The translations under genes were made by a program, and so were the position numbers. Source: a virus. Taken from it: 36,628 bases of DNA. Positions 1 through 36,628 of the stretch are shown here, piece by piece; within the stretch, counting starts at the first letter, position 1, and each line of letters starts with the position of its first letter. Location of the stretch: positions 1 through 36,628 of IMG/VR virus record IMGVR_UViG_3300043419_000944. The stretch is one strand, 5' to 3'. The notes under the pieces were generated by a model, which saw nothing but the letters and a program-made list of their open reading frames with translations, did not search any database and was not told the DNA's origin.

Positions 1-19
1 CATTTGTGAGGTTAATTTT

Positions 20-262
20 TTACATAAATAATTGATGTTTGGAGTGTAGTTTCATAACGTGTTTACAATCAGGTAGATTGTCCTTTCCTTCACACCATCT
101 AATTGCTAAATTGGTTAGTAAAGATGCGTCATCACGAGACATCGAAACCTCACTTTCTTTATTAGATTGGTAGTTTTTCAACATTTCATCCCAAGTATAG
201 TCTTCAACTAATTTTACAACATTTTTAAGTTGTGATTCGGTAATTGCTATTTTCTTTCCCAT
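20..262 (-). CDS. small phage protein with ITESQL-type leader
   Basis: An 80-residue protein starting at ATG (260-262) and ending in TAA. I do not recognise a functional domain. Residues 6-20 (ITESQLKNVVKLVED) form a short amphipathic helix-like segment, resembling the N-terminal leaders of the next two large genes (293-1594 and 2445-4043). The rest is charged, with three Cys/His-bearing positions near the C-terminus but no recognisable metal site. It is the last complete gene of the leftward set; an ATG at positions 1-3 may begin the next gene outside the window. The leader suggests a virion-associated or internal protein, but that is inference. Confidence 0.7.
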   Translation of the reverse strand: MGKKIAITESQLKNVVKLVEDYTWDEMLKNYQSNKESEVSMSRDDASLLTNLAIRWCEGKDNLPDCKHVMKLHSKHQLFM

Positions 263-292
263 TTTAATATGTATTTTTTTTATTATATTATG

Positions 293-1594
293 TTAATCAA
301 CGTTTGTAACCTCATTTGGTTCAAATAATAATTTCTCAAGAACACCATCAGGTTCAACCTCTAAAATTTTAGTAGTTAACTCTTGAAATAGTTCTAAGTA
401 TAATTGTTTGAATATGTCCTCATTCTCAATACAATTCATTGAATTTGGGTTCATATCACCAAGTGGGTATGTTACACTCGCTCTAATTGGGTCAAATAAA
501 TTTCCTCTTTTAGATGCAAATGTTTGTTGAATCGTTCTAACTGAATTTGTTGCGGTGAATATCGCATTTAATTTATAAACATCACCTGTAACATTTCCTA
601 TTACCGTTAAGTCAGAAATAACGTTGAAAGCCTTTTCACCTTTTTGAACTGCTTGTTTATACAATTTATAAATTGGTGTTAATTCAAATTGTGATTTATC
701 ATATGCTCTTTGTTGTGGGTCCCACTTTCCACCTGAATAAACTTGACCAGCATAATTTCTCACCATTTTACCTGGTTCAGGTCTTTGTCCTTTTGGTTTT
801 GCACCGGTTTCTAAAGACATTCTGAAATTAAGAACTTTGTCGATTGCATCTTGAATATCATTATCATCTCTAACTGTGTGATAGTTGAAATATATTTCAG
901 GTCCACAAAACATAGATTCTTTATTTCTATATGGTGATAAAATATTAATGTTTGATGTTGGTTCCGTAAATTGAGATTCTCCTTTTAATTCAGGAATTCC
1001 ACATTTATCCAAATGTGTTATTATACTTTTTTGACCAAAGAACGCATTTATTAATGGGTTTACAAGTGTTCTCTTAGCTTTAGCATCTTTTGCACTTAAC
1101 TCAAGTCTCTCTTTTACTTTAGCTCTTTGTTCCTCATCTTCCTTATTCCAACCGAATTTCTTTTGTCTAGCACCTAATTTATCAATTCTTTTGTCAACCT
1201 TTACTTCAGTATCTACAGGACCTTCGTAACTTGTACCATACTTTGGTGTTCTTGGTGGGAATTTAAATGTATTGATTACATTATCATTTCCATCAATCTC
1301 AACATATCTTGTTTCTCGTTTTCCATTTTCCAAATTAAGGAATGGTACTAATCTGTGTTCTAATGGGCCCGTTCTCACCGTATGAGACTTAATGACACCT
1401 GGTTCTAATTGCTCACCTGTCTTTGAATCAATAGCATTTACAGGAATTCCTCTTATAGAATCCACGTTAAATGTCATTTGTTGAGGTAATTCAGAGGGTG
1501 CCCACATTGCATTGAGGGCCATTTCCGATAACTCATAACTTTGAACTTCTTCAAGTATAAGTTTAGATATAAATTCTTTAGTTAAAAATTCCAT
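293..1594 (-). CDS. conserved phage protein of unknown function, leader-bearing
   Basis: A 433-residue soluble protein with no signal peptide or membrane segment. I do not recognise its family. The N-terminus (FLTKEFISKLILEEV, residues 3-17) followed by ELSE at about residues 21-24 resembles the leader of the lytic protein at 2445-4043. The middle (about 125-185) is highly charged and Lys/Glu-rich, and the C-terminal half looks globular, with mixed strand and helix composition. It sits 30 bases upstream of the 80-residue leader-bearing gene. A packaged internal or structural protein is possible because T4-type internal proteins carry cleavable N-terminal targeting peptides; no enzyme motif was seen. 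Confidence 0.85.
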   Translation of the reverse strand: MEFLTKEFISKLILEEVQSYELSEMALNAMWAPSELPQQMTFNVDSIRGIPVNAIDSKTGEQLEPGVIKSHTVRTGPLEHRLVPFLNLENGKRETRYVEIDGNDNVINTFKFPPRTPKYGTSYEGPVDTEVKVDKRIDKLGARQKKFGWNKEDEEQRAKVKERLELSAKDAKAKRTLVNPLINAFFGQKSIITHLDKCGIPELKGESQFTEPTSNINILSPYRNKESMFCGPEIYFNYHTVRDDNDIQDAIDKVLNFRMSLETGAKPKGQRPEPGKMVRNYAGQVYSGGKWDPQQRAYDKSQFELTPIYKLYKQAVQKGEKAFNVISDLTVIGNVTGDVYKLNAIFTATNSVRTIQQTFASKRGNLFDPIRASVTYPLGDMNPNSMNCIENEDIFKQLYLELFQELTTKILEVEPDGVLEKLLFEPNEVTNVD

Positions 1595-1667
1595 TATGTT
1601 TTGGTTTTATTCTATAAATATACCAAAACGTACTTTAATTCTTTATATTAGTAAAGCTATAGGAACT

Positions 1668-1814
1668 TTATTTCTTTTTCTTGAATAGGTCTGATAGTTT
1701 TTTACCCGGTTTTAGGATTCTTCCGGTTTTTTCATCCATCATAGGGGCTCTGTAGATTTCAAAAGCCGTCCATAGACCTACTACAATCATACCAATTCCA
1801 ATGTAGAAAAACAT
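1668..1814 (-). CDS. 48-residue single-pass membrane protein
   Basis: A short frame of 48 codons plus TAA, found by reading the gap. The protein starts MFFYIGIGMIVVGLWTAF, a hydrophobic stretch of about 18 residues that can span the membrane. A positively charged tail follows and ends in FKKKK. The start lies two bases after the stop of the 90-residue membrane protein upstream (1817-2089), so the two are almost certainly co-transcribed and probably translationally coupled. Orientation is predicted N-out/C-in from the basic tail. Function unknown. It could belong to the lysis or membrane-takeover set but has no holin-like double span. Confidence 0.7.
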   Translation of the reverse strand: MFFYIGIGMIVVGLWTAFEIYRAPMMDEKTGRILKPGKKLSDLFKKKK

Positions 1815-1816
1815 AG

Positions 1817-2089
1817 TTATTCGGTTTCGTGATTAAGATAATTCTCGTATTCGAGTTGAAGGTTTTTGTGTTTTTCGAAGAAAAAGTCTCTGGTTAATTC
1901 GTGTCTACCCAACTCAACAGATTTAATGAAATTCTCATCATAAAGACTGTCTTTTGTGTTGTTGAGGTTATCTATTGTGGTTTTTTGTACTTGAATGGTT
2001 GATATGTCGTTATTCCACATAACCGTCATCCACAATAGGATTAATACTAATAGTACAATAACACCTCTTAATTTAGTTTCTAATTTCAT
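1817..2089 (-). CDS. membrane-anchored coiled-coil protein (paralogue of 13833-14198)
   Basis: 90 residues. Residues 8-25 are a strong membrane span (VIVLLVLILLWMTVMW). After it come a TKDSLYDEN segment and an acidic, helical C-terminus with RHELTRDFF and ending in LNHETE. The same order (N-terminal anchor, DSL, R-[HY]-E and a final H-x-E) recurs in the 121-residue protein at 13833-14198, so the two look like distant paralogues. Such N-anchored helical proteins can act as periplasmic spanin-like or scaffold factors, but no lipobox or partner gene was found. It is preceded by 2092-2382, with two bases between them. Confidence 0.8.
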   Translation of the reverse strand: MKLETKLRGVIVLLVLILLWMTVMWNNDISTIQVQKTTIDNLNNTKDSLYDENFIKSVELGRHELTRDFFFEKHKNLQLEYENYLNHETE

Positions 2090-2091
2090 AG

Positions 2092-2382
2092 TTATTTAAT
2101 TTTCCAAAATTGCCACCATTTTTTCTCTTTAGGTGGTAAACATTGTGAGAATGGGTTATCACCGAATGACACCTTACCATAGTATTTTGAGGTCAACATA
2201 TTTAAAAAAACCTCGTGGTACTTTTCAGGTATCGTACTGAAGTCCGCGGTTATTTTAACATCCAACGTTATGTCTTCAGTATTGTCTGTCAGAAGTATTG
2301 TGTTTCTTAATTCGACAGGTTTTGACGTGGTCACACCAATGTGGTCACCTTGTCCTATGTGTCTTAAATCGAAATTGTTCAT
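2092..2382 (-). CDS. conserved hypothetical protein with aromatic C-terminal tail
   Basis: 96 residues, family not recognised. The body alternates short strands and turns (ITLDVKITADFS near residue 40). The last residues, KEKKWWQFWKIK, form a cationic, Trp-rich amphipathic tail likely to touch membrane or nucleic acid. It is the first gene of a three-gene leftward run with 1817-2089 and 1668-1814. A near-perfect bacteroidotal promoter (2387-2416) ends four bases before the ATG, which could give a very short or leaderless 5' end. Function unknown. Confidence 0.75.
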   Translation of the reverse strand: MNNFDLRHIGQGDHIGVTTSKPVELRNTILLTDNTEDITLDVKITADFSTIPEKYHEVFLNMLTSKYYGKVSFGDNPFSQCLPPKEKKWWQFWKIK

Positions 2383-2386
2383 AAGT

Positions 2387-2416
2387 CAAATATAAGAATA
2401 TATTTGATAAATCCAA
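2387..2416 (-). promoter_or_regulatory. Bacteroidota-type promoter, TTG-N19-TATATTTG
   Basis: On the minus strand TATATTTG lies at 2387-2394 and TTG at 2414-2416, separated by 19 bases. This fits the established consensus for the Bacteroidota housekeeping sigma factor (TTG about 17-23 bases upstream of TAnnTTTG). It points into the 2382-to-1668 gene run. Only four bases separate the -7 box from the ATG, so the transcript may be almost leaderless. Confidence 0.6.
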
Positions 2417-2444
2417 AACAATATTGAAAAAAATTAAAAAATGA

Positions 2445-4043
2445 TTAAGCCATACTGCTAACAATCTTCTCAATCTTTCTACCTCCTTGGGCAATTAGAC
2501 TGTTAGATGCCTTATTGGAAGAACTCCAATTCTTTCTTGTTTCAACTGCAATATTTAAAAGTTCTTTAGGGTCGGTAATTCCTGAAGCCACTTTTTCATT
2601 CATAACTCTTGCGAATCTTTGGAACCAACCTGGTCCATTCCAAACAGCGTATACGAAATTAAACGTAAGTCCTGGGTCACTCATAACTATTGCTCTTGCA
2701 GGTTCAGACATATAACTTCCCATATATCTTTGGAATAATGGTTTCATCATTTTAGGAACCAACTCTCTAAGTTTTGATTCTAAAGGACCACCCATATATC
2801 CATATTTCCAATTAGTTCTTGCACCCGCTTCATCAATTAGTCTCCAAAACTCTCTAGCGTCAGGACCTTGTGTTTCCCAACCACCCGTTTTTCTATCCAT
2901 ACCCATCATAGTCTCACCCGATGCTCCGTATCTTGAATCTTTGATTCTACCGTCAGCTAACATATCAGGGTGATAATAACCACCCTCCAAATTATCGATT
3001 ACGATGTTAGCCATTTTTTCAAAATCAGTTGCTGCAACACCTTTTAAGTCAACTGCACCTTTCAATCCTTTCATAGATGCATTACTTAATTTTGCAATAT
3101 CTTCTTTTGTAATATTTTTAAGTTTAAGAAGTTCAATCATTTTAAGTAACATCTCCCTCGAAGCTTTAACCATATTCAATGAACTTCCACCACCCGCCGC
3201 CGCTTTTGAGCCACCGGTTGCCTTTGTTAATCCATTTACATAGTCTGCTAAGTTACCACTTGATAGACCTACGTGAACGTGAGATGGCATACCTGGCAAT
3301 GTCATAATCTTACCAATAACATCACCCTCTTTTACTTGGTCTCCTTTTTTTACATTACTTTCAATGTGTGTGTAGAAAACATCTGGTTTACCGTCAGAAC
3401 TTTGTACTTTTACTTGGTCACCATATATTTTTTTAACACCATCCTTTTTAAGTCCACCACTACCTTTAACGAATCCCGTAACCGTTCCATTTGAAATAGA
3501 ATAAACGTCAGTACCTGCAGGTGCTGCAACGTCCCAAGCGTTATGACTTGGCCATCCTTCAGCACTATGAGTACCTTGACCGGGATAACCAATCAATGAA
3601 CCACCACCCGCACTTGTTAAGTTTACTGCTTCGTTTACTGTTTTACCTGATTGAGTATTGGTGCTACCTGATGTTACATAATCATTTGTAAACTTTTGAA
3701 CTGCTGCTGCAGTTTCAGGACCAAATAAACCATCAATACCATAATTTGGTAATTCGTATCCTAATAATTTTAAACCGATTTGCATCGATTCAACTTCATT
3801 TTTAAATGATATTGAACCTTTTTCTTGTTGAGTAATTCCTTCGCCGGCTGCCGCCTTCTCTAATGTTTCATAGAAGTTAGCCAGGTCATCCTTCACAGTG
3901 TCTGCTTTCTTTGGGTCAGCGTTGTTTTGAGTTGTACCTGTAGTTGAAGCTACTTCCATTACCTTACCCAATAAATCTTCCGATAGTACTCCGTAAGTTA
4001 ATGTATGTATTCTTGTAATCTCCTCAAGTAATGTTCTTTTCAT
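2445..4043 (-). CDS. multidomain peptidoglycan hydrolase: PG-binding, M23 and lysozyme-like
   Basis: The longest frame opens at TTG (4059-4061), but ATG at 4041-4043 is preferred because it gives the leader MKRTLLEEITRIHTLTYG (532 residues). Numbering below is from that TTG. A peptidoglycan_binding_1-like repeat lies at about 92-127 (GIDGLFGPETAAAVQKF). An M23/LytM metallopeptidase domain at about 165-275 shows the zinc ligands of HxxxD (H173, D177) and HxH (H261/H263), plus H232. After a Gly/Ala linker, residues 345-500 resemble a GH108-type lysozyme-like domain: EGGY with candidate acid E359, then YGASGETMMGMD and WNGPGWFQRFA. It probably cleaves both stem peptides and glycan. The N-terminal leader and lack of a signal peptide suggest a virion-borne entry enzyme rather than a cytosolic endolysin, but either role fits. 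Confidence 0.88.
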   Translation of the reverse strand: MKRTLLEEITRIHTLTYGVLSEDLLGKVMEVASTTGTTQNNADPKKADTVKDDLANFYETLEKAAAGEGITQQEKGSISFKNEVESMQIGLKLLGYELPNYGIDGLFGPETAAAVQKFTNDYVTSGSTNTQSGKTVNEAVNLTSAGGGSLIGYPGQGTHSAEGWPSHNAWDVAAPAGTDVYSISNGTVTGFVKGSGGLKKDGVKKIYGDQVKVQSSDGKPDVFYTHIESNVKKGDQVKEGDVIGKIMTLPGMPSHVHVGLSSGNLADYVNGLTKATGGSKAAAGGGSSLNMVKASREMLLKMIELLKLKNITKEDIAKLSNASMKGLKGAVDLKGVAATDFEKMANIVIDNLEGGYYHPDMLADGRIKDSRYGASGETMMGMDRKTGGWETQGPDAREFWRLIDEAGARTNWKYGYMGGPLESKLRELVPKMMKPLFQRYMGSYMSEPARAIVMSDPGLTFNFVYAVWNGPGWFQRFARVMNEKVASGITDPKELLNIAVETRKNWSSSNKASNSLIAQGGRKIEKIVSSMA

Positions 4044-4070
4044 AATAATATAAATATGCAAACATTACAA

Positions 4071-4274
4071 TTAATACCCATAATGAGAATCCATATTTCT
4101 CTTATGTTGTTGTTTAGGTTTTTCAGGTTTCTCGATATTCCAATCTAAGAAATCTTCACCTTTATAATCAGGGTGATTCTTTTGCATATAATCAATACCT
4201 CTCACCCAAAAAAATGAGATGATTGCTGCCAATCCAAAACTGCAACCAATTCCAATTAAATAACTTTCCATCAT
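4071..4274 (-). CDS. small membrane protein
   Basis: 67 residues. Residues 4-24 (SYLIGIGCSFGLAAIISFFW) form one membrane span, followed by a hydrophilic tail rich in Lys, Asp and Pro. The first of two adjacent ATGs is chosen because its ATGA overlaps the TGA stop of the HAD gene upstream (4271-4274), a typical coupling arrangement. No known family recognised; orientation is probably N-out, C-in. It lies directly upstream of the cell-wall hydrolase, which leaves a membrane or lysis-related role possible but unproven. Confidence 0.75.
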   Translation of the reverse strand: MMESYLIGIGCSFGLAAIISFFWVRGIDYMQKNHPDYKGEDFLDWNIEKPEKPKQQHKRNMDSHYGY

Positions 4275-4867
4275 TTGTTTTCTGTTAAGTAGTTTAAAAT
4301 TTTCTCTTTAATACCTGATTGCTTAATACCTTCCATACGTTTAGGTGTTAGTACAAAATTACTTAATCCCCAATCCATTTCCATATCCCCCCACGATTCG
4401 TGAACTTGTGGAATACCCATATTTAAATCATCAACGGCAACCCAATGAGTAATCTCAGGATGGTCGTGTAGATATTGAGTAATTTCGATTGAACGTTCCT
4501 GTTCTAACATCCATCTTGGTGACCACGCAAATGTGTGTTCATTATAACAAGTACAATTAGATACACTCTTGGTAAATCCTATTGGTTTTTTTATGATTCC
4601 TTGTGATTCATAGTACTCTCCCATTTCTTTAACATCAGCCCATTTCTTCCAATCGGATGAGACAACAATTTCCGCACCCGTTTCTTCAAGTATTTCGTTT
4701 AATACCTCAATAGCTTTCTTGTTAAAATTATCAAATCTCACATCAACGGGTAAAGATGATACCGATTGACTCAACTTACGTTTTACCTTAAGTTGTTTTT
4801 TAACCCTACCTCCCCACTCGGTTGCCAAACATATAACACCGTCGTGGTCTAAAAAAATAACTTTCAT
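4271..4867 (-). CDS. HAD-superfamily phosphatase-like protein
   Basis: 198 residues. Motif I is FLDHDGVI, with nucleophile D7 and acid/base D9. Motif II is VVSSDW with a Ser at 70/71, and a late AVDD (146-147) fits motif IV. The overall pattern (DxDGV, 'ILEETGAEIVVSSDW', long C-terminal extension) matches the small HAD domains found in RNA-repair and polynucleotide-kinase contexts (HAD_SAK_2-like). A 5'/3' nucleic-acid-end or nucleotide phosphatase is therefore a sensible guess, though no kinase or ligase partner lies nearby. The gene has its own TATATTTG box at 4887-4894 and is coupled to the small membrane gene downstream. Confidence 0.8.
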   Translation of the reverse strand: MKVIFLDHDGVICLATEWGGRVKKQLKVKRKLSQSVSSLPVDVRFDNFNKKAIEVLNEILEETGAEIVVSSDWKKWADVKEMGEYYESQGIIKKPIGFTKSVSNCTCYNEHTFAWSPRWMLEQERSIEITQYLHDHPEITHWVAVDDLNMGIPQVHESWGDMEMDWGLSNFVLTPKRMEGIKQSGIKEKILNYLTENK

Positions 4868-4886
4868 AGTATTTTAATTAATAATT

Positions 4887-4894
4887 CAAATATA
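4887..4894 (-). promoter_or_regulatory. TATATTTG -7 box upstream of HAD gene
   Basis: The minus strand reads TATATTTG here, 19 bases before the ATG of the HAD gene. No clear TTG lies at the expected upstream distance (T-rich sequence instead). The call rests on match to the Bacteroidota -7 element and its recurrence before other gene starts in this window. Confidence 0.45.
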
Positions 4895-4921
4895 CTAATA
4901 ATTTCTAAAAAAAAGAAACTG

Positions 4922-5338
4922 TTAATCAATATGTTCGGGTTGCGGTGTCCATTTACCTTCAGATATAATAGCTGGTGAGTTATTTCTATCAATCATAACC
5001 CACTCCGCTTCAACGATTCCCCAAGGTTCAAACTGTTCCATAACGTCTTGTAATGTGAAACATTTACAACTGTAAATGTCAAATTGAGCCATTGCCGGTT
5101 GGTGGTGGTCCCAAATGTGTATTGATGAATGTGATGTTGCTAAAGTTACTGTACCTGTTAAACCTTCATTACCAGGATAATCTACATAAACACTTGTTGG
5201 TCCCCCAACAACCTCCATCTTAACTTTGTGAACTAAGTCAACAAACCATTTATTTAAAACTTCTACCTCTTTAGGGGGATTCTTAATCCAAATCTTCATT
5301 AAAAGATGTTGGTGGTAGGGTTCAAACTTTTCAATCAT
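4922..5338 (-). CDS. speD: S-adenosylmethionine decarboxylase-like protein (SpeD/SpeH type)
   Basis: 138 residues, close to the length of prokaryotic class 1B AdoMet decarboxylase proenzymes. The self-cleavage and active-site segment is recognisable: LATSHSSIHIWDHH (S69 as pyruvoyl-forming serine, H74 as the processing histidine), then AQFDIYSC with C91 as the expected catalytic cysteine. The residue before S69 is Thr rather than the usual Glu, and the H74-C91 gap is two residues longer than in the Thermotoga enzyme. The family makes decarboxylated AdoMet for spermidine synthesis. speD occurs in some cyanophages, so a phage copy is not unprecedented. No spermidine synthase is in the window. 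Confidence 0.8.
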   Translation of the reverse strand: MIEKFEPYHQHLLMKIWIKNPPKEVEVLNKWFVDLVHKVKMEVVGGPTSVYVDYPGNEGLTGTVTLATSHSSIHIWDHHQPAMAQFDIYSCKCFTLQDVMEQFEPWGIVEAEWVMIDRNNSPAIISEGKWTPQPEHID

Positions 5339-5381
5339 ATATGTCTTTTTACATTACATATATATAACGAAATTTGTATTT

Positions 5382-6059
5382 TTATAAGAATTTTTTAAAA
5401 TTTCTAATAAATTCTTTTTCGTATTTTTTTAGTTCTTTGGTGTCCAATCCATTATATAAACCGGTTGACATAAATGCATTAATCTCATCATCAATAATTT
5501 TCTTGTCATCCACATATCCCATCTTCGTTAATTTCTTTTTTAACTTTTCGTAATGTGATGGTTTTATCTTATTGATAAGTTTTTCAACTTCCTTCTTATA
5601 TTCTTTATTAGTGTAATATAATCCGTGTGCGATTTCGTGGTCCAAAGTTTTCAGGTCTTTACTACTAGCACCAATTAGATACCAATTACATCTTGTCCCA
5701 CTATTCTTTTCCATCGAGTCATTCGCACAATAAAAATAAATGTCGTTCATAATATGGTCGTATTCGGTTTCTTTATAAAAAGTGTCTATTCCCTTTTCCA
5801 CCACATTACTTGGGATGTTATAACCTGACCAATCTTCAGGATATGTGAACACCCTCTTCTTCCAAGCACTTTTATAAAATCTCATATACTCCATCCAACT
5901 GAATTTTTTACCTCTAAACTCTTTGTATGGAGATTCATAAAATTCTTGATAACGGCAAAATAACATTGCTCTGTCATAGTCGTCATCGACTAATACGCAA
6001 TAAATTTTTGGTTTAATTTCTTTAACTTTCCCTTTAACTAAAGGATGTTTAATCTTCAT
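5382..6059 (-). CDS. HExxH zinc-metalloprotease-like phage protein
   Basis: 225 residues, cytosolic (no signal or membrane segment). The HEIAH motif (141-145) inside LDHEIAHGLYYTN is a zincin signature. DDEINAFMSTGL follows, in which E192 is the likely third zinc ligand, as in gluzincin-like arrangements. The N-terminal half contains no recognised domain. The family seems to be a phage hypothetical with peptidase active-site geometry; its substrate is unknown. It overlaps the gene upstream by one base (TAATG at 6059), so it is translationally coupled to the possible nuclease 6059-6478. Confidence 0.75.
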   Translation of the reverse strand: MKIKHPLVKGKVKEIKPKIYCVLVDDDYDRAMLFCRYQEFYESPYKEFRGKKFSWMEYMRFYKSAWKKRVFTYPEDWSGYNIPSNVVEKGIDTFYKETEYDHIMNDIYFYCANDSMEKNSGTRCNWYLIGASSKDLKTLDHEIAHGLYYTNKEYKKEVEKLINKIKPSHYEKLKKKLTKMGYVDDKKIIDDEINAFMSTGLYNGLDTKELKKYEKEFIRNFKKFL

Positions 6060-6478
6060 TATATAAGTAAATTTGTAATGTCGTTACCGTCCTTATATAT
6101 GTCAAGATACCCCACGACTTTGGGTATCTTATTAGTATTCTCAAATTCAGTTGTTTTTGGCATCATACCAATAACCCATTCAGGTTCTTCAATCTTTTTT
6201 AGATTAAATGAAAAAATACCTTGTGGTGTTGAGTTAATATAATATACAGACCCCTTTTGAATAAGAGAATCCCATTTTATTTTTTCTATCAATAAATCAG
6301 AATAATCCGCTCGTCTACACTTTAACTCATAGACTTTTTTTCTAAGAGTACTAAATGCATCCGTCGGATTATACTGGTCAGTCTTTTCCAAATCAGGAAT
6401 CAACTTAGTTTTAAGAAGATTAAAAAGTTTTTCTTCGTTTAAATTGATAAGAAGTCTTTTCTTTTCAATCGATAACAT
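6059..6478 (-). CDS. possible PD-(D/E)XK nuclease-like phage protein
   Basis: 139 residues. The segment NPTDAFSTLRKKVYELKCRR has D40 followed by E51-x-K53 on what should be the next strand, the spacing of a PD-(D/E)XK nuclease core. DYSDLLIEKIKWDSL follows as a helix with conserved-looking acidic and basic residues. The second half (YYINSTPQGIFSFNL, MPKTTEF) looks like a beta-sheet continuation. This is a fold-level inference from motif spacing; I see no substrate clue. The gene is coupled at both ends by TAATG-type one-base overlaps with 5382-6059 and 6478-6759. Confidence 0.65.
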   Translation of the reverse strand: MLSIEKKRLLINLNEEKLFNLLKTKLIPDLEKTDQYNPTDAFSTLRKKVYELKCRRADYSDLLIEKIKWDSLIQKGSVYYINSTPQGIFSFNLKKIEEPEWVIGMMPKTTEFENTNKIPKVVGYLDIYKDGNDITNLLI

Positions 6479-6759
6479 TAACGCAAGTATTTGAATCTAT
6501 CTGCCAAGTTATTAATAAATTGTTCTTCAGTAACTGTAAGAAGGTCTCTACACTTAGCTAACTTATCAAGACTATCCCAAAAACGTTGGTCGTTAATGTT
6601 TGGTCTGCGAACACCCGTACCTTTTTGTTTACTCGATTGGGGTGGTTCAATGTGTCCATCCTCTTCTAAGATTTCTACTAATCTTGTAAGTTCTCTTTTA
6701 CTACAAGAGTCAACAAATTCACTCGGGTCGATGTCAATTTCGGTTGTAAATTCTGGCAT
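6478..6759 (-). CDS. conserved hypothetical phage protein
   Basis: 93 residues, acidic N-terminus (TTEIDIDPSEFVDSCSKREL), then a helical segment RLVEILEEDG, a basic linker KQKGTGVRRP and a helical C-terminus. No known domain was recognised. The layout of two helical halves with a flexible basic linker could fit a small nucleic-acid or protein adaptor, but nothing supports a specific role. It is first in the coupled set 6759 to 5382, sharing one base with the possible nuclease gene. Confidence 0.7.
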   Translation of the reverse strand: MPEFTTEIDIDPSEFVDSCSKRELTRLVEILEEDGHIEPPQSSKQKGTGVRRPNINDQRFWDSLDKLAKCRDLLTVTEEQFINNLADRFKYLR

Positions 6760-6763
6760 ACTA

Positions 6764-6955
6764 TTATTTTTTAGTTTCTATCAAAATGGATTTTAATGAA
6801 TCCGCTTTCTTTAAATCCACTTCTTTAACAATGTTAACATTTTTCTCAGCTCTTAATTTGGCTAATTCTTTTTGTTGGAAGAAACAGATAATCAACAAAG
6901 CGATTGCACCACCCATTGTGATATTCTTTTGATTATTTTTAATAAATTCTATCAT
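6764..6955 (-). CDS. small single-pass membrane protein
   Basis: 63 residues from ATG at 6953-6955; a longer frame would need a TTG start at 6980-6982 and run into the upstream coding frame. Residues about 14-27 (MGGAIALLIICFF) span the membrane, followed by a helical Lys/Glu-rich tail with ADSLKSIL. The anchor plus DSL-containing helical tail recalls the proteins at 1817-2089 and 13833-14198, but the similarity is too short to claim homology. Four bases separate it from 6478-6759. Function unknown. Confidence 0.7.
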   Translation of the reverse strand: MIEFIKNNQKNITMGGAIALLIICFFQQKELAKLRAEKNVNIVKEVDLKKADSLKSILIETKK

Positions 6956-6965
6956 ACTATTTGTT

Positions 6966-7127
6966 TTATAACTCTTCAACAATTCCCAATATCTCCGCCA
7001 ATCCTAATAGGATTGCAGTGTTACCAAATTGCTCGTTAAATAAAAACCAACAAGCGGTTAATCTTAACGCACTCTTAAATAAACTTATCCAAAAATGTGA
7101 ATTACTTTTTGATTCTTTTGGCTGCAT
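6966..7127 (-). CDS. 53-residue hydrophobic protein ending AEILGIVEEL
   Basis: Found by reading the gap: ATG at 7125-7127, 53 codons, TAA at 6966-6968. The protein has a Trp/Phe-rich middle (WISLFKSALRLTACWFLF) that could bury in a membrane or protein interface, and ends in GLAEILGIVEEL. It overlaps the 3' end of 7102-7368 by 26 bases in another frame, and its stop lies 10 bases before the next start at 6955, as expected for a real gene in a packed operon. The AE-LGI-EEL ending is, to my memory, common in small T4-like phage proteins. Function unknown. Confidence 0.7.
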   Translation of the reverse strand: MQPKESKSNSHFWISLFKSALRLTACWFLFNEQFGNTAILLGLAEILGIVEEL

Positions 7128-7368
7128 TTGTTTTCTTTTTAAAACTTTTCTTCAATGTGTAAATTATCTCATCAACCTCATTGACCGCCATCCCAAGACC
7201 AAGTGAAACTTCACTTGATAGTTGAAAATTTTCGTTATCTCCAAGTTTAAGATATCTTAAAGATTCTTTACGAAAACCTGAAGCTTGTCTTTTAAGGTCT
7301 TCTTTTTTGTTTCTTAACTCTGCATATACTTTGTTAAGAGTTCTTTGGTCGTAAGTAAGTGCTTTCAT
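7102..7368 (-). CDS. helical hypothetical phage protein
   Basis: 88 residues, almost entirely charged and helix-forming (LRNKKEDLKRQASGFRKES; YTLKKSFKKKTNAAKRIKK at the end), suggesting a coiled-coil or helical-hairpin protein with a strongly basic C-terminus. No signal or membrane segment and no known motif. It lies between the cytosine methyltransferase upstream and the 53-residue gene with which it overlaps by 26 bases. Nucleic-acid binding would fit the basic tail but is a guess. Confidence 0.7.
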   Translation of the reverse strand: MKALTYDQRTLNKVYAELRNKKEDLKRQASGFRKESLRYLKLGDNENFQLSSEVSLGLGMAVNEVDEIIYTLKKSFKKKTNAAKRIKK

Positions 7369-7385
7369 AATAAAAATATATTAAA

Positions 7386-8339
7386 TTATTTTGAAGATTC
7401 CAAATAATTGTGAATAAAATTTATTCTTTGACCAATCCAATACATAACATTAACTGTCATTGAATTACCCACAGCACCTTTTACATTAGAATAACTTGGT
7501 TTTTTCCCGTTGATTTCAAAATCTAAATAACCATCGGGAAACCCTTGTAATCTTTCTAGTTCTCTTTCAGTAAATGTTCTGATACCATTATCATCTACCC
7601 AATAGTTTGAGGTAGATACTTTACCAAACCCATCAACCAATGTTCTTGCGTAGGATTTGGTTACCGTACCAGCGAGTTTAATTTGTCCGAGAATATTTTT
7701 GGTGTACTCATCCCTCTTGAGTTTATTCTTTTCTTCAACGCTTTCAAAACATCCTTCTTCAAATAATACTGAGAATGGGACTCTCCAGTCTTTTCCACGA
7801 TATCCGACAATATAGATTCTTTTGCGTCGTTGGGGAACTCCGAAGTATTGCGAGTCGAAAACCCTATAAGCGATTGAATAGTTTTCCCCTTGGACAACCC
7901 CTTGTTTTTCGATGTCTTCTGGTCTGAAGTCAACTCCTGTAAAAGAGGAGATGATTTCACATAAGGCTTTTTTGTGTTGACTTTTAAAAACGCCTTCGAC
8001 ATTTTCCCAAATGAACCACTTAGGTCGTTTTTCTTTAAGAATTTGTCCATAGCTAAGGGCGATTTGACCACGGATATCATCCATTCCTTTGTTGAGTCCT
8101 GCATCGGAAAAAGATTGACAAGGCGTTCCTCCGACCAATAAGTCGAATTTTGTTTTTTTGTACGTTTCATTCGTGTTGAGTTTAGTAATGTCAGTAAATA
8201 AAGGTGTGTTTGGGTAGTGATGTGATAGAACTTGTTGTGGGAACTTTGCAAAGTCACATACACCTTTACATTCCCAACCAAGTGGTGACCAAGCAACAGT
8301 TGCCGCTTCGATTCCACTACAGACAGATAGGTATTTCAT
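7386..8339 (-). CDS. dcm: DNA (cytosine-5) methyltransferase
   Basis: 317 residues with all key C5-methyltransferase motifs in canonical order. Motif I is LSVCSGIEAATVAW (4-17), motif IV GGTPCQSFSDAG with catalytic C74, motif VI WENVEG (111-116), and motif VIII QRRKRIYIVG. Motif IX is the RTFTERELERLQGFP segment and motif X AVGNSMTVNV. The target-recognition region between VIII and IX is short, so a short recognition site is likely but cannot be read. It transfers a methyl group from AdoMet to cytosine C5. No cognate restriction enzyme is recognised next door, so it is probably a solitary methylase protecting phage DNA or altering expression. A TAGATTTG box lies 20 bases before the ATG. Confidence 0.95.
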   Translation of the reverse strand: MKYLSVCSGIEAATVAWSPLGWECKGVCDFAKFPQQVLSHHYPNTPLFTDITKLNTNETYKKTKFDLLVGGTPCQSFSDAGLNKGMDDIRGQIALSYGQILKEKRPKWFIWENVEGVFKSQHKKALCEIISSFTGVDFRPEDIEKQGVVQGENYSIAYRVFDSQYFGVPQRRKRIYIVGYRGKDWRVPFSVLFEEGCFESVEEKNKLKRDEYTKNILGQIKLAGTVTKSYARTLVDGFGKVSTSNYWVDDNGIRTFTERELERLQGFPDGYLDFEINGKKPSYSNVKGAVGNSMTVNVMYWIGQRINFIHNYLESSK

Positions 8340-8359
8340 TGTGTTATAGTTTAGTTAAA

Positions 8360-8367
8360 CAAATCTA
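8360..8367 (-). promoter_or_regulatory. TAGATTTG -7 box upstream of cytosine methyltransferase
   Basis: The minus strand reads TAGATTTG, matching TAnnTTTG, with a 20-base spacer to the methyltransferase ATG at 8339. No TTG was found at the expected distance; the upstream sequence is T-rich. The remaining gap to 8435 holds only AT-rich sequence without a clear hairpin. Confidence 0.4.
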
Positions 8368-8435
8368 ACAATAAAAAAATAAAATTGAAAATTTTTTTGA
8401 AATCTTTTTTAATATATCATATAACCAACTATAAA

Positions 8436-9833
8436 TCAATTAGTTATGATTTCGTATTTCTCTTTTTTCCACACCAAATATGGATATTCTTTCAAACGTT
8501 CACATAAAATTCCCATTGCATCATCGAATATTTCTTTGTTGACCGGTGTATTTGCTTTTCCATATGCTTGTACGAATGAACCTCTTCGATATTGTAAATT
8601 AATTCTTTTTCTACCATATGATAATGCAACGTAAATGTATAATGCTCCGTGAAAAAATTGTTTGGACATACAGTTCTTCATCAATGTTCCTTCGAGAATA
8701 AAATCATCTTCAGATAAAATTACTTTTGGTATGTAAACATTATCACCAAGAACAATCGGTTCTTCAATTGCGTTAACAACATCATCTGGTATATTATATT
8801 TTAATTTATATCCAAGAGACAAATGTTTTTTAAGTAAGGACCATTCACTTATTAAGTAATCAATATCATCAGGTTTCTTCAACCTGATTTTTAATTCATA
8901 TCCTCTTTCCTCTAAGTAATGTCTGAGGGTAAACAAATCGTAAATAACGTTGAAGGGACTTTCTAATCTATCATCATCTGACATCCATTTCTCAAGAACC
9001 TTTGTTACTGATTCCTTTTCCGCATCATTCTTACATACGAATGTTTTTCTTGGTGTATTTTGAACATTACATACTGACCACCAATCAAATCGTTTGATGT
9101 ATTCAATATAGTTGTCACCAAACAATTTACAAAGAAAACTTAGACATTTGATATTAACTTTACCATATTTGTTTGAGGATAACGCTCCCACCAAGTACTT
9201 TGATTTAATGCCGTATGAATCTAATACTGATGGTAAAAACTTGTTGTCGTTTAATTTAAGATATTTCTTTTTTGGGTACTCATCCATAATGTTTAGATAA
9301 ACATTATCGTGAAATTTAATTCCCTTTTTGTGTAAATGAAAATCAACAATCAAATCAAATAAAGGATTGATTTTGGTTTTCTCATCGTAAGTTTTGTTCT
9401 TAATGAATTCATCATCTACATTTAATAGTAATTCATTTTTAATATGAGTAAAGATGGTCTCAGTAATTCTTTTGTACTTGACTCCCCAATAGTTTAATCT
9501 TTTCTCACCATAGTAAAATCCCCTATCAACTAAATCACACAACTTATCGAAGTTGTTCTTTTTTACTGTTAAAACTGATTTAACAGCCTCACCATTCTTT
9601 ATGCGGTCATTTTGTAATCTATAAGTTACCTGTATATCACCTGTTACCTTATTGATTATTAATTCGTGACAAAACCTTAATTTATTACCATCACCGAGTC
9701 TGGTGTAGTTAATGTAGAAGTCCGCGTAGTAAACTAATGTGGTATCATCAGAACCGAGTCTTAATTCACAAGTTGAACTTGATTGTTTATTTCTCTCTAC
9801 CTTTTCTTGAAAATAATGTTCGTGTGTTATCAT
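8436..9833 (-). CDS. PcfJ-like protein, divergent paralogue
   Basis: 465 residues. The C-terminal part carries a degenerate PcfJ-type segment: LEGTLMKNCMS (380-390, C388) followed by YIYVALSYGRKRINLQYR and VQAYGKANTP, matching the family's sequence of an EG-x-x-M-x-x-C site, strand pairs and a Gln/Asn-rich turn. The middle segment NDNKFLPSVLDSYGIKSK (195-212) aligns with NDNKLVAAILDRLGIKSK (303-320) of the protein upstream at 9872-11758, so these two are tandem paralogues. The usual HHCV has become KNCM, implying loss or change of the conserved His. The PcfJ name comes from a conjugative plasmid; the biochemical function is unknown. Confidence 0.8.
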   Translation of the reverse strand: MITHEHYFQEKVERNKQSSSTCELRLGSDDTTLVYYADFYINYTRLGDGNKLRFCHELIINKVTGDIQVTYRLQNDRIKNGEAVKSVLTVKKNNFDKLCDLVDRGFYYGEKRLNYWGVKYKRITETIFTHIKNELLLNVDDEFIKNKTYDEKTKINPLFDLIVDFHLHKKGIKFHDNVYLNIMDEYPKKKYLKLNDNKFLPSVLDSYGIKSKYLVGALSSNKYGKVNIKCLSFLCKLFGDNYIEYIKRFDWWSVCNVQNTPRKTFVCKNDAEKESVTKVLEKWMSDDDRLESPFNVIYDLFTLRHYLEERGYELKIRLKKPDDIDYLISEWSLLKKHLSLGYKLKYNIPDDVVNAIEEPIVLGDNVYIPKVILSEDDFILEGTLMKNCMSKQFFHGALYIYVALSYGRKRINLQYRRGSFVQAYGKANTPVNKEIFDDAMGILCERLKEYPYLVWKKEKYEIITN

Positions 9834-9848
9834 CTACATAAAATGTAG
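9834..9848. repeat. inverted repeat abutting a start codon
   Basis: CTACAT (9834-9839) and ATGTAG (9843-9848) form a perfect 6-bp palindrome with a three-base loop, immediately upstream of the ATG of the divergent PcfJ-like gene. In the transcript it would form a small hairpin just before the start. It could be an operator or a weak translational block, or chance in AT-rich sequence. Confidence 0.3.
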
Positions 9849-9871
9849 AGAATAACATTTACATTGTGTAG

Positions 9872-11758
9872 TTAAAATAATCCTAACACATCATCAGTAG
9901 GAAGTGTTGTCTTTGTAACATCTATACCATTGATAGTTAATGGGATAACTCTTTTTTCTATTGACTTGATTGAATACTTATATTTTGAAATTCTTCTTTT
10001 TAGTGCGTCCAAGGCGTCCTCAAAGTGTTCTGGTGGTACTTGATTACAGAAATATCTTGATTGTGTACAAGTCTTATCTCTAACATCGAACTCATTAGTG
10101 ACTCTTTCACTACCTACTGTACTGTCGGCTCTTAATGATACAATTATAGATAATTCTTTATTGGAGTATGATGCGACACAATGATGCATATGTGAACCCT
10201 CCTCAGAATATTCCATTTCCTGTTTCAATAGCACAGGATAGTACATTCTATATTTTTCCATACTTGGATAGATACCATCTAATTCCCAAACTTTAATTGG
10301 TTCTTTTATCATTGAAATTAGTTTCTCATCAAAGACATATTCAATTACACTACCCTTTTTTATCAATCTGTCAAGACGTGATAATTCTAAGTGTTCATTA
10401 TGAAACTCTTTCCAATTCTTAGCTCTCAACATCATATCAGGATAATAATCCCTCAACTTTTTAATCATTAAAAAATGGTCATCAATCTGATTTAACTGAC
10501 TGTTTAAAACGGTATCCATTCGATGATTGTTTTCATTTACCGTCGCATACTCATTAAATAATTTAATTAGATTATATTTCTCGGTATCATTTAAATAAAA
10601 CGTGTTATCGTATGTGACCTTTTCTTTGTAGAAATTATTAGTGTAAGGTGAAATAGTCTTATCTGACATATTTTTACAAAAAATATCAATATTAATATTT
10701 GATAGGTACTTAAACATCTCCTCACCAAAATATCTTTTTAATCTGAATAGACTTGTAATATCAATATCGGGATTTTTATGTAGAAGTTTAATTGTTTGTT
10801 TAGATTTAATTCCTAATCTATCTAATATTGCGGCAACTAATTTATTATCGTTCTTTTTAAGAAAGGGTTTTGTTGGGTAACAAAACGTAATTAAATTTCT
10901 GTAATTATCGGGTGTTTTAATACCTTTAATCATCACGAACAAGTCGATTAAATTGTTATATATCCATTGGTTAGAATCCCTTTTCACACCATAATTTGGT
11001 TCTGTCGTTTTATGGTTTTGGAAGGTATTGAAGAAATGGTATAATGTTTCAAAGAAAACCTTATCACTAAATTCTTCAGATAGTTCTTTTTGTATCTTTA
11101 TTGAACTTTTAAAATCGTTATTAGTAATAAACTTATCTACTCTAGCACCAAAATGAGTTAATAAAGAATCTAATGACATCCACAAATTACCAAAAGTATT
11201 CTTTCTGGCTTTCATTACGTTTGAATTGTACGCCTTATCAAATGTTGTGATATCACCTGTCTTTAAGTTTAAACAAATTCCATTGATGGTCGTTGCTTTT
11301 TTAAAGTACTTACAATTTACAAATCGCTTCTTTGTTTGAGCATACATTTTAATTGTTAATTTATCCCCGTTCTGAACTATTGACCTTTCGTAATAATATG
11401 TTTCAATAGAACTGAACGCTCTACCAAAGTGTTGTTTTATTTGTCTATCATTTTTTGTATAATATGCACCGTTTTTTTTGAAGTACCCATTTAATTGTAC
11501 ATTAATACCGGTAGATTCAGGAGAATAAAAAAACTTAGTGTTCTTTTTTCTCATTTCCGACTTATTCTCTAATTCAATTGTATGAGTACTATATGAACGT
11601 ACGAATATATTATTCATAGATTCACTGTCGAAATCCCAATTATCTACTTTGAAAGTATTAAATGCGTTGTTTTTCGGTTTTTCAGAAAGCTTACAATAAT
11701 CCCTGTATGGGTGAATTTCAGTGAAAGAGTATCTTTGAGCGAGAATTTCTTTTTTCAT
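9872..11758 (-). CDS. PcfJ-like protein
   Basis: 628 residues. The C-terminal third holds the family signature EEGSHMHHCVASYS (519-532), then paired strands and a cysteine-containing turn (TCTQSRYFCNQVPP, 563-576), followed by a terminal helix. The N-terminal 400 residues are mostly novel, except the NDNKLVAAILDRLGIKSK segment shared with the neighbour 8436-9833. H525/H526 and C527 could be a metal or catalytic site, but the family's activity is not established. A TATATTTG box (11782-11789) lies 23 bases before the ATG; the downstream paralogue follows after 38 bases and is probably in the same transcript. Confidence 0.85.
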   Translation of the reverse strand: MKKEILAQRYSFTEIHPYRDYCKLSEKPKNNAFNTFKVDNWDFDSESMNNIFVRSYSTHTIELENKSEMRKKNTKFFYSPESTGINVQLNGYFKKNGAYYTKNDRQIKQHFGRAFSSIETYYYERSIVQNGDKLTIKMYAQTKKRFVNCKYFKKATTINGICLNLKTGDITTFDKAYNSNVMKARKNTFGNLWMSLDSLLTHFGARVDKFITNNDFKSSIKIQKELSEEFSDKVFFETLYHFFNTFQNHKTTEPNYGVKRDSNQWIYNNLIDLFVMIKGIKTPDNYRNLITFCYPTKPFLKKNDNKLVAAILDRLGIKSKQTIKLLHKNPDIDITSLFRLKRYFGEEMFKYLSNINIDIFCKNMSDKTISPYTNNFYKEKVTYDNTFYLNDTEKYNLIKLFNEYATVNENNHRMDTVLNSQLNQIDDHFLMIKKLRDYYPDMMLRAKNWKEFHNEHLELSRLDRLIKKGSVIEYVFDEKLISMIKEPIKVWELDGIYPSMEKYRMYYPVLLKQEMEYSEEGSHMHHCVASYSNKELSIIVSLRADSTVGSERVTNEFDVRDKTCTQSRYFCNQVPPEHFEDALDALKRRISKYKYSIKSIEKRVIPLTINGIDVTKTTLPTDDVLGLF

Positions 11759-11781
11759 ATAAGTGTATAATTAGTAGAATT

Positions 11782-11789
11782 CAAATATA
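11782..11789 (-). promoter_or_regulatory. TATATTTG -7 box in divergent gap
   Basis: TATATTTG on the minus strand, 23 bases before the ATG of the PcfJ-like gene. It lies in the 77-base divergent gap 11759-11835, whose other side must hold the promoter of the rightward 42-residue basic protein. On that side I see only AT-rich sequence (a CTTTTATATAT run just before the ATG) and no consensus. Confidence 0.45.
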
Positions 11790-11835
11790 GGAAAAAAACT
11801 GGAATATCACTATTTATTTAAAAACTTTTATATAT

Positions 11836-11964
11836 ATGGCAAAGTCTAAGGGAAGTTCTACATCAATGAAGGTATCATTTGGTAAGAAAAGTACAGGTAA
11901 AGCTCGTAAATCTTATGGTCCAAAAGACCAAAAACCAAAAAGATACAAAGGTCAAGGACGTTAA
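11836..11964 (+). CDS. 42-residue highly basic protein
   Basis: A plus-strand frame of 42 codons, alone among leftward genes: starts MAKSKGSSTSMKVSFGKKST and ends KRYKGQGR. Fourteen of 42 residues are Lys or Arg and only one is acidic, with many Gly and Ser, so it should be disordered and bind nucleic acid or acidic surfaces. It begins 11 bases after an A-rich stretch and its stop overlaps the stop of 11961-12212 by four bases (convergent). The composition recalls ribosomal-protein tails and phage DNA-condensing peptides. The protein-like sequence and clean start support a real gene; function unknown. Confidence 0.7.
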   Translation: MAKSKGSSTSMKVSFGKKSTGKARKSYGPKDQKPKRYKGQGR

Positions 11965-12212
11965 TCTTCTTCGTTTATCGGATATATGTGAATCGGTGTG
12001 TACTCCCCAACATACGCATTTAGTATGTTGAATTCAACCCATTCGTAAGCATCTTCGTACGTAAACTCATTTATCCTTTGAGTTTCGGATATCAGTTTAT
12101 TAATATCATAGACTGCCCTACCTTCCTGTGTAAAACCGATAATGGCCAAGTCTAACTCGTCCCATAGAATTGCGTCAGGATTAATTTCCGATATTTTTTC
12201 TCTTGTTATCAT
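11961..12212 (-). CDS. conserved hypothetical phage protein
   Basis: 83 residues, acidic. The pattern DAILWDELDLAIIGF, then RAVYDINKLI, then YEDAYEWVEFNIL and NAYVGEYTPI is that of a small protein I have seen repeatedly in tailed-phage genomes; no activity is established for it. It starts inside the ATGA overlap with the NlpC/P60 gene (12209-12212), so it is translationally coupled to a cell-wall peptidase, and it ends convergently with the 42-residue gene. No membrane or signal segment. Confidence 0.8.
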   Translation of the reverse strand: MITREKISEINPDAILWDELDLAIIGFTQEGRAVYDINKLISETQRINEFTYEDAYEWVEFNILNAYVGEYTPIHIYPINEED

Positions 12213-12751
12213 AGTCTTCCAGCTCCTTTATATGATTTTTTATATTTTGGTTCACTTAAACTACTAATCTTAACACCTTCAGCTTTATTTGCTGCGTGGA
12301 CAAATTTATCATTACCAATGTAAATTCCACAATGCCAACCACTTGGGCTAATTCGAGTATTAAAGAATACGATATCACCAATGATTAAATTAGTCTTGGT
12401 TATTCTATTAGTTTGTGACCATTGTTTATATGCAACATCTTTTAATTCTAATCCGTAAACATCACGGTATAATCTTTTAGTGAATTGGGAACAGTCAATC
12501 CCACTTTTTGTTCGACCACCTAGTCTATACTTAACACCTAACCAATCTCTAATGAAGGCGTCTAATTTTGCACTATCAGTTAAAGTTATTATTTCAGTTT
12601 TACCTTTAACCATAACATAAACATAATCACCATCAACCAGTGACTTTTGATAATTTACATAATCAGAAAATTGATTCTGACTAAACGCCGATATTGTTAA
12701 TAGGGTTAAAACAATTATTAACCATATTATTTCTTTAAATTTTTTATTCAT
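12209..12751 (-). CDS. secreted NlpC/P60 family endopeptidase
   Basis: 180 residues. An N-terminal Sec signal peptide (basic MNKKFKE, hydrophobic WLIIVLTLLTIS, likely cleavage in AFSQ near 22-25) precedes an NlpC/P60 domain at about 62-180. The catalytic triad is C87 in GIDCSQF, H140 in WHCGIYIG and H152 in FVHAA; the H140-to-H152 spacing is the same as in E. coli Spr. Such enzymes cut the gamma-D-Glu-diaminopimelate bond of peptidoglycan stems. Export to the periplasm suggests a lysis role or cell-wall change during infection. The gene lies four bases after thyA and is coupled to 11961-12212. A host origin is possible because the signal peptide looks bacteroidotal. Confidence 0.9.
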   Translation of the reverse strand: MNKKFKEIIWLIIVLTLLTISAFSQNQFSDYVNYQKSLVDGDYVYVMVKGKTEIITLTDSAKLDAFIRDWLGVKYRLGGRTKSGIDCSQFTKRLYRDVYGLELKDVAYKQWSQTNRITKTNLIIGDIVFFNTRISPSGWHCGIYIGNDKFVHAANKAEGVKISSLSEPKYKKSYKGAGRL

Positions 12752-12754
12752 ATT

Positions 12755-13849
12755 TTAATTACTTATTGGTGCTTTAATTGTTGAGTGTGATTGGTAATTC
12801 TCTAATATCACATCCCGACCCCCAAATGAAAATATACCATCTCTAACGTGTACCGTCGGTAAATCAAATGGTTCTCTCTTTATTTGTTCTTTTGCTTGTT
12901 CTATGTGGTTCTTATATAAATGCACATCTCCCAAATTCCCTATTAATTCATCGGGTACCATATTCATTTCATCCGCAATCATCATAAGTAATAAACCATA
13001 TGATGCTATATTGAATGGTAGTCCTAAAAATGTGTCCACTGAACGTTGATTCCACATTAATGAAATTGCTCTTTTTGGGATATTGTACGCTTGTAATTCT
13101 TCACTTAACCCTCCACCGAATGGAACTACATCATCAACCATCAATTGAAACCTTTCATCACCAACTTTCTTCTTTAACAAATCCCATCTTTCTTCTCCTG
13201 TTAACTCTCTAGTGTATACTTGAAACCCATAATGACAAGGAGGAAGAATCATATGGTTTAACTCACCAACATTCCAAGCAGATACCATTAATCTTCTACT
13301 ATCAGGATTTGATTTAAGTTCATCGATTAGGTTTTGAATTTGGTCAATCTCTTCACCAACTTTTAACCAACTTCTCCATTGTTTACCATATATTGGGCCT
13401 AACTCACCCCAATGTTCGGCAAACTCATCATTCATTTTTATTTTATCAATAAACTCTTCTTGAGTTAATGGTGTTAATTTATCTGAATCACTAAACCACT
13501 CTTCTATGTGTGGTTGCATTCCCATTATATCACCACACTTATATCCATCAATAACGTCATTAATTTTTTTAGTATAGTTCTTAAATGCGTCACCATTCCA
13601 AATGTTACATCCATTCATTACCAGATACTTGATGTTGGTACTTCCACTTAAGAACCAAATCAACTCAGTCACCATTGTCTTCCAAGCCATCTTCTTGGTT
13701 GTAAGTAATGGAAACCCTTGTGACATTCGATGTCTTATTTGACGACCAAATACTGATATAGTACCAGTACCTGTTCTGTCGGTTTTAACAACACCGTTAT
13801 CTAAAATGTCTTGTAATAATTCTTGATACTTACTATCTAGTGTGTTCAT
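12755..13849 (-). CDS. thyA: thymidylate synthase (ThyA), enlarged
   Basis: 364 residues against about 264 for the common short ThyA. Conserved features: DRTGTGT (24-30, phosphate-binding R25), TKKMAWK, IWFLSG, the catalytic C205 in LPPCHYGFQVY, SRR at 184-186, and GLPFNIASYG (276-285). It converts dUMP to dTMP with methylenetetrahydrofolate. Extra residues fall at about 90-150 and at about 214-260, the usual positions of expansion loops in ThyA, and do not break the core. It lets the phage make dTMP for its own replication. The gene overlaps the membrane coiled-coil gene upstream by 17 bases. Confidence 0.96.
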   Translation of the reverse strand: MNTLDSKYQELLQDILDNGVVKTDRTGTGTISVFGRQIRHRMSQGFPLLTTKKMAWKTMVTELIWFLSGSTNIKYLVMNGCNIWNGDAFKNYTKKINDVIDGYKCGDIMGMQPHIEEWFSDSDKLTPLTQEEFIDKIKMNDEFAEHWGELGPIYGKQWRSWLKVGEEIDQIQNLIDELKSNPDSRRLMVSAWNVGELNHMILPPCHYGFQVYTRELTGEERWDLLKKKVGDERFQLMVDDVVPFGGGLSEELQAYNIPKRAISLMWNQRSVDTFLGLPFNIASYGLLLMMIADEMNMVPDELIGNLGDVHLYKNHIEQAKEQIKREPFDLPTVHVRDGIFSFGGRDVILENYQSHSTIKAPISN

Positions 13850-14198
13850 AAATCTTTAATCTTTTTTCGTTTTCAATTTTATCTTGATTGGTGTATCTTT
13901 CTTTGTGTGATATAATTCTATGAAATTCTTTATATGCCGATGGATGGGTTTCTTTTATCCTATCTAAACCATATTCGTATTCAAAAAGTACGTCTTCATA
14001 TCTCCTCTCTTTTTTATCAAAACCATCCTCTAGTTGTTCTAATTGTCCTTGTAAATTAATTACTTCATTTCGTAATGAATCTTCATTACAAACCGAATCA
14101 GATTTTATAGGTGTATTGTCCGGTTTATTCAGTGTAATAATTAGTAAAGTCATTATTACAACTATTGCAATAGAAAGTCTGATTGCTATATTTTTCAT
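13833..14198 (-). CDS. membrane-anchored coiled-coil protein (paralogue of 1817-2089)
   Basis: 121 residues. Residues 7-24 (RLSIAIVVIMTLLIITLN) form an N-terminal membrane anchor. The rest is a long helical region: NEDSLRNEVINLQGQLEQLE, RRYEDVLFEYEYGL, and SAYKEFHRIISHKE. The DSL, R-Y-E and H-x-E landmarks follow the same order as in 1817-2089, suggesting duplication and divergence. The body should project into the periplasm or cytoplasm as a coiled coil. It shares an ATGA overlap with the SGNH gene upstream and 17 bases with thyA downstream. Function unknown; a spanin-like role would need a partner. Confidence 0.8.
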   Translation of the reverse strand: MKNIAIRLSIAIVVIMTLLIITLNKPDNTPIKSDSVCNEDSLRNEVINLQGQLEQLEDGFDKKERRYEDVLFEYEYGLDRIKETHPSAYKEFHRIISHKERYTNQDKIENEKRLKIYEHTR

Positions 14199-14839
14199 AT
14201 TAATTTATCTTTTAGTAATTCAAAAAATATATTGGTAAGAGTTTTATGTGCATTCTCACCATAGTGATTATCATTAACAATATTATTACTATCCATTTTT
14301 ATTGTCTCGAGTTTTAACAACTTATGTACATTTAAATCAACATTATCATCAAATGGTGTCCAATGAATTATTTTATTTTTCTTCATTGTATGATTAATAA
14401 AATGAATCCAATTATTGACTTCTCTATAATAGATTGGATTGTCTCTATTAACAAAAATTTCCTCAATCGTGTTTCTTGACATATCGGTGTGATGAGTGAT
14501 GTGATAATCCGTTACGGTGCCAGGTACAAATTTCACCCAATCACCATCTTTAGCTGCAAGTCTAAATCTAATCACACTCGACCAACCAATAATTACAATA
14601 TCATTTTCTTTAATTCTATGTACGTTATTACACAAGGTTCCGAAAATAGAATAATTATCATATCCCCCAACTCCTAAGTTCTCACTTTCAATCCCCAATT
14701 TTTCACCTAAAAAATCACAATAAACTTTTGGTAAATAACCTTTATAATCGATGTAACTTTTACACCAATCGACGTTTGGGTTATATCTTTGTGTATAGCT
14801 ATCACCAAAACACCACAACTTATTTTTTGTAGTATGCAT
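14195..14839 (-). CDS. SGNH/GDSL-type hydrolase
   Basis: 214 residues from ATG at 14837-14839; the longer frame would need GTG at 14855-14857. Block I is FGDSYT (Ser of GDS near residue 14), block II GVGGYDN, and block III is probably the GWSS after IVI. The C-terminal DNHYGENAH (H192) supplies the catalytic His. This order fits SGNH esterase/acyltransferase enzymes, but the substrate is not readable. Closest in style to the protein at 35465-36286 (both have GDS-x-T, GVGG[YF][DS]N, WSS). No signal peptide, so it acts in the cytosol. Confidence 0.8.
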   Translation of the reverse strand: MHTTKNKLWCFGDSYTQRYNPNVDWCKSYIDYKGYLPKVYCDFLGEKLGIESENLGVGGYDNYSIFGTLCNNVHRIKENDIVIIGWSSVIRFRLAAKDGDWVKFVPGTVTDYHITHHTDMSRNTIEEIFVNRDNPIYYREVNNWIHFINHTMKKNKIIHWTPFDDNVDLNVHKLLKLETIKMDSNNIVNDNHYGENAHKTLTNIFFELLKDKLI

Positions 14840-15026
14840 TTTTTTGTATTTGTACACCCATAAAAAATGTTAACCATCTAAACGATAAACCACACGCTGG
14901 CATCGATATACCGGTCTCAAAAAAAGTTTCTTTATTGTAAAAGAAAACAATTGTTGGTATCATAAACCAATGATGTTTCTTTTTATATATAAAAAAATCA
15001 GTTAGGTATTTTGGTTCTTTAATCAT
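14820..15026 (-). CDS. small hydrophobic/aromatic hypothetical protein
   Basis: 68 residues. It contains HHWFMIPTIVFFYNK and SFRWLTFFMGVQIQKN, both aromatic-rich and possibly membrane-associated, joined by FFETGISMPACG. No known family recognised with confidence, though this arrangement recalls small proteins in other T4-like phages. Its start lies inside the 3' end of the membrane gene upstream (15019-15318), and its end overlaps the SGNH gene by 20 bases; this packing and the protein-like composition support a real gene. Confidence 0.6.
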   Translation of the reverse strand: MIKEPKYLTDFFIYKKKHHWFMIPTIVFFYNKETFFETGISMPACGLSFRWLTFFMGVQIQKNAYYKK

Positions 15027-15318
15027 CTTTCTTTTTGAAAAGTGGTTTTAGTTTTTCTTTTGTTTTTTCGTAGTGTACCATTGCAAACCATTTACCTATG
15101 ATACTCCCAATGATGTAAAATACTACTCCGAGATAATCTCCTTTGAATAAACTGTCCAAGGAATAATATGTTGCACCTAACGACACTAAACTTGTCCAAA
15201 CACTATTAAGTAATAAACTTCTAATCTTGTTTTCATATGTGTACTTAATCTCCATAACTTTGAAGATATTAAACATAATTTGAAAAAATAAGATTAGAAG
15301 ATAATTTTTAATCATCAT
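15019..15318 (-). CDS. multi-spanning inner-membrane protein
   Basis: 99 residues from ATG at 15316-15318; the GTG just upstream and the ATG one codon down are equally possible. Three hydrophobic segments: NYLLILFFQIMFNIF (near the start), LLLNSVWTSLVSLGATYY (about 36-53) and YLGVVFYIIGSIIGKWFAM (about 62-80), with a basic tail ending FKKKDD. Size and topology fit class I or II holin-like proteins or small membrane regulators, and no muralytic gene is adjacent, so lysis is only a hypothesis. It overlaps the gene upstream by 11 bases. Confidence 0.7.
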   Translation of the reverse strand: MMIKNYLLILFFQIMFNIFKVMEIKYTYENKIRSLLLNSVWTSLVSLGATYYSLDSLFKGDYLGVVFYIIGSIIGKWFAMVHYEKTKEKLKPLFKKKDD

Positions 15319-15601
15319 CACCGTAATTTCCTGTTGTTCTTCTTAATAATCGGTCCACCTCATCTTCCTTCTCTCTCATTTCAATCATACGGATATAATA
15401 GGTATCAGAGCTGTTAGTTTCGGTCTTCATATTCTTATCAAACCATTTACTAAACCATTTACCTTTATATGCAAGAACTTGACATCTGTCAGAAAATTCA
15501 TCTGCATCATCTTGGTCCAATAAACCTTCGTCAACAAGTTTCGCAAGTACAATGTCTTTTACCTTGTTGTAATTTTCCATTTCTGCCGTTAAATCAATCA
15601 T
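15308..15601 (-). CDS. conserved hypothetical acidic phage protein
   Basis: 97 residues, acidic, without membrane or signal segments. Landmarks: KLVDEGLLDQDDADEFSDRC, then KGKWFSKWFDKNMK, then a charged end DEVDRLLRRTTGNYGDDD. A WF-x-x-WFD pattern after an acidic helix is typical of a small conserved protein of T4-like phages, but I know no function for it. It shares eight bases with 15594-15812 and eleven with the membrane gene, so all are co-translated. Confidence 0.75.
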   Translation of the reverse strand: MIDLTAEMENYNKVKDIVLAKLVDEGLLDQDDADEFSDRCQVLAYKGKWFSKWFDKNMKTETNSSDTYYIRMIEMREKEDEVDRLLRRTTGNYGDDD

Positions 15602-15812
15602 TATCTACGTTTTTAGTTTCTTCTTTTAATTTATTTAAACATTTGTACAATGTGTGTGACTCGGCCAAAGTATAGGCACCCTGACCCTGTAAAGTCTCAA
15701 TTGAGAGTTCTATAATTTTGAGTGCAGTCTCCTTATCCAACTTATCAACCAAATAGGTATCCAACTCTTGGGATGTCCTATATTCCAAAAAATTATTAAA
15801 AATACTTGCCAT
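15594..15812 (-). CDS. conserved hypothetical helical protein
   Basis: 72 residues, predicted all-helical: ALKIIELSIETLQGQG is followed by YTLAESHTLYKCLNKLKEE. No motif assigned. It is the first gene of the leftward set 15812 to 11961 and faces the rightward DUF192 gene across a 47-base divergent gap. That gap (15813-15859) is AT-rich; no TAnnTTTG match was found in either direction. Confidence 0.7.
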   Translation of the reverse strand: MASIFNNFLEYRTSQELDTYLVDKLDKETALKIIELSIETLQGQGAYTLAESHTLYKCLNKLKEETKNVDND

Positions 15813-15859
15813 AATTTAATATTACGAATTTATTTTGAGAAAACCAAATAATTATAGGT

Positions 15860-16219
15860 ATGTCAGTCTTAATTAACAACCAAACATTTCCTGCAGAGTA
15901 TCTATCCCAACCAGACGAACTACAAAGAGGTATGATGGGTAGAGAGTCCCTAAACGGGTGTATGGTGTTTAAAATGGGTATGGGGACACATTCATTTTGG
16001 ATGAAGAAGTGTCTAATACCACTTGATATTGTTTTTGTTAATAAAAACAGAATAAGTAACATACATCGTGATTGTCAACCTTGTGAGGACGATTGTGATA
16101 AAAGATACAGGGGTATCGGTGACCACGTAATCGAATTCCCATCAGGAACCTGTTCCAATTTCAAAATTGGTGATAAAGTTAAAATGTATCTTGGGACTCC
16201 ACAGAATCCTGTTCAATAA
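15860..16219 (+). CDS. DUF192 family protein
   Basis: 119 residues on the plus strand, isolated among leftward genes. DUF192 hallmarks: ELQRGMMGRESLNGCMVF (19-36), FWMKKCLIPLDIVFVN (47-62), a Cys-rich loop CQPCEDDC, then GDHVIEFPSGTC and FKIGDKVKM. The family is a small beta-rich domain of unknown function found in bacteria, archaea and phages; the copies I know in bacteria often carry signal peptides, and this one has none. The extra cysteines at about residues 75-82 could bind metal. It runs into the methyltransferase gene, overlapping by 41 bases convergently. Confidence 0.88.
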   Translation: MSVLINNQTFPAEYLSQPDELQRGMMGRESLNGCMVFKMGMGTHSFWMKKCLIPLDIVFVNKNRISNIHRDCQPCEDDCDKRYRGIGDHVIEFPSGTCSNFKIGDKVKMYLGTPQNPVQ

Positions 16220-16880
16220 AACTATCAACCGCATTTATAAAATCGTACTTAACTTTTGGTTTTACCTTTTCAAATACCCAAAAGTAACTATGATATTTTC
16301 TGGCGTGTTCTTGTTTAGTCCATTTAGTACCAAAACTATTGATTCTCACATTGGAAGTAAGTACAAACATATCTCTCGGGTAAAATCCAATCTGTAAAGC
16401 CATATTCATAATTAAACAATGGGTGAAGTGGTTCTTACCACCTGATACAGTGTCCTGACATTTCATTACCACATATCCACCTTTATCACAAATTCTATAC
16501 AATTCCTTTAAAGTGTTGAAGTAATTGACTTTCAAGTCATTATATGTTGTGTAACCCTCAAATCTCTTCGCAATAATGGAGCTACCTTCCTTATTACCTT
16601 TATACGATGCTCCCGCAACCACGAATGGCGGGTCGTACATAATACTCTTCATTGAGTTGTTCTCAAATGGTAAGTTCTCAGAGTCGGCCTCTACAACTGA
16701 CTCATTTACAGGGAATAAATCACTTTTGTATGTTGGGCCTGGTAAGTCTTTCCAAAAATTACCTTTCGAATAGGTACAATCCAAATCGAATCTTTCGATT
16801 TTGTACAAATCCATAATGTTTCTAATCGCCTCAAAGTTAGATGTGTAAACACTTTTGACTGGTTTAAAGTCTTTTTCCAT
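16179..16880 (-). CDS. DNA amino-methyltransferase-like protein (DPPF)
   Basis: 233 residues. The catalytic motif IV is DPPF (83-86) within SIMYDPPFVVAG, characteristic of N6-adenine or N4-cytosine methyltransferases. The N-terminal LDLDCTYSKGNFWKDLPGP (about 32-50) occupies the place of the first conserved block, and GGYVVMKCQDTV (134-145) resembles motif V/VI strands. The SAM-binding FxGxG motif is not clear, so the class order is likely permuted (beta-like). No restriction partner is adjacent. A solitary epigenetic or protective methylase is the simplest reading. Confidence 0.8.
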   Translation of the reverse strand: MEKDFKPVKSVYTSNFEAIRNIMDLYKIERFDLDCTYSKGNFWKDLPGPTYKSDLFPVNESVVEADSENLPFENNSMKSIMYDPPFVVAGASYKGNKEGSSIIAKRFEGYTTYNDLKVNYFNTLKELYRICDKGGYVVMKCQDTVSGGKNHFTHCLIMNMALQIGFYPRDMFVLTSNVRINSFGTKWTKQEHARKYHSYFWVFEKVKPKVKYDFINAVDSFIEQDSVESQDTF

Positions 16881-16881
16881 T

Positions 16882-17574
16882 TTAAATTAAGTTTTTAAGT
16901 TGTGGGTATATGAAATTATCGAATATTATTTTTTGTGATTCATTTCCAAAATGTGAGTCCTTCGCTATTGGTGGTACATTATTGTTTTTTGTGAAGTCAT
17001 CAACTGTACCATAAAGTATACGTATTTTTTTTATCAATTCCAAATAACCTGATTTTTCAGCCAATTGATGGATGTCCTCGTACCAACTAAAGAATATCAC
17101 TTTTTTACCATATGATTCACAAATGTGATGTACTAACAATATTGTATGTAGAATCTTAATTTCGAGATTATATTTTGAAATTATGGATTGTTGATAGATA
17201 AAATCTAAAACTTTATTAGTATCGTACCATTTACTAAATTCAGTTTCAAACGCCTTTTCATTCCTCATTGTGGTGAAGTTAAAATACTTAACACCGTTCA
17301 CGTTTGATGGTGAATGTAATCCCCTTTCATCGGATTTAATCATCGAAGCTCCCATCATAGTTCTAGCGGGGTGAGTTAATTGAAAAACGAATAAATCTAA
17401 GTCGGGATTGTTTTCAATAATGTATTTTACTTTCTCAATATTAACTTCATTTGACCCTCCTCTCGATGAGGAATCAATAATTTCCGCATTTAGAGTTTCA
17501 CCCATATGAAACCACCAAGGTTCTCCTCCGTAATTTCTTGAACTATGTGAACACCCTGTTACACCTATTTTCAT
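16882..17574 (-). CDS. SGNH-like hydrolase with GCSHS block I
   Basis: 230 residues from ATG at 17572-17574 (MKIGVTGCSHSSRNYGG); the longer frame lacks a good start and would cross into the divergent gap. Block I is GCSHS (7-11) rather than GDS; block II is the RGGSNE segment; the C-terminal DSHFGNES (H208) supplies the His. LFVFQLTHPART holds block III's position. A GCSHS/GCSHT version of block I also occurs in 31692-32465. Its job is probably hydrolysis or transfer of an acyl group on a sugar, but no direct evidence. It lies one base from the methyltransferase stop. Confidence 0.75.
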   Translation of the reverse strand: MKIGVTGCSHSSRNYGGEPWWFHMGETLNAEIIDSSSRGGSNEVNIEKVKYIIENNPDLDLFVFQLTHPARTMMGASMIKSDERGLHSPSNVNGVKYFNFTTMRNEKAFETEFSKWYDTNKVLDFIYQQSIISKYNLEIKILHTILLVHHICESYGKKVIFFSWYEDIHQLAEKSGYLELIKKIRILYGTVDDFTKNNNVPPIAKDSHFGNESQKIIFDNFIYPQLKNLI

Positions 17575-17670
17575 ATTCACTTGATTTTTAAATAAATCTT
17601 TGTTAGATTTTATTAAAATATAGTGAATAAAAAACAATAAACCAAAATATTTATATAAAAAGAAAACAAT
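17575..17670. promoter_or_regulatory. divergent promoter region
   Basis: A 96-base gap between the leftward SGNH gene and the rightward gene at 17671, so both promoters must lie here or further out. On the minus strand TTG followed 20 bases later by TATATTTT (one base off TAnnTTTG) points to the SGNH gene. On the plus strand the sequence before 17671 is A/T-rich (ATTTATAT about 15 bases upstream of ATG) with no consensus. Confidence 0.4.
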
Positions 17671-17859
17671 ATGGGATGCGGATGTAAAAAAAGAAATGTT
17701 CAACCACAAAACACACCTCTACCGGTTGAAGTACAAATAAACTTTTCGGAAGAAACTACATCTACCGAATTAGGTCCTGTCACTGAAGAACAAAGTACTC
17801 TTATCAATGAAATTGCTAATAAGTTAAGAGAGATTAATTCATCAGAAGAACCTCAATAA
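17671..17859 (+). CDS. small protein with MGCGCKK N-terminus
   Basis: 62 residues. The first six are MGCGCK; the rest is acidic and Gln/Glu/Thr-rich (LGPVTEEQSTLINEIANKL), likely helical at the C-terminus. Two closely spaced cysteines at the N-terminus could bind metal, be acylated or form disulfides; in T4-like phages similar short proteins are common but uncharacterised. It is followed by a strong intrinsic terminator (17867-17896), so it is a one-gene transcript separate from the glycosyltransferase operon. Confidence 0.7.
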   Translation: MGCGCKKRNVQPQNTPLPVEVQINFSEETTSTELGPVTEEQSTLINEIANKLREINSSEEPQ

Positions 17860-17866
17860 AGTTAAC

Positions 17867-17896
17867 AATATCGGACTTCTGTCCGATATTTTTTAT
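17867..17896 (+). terminator. rho-independent terminator
   Basis: A perfect 10-bp stem, AATATCGGAC (17867-17876) and GTCCGATATT (17881-17890), with loop TTCT, followed by TTTTAT. It ends the 17671-17859 transcript and isolates the operon starting at 17928. The reverse side lacks a comparable T-run, so it acts mainly rightward. Confidence 0.85.
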
Positions 17897-17927
17897 CTAT
17901 ATAATATATAAAAATTTATATACAAAT

Positions 17928-18125
17928 ATGAAAGCTGAAGTTAAATTAACTAGTGTAAACATTTTAGATGATGTTTATAAAAAATTCAAAATTAAATCGA
18001 TTGATGGTTCAATCAACCTACAAAAACTCGTAAACAGGTCTTTAGATTTATATACTAAAAGTGAAGATTTCAAAGACAAGATTGACAATCATAATGGGTT
18101 AGCATCTAGCGGTTCAAAGTTTTAA
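17928..18125 (+). CDS. possible ribbon-helix-helix regulator
   Basis: 65 residues. AEVKLTSVNILDDVYKKFK (3-21) looks like the beta-strand and first helix of a ribbon-helix-helix fold, followed by GSINLQKLVNRSLDLYTK (27-44) as the second helix, the usual layout of CopG/ParD/Arc-like DNA-binding proteins. It is the first gene of the rightward glycosyltransferase operon, starting 32 bases after the terminator and separated from the first glycosyltransferase by three bases. A role as operon regulator is inferred from position; a TATAAT-like box sits at 17900-17905. Confidence 0.6.
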   Translation: MKAEVKLTSVNILDDVYKKFKIKSIDGSINLQKLVNRSLDLYTKSEDFKDKIDNHNGLASSGSKF

Positions 18126-18128
18126 TTA

Positions 18129-19484
18129 ATGAAAAAAAAGATATTATTATTATCTGATGATTTGAGAATGACATCAGGTATATCTACTATGTCAAGGGAA
18201 CTTGTGTTGGGGACAATTCACAAGTACGATTGGGTACAGTTGGGTGCTGCAATTCAACATCCTGAGTTTGGTAAAGTGGTGGATGTAAATCAAGATGTGA
18301 GAGATAGAACAGGTATTGAAGATGCAAATCTTAAAATATATCCTAGCCACGGTTATGGTGATATTAATATTTTAAGAACATTATTAGCAATTGAAAAACC
18401 AGACGCAATCTTACATTTTACTGACCCACATTATTGGCAATGGTTATATGATAATGAACACGAGATAAGACAACAAGTTCCGATATTGTATTATCACATT
18501 TGGGATGATTTACCTGACCCAAAGTACAACAGAGATTACTACGAGAGTTGTGATTGGGTTGGTTGTATATCTAAACAAACTTATGGTATTGTTCATCGAG
18601 TTGGTAAAATGATTGATGAGGTTACACATAAACCATTGGAAGATTGGCAAATTAGTTATGTACCTCACGGAATCAATCCAAAAGTATTCAAACCTTTAGA
18701 TGATGTTAGTGATGATATTAAAAAACTAATGTTTGGTGACAAGGAATATGATTTTGTGTTATTCTATAACAACAGAAACATAAGAAGAAAACAACCATCG
18801 GATGTAATCTACTCTTATAAATTATTCTGTGATAAATTACCAAAAGAACAATCGGACAAATGTTTATTATTAATGCACACAGCTGCTGTTGATGAGAACG
18901 GAACTGATTTACCTGCTGTGATTGATGCGTTGTGTCCTTATGATGTTAAGTTCACAGGTTTAAAATTAGAACAAGATAAGTTAAATGAAATTTACAATCT
19001 TGTTGATTGTACCATTAACATAGCAAACAACGAAGGGTTTGGTTTAACAACTGCAGAATCATTAATGGCAGGTACACCAATCATTGTAAATGTGACTGGT
19101 GGTTTACAAGACCAATGTGGATTTAATTATAGTGCCGATGACTACATTACATTTGGTACTCTACACGATAAGAAGACGCACGGTTCAACATTACACGGTG
19201 AATGGGTTCTTCCTATTTGGCCGGCAGCAATTAACTTAAATGGTTCAGTGCCCACACCTTACATCTTTGACGATAGAGTTAATGATGATGAGGTCGCAAA
19301 TAAAATTGCCACAGTTTATTCTTGGGGTAAGGAAGAGAGAAAAAGAAGAGGTTTGTTAGGTAGAGAATTTATGATTGAGAATTTATCTTCAGACATTATG
19401 AATAACTCATTGATTGAAGGTATTGAAAGAGTTTTTGAAAACTATAAACCAAGAAAAAGATTTGACTTATATAAGATAGTATAA
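18129..19484 (+). CDS. GT-B glycosyltransferase, GT4-like
   Basis: 451 residues. N-terminal Rossmann-like domain begins KKILLLSDDLRMTSGI; the link to the C-terminal domain shows VPHGINPKVFKP (178-189) and FYNNRNIRRKQ (212-222). The GT4 donor-binding signature EGFGLTTAESLMAGTP (302-317) follows, with the second acidic residue at E310. It should be a retaining transferase moving a sugar from a nucleotide donor onto a glycan or protein acceptor; donor and acceptor cannot be read. It ends one base from the start of the second GT4 gene, indicating a shared transcript and likely a shared pathway. Confidence 0.9.
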   Translation: MKKKILLLSDDLRMTSGISTMSRELVLGTIHKYDWVQLGAAIQHPEFGKVVDVNQDVRDRTGIEDANLKIYPSHGYGDINILRTLLAIEKPDAILHFTDPHYWQWLYDNEHEIRQQVPILYYHIWDDLPDPKYNRDYYESCDWVGCISKQTYGIVHRVGKMIDEVTHKPLEDWQISYVPHGINPKVFKPLDDVSDDIKKLMFGDKEYDFVLFYNNRNIRRKQPSDVIYSYKLFCDKLPKEQSDKCLLLMHTAAVDENGTDLPAVIDALCPYDVKFTGLKLEQDKLNEIYNLVDCTINIANNEGFGLTTAESLMAGTPIIVNVTGGLQDQCGFNYSADDYITFGTLHDKKTHGSTLHGEWVLPIWPAAINLNGSVPTPYIFDDRVNDDEVANKIATVYSWGKEERKRRGLLGREFMIENLSSDIMNNSLIEGIERVFENYKPRKRFDLYKIV

Positions 19485-19485
19485 T

Positions 19486-20733
19486 ATGAAACCATTTTTA
19501 TTATTTAGAGGACCTGTAAAAACAAGAAGTGGATATGGTGCACATTCAAGAGATTTGTTGCAAGCATTATATGAAATGGATTTGTTTGAGATTAAGATAG
19601 ATAGTTGTATGTGGGGGTCAACTCCGATGACTGCGTTAGAAAAAGATAATCAGTTTCATATGTGGATTGAATCTAACATAATTAACCCTGCCGGTGTTAC
19701 CTCTGATTTTTATGTTCAAGTAACTGTACCTAATGAATTTGAAAGGAGAGGTAAGTTTAATGTTGGTATAACTGCAGGAATCGAAACTACAGTTGCACCT
19801 AAAGAGTGGATTGATGGTTGTAATAGAATGGATTTAGTTATAACGACATCAAAGTTCTCAAAAGAAGTGTTGTTATCAACTGTATACAATGAGAATGAAA
19901 ACAACACAGGAAAATTAATTAAACAACATAAGATACAAAAACCGATAGAAGTTCTATTTGAAGGTGTTGATGTTTCTACATTCAATAATGAATATAATGG
20001 TATTGATTTGGATATCAAAGAAGATTTTGCGTACTTGTTTGTTGGTCATTGGTTAAAGGGTTCACTTGGTCAAGATAGAAAGGATGTGGGAATGATGATT
20101 AAATGTTTTATGGAATCATTCAAAGATATTGAAGATAAACCTGCACTTATACTTAAGACTTCTTCGGCAACATTCTCAATTAAAGAACGTGAGAATATGA
20201 GAAGAAAGATTGAAGAGTTAACAAAAGGATATGATAATCCTCCATCCGTTTATCTATTGTTTGGTGAATTAACTAATCAAGAAATGAATGAATTGTATAA
20301 TCATCCTAAGATTAAATCGATGGTATCAATCACAAAGGGTGAAGGTTTTGGTAGACCTCTATTAGAATTTTCAATGACAGGAAAGCCAATCATAGCGTCT
20401 AACTGGTCAGGTCATAAAGATTTCTTACCAATGGATAAAGCGATTATGATTGGTGGTTCATTAACTGATGTACACGAAAGTGCTGCTGATAGTTTTATAC
20501 TAAGAGGGTCTAAATGGTTTACCGCAAACTATAATGAGTTCGCAGAAGTGTTAAGATTAGTTAAAAATGATTATGACAAATTCAAAGAAAAATCTGAAAC
20601 ACTAAGAGAAGAAAATAAAGAAAAGTTCTCAATGGAAAAAATGAAAGATGTGTTTATGAATTTGATTAAACCATATACCGTTCAACCTAAAGAACATAAT
20701 TTGGTTTTACCAAAACTTACAAAAATTAAGTAA
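19486..20733 (+). CDS. GT-B glycosyltransferase, GT4-like
   Basis: 415 residues, organised like the gene upstream: FLLFRGPVKTRSGYGAHSRD at the start (donor-side Gly-rich loop), LFEGVDVSTFN near 160-170, and KGEGFGRPLLEFSMTGKP (284-301) as the GT4 signature with the catalytic Glu at E286/E294. NWSGHKDFL continues the domain. Probably retaining; donor and acceptor unknown. It couples to the next gene by TAATG (20733). Two consecutive GT4 enzymes usually add successive residues of one chain, which is inference here. Confidence 0.9.
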   Translation: MKPFLLFRGPVKTRSGYGAHSRDLLQALYEMDLFEIKIDSCMWGSTPMTALEKDNQFHMWIESNIINPAGVTSDFYVQVTVPNEFERRGKFNVGITAGIETTVAPKEWIDGCNRMDLVITTSKFSKEVLLSTVYNENENNTGKLIKQHKIQKPIEVLFEGVDVSTFNNEYNGIDLDIKEDFAYLFVGHWLKGSLGQDRKDVGMMIKCFMESFKDIEDKPALILKTSSATFSIKERENMRRKIEELTKGYDNPPSVYLLFGELTNQEMNELYNHPKIKSMVSITKGEGFGRPLLEFSMTGKPIIASNWSGHKDFLPMDKAIMIGGSLTDVHESAADSFILRGSKWFTANYNEFAEVLRLVKNDYDKFKEKSETLREENKEKFSMEKMKDVFMNLIKPYTVQPKEHNLVLPKLTKIK

Positions 20734-20996
20734 TGTCGTTTAAATTTTTAAGGGATAATAATAGTTTATTTTCAGATTTAGAACCGACACAAATTTTAAC
20801 ATTAAGTCGAGCGGCGTACTATCCTGAAAATGTTGAGTTTTGTTTTCAATTTGGTGATAATGAACCTACAGTGTTTGCCACGGGTCCTAATGAATGTACC
20901 ATTCGTTTATCACCGAGTCCCAATGGTAATGTAACATTTACAAGTAATGAAGGTTCAACATTTAAATTATTTGCAAGGGAGATTCAAAATGGTTAG
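20733..20996 (+). CDS. small hypothetical protein in glycan operon
   Basis: 87 residues. Predicted mostly beta: CFQFGDNEPTVFATG, ECTIRLSPSPNGNVTFTSNEG and STFKLFAREI could be strands of an Ig-like or decoration-type sandwich. No signal or membrane segment. It begins in the stop codon of the second GT4 gene, and its stop lies inside the start of the next gene (20989). Because it is neither an enzyme nor a regulator, a virion-surface protein that is the acceptor of the pathway is an attractive but untested guess. Confidence 0.65.
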   Translation: MSFKFLRDNNSLFSDLEPTQILTLSRAAYYPENVEFCFQFGDNEPTVFATGPNECTIRLSPSPNGNVTFTSNEGSTFKLFAREIQNG

Positions 20997-21207
20997 TGAA
21001 TTTAAATTTTTTCGAGGTATTCCTAAAAAGGCAAGAGTGTTACGTGTAGATTGGAGACCAGAATTAGTGGATGATGGTGTCAATTATACTGATATTGTAT
21101 CAGAATTATCGAGAGCACTTTCTGAAACAATTTCTCGTGAAATTGATAACGACATTGTGAATCAACTAACAAGAAGAATAAACGGAGGATTTAATCAAAG
21201 AGCATAA
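20989..21207 (+). CDS. small hypothetical protein with SREIDNDI motif
   Basis: 72 residues from ATG at 20989; the longer frame from 20947 would bury 14 extra residues in the previous gene, whereas 20989 gives the usual eight-base overlap. The start MVSEFKFFRGIPKK resembles the preceding gene's MSFKFLRD. The C-terminus contains LSETISREIDNDIVNQLTRR, a helix like one I associate with T4-type capsid and vertex proteins (SREIDxEI). This hints at a small virion protein but is not proof. Confidence 0.65.
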   Translation: MVSEFKFFRGIPKKARVLRVDWRPELVDDGVNYTDIVSELSRALSETISREIDNDIVNQLTRRINGGFNQRA

Positions 21208-21210
21208 AAT

Positions 21211-21831
21211 ATGATATTAAGTTACGCAATTACAGTTTGTAATGAATTAGACGAAATCAAAAGATTGTTACCTTTCCTGATTGAGAAAAAAGGAATCAAT
21301 GATGAAGTGGTAATTCTTTTTGATGAGAAAAATGGTTCTCCTGAAGTACTTGAATATTTGTTAAATTTTAATAAATTACCGAATGTACAGACTTGGAGAG
21401 GATTAGATTTTGGAAATAACTTTGCAGATTGGAAGAACAAATTATCTGACTATTGTAAAGGTGATTACATATTCCAATTGGATGCTGATGAGTTGATTGG
21501 TGAAATGTTTATGTTAAACATTAAACCGATACTCGAAACTAATCCTGAGGTTGATTTATATTATCTATCAAGAATAAACATAGTTGATGGGATAACTGAT
21601 GAACACATAAGGAAGTGGGGTTGGAGTGTAAACCAAAAGGGTTGGATAAACTTTCCCGATAAACAGGGTAGAATATTCAGGAAGAATTTAAAATGGTTTG
21701 GTAATGTTCACGAAAGAATTATGGGTGCCGAAACAATTACCTCGTTACCTGATAGTGAAGATTTTTGTATAATCCATCATAAAAAAATTGAAAGGCAAGA
21801 AAAACAAAATAACTTTTACATAACATTATAA
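21211..21831 (+). CDS. GT-A glycosyltransferase, family 2-like
   Basis: 206 residues, a single GT-A domain. ILSYAITVCNELDEIKRLL is the N-terminal strand and donor loop, IFQLDADELIG carries the DxD-like DADE (91-94) that binds the metal and nucleotide sugar, and IFRKNLKWFGNVHERI (about 155-170) is the acceptor-side block typical of GT2 enzymes of the SpsA type. Inverting mechanism expected. It lacks membrane spans, so the acceptor is soluble or membrane-associated through another protein. One base from the epimerase gene. Confidence 0.88.
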   Translation: MILSYAITVCNELDEIKRLLPFLIEKKGINDEVVILFDEKNGSPEVLEYLLNFNKLPNVQTWRGLDFGNNFADWKNKLSDYCKGDYIFQLDADELIGEMFMLNIKPILETNPEVDLYYLSRINIVDGITDEHIRKWGWSVNQKGWINFPDKQGRIFRKNLKWFGNVHERIMGAETITSLPDSEDFCIIHHKKIERQEKQNNFYITL

Positions 21832-21832
21832 A

Positions 21833-22831
21833 ATGAAGATATTAATAACAGGAGTTGCAGGATTATTAGGGTCAAGATTAGCAGACTATATTGCTGAGAA
21901 TCATCCAGATGTACACATAGTCGGTATGGATGATTTGAGTGGTGGTTACAAAGAAAATGTAAACCCAAAGGTTGAGTTTTGGCAAATGAATTTGGTTGAA
22001 CATCCAATTGAAAATTGTTTCGAGGTTCATAAGTTTGATTACGTTTATCACTTTGCAGCATACGCAGCAGAAGGGTTATCACCATTCATTCGAACTTACA
22101 ACTATCAAAACAATTTAGTTGCAACATCGAGAATCATAACACAATGTATCAAACACGATGTTAAACGTTTAGTGTTTACATCAACGTTAGCGGTGTATGG
22201 TCACCAAGACGGTAATATGTTTGATGAGGTTCAAGTACCTAAACCTATTGACCCATATGGTGTTGCTAAGTATGGTTGTGAAATGGATATTCAAATTGCT
22301 GGTGAACAACACGGATTAGATTGGTGTATCATTCGTCCTCATAATGTATTTGGAGTTAAACAAAACATATGGGACAAGTATAGAAACGTATTGGGTATTT
22401 GGATGTATCAACATATGATTGGTGAACCGATGACAATCTTTGGTGATGGTACACAAACAAGAGCATTTAGTTATATTGATGATAGTCTTGGACCATTATG
22501 GAAAGCGTCTCAAGATATTAGAGCAAGTAAACAAATTATAAATCTTGGTGGTATCAAAGAATATTCAATCAATGAAGCTAACGAAATATTAAGAGAAGTT
22601 GTTGGTGGTGGTTCTGTTCAATATTATGAACAAAGACACGAAGTTAAACATTCAATACCTACTTGGCAAAAATCGATAGACCTATTAGATTTTGAGTTTA
22701 AAACGGATTTAAAAGAGGGACTAACAAAGATGTGGGATTGGGCAAAACAACAACCTATAAGAGAAAGGTTTGTTTGGCCGTTCTATGAGTTAGATAAAGG
22801 AATTTATTCATTTTGGAAAAATAAAAAATAA
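21833..22831 (+). CDS. NAD-dependent sugar epimerase/dehydratase (extended SDR)
   Basis: 332 residues. Cofactor motif GVAGLLG (7-13) with the acidic residue D33/D34 of GMDDLSGG for NAD(H), STLAVYG (117-123) with the active-site Ser/Thr, and the YxxxK pair Y142/K146 in YGVAK. IIRPHNVFG and RAFSYIDD follow the UDP-glucose 4-epimerase or GDP-sugar dehydratase pattern. It converts a nucleotide sugar to a new stereoisomer or deoxy form, probably supplying the glycosyltransferases in this operon. Which sugar cannot be told from sequence. Confidence 0.92.
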   Translation: MKILITGVAGLLGSRLADYIAENHPDVHIVGMDDLSGGYKENVNPKVEFWQMNLVEHPIENCFEVHKFDYVYHFAAYAAEGLSPFIRTYNYQNNLVATSRIITQCIKHDVKRLVFTSTLAVYGHQDGNMFDEVQVPKPIDPYGVAKYGCEMDIQIAGEQHGLDWCIIRPHNVFGVKQNIWDKYRNVLGIWMYQHMIGEPMTIFGDGTQTRAFSYIDDSLGPLWKASQDIRASKQIINLGGIKEYSINEANEILREVVGGGSVQYYEQRHEVKHSIPTWQKSIDLLDFEFKTDLKEGLTKMWDWAKQQPIRERFVWPFYELDKGIYSFWKNKK

Positions 22832-22834
22832 TAT

Positions 22835-23458
22835 ATGATAAGTGTAATAATGCCGACGATGTTCGTGCCTGATGGTGTTGTTGAACTAGTTAAAGAAGTT
22901 ACTTCACATCCTTTAGTTAGTGAATTGATTTTGATTGATAACACAAATGATGATGAGATTCACATAAAAGAAGAAATACCAAAATTAGTTTACATTAAAG
23001 AAGGTAGAAACACATATGTGAATCCCGCTTGGAATAAAGGTTATTCAATTGCAAAAGAAGATAAGTTAATGTTTCTTAATGATGACATAACAACTGACTG
23101 GTCTTTACTTGATAAAATTCACGATAGCATAACTGAAGATAAGGGTATCATTGGATTAGGTGATGGGTGTTGGACAGAACCTAAGGGTAGATTTTTATTA
23201 ACTCCAATTTATCAATTGATTGGTGGGTTTGCTTGTTTATTCTTCATACATAAAAATTCATATCGACCTATACCTGAAGAATTAAAAGTATGGTATGGTG
23301 ATAATTTTTTAATTCACAAAGGACCTAAACAAGCATTTCAAATGTTAAACTGGAAAATGGGTGGACATATATCAAAAACGGTATTAAAAGCTGAGTTTAG
23401 TCCTGTTATTAGAGAAGACGGAATTGCTTGGTCGAACGTAATAAGTAAAATAAGATGA
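22835..23458 (+). CDS. GT-A glycosyltransferase-like protein
   Basis: 207 residues. SVIMPTMFVPDGVVELVKE at the start, YVNPAWNKGY (57-67 region) and MFLNDDITTDW with N82-D83-D84 as the DxD-like metal site give a clear GT-A, GT2-like core, but the C-terminal acceptor part is short and ends IRED-GIAWSN. It may act on a different sugar or as a half-sized transferase. The stop shares ATGA with the next GT gene (23455-23458), so the two are translationally coupled. Confidence 0.78.
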   Translation: MISVIMPTMFVPDGVVELVKEVTSHPLVSELILIDNTNDDEIHIKEEIPKLVYIKEGRNTYVNPAWNKGYSIAKEDKLMFLNDDITTDWSLLDKIHDSITEDKGIIGLGDGCWTEPKGRFLLTPIYQLIGGFACLFFIHKNSYRPIPEELKVWYGDNFLIHKGPKQAFQMLNWKMGGHISKTVLKAEFSPVIREDGIAWSNVISKIR

Positions 23459-24567
23459 GTATATCATTAGTAATGGCGGTCTACAATAAATTAGACCTAA
23501 CAAAAAAATGTTATGAGAGGGTTCGTCTGTTATATCCTGAAGCACCATTTGTAATTAGTAGTGGCGGTTCAAGTGATGGAACGAAAGAGTGGTTAGAGTC
23601 ATTAAATGATGATAACTTATCATTCATACACGATGATGATAGAATAACATTCTCGGACACATATAACGCAGGAATCAAGTTAGTTGACACTGATAAATTA
23701 GTATTGATTCATAACGATATGATTTTAGGTGAATACTTTCTTGAGAACTTAGAATCGTTATTGGATGAGAATCCAAATACTATCATCTCTTACACCACAG
23801 TAGAGCCTCCAATATTCAAAGGTCACTTAAGACCAGGTAAAGTATTATTGAATTTAGGTTCTAGTTTTGATGACTTTGATTATTTTCATTTCAACAATTA
23901 CGTTAATCAGTGGAAGGATAGTAAGAACCTATATGATGGTGCAGTATTCTTTATGAGCGGAACTAAAAAGATGTTTAATGATGTGGGTGGTTTTGATGGG
24001 TTTAGTTTTGTTCCGTGTTTCTGTGAAGATGACGATTTCTTGGTTCGTGCGAAACTAAAAGGTTATGAACTAAAGACTTGTGACTCTGCAATTGTTTATC
24101 ATTTTGTTTCGCAGACTTCAAGATTCAGTGATGATATGAGAGTTGATAGAAGAATCATCGAAGTATCATCCAATAGAAACTTTGTTAGGAAGTGGGGAAT
24201 ACCATTCTCAGCATTCAATGAACTAAGATATTGGGAAGAGAAGAACTTTAAGTATAAAATCTTCACAATGGGTTTAACCACCAACAATAGAAATCGTTTT
24301 ATGGAGATTGAACCATTCTTCGATAAAATCGAAATAGGGACAATTCCCGAGGACTATATTGAAAATGAACAGAAGAATACCCGTTATGATTTAAGGTCGA
24401 AATTTACGTTCACAGATAACGTAGATGTGATGATTTATGAAACTGCACCATTTGATGATATGGATATTAGAACCTTACATAAATTGAGGTTGTCGATACC
24501 CTACTATGAGGTGGGTGAATATCAAATTGGTAATATGATGATAGAAATAAGAAAGGAGGTTATTTAA
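23455..24567 (+). CDS. GT2-family glycosyltransferase
   Basis: 370 residues. GT2 core: SISLVMAVYNKLDLTKKC at the start, SSGGSSDGTKEWLESL, LIHNDMIL with H86-N87-D88 as the DxD-like site, and the distal ED motif in CFCEDDDFLVRAKLKGYEL (188-206) with catalytic acids near E191/D192. A C-terminal extension of about 120 residues is not recognised and may bind the acceptor. Last gene of the rightward operon; its stop sits inside the terminator hairpin at 24553-24574 and it overlaps the convergent gene 24560-25027. Confidence 0.92.
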   Translation: MSISLVMAVYNKLDLTKKCYERVRLLYPEAPFVISSGGSSDGTKEWLESLNDDNLSFIHDDDRITFSDTYNAGIKLVDTDKLVLIHNDMILGEYFLENLESLLDENPNTIISYTTVEPPIFKGHLRPGKVLLNLGSSFDDFDYFHFNNYVNQWKDSKNLYDGAVFFMSGTKKMFNDVGGFDGFSFVPCFCEDDDFLVRAKLKGYELKTCDSAIVYHFVSQTSRFSDDMRVDRRIIEVSSNRNFVRKWGIPFSAFNELRYWEEKNFKYKIFTMGLTTNNRNRFMEIEPFFDKIEIGTIPEDYIENEQKNTRYDLRSKFTFTDNVDVMIYETAPFDDMDIRTLHKLRLSIPYYEVGEYQIGNMMIEIRKEVI

Positions 24568-24581
24568 CCTCCTTATTTTTT
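24553..24581 (+). terminator. terminator hairpin shared by two convergent genes
   Basis: AAGGAGGTT (24553-24561) pairs with AACCTCCTT (24566-24574), followed by ATTTTTTATT. The stop codons of the rightward GT2 gene (24565-24567) and the leftward gene (24560-24562) both lie in the stem-loop. The rightward side has the T-run and should terminate the operon; on the leftward side the tract is weaker. Confidence 0.75.
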
Positions 24582-25027
24582 ATTAGTCTGAATAAAACTA
24601 TGTAATTGTCTTTTGTTTTTCCTGCATTTACTAAATCCTCTTTTGTAATTTCGGGGTATTCTACCTCAATCTCTTTATCTAATAATTGGGTGTATTCCTT
24701 TTCAAATTCTAAGTAATCGGGATTTAATTTTTTTGAGATAATGACACCATTTTCGTCTTTTTCGAAAATATGCATATTAACAACAATTCTACCATTATTG
24801 TCCATCTTACCATATTTGGTCACTAATTCATCTCTCAATCCATCTACTTTTTTTCTTTCAGTTTCTAAAAATTTAGTAGTTTCAGTCAAATCGTATTTTA
24901 AGATGATTGATAATTTTTGATTTATAAATCCTTCATAATATTTTTCACCAGTCTCAGGATTAGTAAATCCGTTAATTTCACTTTCTAATTGAAGTACGTC
25001 TTTTAATTTTAATGATATCTTTTCCAT
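24560..25027 (-). CDS. conserved hypothetical phage protein
   Basis: 155 residues, helical and charged. It starts MEKISLKLKDVLQLESEING, continues with the recurring TNPETGEKYYEGF and a long charged helix (TTKFLETERKKVDGLRDEL), then GRIVVNMHIF and KEDLVNAGKT. This arrangement is one I associate with uncharacterised proteins of marine phages; no enzyme motif. A coiled-coil assembly factor of the tail-fibre region is plausible from position. A TATAAT box lies at 25034-25039 before its ATG. Confidence 0.75.
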   Translation of the reverse strand: MEKISLKLKDVLQLESEINGFTNPETGEKYYEGFINQKLSIILKYDLTETTKFLETERKKVDGLRDELVTKYGKMDNNGRIVVNMHIFEKDENGVIISKKLNPDYLEFEKEYTQLLDKEIEVEYPEITKEDLVNAGKTKDNYIVLFRLIKNKEVK

Positions 25028-25064
25028 AAATTAATTATACTAAAAATTTTTATAAATGTCAATG

Positions 25065-25436
25065 TTATTCTTCGTCCTTAGGAAACTGAGTTTTAACATC
25101 ACTGATAGATTGAAACCATTGTCCTGAAGATGATATCGAACCATTTTCATTTATTTCGTGCCATAACATATCCAATTGTTCTCCTAAATCAGGATAACTC
25201 ATCTTTCTTAATGCACCGTATGGTGGGACATATGAAGGGTCAGGGTACGGCATATATTCAATATTATCTTCAACCCAGTCTTCTTCAGGTTCTGCATCGA
25301 ATAATATAGTATGGATATCACCATTTGGTGCTCTATATCTTTTATATTGGTCAATGACCTCTGTCCAAGTTTCTTGTGGTGTTTCACCATCAAGTAATAA
25401 ATGAAACACTCCTAAATTATCAATAAATCTTCTCAT
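25065..25436 (-). CDS. tail-fibre-region protein
   Basis: 123 residues. The C-terminal segment RKMSYPDLGEQLDMLWHEI followed by WFQSISDVKTQFPKD is a pattern shared with many phage proteins coded beside tail fibres. The N-terminal half is charged with aromatic residues (FDAEPEEDWVEDN, PDPSYVPPYG). No enzymatic motif. It lies 12 bases downstream of the adhesin paralogue cluster, consistent with a tail-fibre assembly or attachment role, though the function is not established. Confidence 0.7.
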   Translation of the reverse strand: MRRFIDNLGVFHLLLDGETPQETWTEVIDQYKRYRAPNGDIHTILFDAEPEEDWVEDNIEYMPYPDPSYVPPYGALRKMSYPDLGEQLDMLWHEINENGSISSSGQWFQSISDVKTQFPKDEE

Positions 25437-25448
25437 ATATTTTTAATT

Positions 25449-25937
25449 TTATTGTACCGGTCCTCCATAATAGTTACCACTATCACTTGTTTGAACGGCT
25501 GCGATTATACTTACATTTGATTGGGTTACATCACTTCTTGTTGCGTATGCATTCAATGTAAATCCGTTATAATAATTACTACCATTTGCATATGCTCTCA
25601 ATACAATATATCCATCAGACGCAATATAAACTCCGTGCGCAGACATACCAGGGTACTGATTTCTCAAACCTATATTGTAAAGGAAACCATTAGTATACGG
25701 CATACCTGCAGTACTAATGTGAAAACCCCAAGAACATCTGATAGGTGCTGCAACTCCGTAATTATAACCAACCGCTTCGAACATCCACATATTATATGTT
25801 GTTGCACCAATTAAATTAGTCTTCATATGAATATACAATGGACTACCCGCAGTGGTATTAAAAGTGTAGATGTACTTTTGTTGAAAGTACCAACTACTTA
25901 CTGAACCTATTCTAAATGGTGGTGTTAATATTGCCAT
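25449..25937 (-). CDS. adhesin-like tail-fibre protein, paralogue 1
   Basis: 162 residues. A Gly/Tyr/Asn-rich beta protein with no signal or membrane segment. Blocks shared with the two genes upstream: EAVGYNYG-x2-APIRCSW, GMSAHGVYIASDGYIVLRAY, and GFTLNAY followed by a variable stretch and AAVQTS. The last block ends in GNYYGGP. The first part, MAILTPPFRIGSVSSWYF, is unlike the other two, as if the fibre-attachment end differs. Such small, repeated, beta-rich proteins next to tail fibres are often receptor-binding tips. Confidence 0.75.
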   Translation of the reverse strand: MAILTPPFRIGSVSSWYFQQKYIYTFNTTAGSPLYIHMKTNLIGATTYNMWMFEAVGYNYGVAAPIRCSWGFHISTAGMPYTNGFLYNIGLRNQYPGMSAHGVYIASDGYIVLRAYANGSNYYNGFTLNAYATRSDVTQSNVSIIAAVQTSDSGNYYGGPVQ

Positions 25938-25940
25938 AGT

Positions 25941-26378
25941 TTAATAATATGTTGCCGCTGATGTTTGAACCGCAGATACTACGGACGTTATGGTTCCATA
26001 ACCATTTCCTGCGGTATTGTACGCATTTAACGTAAACCCGCAATAATATAAACTACTAGCATATCCCACAATAACAATTTTATTATCCGAGGCAACATAA
26101 TGACTATGTGCCGTCATTCCATTATATGCTGAGTTTTGAACATTACCGAAAAAATAGTCGTAACAATAAAAATTCCAAGCACATCTAATAGGTGCTGATG
26201 TTCCATAGTTGTATCCAATGGCTTCAATCATAATCATAACATACGATTGGTGGGTGATGTTCAATTTCATATGATAATATTGACCACCTCCCGACGACAA
26301 ATTGGCAACATTATATATTCCAAGTTGTTCTAAGTAACCATTTTCAGGATATATTCCAGTTCCTTGTAAATTAGCCAT
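25941..26378 (-). CDS. adhesin-like tail-fibre protein, paralogue 2
   Basis: 145 residues, same architecture as its neighbours: IEAIGYNYGTSAPIRCAWNF, then YNGMTAHSHYVASDNKIVI, YCGFTLNAYNTAG, and SAVQTSAATYY at the end. Its N-terminus (MANLQGTGIYPENGYLEQ) resembles paralogue 3 more than paralogue 1. The stop overlaps nothing; three bases separate it from paralogue 1. Differences between copies cluster in loops between shared blocks, as expected for receptor-binding surfaces, though this is a reading by eye. Confidence 0.75.
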   Translation of the reverse strand: MANLQGTGIYPENGYLEQLGIYNVANLSSGGGQYYHMKLNITHQSYVMIMIEAIGYNYGTSAPIRCAWNFYCYDYFFGNVQNSAYNGMTAHSHYVASDNKIVIVGYASSLYYCGFTLNAYNTAGNGYGTITSVVSAVQTSAATYY

Positions 26379-26806
26379 TAGTAGTAGTTTCCTGCATTAT
26401 CTGTTTGAACGCTAGCTGTTACACTAACTACAAAATTATATCCTGTTGGATTTAAACAATACGCATTAAGAATCCATCCACTAAAGTACGATGCACAGTT
26501 TGCTCTTATAACTACATATCCATCTGATGATGTGTAAACTCCGTGTGCACTTAGACCACCGTAAACATTTGATGTCCCGATTTGTATTGTTGAATTAGAA
26601 CCAGCGTAAGCGTAAAAACTCCAAGCGGCTCTAATGGCTTGATTTGCACCATACGCATAACCAACAGCTTCAATAGTGCACATAATATTGTTCATATTGA
26701 TGTTTGTTTTATAGTGAAAATAATTGTTTCCACCATAATACCTATCTCTAAAAAATCCCAACTGAACGCCAGGTGCTGGTCTCGTATTTGCTAAAAAATT
26801 AGCCAT
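26378..26806 (-). CDS. adhesin-like tail-fibre protein, paralogue 3
   Basis: 142 residues. Shared blocks: IEAVGYAYGANQAIRAAW, YGGLSAHGVYTSSDGYVVI, SGWILNAYCLNPTG and ASVQTDNAGNYY. It starts eight bases inside the end of the long tail fibre gene (26799-31637) and shares one base with paralogue 2 (TAATG), so all three are translated from one transcript after the fibre. The strong coupling suggests they assemble with the fibre as tips or alternative tips. Confidence 0.75.
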   Translation of the reverse strand: MANFLANTRPAPGVQLGFFRDRYYGGNNYFHYKTNINMNNIMCTIEAVGYAYGANQAIRAAWSFYAYAGSNSTIQIGTSNVYGGLSAHGVYTSSDGYVVIRANCASYFSGWILNAYCLNPTGYNFVVSVTASVQTDNAGNYY

Positions 26807-29800
26807 TATTCTTTAATTCGTTTATTTCTTTTTTCAAATCTTTTATCGCCTCGATTAACACTGCAGTAATTCTACCATAAGATACGGAATCTACTTTACC
26901 TTCTGAATCGTAAAGTACCACATCAGGTAAAATTTCGGCAATTTCTTCAGCAATAACACCCATTTCTTTAACGTTATTCTCTTTTTTAACGTAAGTAACA
27001 CCTCTTAATTGTAAAACTTTATCCAGACCGTAACTAATGGTTTCAATATCTTTCTTATATCGGATTGATGAGTTTTCTGTTAACGTACCACCAACTGTCA
27101 TATTACCACCGGTCGTTAATGTGCCGTTGAAATAGTGTGCTCCTTGTGAATCTTTAAACTCGGTTCTTGATGTTGTTTTTACAATATTAGAATAATATGA
27201 TGAGTTAGATAAACCTCTATATGAATTAGCACTACCCGTGGTTTTAACTCCGTCCATTCTAACTAAAGTAACCATTGCATCTCCGTCACTCCAACCTCCG
27301 TGTCCTGCGTTGTTAAAACCACCTACGTGGAAAACAGGTCGAGCATTGGCACTTGCATCTCTACCTACCACTAAGAAACCATCATTATTATTATAACAAT
27401 ATAATGCGGTACACCATCCTTCACCACTTAAAACTTCCGAGGTACTTCTAAGTGATAATCCAGTAGCATCTGCCGTAGATGTTGCTGCCACTTGTGATGC
27501 TGATACTCCAGCAAATGTTGGGGAGTTGCCGGTACCGACACTTTGATTAATTGTATATGCAGTAATGTTAGATGCCGTTCCTGTGGTATTTTGGTTCCAC
27601 GTAGGTATATTACCTGAGTGATAAACTGTATTTCCGTTCCAATTAATACCAGTTCTAGTAATTCTAGCAATTTCTTCATAGTTAGTTGAAGATGAAGATT
27701 TAAAAAACCAACCTGTTACATCTCCCGCTTCGGCATATTCAATAAATGTCGTTTGGTGTCCAGCAGTAACAGTTGGTGTTGCTGTAGGTCCCGAAACCGC
27801 GGCTCTAAATGTCATCATATGGTTATTATTATCATAACCAGAAAATATACCATAGGTATTCGCACCACCTGTTCTGGCAATAACCCTTCCACTTGTAACC
27901 GTCAAAGTATTATTAATAGAAATTGCGGTACTTGTGCTCGCACCTCTTCCTGTAACGGTTGCGAGAGTTTCACTACCTGCAGTACCACTAATATTTGTTA
28001 CGCTTGTTAAATAACCAGAGTTGTTTGTAAACTGAGATATGTTCATACTGGTTAGTGAACCTGCGGTTGTTGCGTATGATACAGATTGTGAACCAATATT
28101 ACTTGTTGTAATAGCATCCGTAATTCCGTAACCACTAATCGTTGTTGGTTTAGATGAAACGTTTGCAAATGAAATTCCTGTTATATAACCAGGTCCGTTT
28201 GTTAATTGATTAAGGTTAGTTAAGTTACCCGAATCCCAAATTGTATATCTTGTTGCTTTATTACCACGATATATGACACCTGCAGGATTTAAATATATGT
28301 TGGCGGTAGATTCAAGGGCTAAGTTATCTTCCACATTACCTACACCATCATTAGATGTACCTATTCTAAGTACTGACCTTTCAGTACCGCCAGCATCACT
28401 ATAAGTTGTACTGTTATTATCAAATGTTATATAACCATAATCGTCACCGCCTGTATTAGAACCACCAAAAGATTCTTCCCTACCAAAATATAATGCATTA
28501 CCTGCATCTACACCTAAATCAGAACTCATTCTTAACTTACCCGAAAGAGTAATTTGTGTGGACGAACTTGCCCCACGTGCGGTTACCGACGCCAGTGTAT
28601 CAGTTTCAGTGTATGAACTAATATATCCATTTGGATTGGTTGCGTTATATGGTGTGTATCCTAAACCATTGGTAACTTGTGTACTTGTTAATGTAATTTG
28701 TGAACTACCTGACACTAAACCACTTGGTATACTACTAATACTTAAGAAAGTAATTTGTGAGCTACCAGACACTAATGCCGGTTTATCAGTTATACCATTA
28801 AATGAAATCTGTGCGGAGCCTGATACAACAGAAATTCCGTTAAAGAAACTACCCGAATGTATTGTTGTTCCTGCTAATACCTGTGAACTACCTGACACTA
28901 AACCACTTGGTATACTACTAATACTTAAGAAAGTAATTTGTGACGAACCTGATACCACTCCTGATGGTAATTGTGCAGAACCCGACCAAATGCCAGTTCC
29001 ACTTAATACTTGTGATGACCCTGACACCGTTCCTGCGGGTAAATTAGCAATTACCTGAGCGGAACCACTTATAACTCCTGCGGGTAATTGAGCCGAACCT
29101 GACCAAACACCTGTGGATGTTAGTATTGTCGCTGCGGTTATTGAACCACCTAATGATGTACTTGTACCCGCAATTGATATTGAACTATTTGTAAGTGAAG
29201 CATTAGCGATATTTGTTAACGTGTTAGAACCTCCACTAATTGTTTTGTTTGTTAATGCTTGTGATGCTGTCTTTAACACAACCTCATCTTCGGAACCTAA
29301 CGGACCAGCAACCCACTTATCGTTTGTTGAATCCCAAAGAAATGAACCCGAAGTAAGTGTTGGTGATGTTGCATCTCTTACAACGATACCCGCATTAGTT
29401 GCACCTGTACCATTTAATTGAATAATATTATCACCAATATTAACAGTTGTTGAATCTACTTGAGTAGTGGAACCTTGTACGGTTAAATTACCTTTAACGG
29501 TGACGTTTGCACCACTTAAACCAAATGCCGTATTAAATGATGTGGTAAATGAATTCAACGCAGTAATTGCGGTTGTGTTACTACTTGTGTAAGAATTTAA
29601 ACTACTTGATGCAGTTTCTAACGCGGTTAATCTACCCGAAGCACTGCTTGTGAAACTATTCAAACTACTTGTTGCGGTATGAATCGCATTAATATTAGTA
29701 GTGTTACTACTCGTGTAAGAATTCAACGCATTGATTGAGGTGTTGTTCGAACCTGTGTAAGTATTCAACGCAGCAATTGAACCGGTTACGCCCTCAATAG

Positions 29801-31637
29801 AAGTTAATCTACCACCAGCACTTGAAGAGAATGAATTCAAGCTTGCAGTTGCGGTGTGAATTGAGTTTATATTTGTAGTGTTACTACTTGTATATGAATT
29901 TAAACTACCTGTTGTTGTTTCAAGTGATGTTAGTCTACTATTCTGAGTCGCCTCAATTGAATTATTAGAACTCGTAAATGAATTAAAATCTGTTCTAATT
30001 GAAGAACTTGCTGATTCAAGTGATGTTAGTCTACCTGTAGCACTCGATGTAAAAGTATTTAAACTACTCGTCGCAGTTTGTAATGTTCCTATTACTGTAT
30101 TGTTTGAACCTGTATATGTGTTTAAAATTGATATCGAACCTGTAACTCCTTCAATAGACGTTAGTCTACTGTTCTGAGTTGTCTCAACTGTGTTATTGGA
30201 ACTTGTAAAACTATTAAAGTCACTTCTAATACTACTACTTGCACTTTCTAATGAAGTTATTCTTCCACCCGCACTTGATGTAAAAGCATTCAAACTTCCT
30301 GTTGAAGTTTGAATTGAGTTTATATTTGTAGTGTTACTACTTGTATATGAGTTCAAACTTCCTGTAGATGTTTCCAACGCAACTAATCTATTCGATGCAC
30401 TTGATGTGTAAGAATTTAATGAACTAGTTGATGTGTTAACAGCATTATTATGAGTAATTTGTGAACTAGTAAACGTGTTCAAACTTCCTGTGGATGTTTG
30501 TAACGTACCAATAACCGTGTTGTTACTACCGGTGTAAGTATTAAGTGCACCAATTGAACCGGTTACGCCTTCAATGGATGTTAATCTACCTGTAGCACTT
30601 GATGTAAATGTATTTAATGAACTAGTTGCAGTATGAATTGCATTTATATTTGTAGTGTTACTACTTGTATATGAGTTCAAACTACTTGTTGCAGTTTGTA
30701 AAGTTCCTATTACTGTGTTGTTACTACCTGTATAGGTGTTAAGTAAACTAATAGACCCTGTTACACCTTCTATAGAATTTAATCTACCATTTTGATTAGA
30801 ATCGGTTGTTGCAATTGATGCTGATAAACTATTAATACTCGATGATAAACTTGAACTGAATGTTGAGTATCCTGTTGTTCCTGTAATGTTGACTTGTACT
30901 GACCCACTAACAATACTTGAAGGTATTCCTGTTAATCCACTATAGATAACTTGTGAGGAACCAGAAATTACACCGTCTGAATTTAATTTGTTTTTGATTG
31001 TTGTATTAATCGAACTTGTAAAACCATTCAAACTTGATGTTGAGATTTCTAACGCATCAATTCTTGGATTGATACTTGACGTGTAAGAATTGAATGTGGT
31101 AACCGATAATCTATTTGTTTCAACAAGTTGTCCATTTAATGATAATGAACCCGTAACACTAGCCGAACCTGTAATTTGGTGAGTATCATCTAAAGTGTTA
31201 CCAAATATTGTTGAGCCAGATTCAAAAAGAACTGATGAAGTAACAATTGATGTATGGATTTCTCTTGCAGTAATAATACCCGCAACATTTAAATCGGTAT
31301 TAACCTCTAAACCTCTATCTGGTGATATTGACGCACTAACACTACCACTTGTGATTTTGTTTAGATTTAATCCTGTAACCCCACTAGCGGGGATATTATA
31401 TAAATTAGCACCATCACCAATAAACGAACCCGTAAAAGAACCGGTCGTGTACGATGAGGTAAAAGTATTAAAACTTGAGGTTAGGGTATATCTCGGAGCA
31501 AAAGATGCGGTATCTGCACTTGTGGTGTTACCACTAATGGTTGCATTAATTATTCCAAGTACCCTTAAGTCTCCCTGTATTTCCGCCGAAGAGGATACCG
31601 ACAGGGAACCCGATATGTGTGCGTCAAATATATTCAT
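26799..31637 (-). CDS. long tail fibre with C-terminal peptidase S74 chaperone domain
   Basis: 1612 residues. The N-terminus (FDAHISGSLSVSSSAEI, then VSGSAQV-like strands) is the beta-repeat attachment part. Residues about 160-720 form a long shaft of Ser/Thr/Asn-rich repeats of the type SSLNSYTSSNTTNIN. A second repeat set (SGSSQITFLSISSIPSG) covers about 890-990. A beta-rich body follows, and the last 90 residues (SSIRYKKDI from S1523, GLDKVLQLRGVTY, MGVIAEEIAEILPDVV, YGRITAVLIEAIK) are the intramolecular chaperone of endosialidase/S74 type, which trimerises the fibre and cleaves itself near the serine. This is the host-recognition fibre. Downstream adhesin paralogues are co-transcribed. 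Confidence 0.93.
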   Translation of the reverse strand: MNIFDAHISGSLSVSSSAEIQGDLRVLGIINATISGNTTSADTASFAPRYTLTSSFNTFTSSYTTGSFTGSFIGDGANLYNIPASGVTGLNLNKITSGSVSASISPDRGLEVNTDLNVAGIITAREIHTSIVTSSVLFESGSTIFGNTLDDTHQITGSASVTGSLSLNGQLVETNRLSVTTFNSYTSSINPRIDALEISTSSLNGFTSSINTTIKNKLNSDGVISGSSQVIYSGLTGIPSSIVSGSVQVNITGTTGYSTFSSSLSSSINSLSASIATTDSNQNGRLNSIEGVTGSISLLNTYTGSNNTVIGTLQTATSSLNSYTSSNTTNINAIHTATSSLNTFTSSATGRLTSIEGVTGSIGALNTYTGSNNTVIGTLQTSTGSLNTFTSSQITHNNAVNTSTSSLNSYTSSASNRLVALETSTGSLNSYTSSNTTNINSIQTSTGSLNAFTSSAGGRITSLESASSSIRSDFNSFTSSNNTVETTQNSRLTSIEGVTGSISILNTYTGSNNTVIGTLQTATSSLNTFTSSATGRLTSLESASSSIRTDFNSFTSSNNSIEATQNSRLTSLETTTGSLNSYTSSNTTNINSIHTATASLNSFSSSAGGRLTSIEGVTGSIAALNTYTGSNNTSINALNSYTSSNTTNINAIHTATSSLNSFTSSASGRLTALETASSSLNSYTSSNTTAITALNSFTTSFNTAFGLSGANVTVKGNLTVQGSTTQVDSTTVNIGDNIIQLNGTGATNAGIVVRDATSPTLTSGSFLWDSTNDKWVAGPLGSEDEVVLKTASQALTNKTISGGSNTLTNIANASLTNSSISIAGTSTSLGGSITAATILTSTGVWSGSAQLPAGVISGSAQVIANLPAGTVSGSSQVLSGTGIWSGSAQLPSGVVSGSSQITFLSISSIPSGLVSGSSQVLAGTTIHSGSFFNGISVVSGSAQISFNGITDKPALVSGSSQITFLSISSIPSGLVSGSSQITLTSTQVTNGLGYTPYNATNPNGYISSYTETDTLASVTARGASSSTQITLSGKLRMSSDLGVDAGNALYFGREESFGGSNTGGDDYGYITFDNNSTTYSDAGGTERSVLRIGTSNDGVGNVEDNLALESTANIYLNPAGVIYRGNKATRYTIWDSGNLTNLNQLTNGPGYITGISFANVSSKPTTISGYGITDAITTSNIGSQSVSYATTAGSLTSMNISQFTNNSGYLTSVTNISGTAGSETLATVTGRGASTSTAISINNTLTVTSGRVIARTGGANTYGIFSGYDNNNHMMTFRAAVSGPTATPTVTAGHQTTFIEYAEAGDVTGWFFKSSSSTNYEEIARITRTGINWNGNTVYHSGNIPTWNQNTTGTASNITAYTINQSVGTGNSPTFAGVSASQVAATSTADATGLSLRSTSEVLSGEGWCTALYCYNNNDGFLVVGRDASANARPVFHVGGFNNAGHGGWSDGDAMVTLVRMDGVKTTGSANSYRGLSNSSYYSNIVKTTSRTEFKDSQGAHYFNGTLTTGGNMTVGGTLTENSSIRYKKDIETISYGLDKVLQLRGVTYVKKENNVKEMGVIAEEIAEILPDVVLYDSEGKVDSVSYGRITAVLIEAIKDLKKEINELKNNG
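28699..28943. repeat. two identical 62-bp direct repeats in the tail fibre gene
   Basis: 28699-28760 and 28882-28943 are identical over 62 bases, 183 bases apart start to start. They encode the same stretch, part of the SGSSQITFLSISSIPSGLVSG repeat of the fibre. Identity at DNA level, not only protein level, indicates recent duplication or gene conversion and makes in-frame deletion by recombination likely. Confidence 0.85.
29545..30800. repeat. tandem coding repeats of the tail-fibre shaft
   Basis: A run of degenerate coding units of about 45-90 bases giving SSLN[ST][YF]TSS followed by a variable short linker. Subsets are near-identical at DNA level: TTACTACTTGTATATGA-like segments occur near 29880, 30338 and 30660. 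Also repeated: the GVTGS-based unit SIEGVTGSI (four copies or more). The units build a rod-like trimeric shaft. No spacer-like unique sequences, so not a CRISPR array. Confidence 0.8.
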
Positions 31638-31691
31638 CTAATATGTTATTATACTTAGATAAATACTTTGTTTGTCGGTTATGACTTTCGT

Positions 31692-32465
31692 TTATTTAGG
31701 TAAATAATCGGAAAAATTGGATTTTACAAACTGAAGTAGTTTTTTGGAGTATTCTTCGTTGTGTTTTGGGGTTGCGTGTTTACCATCAATGGAGAATTCA
31801 CGGAAATCTCCGTAGTCACCATCGAACCGATATTTGTCAGAATATTCGTTATCCATCAGGAAAGAACCGTTCCATATATATGGGATGCTCCTATTCTCCA
31901 AATAATTGGTGATTAGAAGATGGTTTTTGTACCAATTGATTAAATCGTTCTCGTCGTGGGTAATTCTTGCAATTGATTTGTACTCTTCCTTCCCTTCACT
32001 ATCTTCCTTAAAATAACCCCAAGGAGTCATATGAAATGGTTCCAACTCTCCATTATATCGGTAATATTCTTTACGTGATGGATAAGTGTACATTAAGTTA
32101 ACCAAATTAGGTCTTATCTTTTGAGTTAAGGTGATAACACATCTAGCAATGTAATCGTTACTACGTCCACCAAACCCCAAATTTAAATCTACCCCGTTCT
32201 GTATCTGTCTTGAGAAATAATAAGGCCAAGTTTGATTATCACTAACCCCAACACCTTCAGTGTGGGAACAACCAACTGACATTATTCTAAACCCATCCTT
32301 ATATAATGAATCTCCCCTGAACCCCATTTCATTGTATGTGTAGTTATTCGTTTCGGAAATATCGGAACCTGATGTGTTGAGTGTTTTATTTCTACGTTCA
32401 TCCAATCTCCAAGAATGGTTACCCACCTCAAACCCCGAACTTGTCCAAAACTTCATTGATTTCAT
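31692..32465 (-). CDS. SGNH-like hydrolase with GCSHTEG block I
   Basis: 257 residues. A short N-terminal cap (TYNEMGFRGDSLYKDGFR) leads into block I GCSHTEGVGVS (65-75, Ser at 67), block II GFGGRSNDYI, block III MYTYPSR and the terminal DGKHATPKHN with H230 as the catalytic His. The cap plus GCSHT layout is common in SGNH proteins of marine viruses and lipopolysaccharide-modifying clusters. It probably esterifies or de-esterifies a sugar. ATGA overlap (32462-32465) with the glycosyltransferase-like gene upstream; last of the coupled set. Confidence 0.82.
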   Translation of the reverse strand: MKSMKFWTSSGFEVGNHSWRLDERRNKTLNTSGSDISETNNYTYNEMGFRGDSLYKDGFRIMSVGCSHTEGVGVSDNQTWPYYFSRQIQNGVDLNLGFGGRSNDYIARCVITLTQKIRPNLVNLMYTYPSRKEYYRYNGELEPFHMTPWGYFKEDSEGKEEYKSIARITHDENDLINWYKNHLLITNYLENRSIPYIWNGSFLMDNEYSDKYRFDGDYGDFREFSIDGKHATPKHNEEYSKKLLQFVKSNFSDYLPK

Positions 32466-33160
32466 ATTAAATTCTTGTTTCTATTGAAATGACTAACTTT
32501 ATTTTTATCCGCAATGTGACAAACTCCGTTCATCGATAACTCACCAAACGATGGGTTATGTTTATATAGGTAATTTATATCATCAAAGTATAAATTTAAA
32601 TATTGTTGGTTTAAGGTTATTGGTGGTATTCCGTGATAACGTTTATTAAAAAAATCGTAGTTTTCTTCAATAATTTCCAAAACTTCGGAATATGCTTTAT
32701 TCACATTTCTAAAGTTACGAGACGCAATTATTGAGGTGTTATTTAATTCGGTATAATCTAACGAGGTATTTGAATATAGTTTATGTAGTTCAGTAAAGTC
32801 CTCGATTTGTGAACTCGATAGAGGATGTTTGTAACATAAATTTAGTTTATCCTTTTTAATGATATCTAATAATTTTTTAATGTCCCCAACTACTAAATCA
32901 TTATCCAAATGTATAAAAGGGAACTGAATTTCAGATAGAACTTTTAATTTAGGATATGACCATATTGTTGGTTTTCGGTATCTATCCGGTAAGGACAATT
33001 CAACCCAATCATATATTAAGTTTAAATTTTTAAAATAATCAATATCGGAATATATTATAGGAACTTCACCTTGTATATTCAAACTTTGAATTGAATACTT
33101 TAAGTAAATTTCAGTAATCTCTTTAAGTCTGGTTGGTAGATATGTGAATACTATTCTCAT
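32462..33160 (-). CDS. GT-A-like putative glycosyltransferase
   Basis: 232 residues. FPFIHLDNDLVVGDI (about 79-93) is a DxD-like metal site after the segment WSYPKLKVLSE, a layout I associate with DUF6734-type and related glycosyltransferases. IVFTYLPTRLKE at the N-terminus fits the donor-binding strand. No membrane segment. The C-terminus is unremarkable. The donor is unknown. It overlaps both neighbours (ATGA at 32462; TAATG at 33160), so the set is translated together. Confidence 0.65.
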   Translation of the reverse strand: MRIVFTYLPTRLKEITEIYLKYSIQSLNIQGEVPIIYSDIDYFKNLNLIYDWVELSLPDRYRKPTIWSYPKLKVLSEIQFPFIHLDNDLVVGDIKKLLDIIKKDKLNLCYKHPLSSSQIEDFTELHKLYSNTSLDYTELNNTSIIASRNFRNVNKAYSEVLEIIEENYDFFNKRYHGIPPITLNQQYLNLYFDDINYLYKHNPSFGELSMNGVCHIADKNKVSHFNRNKNLI

Positions 33161-34404
33161 TATAGTAATGGTCGTTTTGGTATGGGTTCGTTAGTTATAA
33201 CTCCATTAACTATCATATCCAACATTGAATTTTCTTTATGTAATCTATCAATAAAAATGTCGTGACATTCTTTAATCCAATCCTTACATAGTTGATAATT
33301 GTTATCAAAATCACTAATGAATGTTCTCACAAAATCCGCAAATAGTTTAGCGTTCCCTTGGTATTGTTTGGACTCATCATAAAAAGGATGTTTTCTAATT
33401 CCAATCAAATCCATAATACAATCGTATGGATATGAGTGAGTGGAAACAAAAGGAACGTTAGCTAAAATTAAACCCAACGACTTTTCACTTAGATATTGAC
33501 TATGGTAGTTGGCGGAATTGTGGGCCCAAGATTCATCACATATTTGAATTTTAGACATTGGTAAAATCCTCAAGAAAAAGTCAAGACCTACAGTTATGTT
33601 TGTTAATATCCTTAAGTTCTGAAAATCAATTTCAGAATCGTAATCATTTAAGTAAGCACCTTCAATTTTTCTATACTTTGGTTGTACTGAATCCTTTTCA
33701 ATTACATTTGTTTGGGAAACGAAGATGTCTTCGATTTGTGTTAACTCCTCGGCAATTTTAACCCTAAGTGGTTTATGTGCTCTAACCGAATAGCCCATTT
33801 TATATTTTGGAACTATAACATCACTAACATTTTTATAATCATAGAACCACCTAATACTAATCATTTCATTCCATTGAAAAATAATATTAGTGAATGGATT
33901 GTACAAGTTTGGGTGTTTACTTAATACTATTTTGTTGGTGAAAATATTATCAGTTAATATAAAATGATTCGATAACCTGAGAATTTGATTTTCAATTTCT
34001 TCAATTTGTATTGTTCCGTCTGTCTTTACTTTTGTATTGTCGTTCTTAATGAATATCTTTTCAGTTCTAAACAAACAAACCACCCAATTCTTTTTATCTT
34101 GAATGAGGTCAGCCATTCTTTCAATCATAGCAAAAGAATCCGAACCTCTATGTTCAGTGTTTTCAAAATTAGTATCTTGACCTCTTTGTCTAAGTGCACC
34201 AAAGAAATCAATTATATGAATCCCCTCATCATCATTTATTTCAGGATTAAATGACACTTCAAAGTTCTTTCCTCCGTACTCAAATGTGACATCCCTAATT
34301 GCTCCATTAGTGTTATCTACTTCAACCATTTCTTTGTTCTCAACATTATGAAAGAACTTTTGAAATAACATATCAGTATAATAATGATGAACGAATATTT
34401 TCAT
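33160..34404 (-). CDS. putative glycosyltransferase-like protein
   Basis: 414 residues, no clear domain at the N-terminus. The distal segment YLSEKSLGLILANVPFVSTH (about 307-326), then IGIRKHPFYDES, recalls the EK-x-x-x-x-I-x-x-x-x-PF-I motif of fucosyltransferase or exostosin-like families in which an ESK/SEK block binds the nucleotide sugar. This is a motif-level inference, so it could be a capsular or LPS-type transferase or something else. It shares one base with 32462-33160 and is three bases from the sulfotransferase stop. Confidence 0.55.
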   Translation of the reverse strand: MKIFVHHYYTDMLFQKFFHNVENKEMVEVDNTNGAIRDVTFEYGGKNFEVSFNPEINDDEGIHIIDFFGALRQRGQDTNFENTEHRGSDSFAMIERMADLIQDKKNWVVCLFRTEKIFIKNDNTKVKTDGTIQIEEIENQILRLSNHFILTDNIFTNKIVLSKHPNLYNPFTNIIFQWNEMISIRWFYDYKNVSDVIVPKYKMGYSVRAHKPLRVKIAEELTQIEDIFVSQTNVIEKDSVQPKYRKIEGAYLNDYDSEIDFQNLRILTNITVGLDFFLRILPMSKIQICDESWAHNSANYHSQYLSEKSLGLILANVPFVSTHSYPYDCIMDLIGIRKHPFYDESKQYQGNAKLFADFVRTFISDFDNNYQLCKDWIKECHDIFIDRLHKENSMLDMIVNGVITNEPIPKRPLL

Positions 34405-34407
34405 ATG

Positions 34408-34905
34408 TTAAATTAATTTCTTAATTGTTTTATCTCTATTACCTTTTCTTAATCTACCTTCATTATTGAAATCGAAAATATCCTCATAGTAAGTTATTGG
34501 AACATTAAGTTTGACAGATAATTCACCAATTTCCTTATTCCATTTTATAATGTCGTTATAACATAATTCGTATATTTCTGAAGGAACCTCTTCATAAACA
34601 TATGGAGTATTTGAATTATAGTTTTTCTTTTTTGAAAAGTATGTTTGATATGCGTGTGATTCTGTACACTCTATTACATTTTTTCTTGTTAGTAATATAA
34701 CCTCATCAAACTCTTTAGACAATTCTAAATTACTATGATGATGACATATTATTGTTTTAACCACAACATTTTTTTCTCCATTATAATTAACTCTACCAGT
34801 ACCATCAAATGGTTCAAACAAAGGTTTTAAATTCTTCTCTTTTGCTATTTTGTGTAACAATGAAGTAGAACCCGTTCTTGGTAAGGAGATGATTAATACA
34901 CTCAT
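34408..34905 (-). CDS. sulfotransferase-family protein
   Basis: 165 residues, short for the family (usually over 250). The PAPS-binding loop is SLPRTGSTSLL (7-17). The 3'-phosphate motif appears as VILLTRKNVIECTESH (69-84), with R74 and S83 at the expected spacing. No membrane or signal segment. It would transfer a sulfuryl group from PAPS onto a sugar or a tyrosine-like acceptor. The small size may mean a shortened acceptor domain; the core looks intact. ATGA overlap with the oxygenase gene upstream (34902-34905). Confidence 0.82.
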   Translation of the reverse strand: MSVLIISLPRTGSTSLLHKIAKEKNLKPLFEPFDGTGRVNYNGEKNVVVKTIICHHHSNLELSKEFDEVILLTRKNVIECTESHAYQTYFSKKKNYNSNTPYVYEEVPSEIYELCYNDIIKWNKEIGELSVKLNVPITYYEDIFDFNNEGRLRKGNRDKTIKKLI

Positions 34906-35468
34906 AGTAATGTTTTATTACTTTTAACCCTCGGATAATCAAAATCTGTTTCGGTCATCCATACATTCAATGCATATCTTATTCCCTTAGTTACCGGCAG
35001 AACTCCGTGATATGTTTCAGAACCGTTGAATGAAATACTATCACCCAATTTTAAATCACATAAAGTTAAACCACCCAAAGTCTCAAAGTCATATGGTGGA
35101 TTTTCATCTTGGGTTAACACAAATTGACCTCCTTCAAAATCGTCAGAAAGAACAATAACTGTAGTTAATTCACTCGACTTATCTTTATGTAGATTAAGAT
35201 ACCTACCATCATAATACGATGTTAAACTAATGTTGAAATTTTTTAAATTAAATGTTGAGTAATCAAACCATAATTTAAACTCTCCATTTTTGTAATTGGT
35301 TGTTAATAAATTAATAATTCTTTCTTTAAAATTGGAATCGTACATTCTTCTACAATCCCATTTTTCAGTTGGTTTGTATGAAAATGGTTCACCGAACTCA
35401 AGACAAAAATCAATTATATCTTTAGCGGTTTCTCTATCACAAAAATTATTGTTTATGTTATAATTCAT
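34902..35468 (-). CDS. 2-oxoglutarate/Fe(II)-dependent oxygenase
   Basis: 188 residues. The double-stranded beta-helix core shows LHKDKSSELTTVIVLSDD (93-110) with H94 and D96 as iron ligands, GGQFVL, GDSISFNGSETYHGVLPVT with H154 as the third ligand, and GIRYALNVWM with R164 binding 2-oxoglutarate. This is the prolyl-4-hydroxylase-like (P4Hc) type. It hydroxylates a protein side chain, sugar or lipid; the target cannot be read. ATGA overlap at 35465-35468 with the SGNH gene upstream. Confidence 0.9.
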   Translation of the reverse strand: MNYNINNNFCDRETAKDIIDFCLEFGEPFSYKPTEKWDCRRMYDSNFKERIINLLTTNYKNGEFKLWFDYSTFNLKNFNISLTSYYDGRYLNLHKDKSSELTTVIVLSDDFEGGQFVLTQDENPPYDFETLGGLTLCDLKLGDSISFNGSETYHGVLPVTKGIRYALNVWMTETDFDYPRVKSNKTLL

Positions 35469-36286
35469 AGTAGATATGAATTTTTCTTTTTATTATTAGT
35501 TAGTAAATCACCTTCGTTTATGAATTTATATAATTCTTCCGCAATTAATTTATAACCATTGTTACTTGGGTGTTTACCTGCGGTAGTATCTACCCATCGA
35601 TTATTATCCTCCCAAACATCTTTTCTATTTGTATCGATTAATAAATTAGCCATTGTTTTATCTATATAACCCCAATATCTTTCACCCTCAATCAAATGAG
35701 TTTTATCAACCAGAACATCAATGTTTTTATTAATCATAGTGTCAAATGCGTCACAAAAAACATATCTAATTCCCAATTCCTTAAACATAAATTGTAAATG
35801 TAGTATGTAGTTTTGATTAACTATGTCATAGTATGCGTCATTAAATAAATTACTAATGTAGTAATCTCTAAAATTTTTTTCCGCCCTATTATAGTTTACA
35901 TTATCTCCACTAACACCATCGAAAATATATTTGAAAAGATGTTGCTTACTCTTATATCTTTGACCCCAAATATGAAAACTATTCTCATTTGGAAAAAATG
36001 GTAATTGGTCTCTTAAGGATGAGGACCACATAATAACAACAAAATCATCTTGAGTGATGATTTCATTTTTTAATTGATTGCAAACTGTATTGAATATTGA
36101 GTTGTTCGAGAACCCACCAACTCCGTTATTTTTAACTTCACATTCAAGTAGTTCCGATAAGTGTTTCGGCCAACAATATTTTTGTCTTATGTTAGTTCTT
36201 TCCTCAGGAATTTCTGTTGTTAATTCCTCATCAACATTACCCCCAACACCCTCAGTCCAACTATCTCCATATGTGAATAACTTCAT
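35465..36286 (-). CDS. SGNH/GDSL-type hydrolase
   Basis: 273 residues. Block I is TYGDSWTEGVGG (Ser at 9), block II NNGVGGFSNNSIF, block III the MWSSSLRDQL segment after DFVVI, and the terminal AGKHPSNNGYKLIAEEL carries H239. Features close to the protein at 14195-14839. No signal peptide, so it acts in the cytosol, perhaps on a glycan intermediate. It is the first enzyme in the coupled leftward set 36286 to 31692; 11 bases separate it from the 47-residue gene upstream. Confidence 0.85.
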   Translation of the reverse strand: MKLFTYGDSWTEGVGGNVDEELTTEIPEERTNIRQKYCWPKHLSELLECEVKNNGVGGFSNNSIFNTVCNQLKNEIITQDDFVVIMWSSSLRDQLPFFPNENSFHIWGQRYKSKQHLFKYIFDGVSGDNVNYNRAEKNFRDYYISNLFNDAYYDIVNQNYILHLQFMFKELGIRYVFCDAFDTMINKNIDVLVDKTHLIEGERYWGYIDKTMANLLIDTNRKDVWEDNNRWVDTTAGKHPSNNGYKLIAEELYKFINEGDLLTNNKKKNSYLL

Positions 36287-36297
36287 AAAACATTATC

Positions 36298-36441
36298 TTA
36301 TTCCCCCAAGTGCTTAACTTTAATAGCCGTTACAACTGCTTGAAATGCTGTTGCTACTTTTGTTTTTAACTCACTTGAAATGGGTGCAACAATTGCTTTA
36401 ATTGTTTGTGCAGGTCTTTCTATTCTTTCTTTTTGTGCCAT
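36298..36441 (-). CDS. 47-residue hypothetical protein
   Basis: Found by reading the gap: ATG at 36439-36441, 47 codons, TAA at 36298-36300. The protein (MAQKERIERPAQTIKAIVAP, ending IKVKHLGE) is a short helical chain with an Ala-rich middle and no membrane span. The start follows an A-rich leader and spacing to neighbours (11-12 bases) suits an operon gene. Function unknown. Confidence 0.6.
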   Translation of the reverse strand: MAQKERIERPAQTIKAIVAPISSELKTKVATAFQAVVTAIKVKHLGE

Positions 36442-36453
36442 AATATTTTAATT

Positions 36454-36628
36454 TTATAATTTCGGTAAAGGTGTATTTGAACAACTAGGACAGTACCAAC
36501 TATTACACCAATGTCCACAATAGTTCCAAGGACACCAACAAGTGTTGTGCATCACACTGAAATCACCGTCACCAATGTCGACTAAGAATAAATCCGAAGA
36601 TTCAAAGTCCAAACTGTAAATGGTTTTT
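36454..36628 (-). CDS. Cys/Trp-rich protein, 3' part only (runs off the right edge)
   Basis: Partial: the frame is open from the window edge and ends in TAA at 36454-36456. The visible part has an acidic stretch (DFESSDLFLVDIGDGDFSV) and then six cysteines in the order C-x-C-x4-C-x3-C-x4-C-x2-C within about 20 residues, with tryptophans between them. This density suggests a metal-bound or disulfide-linked knob. It is 12 bases upstream of the 47-residue gene. No known family recognised. Confidence 0.6.
   Translation of the reverse strand, partial: KTIYSLDFESSDLFLVDIGDGDFSVMHNTCWCPWNYCGHWCNSWYCPSCSNTPLPKL

Follow-up and report, generated by a model that had tools for sequence, protein, structure and literature searches.

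What do the genes on either side of the tail-fibre genes of a phage build, and where would their product be placed? The window, by which we mean the whole stretch of DNA analysed (36,628 nucleotides, IMG/VR record IMGVR_UViG_3300043419_000944), comes from a large uncultured freshwater-type phage and carries two separate gene sets, one on each side of these genes (Table 1). Judged from gene content alone, these two sets could assemble a sugar chain and modify it chemically, probably with sulfate; the chain would most likely sit on the phage's own virus particle. The initial annotation had proposed a single, complete surface-glycan pathway split by the fibre genes. Its coordinates and open reading frames were confirmed, and multi-gene glycan building and decoration on both sides of the fibre is supported. 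The gene content is nevertheless that of two modules and not of one split pathway, as either module can be found alone. Indeed, the complete genomes of Flavobacterium phage immuto and Microcystis phage Mel-JY01, as well as a 245-kb contig (G002), carry the glycosyltransferase cassette (module 1) but neither sulfotransferase nor APS kinase, while a 251-kb contig (G032) has the sulfation module (module 2) without the cassette. Co-inheritance across related genomes, which the initial annotation had chosen in advance as the check on its proposal, is thus lacking in part, in these four genomes.

Table 1. Features of the two modules and of the fibre region between them (positions in the window).
Feature	Position	Strand	Evidence
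Module 1	17,928-24,567	+	Glycosyltransferase cassette
65-aa cassette-opening protein, putatively ribbon-helix-helix-like (by eye)	17928..18125	+	Precedes GT4a in 81 loci, median 69% identity
GT4a, GT4-type glycosyltransferase, conserved left end	18129..19484	+	Pfam Glycos_transf_1 29.7 bits; phrog_2170 3.8e-16
GT4b, GT4-type glycosyltransferase	19486..20733	+	Glycos_transf_1 28.8 bits; phrog_2170 5.5e-21; 83 loci, median 74%
Small ORF, N-terminal FKF(F/L) leader	20733..20996	+	Same slot in 53 loci
Small ORF, FKFF leader and ~50 aa of gp23 major capsid protein	20989..21207	+	Pfam Gp23 24.8 bits
GT2a, conserved glycosyltransferase	21211..21831	+	Glycos_transf_2 29.8 bits; 83 loci, median 62%
SDR nucleotide-sugar epimerase/dehydratase, interior (swapped)	21833..22831	+	134.6 bits; phrog_540 6.5e-51
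GT2b, glycosyltransferase, interior (swapped)	22835..23458	+	Glycos_transf_2 29.7 bits; 18 loci
GT2c, glycosyltransferase, conserved right end	23455..24567	+	Glycos_transf_2 43.1 bits; 71 loci, median 73%
Border gene, phrog_1401, conserved	24560..25027	-	Adjoins GT2c in 58 loci
phrog_1787 protein downstream of fibre	25065..25436	-	1.2e-13
Three short proteins similar to one another (25449, 25941, 26378), possible adhesin tips	25449..26806	-	Directly downstream of fibre
Tail fibre, 1612 aa, C-terminal endosialidase-type chaperone	26799..31637	-	Peptidase_S74 47.8 bits; phrog_33119 4.4e-17
Module 2	31,692-36,286	-	Led by SGNH / 2OG-oxygenase / sulfotransferase triad, upstream of fibre
SGNH-like protein b	31692..32465	-	GCSHTEG, GG..N, DxxH motifs
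Possible glycosyltransferase (DUF6734-like), swappable slot	32462..33160	-	DUF6734 20.6 bits, under cut-off 27
414-aa protein	33160..34404	-	~35% relatives in other triad loci
Sulfotransferase-like protein	34408..34905	-	PRTGST motif; model match to Stf0; 70 IMG/VR loci
2OG-Fe(II) oxygenase	34902..35468	-	Pfam 36.1 bits, above curated cut-off
SGNH-like protein a (DUF6071-like), triad head	35465..36286	-	GDSWTEG invariant in 9 relatives

A nucleotide search found no match to the window among cultured phages, and protein searches of 50,697 phage records gave none for the sulfotransferase-like protein, SGNH-like protein a or the 414-aa protein. The gene orders of both modules recur in dozens of contigs, and are therefore not due to chance. 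The region also has two of the features by which a host recognition cluster of T4-like phages is defined, namely tail-fibre genes interspersed with several glycosyltransferases within the structural region, and hypervariability between relatives. The three short proteins downstream of the fibre, whose translations have motifs in common (by eye), are kept in 14 loci.

In module 1, conserved ends (two GT4 and two GT2 genes) enclose a swapped interior. We found this cassette in the two cultured phages and in about 80 related IMG/VR contigs; one frame serves phages whose hosts belong to different phyla, the Bacteroidota (immuto, Flavobacterium) and the Cyanobacteria (Mel-JY01, Microcystis). All five glycosyltransferases named at the outset score above the Pfam curated cut-offs, and the sugar epimerase was likewise borne out. 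The profile of GT4b matches the mannosyltransferase WbaZ-1 (6.4e-5), and GT4a has 144 IMG/VR relatives. Across 61 loci, the interior comprised 65 gene clusters in 41 different gene strings (about 31 if lengths are ignored); a close orthologue of the epimerase (>70% identity) is present in only a minority of relatives. The GT4a family is nearly confined to phages: 2 of 84,980 cellular genomes gave a match, both of them the same cassette in MAG contigs. As in Wzx/Wzy or ABC-type polysaccharide loci, glycosyltransferases and nucleotide-sugar enzymes are present, but the flippase or transporter, polymerase or ligase that marks such loci is not, and the cassette also has no priming transferase. A hydropathy scan of the two blocks and the 65 interior clusters revealed no polytopic membrane protein; no protein had more than a single borderline segment. 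What the cassette does contain is phage-encoded cytoplasmic glycosyltransferases, as expected of a system that glycosylates virion proteins.

Two small ORFs lie between GT4b and GT2a. The second, which likely starts at 20989 and not at 20947, belongs to a variable family whose profile matches solved gp23 (1.1e-6); we rejected it as a whole HK97-type capsid protein, given that it matches only about 50 of 376 gp23 profile positions. For parts of the small ORFs, descent from a tail fibre has weak support at best (E 0.001 over 29 aa).

In module 2, the triad order recurs in most of the 70 sulfotransferase loci. The assignment of the Fe(II)/2OG oxygenase stands: the HxD...H triad and the 2OG-binding Arg (H94, D96, H154, R164) are invariant in 10 relatives, and the best PDB relative is prolyl 3-hydroxylase 1 (E 0.0034). 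Among 13 family members of the proposed sulfotransferase, PRTGST is invariant and the Walker lysine absent, as in the 5'-phosphosulfate-binding loop of a PAPS-dependent sulfotransferase; five match Sulfotransfer_3 weakly (best 0.018) and one matches Sulfotransfer_1 (0.0013), whereas the window protein itself has no match in Pfam or NCBIfam. Of the top PDB matches to its AlphaFold model (pLDDT 85), Stf0 has the highest TM-score (0.56, E 0.0047), with P-loop kinases scoring closely behind. We accordingly refer to the protein as sulfotransferase-like, on the strength of its motifs and the fold match to Stf0, and below curated cut-offs. Profile searches found no PDB relative for this family or for that of the DUF6734-like protein.

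The two predicted SGNH enzymes hold at the level of motifs: a profile comparison links the two (E 2.8e-5), neither reaches a family cut-off (protein a comes just under that of DUF6071, with 25.6 bits), and both are best described as SGNH-like. Of the two genes initially annotated as probable glycosyltransferases, the DUF6734-like one, which is missing from some relatives that retain the 414-aa protein, has only its sub-threshold match in favour of that label. For the 414-aa protein the label is unsupported, as Pfam, a profile search of the PDB (no family and no relative, respectively) and a poor AlphaFold model (pLDDT 48.8) gave nothing usable; its C-terminal SEK..PF pattern presumably resembles that of GT-B enzymes.

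The decoration side goes beyond what had been claimed. About 8 kb upstream of module 2, beyond the window but in the same phage, the parent genome encodes an APS kinase (94207) with 60.9 bits to Pfam APS_kinase (cut-off 21.1) and 62.2 bits to the NCBIfam apsK equivalog (cut-off 138.7); its NCBIfam scores of 62-66 bits all fall below the cut-offs, which are at least 127. Also upstream are a halogenase (292 bits), a carbamoyltransferase (208.8 and 193.8 bits), RmlC, several SDRs, several 2OG enzymes and two weak radical-SAM matches. Among 28 records derived through module 1, 19 carried both APS kinase and sulfotransferase, one the kinase only (G006, without a match to our sulfotransferase profile), none the sulfotransferase only and eight neither (Fisher 2.9e-6), a co-occurrence that is not independent evidence since the records are mostly fragments and related. 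The two genes lie on the same strand and at most about 9 kb apart in 19 of 19 records, several of these sulfotransferase matches being distant family members (E 1e-9 to 1e-18) and not the triad orthologue. No PAPS reductase was found in 37 records. This linkage, together with the absence of the reductase, suggests that the phage itself supplies PAPS for sulfation. The standing reading of cysC in freshwater phages is sulfur assimilation (PMC10914622), whereby the viral gene would boost host cysteine and its proximity to a sulfotransferase would be incidental. This alternative concerns the donor only, and we consider it improbable in view of the missing PAPS reductase and of the 19 in 20 kinase-bearing module 1 records with a sulfotransferase-family gene nearby on the same strand. 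In searches that covered part of the literature, we found no paper on a phage sulfotransferase together with an APS kinase.

Given these observations, the best explanation of the whole, to which we give roughly even chances, is that two modules act on phage products in the cytoplasm. GT4a, GT4b, GT2a and GT2c, which are kept in nearly all relatives, would initiate and terminate an oligosaccharide on an acceptor that stays the same, and the swapped interior (here the epimerase and GT2b) would alter the sugars added and so yield a glycan type specific to each phage. The acceptor of module 1 would most likely be a phage protein synthesised in the cytoplasm, that is, a virion protein of the capsid, tail or fibre, because flippase, polymerase, ligase and priming transferase are all missing from the cassette and because the GT4a family is nearly confined to phages. 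In module 2, the triad and its exchangeable extra genes may hydroxylate, sulfate and (de)acylate a substrate tied to the fibre encoded on the same strand, with the phage APS kinase making PAPS, the sulfate donor, from host APS. The benefit could lie in shielding or adsorption.

The modules might instead alter the O-antigen or capsule of the host during infection and block superinfection by other phages. Such a role has been proposed for the glycosyltransferases of pelagimyophage host recognition clusters, interpreted as O-antigen modifiers (PMC7029224), and for polysaccharide clusters of jumbo phages (PMC7824862), and the sugar-building enzymes found here are similar to O-antigen enzymes. Against this, the missing membrane and priming functions disfavour O-antigen export, and the frame is common to phages of Bacteroidota and Cyanobacteria; we regard a host-surface role as unlikely, if worth keeping in mind. 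A glycan made by the phage could still be exported by flippases of the host, which is a point against a virion acceptor.

That module 2 and the upstream halogenase, carbamoyltransferase, radical-SAM and 2OG genes tailor a small molecule or peptide, as was predicted for a similar cyanophage cluster (halogenated metabolite or capsule decoration; PMC7824862), seems very doubtful to us: six enzyme-like genes directly abut the fibre gene on the same strand, this adjacency recurs in other triad loci, and the best solved relative of the oxygenase is a protein prolyl hydroxylase. Decoration of modified bases in phage DNA, conferring resistance to restriction, would fit the two DNA methyltransferases in the window (7386, 16179), and DNA-glycan systems with many glycosyltransferases exist in phages (Pyle et al. 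2024, as cited in PMC12619734). However, no second thymidylate-synthase (PF00303) homologue of the dCMP-hydroxymethylase type was found in five possibly incomplete genomes, which disfavours glycosylation via hydroxymethylcytosine (no dCMP or dUMP hydroxymethylase was seen), and the window's own thymidylate synthase has the dUMP-type Asn (LGLPFNIASY). A search of 13 records, run without a working positive control, gave no match to a TET/JBP oxygenase. To our knowledge, sulfation of DNA glycans would be unprecedented, and we hold this explanation to be highly unlikely.

If the two-module explanation is right, there are phages with a swappable, serotype-like locus for virion glycans, sulfation joins what phages may do to their own particles, and there is a testable alternative to sulfur assimilation as the usual ecological interpretation of viral cysC. 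The acceptor of module 1 is directly testable, as the cultured phage immuto carries the glycosyltransferase frame. A bolder version, which we put forward tentatively and think somewhat unlikely, is that large uncultured phages make their own PAPS for a sulfated, phage-type-specific virion glycan, with cysC as a sulfate-donor gene and the ORFs with capsid fragments as acceptor carriers or mimics.

How does this locus compare with known systems? Islands of glycosyltransferases flanking fibre genes are already known in T4-like phages, and this one varies that kind. The initial statement that glycosyltransferases occur in known phages singly or in short sets does not hold, as the ~45-kb host recognition cluster of T4-like pelagimyophages combines tail fibres with many of them (PMC7029224). 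That cluster, which in pelagimyophages and cyanomyophages lies between VrlC and the neck gene gp14, is likewise a large hypervariable island among structural genes, with fibres interspersed with many glycosyltransferase and radical-SAM genes (PMC7029224). Our locus differs in its ordered cassette with constant ends and swapped interior, and in having a conserved SGNH/2OG/sulfotransferase triad to which an APS kinase is linked; PMC7029224 mentions no sulfotransferase. Bacterial O-antigen and capsule loci also swap sugar genes between constant flanks, but with the flippase, polymerase, ligase or priming transferase that are absent here. In the jumbo cyanophage S-SSM6a, a tailoring cluster similarly unites a carbamoyltransferase, a halogenase and 2OG oxygenases, whereas its description contains no sulfotransferase (PMC7824862) and our region is fibre-linked and has both APS kinase and sulfotransferase. 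Phage immuto (NC_055915) has the same frame, i.e. a small protein, GT4a (48%), GT4b (43%), a small protein, GT2a (45%), sugar genes, an epimerase and a GT2, around a different interior (two aminotransferases, an acyltransferase-like gene and a methyltransferase), and its genome gave no APS kinase and no sulfotransferase match. The precedent for a virion acceptor is the Che8-type mycobacteriophages, whose glycosyltransferases are, like ours, proposed to act on virion proteins in the cytoplasm, and whose capsid and tail-tube proteins were seen to carry glycans (Freeman et al. 2023, as summarised in PMC11256854 and PMC12619734); the set described here is larger and known from genes alone.

The window is an IMG/VR record of 36,628 bases. 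Its genes are present, with their surroundings, in G001, a 159,820-base contig (3300046820_002180) whose copies of the glycosyltransferase GT4a and the unassigned protein 33160 match the window's at 100% at the amino-acid level. In G001 coordinates, window position x lies at about 137,324 - x. Labelled by inspection, this phage is of the T4-like myovirus type: one end carries baseplate-like genes, several long fibres lie at 52–68 kb and the window's fibre is at 105.7–110.5 kb. Since the Flavobacterium phage immuto is the closest cultured relative by GT4a, the hosts are probably Bacteroidota.

The initial annotation had combined the glycan genes on both sides of the fibre into a single split pathway, a claim that did not hold, as the two modules were found apart. 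The glycosyltransferase frame (module 1) occurred without APS kinase or sulfotransferase in the complete genomes of immuto and the Microcystis phage Mel-JY01 and in the 245-kb contig G002, whereas the 251-kb contig G032 had both APS kinase and sulfotransferase and no GT4a. Judged by gene content, modules 1 and 2 are thus not one pathway, though they may still act on the same particle.

An IMG/VR scan gave 144 relatives of GT4a (18129), of which the best 80 were used for locus comparison. Nearly all 80 loci kept the order 17928 small protein, GT4a, GT4b, (small ORFs), GT2a, variable stretch, GT2c and border gene 24560, the latter on the opposite strand to the rest of the frame. While median identities for GT4a, GT4b, GT2a and GT2c were 62–76% across relatives' loci, the stretch between GT2a and GT2c was not conserved and spanned roughly 0–7 kb among these best 80 of 144 relatives. 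Its contents in 61 loci formed 65 protein clusters and 41 distinct gene strings (~31 with protein lengths ignored), among them, by sequence inspection, aminotransferases, SDR enzymes, a Glf-like flavoprotein, methyltransferases and acyltransferases; the window itself carries an epimerase and GT2b, and immuto and Mel-JY01 share the frame with different interiors. Upstream in immuto (locus L094, 1–8000) are annotated queuosine/7-deazaguanine DNA modification genes (QueD, QueE, FolE, QueF, DpdA).

The small ORFs between GT4b and GT2a (window 20733–21207) include one (20989–21207) with an FKFF leader ahead of a stand-alone piece, ~50 residues long, of gp23, the T4-type major capsid protein (24.8 bits to Pfam Gp23). 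Solved gp23 structures were the first matches of its family profile (1.1e-6), and related copies matched a relative's capsid protein at up to 52% over 50 residues (E 7.6e-13). In relative L093 (8038–8325), two other capsid pieces are joined in swapped order. These ORFs may be acceptor mimics, decoys or something else. The leader is conserved at the protein level with varying synonymous codons, and also begins unrelated small genes elsewhere in G001 (4 leaders versus 0.06 expected from shuffles); it is a possible targeting signal. It was also seen in cassette small ORFs of L066, L093, L041 and other relatives.

What does module 1 act on? Lipid-linked surface polysaccharide requires a priming transferase, a flippase and a polymerase or ligase. 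A hydropathy scan of the module 1 proteins and the 65 interior clusters found no polytopic membrane protein, with at most one borderline segment. DNA as acceptor is disfavoured, as no hydroxymethylase was seen in five genomes: these had no second thymidylate-synthase homologue, and the window's synthase carries the dUMP-type Asn. A TET/JBP oxygenase search of 13 records, run without a positive control, gave zero matches. The window's synthase (12755–13849) also has ~45 extra residues (about 215–261) absent from its closest solved relatives. Of 84,980 cellular genomes, only 2 contained a GT4a-family member, each in a MAG contig carrying this same cassette. GT4a is therefore a phage family, maintained across phages with hosts of different phyla, and a constant, phage-made, cytoplasmic acceptor fits best.

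Module 2 is predicted to be a separate, fibre-linked tailoring set. A family-profile search gave 70 IMG/VR relatives of 34408; a 2OG oxygenase preceded the 34408 homologue in most of these loci and an SGNH protein preceded the oxygenase in most of those, in the window's order, and the fibre was often found after them. Variable slots held 33160, 32462, a second SGNH protein, or additional 2OG or sulfotransferase-like genes. The oxygenase retains the HxD...H and Arg residues, with prolyl 3-hydroxylase as its best solved relative. The 34408 family keeps PRTGST without the Walker lysine, and a confident model (pLDDT 85) had its top TM-score among leading PDB matches with the trehalose sulfotransferase Stf0, at a modest E-value (0.0047), pointing to a sulfotransferase-like protein. 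By eye, the phage appears to encode roughly ten SGNH-like proteins in all, others lying at window 14195–14857 and 16882–17709 and G001 about 80769, 89080 and 148570–151358 (GDSYT, GCSHS, GCSFT and similar motifs).

Features of the parent contig G001 outside the window
Feature	G001 position	Position in extracted locus	Score or basis
APS kinase	90–101 kb		60.9 bits (cut-off 21.1)
Nucleotidyltransferase-like gene	90–101 kb		
DUF2061 protein	90–101 kb		
Three 2OG oxygenase-like genes	90–101 kb		
Flavin-dependent tryptophan-type halogenase	95740–96987	L110 15740–16987	292 bits
NodU-type carbamoyltransferase	90–101 kb		
Second sulfotransferase-like gene	90–101 kb		by inspection only
Three epimerase-type SDRs and RmlC	81–88 kb		
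FKFF-leader small proteins	140–160 kb	L113 11408, 15468, 16342, 17048, 19028, 19380	

Among 28 records reached via GT4a alone, 19 had both APS kinase and a sulfotransferase-family gene, one had only the kinase, none had only the sulfotransferase and eight had neither gene (Fisher p 2.9e-6, the records being non-independent relatives and mostly fragments). In 19/19 the two genes lay on the same strand, about 0.5–9 kb apart. PAPS reductase was found in 0/37 records, with 14/14 control genomes positive. The simplest reading is that PAPS would go to sulfation. Freshwater phage cysC is currently interpreted as assimilatory sulfate reduction (PMC10914622), a reading whose next enzyme this phage group, by its predicted genes, lacks. 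Elsewhere in G001 (71172–74053; L109 11172–14053), there are two galactosyltransferase-type (GT7) enzymes, both carrying a fused lectin domain of the laminin-G/ConA-like type.

The finding, with functions predicted here from the genes, is ordinary in part and new in part. Glycosyltransferase islands flanking fibres are already known in T4-like phages (PMC7029224), as is glycosylation of phage virions (PMC11256854). The new part is the glycosyltransferase cassette with constant ends and swapped interior, the capsid-fragment ORFs inside it, and the triad of SGNH, 2OG oxygenase and sulfotransferase-like genes to which an APS kinase gene is linked.

Follow-up and report, generated by a model that had tools for sequence, protein, structure and literature searches.

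A C-terminal tail shared by unrelated modifying enzymes points to a possible docking-tag assembly line in large uncultivated phages

Unrelated enzymes encoded side by side in a phage genome end in the same short tail, K-x-[LI]-[LI], a feature absent from the preliminary description of this DNA. The tail is spread over unrelated enzyme classes, is conserved at the protein level and co-occurs with one invariant, untagged neighbour, HINT496. Our reading, to which we give a probability of about one half, is that the six genes at 31692-36286 are the downstream half of a phage protein-modification assembly line whose members are docked by their C-terminal tag; docking, the partner that reads the tag, the substrate and its release are all inferred.

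The window, that is, the whole stretch of 36,628 nt analysed here, is a fragment of a larger phage contig, G001 (159,820 bp), in which the reverse complement of G001:100696-137323 matches it perfectly, and the operon extends upstream beyond the window's end. Six coupled genes had been claimed, and all six open reading frames are indeed found on the minus strand (Table 1), joined by ATGA junctions at 35465-35468, 34902-34905 and 32462-32465, by a TAATG junction (1-nt overlap) at 33160, and with a 3-nt gap (34405-34407) between the sulfotransferase and 414-aa genes. Coupling as a sign of function was rejected, as the 159.8-kb contig has 68 further junctions that are just as tight. The cassette comprises 13 genes, of which these six make up the downstream half; the others include further oxygenases, a tryptophan halogenase and sulfotransferases of a second family, and the gene for the 1612-aa fibre-like protein marks the cassette boundary. 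The spirit of the earlier one-pathway idea is borne out, though with a larger unit, and the case for it comes from the shared tail, not from coupling; the exact six-gene order is not conserved, the genes after the sulfotransferase giving way to others in over half of the loci. Upstream of the cassette lie an APS kinase gene (PF01583, 1.9e-16), whose profile match suggests that the phage may supply its own PAPS, as well as nucleotidyltransferase-like and DUF2061 genes, and glycan-type genes, mostly untagged, are also present upstream in the contig.

Table 1. Features of the cassette and its boundary within the window
Feature	Coordinates	Strand	Remarks
Fibre-like protein, 1612 aa, C-terminal S74 intramolecular chaperone	26799..31637	-	PF13884 1.7e-12; untagged
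SGNH-like protein 2, 257 aa, ends ...DYLPK	31692..32465	-	GCSH at 65, DGKH at 227; untagged
GT-A-like candidate, 232 aa, tail ...NRNKNLI	32462..33160	-	LDNDL at 85; 12/14 family members tagged
Tag codons KNLI of the 232-aa protein	32465..32476	-	
414-aa protein, no family assigned, tail ...IPKRPLL	33160..34404	-	22/22 family members tagged
Tag codons RPLL of the 414-aa protein	33163..33174	-	
Short sulfotransferase, 165 aa, tail ...IKKLI	34408..34905	-	P-loop PRTGS 9-13, R74, S83, YYED 139
Tag codons KKLI of the sulfotransferase	34411..34422	-	
2OG-Fe(II) oxygenase, 188 aa, tail ...KSNKTLL	34902..35468	-	PF13640 1.3e-8; phrog_61 9.5e-13
Tag codons KTLL of the oxygenase	34905..34916	-	
SGNH/GDSL-like hydrolase, 273 aa, tail ...KKKNSYLL	35465..36286	-	GDSW at 7, HPS at 239
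Tag codons SYLL of the first SGNH protein	35468..35479	-	
Conserved small protein, 47 aa, MAQKERIERPAQTIKAIVAPISSELKTKVATAFQAVVTAIKVKHLGE	36298..36441	-	directly after HINT496
HINT496, C-terminal 57 residues: ...VMHN, then Cys/aromatic-rich peptide TCWCPWNYCGHWCNSWYCPSCSNTPLPKL	36454..36628	-	untagged

Two of the enzyme assignments made earlier are supported. For the sulfotransferase, R10, G12, R74 and S83 are invariant among 12 divergent homologues (~25-48% identity), so that the product of 34408-34905 has the P-loop of the 5'-PSB and the Arg and Ser that bind the 3'-phosphate in the sulfotransferase superfamily. The 165-aa protein itself has no family profile match, but some of its divergent homologues do (Sulfotransfer_3 at 1.8e-4, Sulfotransfer_1 at 9e-4 and, weakly, Stf0 in 4/12 members), and a PDB profile search gave weak top matches to NodH and CurM (0.012-0.018). 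With its AF2 model (pLDDT 81), Foldseek places P-loop kinases on top by E-value, while the highest TM-score among the PDB matches listed, 0.58, belongs to Stf0; the last 21 residues of the model, tail included, are predicted to be disordered. The sulfotransferase has no match in cultured phages, and it always follows the oxygenase, in 22 of 22 loci where both are visible. The 2OG oxygenase is likewise real by its PF13640 match: the product of 34902-35468 has the HxD...H and the 2OG-binding Arg (HKD94, H154 and R164, from HKD at 94, YHG at 153 and IRYA at 163), and the H-x-D, H and R are conserved in 11 oxygenase sequences.

The remaining assignments fare less well. The SGNH calls stand only in part, on motifs, such as KHPS in the first protein, and on profile matches of that protein under the cutoff (DUF6071 at 1.2e-5 and Lipase_GDSL_2 at 0.0057); the second SGNH-like protein (31692-32465) had no family match in profile searches, and the tag is carried by roughly one in two of its homologues. 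As for the two putative glycosyltransferases, the 414-aa protein has no match in Pfam, PHROGs, NCBIfam or PDB sequences, and the case for the 232-aa protein comes down to its invariant LDNDL motif and a sub-threshold DUF6734 match (3.3e-4), which does not sustain the call as made; PDB profile searches with both gave no convincing match.

Five of the six proteins carry the tail (...NSYLL, ...NKTLL, ...IKKLI, ...KRPLL and ...NKNLI), and so do six enzyme genes just upstream of HINT496, outside the window. The consensus is K-[STKN]-L-I-COOH, with L, I or F at -2 and I or L at -1, and conservation is higher at these two final residues than in the linker before them. In G001, 11 of 13 cassette genes are tagged compared to 11 of 177 elsewhere (p=2e-10; such p-values are overstated because the tag is short, the search pattern is permissive, with a background of ~6-17%, and the loci are phylogenetically related). 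The tag also occurs outside the cassette, among others on an epimerase-2OG fusion and on radical SAM proteins. Across the loci, 26 families of at least three members are tagged, covering 2OG oxygenases, sulfotransferases, FAD halogenases, radical SAM, SET, methyltransferase, SGNH and Cys-rich proteins. Asp/Asn hydroxylase is another of the co-tagged enzymes.

It could be argued that the tail is a by-product of constraints on the DNA, such as coupling or start-site context at the ATGA and TAATG overlaps, since tagged genes often overlap the start that follows, and TTA, CTA and ATA codons suit ATGA overlaps. However, the tail is retained in 61 of 70 genes with more than 40 nt before the next gene and in 18 of 20 genes at operon ends, which precede a gene on the opposite strand; the last codon is often ATT, and among tightly coupled genes of G001 the tail is matched by 10 of 10 in the cassette but by 10 of 68 elsewhere. 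Because the tail persists without a close downstream gene, coupling is not viable as its cause, and these gap and strand classes largely refute an origin at the DNA level, which we regard as highly improbable.

HINT496 alone, the one invariant untagged neighbour, was used to fetch 70 loci. Genes flanking it at positions -4 to +2 are ~90% tagged, with a fall to background past about seven genes on either side, and overall 416 of 485 genes near HINT496 are tagged versus 56 of 336 far from it. Homologues of the halogenase are tagged in 16 of 16 cases with HINT496 nearby and in 3 of 62 without, which rejects the tail as a general trait of phage oxygenase and halogenase genes; the oxygenase and halogenase clusters of cultured cyanophages and pelagiphages have no tag. 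HINT496, for which more than 200 homologues were found, is present in every full cassette locus, and the core set in 25 of 25 fully flanked loci. The carriers are a group of large uncultivated phages; HINT496 has no match among cultured phages, and a search of the genomes of 84,980 species of bacteria and archaea found none, so that no host is proposed.

These distributions bear on two other roles for the tail. It may be a degron, a hydrophobic C-terminus through which a ClpXP- or Tsp/Prc-like protease of the host keeps enzymes short-lived that could harm the host or virion. Basic-hydrophobic C-termini can act as protease signals, and in the sulfotransferase model the tail comes after a disordered linker, but a degron leaves unexplained both the HINT496-dependent tagging of halogenases and the tagging of this functional class alone; we consider it very unlikely. 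The other is a targeting or packaging signal to the virion, the procapsid or a phage-made compartment in place of a substrate scaffold, by a logic like that of the eukaryotic PTS1 tag or the cargo peptides of encapsulins. A short C-terminal tag common to unrelated enzymes is what such a signal looks like and the cassette adjoins a fibre gene, yet the tag is selective for modifying enzymes (the PAPS-type genes, DUF2061 and the fibres near the cassette are untagged) and no candidate compartment or shell protein was found, making this role unlikely.

HINT496 (496 aa; G001:99380-100870, running past the window) is a new family ending in HN followed by a Cys/aromatic-rich peptide, a segment with 63 variants, most of them patterned CWC...CG..C...C..C; the Trp of this peptide was not seen to track halogenase presence. 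Motif reading and weak matches suggest that in HINT496 a circularly permuted ATP-grasp domain leads into a Hint-like domain that ends in HN. The N-domain has invariant E21-x-N23, K173 and R228, and its RimK match improves from 0.24 unpermuted to 0.0052 after permutation, in one member (L010) only. In the Hint-like region, which had no significant Pfam match, HN is invariant, Cys1 is lacking and the block B His occurs only in some members; one relative has an extra bona fide Hint. PDB profile searches with HINT496 and its permuted N-domain returned nothing convincing, and its AF2 model (pLDDT 45) is unusable. A homologue of the adjoining 47-aa protein, 38-50 aa long and ending in IKxKHL, sits at the same place in 81 of 91 HINT496 loci, a co-occurrence nearly as tight as that of HINT496.

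We propose that the modifying enzymes, irrespective of fold, all terminate in a linker, probably disordered, and a short tag that would dock them on a shared partner encoded by the same operon, most likely HINT496 or the adjoining 47-aa protein. The PAPS-type genes of the phage would supply the sulfotransferases, which, with the 2OG oxygenases and the tryptophan halogenase, and in relatives with radical SAM, SET, methyltransferase and Asp/Asn hydroxylase enzymes, would modify a protein or peptide. The C-terminal segment of HINT496, rich in Cys, Trp and Tyr, would be the most likely substrate, and it may be released by the Hint-like domain. The preliminary description named candidate glycan acceptors; on such a view, the oxygenase, sulfotransferase, glycosyltransferases and SGNH enzymes would build and sulfate a polysaccharide, and the tail would be incidental. 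The SGNH and GT-like members, the PAPS supply and the glycan-type genes upstream are in keeping with this idea, but those upstream genes are mostly untagged, GT-like genes occur in ~1/3 of full loci, and the invariant tagged set consists of 2OG oxygenase, sulfotransferase and halogenase (80%), to which relatives add radical SAM and SET. The co-tagged 2OG oxygenases, halogenase, radical SAM, SET and Asp/Asn hydroxylase enzymes suggest that the substrate is a peptide or protein; a glycan acceptor finds no support, and we judge a glycan-decoration operon quite unlikely.

A broader scenario, which we advance tentatively and at somewhat less than even odds, is that this is an undescribed phage system in which one docking tag recruits more than 20 enzyme families to a hypermodification machine built on an ATP-grasp/Hint-like substrate-scaffold, where a Cys/aromatic-rich peptide would be sulfated, hydroxylated, halogenated and cross-linked. 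If so, enzymes could be swapped in through acquisition of the tag. The 2OG oxygenases, tryptophan halogenases and sulfotransferases of phages have long been on record, to our knowledge with no substrate assigned; with one tag singling out the full enzyme set and an invariant partner encoded alongside it, the substrate question becomes directly testable. Should the tag be a docking signal, it would provide a simple rule for assembly-line membership and a route to the substrate, and enzyme engineers would gain a portable recruitment peptide.

In the open-access literature on phage sulfotransferases, halogenase clusters, shared C-terminal tags, docking motifs and phage RiPPs, we found nothing like this, and we know of no such short C-terminal targeting or docking tag in phages. 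The 165-aa protein has the P-loop and the R and S of the 3'-phosphate site in common with Stf0, NodH and tyrosylprotein sulfotransferases, but lacks the C-terminal region of the longer members and ends in the tag instead. The clusters of T4-like cyanophages and pelagiphages (P-SSM2, S-H38, HTVC008M) encode the same enzyme families (phrog_61, phrog_2928), but no HINT496 was found in them and they have no shared C-terminal tail. RiPP clusters (proteusins; RiPP halogenases, radical SAM/SPASM maturases) similarly co-encode many modifying enzymes of ribosomal-peptide type, and with HINT496 the system includes a co-encoded protein that ends in a short, variable Cys/Trp-rich segment; rSAM, halogenase, 2OG and SET genes and many variants of that segment are present here. 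What the known enzymes of RiPP pathways generally recognise is a leader carried by the precursor, whereas the shared element here is on the enzymes' own C-termini and the putative precursor is ~500 aa long; no RRE domain was found. In the PTS1 of peroxisomes, the cargo peptides of encapsulins and the docking peptides of NRPS/PKS systems, one short C-terminal tag also marks many unrelated enzymes for a single destination or partner, while the sequence, the setting and the partner all differ in the phage cassette.

Unrelated enzymes of this phage operon share a short C-terminal tail, and its presence is linked to a single invariant neighbour that lacks it, the 496-aa protein HINT496. The six ORFs at 31692-36286 (-) and their junctions match the preliminary description exactly. 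The window's reverse complement is identical to positions 100696-137323 in a phage contig of 159,820 bp (G001), so the operon can be read beyond the window's end. The operon's upstream part, outside the window, encodes two 2OG oxygenases, a tryptophan halogenase (PF04820, 9.8e-87), a further 2OG-like enzyme, a second sulfotransferase-like protein, a small Cys-rich protein and HINT496, whose final 57 residues fall inside the window together with a conserved 47-aa ORF. The window also encodes a 1612-aa repeat-rich fibre with an S74 chaperone (26799-31637, -), the repeats and length of which differ strongly among close relatives (L003, L005, L009).

Reading the C-termini of unrelated proteins in this 13-gene cassette yields KQNLI, VKLL, EKSLI, RKSLI, TKTLI and KSTLI, along with the similar NSYLL, KTLL, KKLI, RPLL and KNLI. 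The pattern ends 11/13 cassette genes versus 11/177 other genes of G001 (p=2e-10) and, among tightly coupled genes, 10/10 in the cassette versus 10/68 elsewhere; it recurs in related phages of different gene content. To test this independently, HINT496 was used as the sole query of a scan, which gave 80 loci. For the 70 newly retrieved loci in which HINT496 is called, about 90% of same-strand neighbours from -4 to +2 are tagged, and the rate is at background beyond about seven genes; counted as unique genes, 416/485 are tagged at four or fewer positions from HINT496 versus 56/336 at eight or more. Each of 25 fully flanked loci carries 8-12 tagged genes, and none of the 25 lacks HINT496, an oxygenase or either sulfotransferase family. 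The family-balanced logo reads K(.62)-[SKNT]-[LI,F]-[I,L].

Halogenase homologues from 78 viral loci are tagged in 16/16 cases with HINT496 nearby versus 3/62 without, the three exceptions residing on short contigs of 4-6 kb, which may end before HINT496. Among equally divergent homologues (42-45% identity), L168, L170, L171, L174, L175 and L177 have both tag and HINT496, and L172 and L173 have neither. The tail is absent from cultured cyanophage and pelagiphage clusters. The association of tag and HINT496 is consistent, though kinship of the loci makes p-values too small.

Tagged families with at least three members number 26 and include 2OG oxygenases, sulfotransferases, FAD halogenases, radical SAM (NF033640, 8e-17) and SET proteins, a methyltransferase-like protein and a Cys-rich small protein; an Asp/Asn hydroxylase is among the single-member cases. 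Since an epimerase-2OG oxygenase fusion and radical SAM proteins of the same phages are tagged outside the cassette, the tag tracks enzyme class more than position. The APS kinase, nucleotidyltransferase and DUF2061 genes adjoining the cassette are untagged. Two paralogues of 423 and 427 aa and unassigned family (G001:87816-89087 and 77686-78969) comprise one untagged and one tagged (KQNLI) member, and their family is found tagged elsewhere, in cassettes.

A DNA-level origin of the tail is very unlikely. It is kept in 61/70 genes followed by a gap of more than 40 nt and in 18/20 preceding an opposite-strand gene, commonly with ATT rather than ATA as last codon, counts that cover all members of families picked for being mostly tagged. 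Moreover, the final two positions are 95-97% similar versus about 35-50% in the preceding linker among homologues averaging 54% identity, a comparison of tail-bearing members only and hence biased upward at those two positions. These sequence patterns indicate conservation at the protein rather than the DNA level.

HINT496 has no significant family match in profile searches. Its N-terminal ~285 residues contain putative ATP-grasp motifs whose order is permuted: E21-x-N23 sits near the start and is followed by K173, Q210 and R228. Upon reordering, the RimK match of the L002 member moves from 0.24 to 0.045, with a weak 0.0052 for the L010 member, and PDB profiles return nothing for the reordered domain. 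The RimK match is only suggestive of a permuted ATP-grasp domain. The stretch ~286-467 resembles a Hint domain in which the first cysteine is gone but HN is kept, and one relative has an extra, clear Hint domain (PF14890, 2.9e-10). After HN follow 25-33 residues, mostly [STGAP]CWC[PS][WY]..CG..C.[ST]..C..C, in 63 variants. Another clade ends instead in a longer Cys-rich part and an S74-like chaperone, pointing to possible attachment to the virion.

Beyond the tag and its link to HINT496, we infer a mechanism whose best-supported form is that the tail would dock modifying enzymes onto a co-encoded partner, the C-terminal segment of HINT496 would be the substrate, and sulfation and release steps would take place. 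Alternatively, the docking partner could be the 47-aa protein, because it co-occurs almost as tightly (81/91 loci); it is possibly a tag reader or a second substrate. It is also possible that the tail targets proteins to a compartment or the virion, or that it is a degron.

Features in the window, in G001 and in loci of relatives (L numbers)
Feature	Location	Strand	Remarks
HINT496 relative with additional canonical Hint/intein domain	L040:620-2494		domain C-terminal; ends HNRGIPKL
HINT496 variants with Cys-rich stretch and S74-like intramolecular chaperone	L065:1927-3858		relatives L066, L070, L072
Conserved basic 47-aa protein	window 36298-36441	-	ends IKxKHL[SGE]; directly after HINT496, 81/91 loci
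NAD-dependent epimerase with C-terminal 2OG oxygenase, fusion, 590 aa	G001:82549-84321 (L030:6549-8321)	-	tag KKSLI; outside cassette
APS kinase-like, nucleotidyltransferase-like and DUF2061 membrane genes	G001:94207-95205 (L030:18207-19202)		just upstream of cassette; untagged

The 165-aa protein (34408-34905, -) had been called a short sulfotransferase with PAPS-binding R74 and S83. These residues and the P-loop (R10, G12) are invariant among 12 divergent homologues. For some of these homologues, profile searches give matches to Sulfotransfer_3 and Sulfotransfer_1 and a weak one to Stf0; the window protein itself matches nothing in Pfam, PHROG or NCBIfam. Its AF2 model is good apart from the final 21 residues; in Foldseek, P-loop kinases rank top by E-value and the best listed TM-score (0.58) belongs to an Stf0 sulfotransferase. 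Co-occurrence with its neighbours is seen on one side: an overlapping 2OG oxygenase precedes it in 22/22 loci with the upstream gene visible, but the genes downstream differ in more than half of loci. Upstream of the cassette, an APS-kinase-like gene (PF01583, 1.9e-16), a cytidylyltransferase-like gene and a DUF2061 gene suggest that sulfate activation is encoded there, probably as the phage's PAPS supply.

Searches of open-access PMC literature found no description of such a tag. The enzyme classes are already known; as far as could be checked, the shared enzyme tail and its partner family are new.
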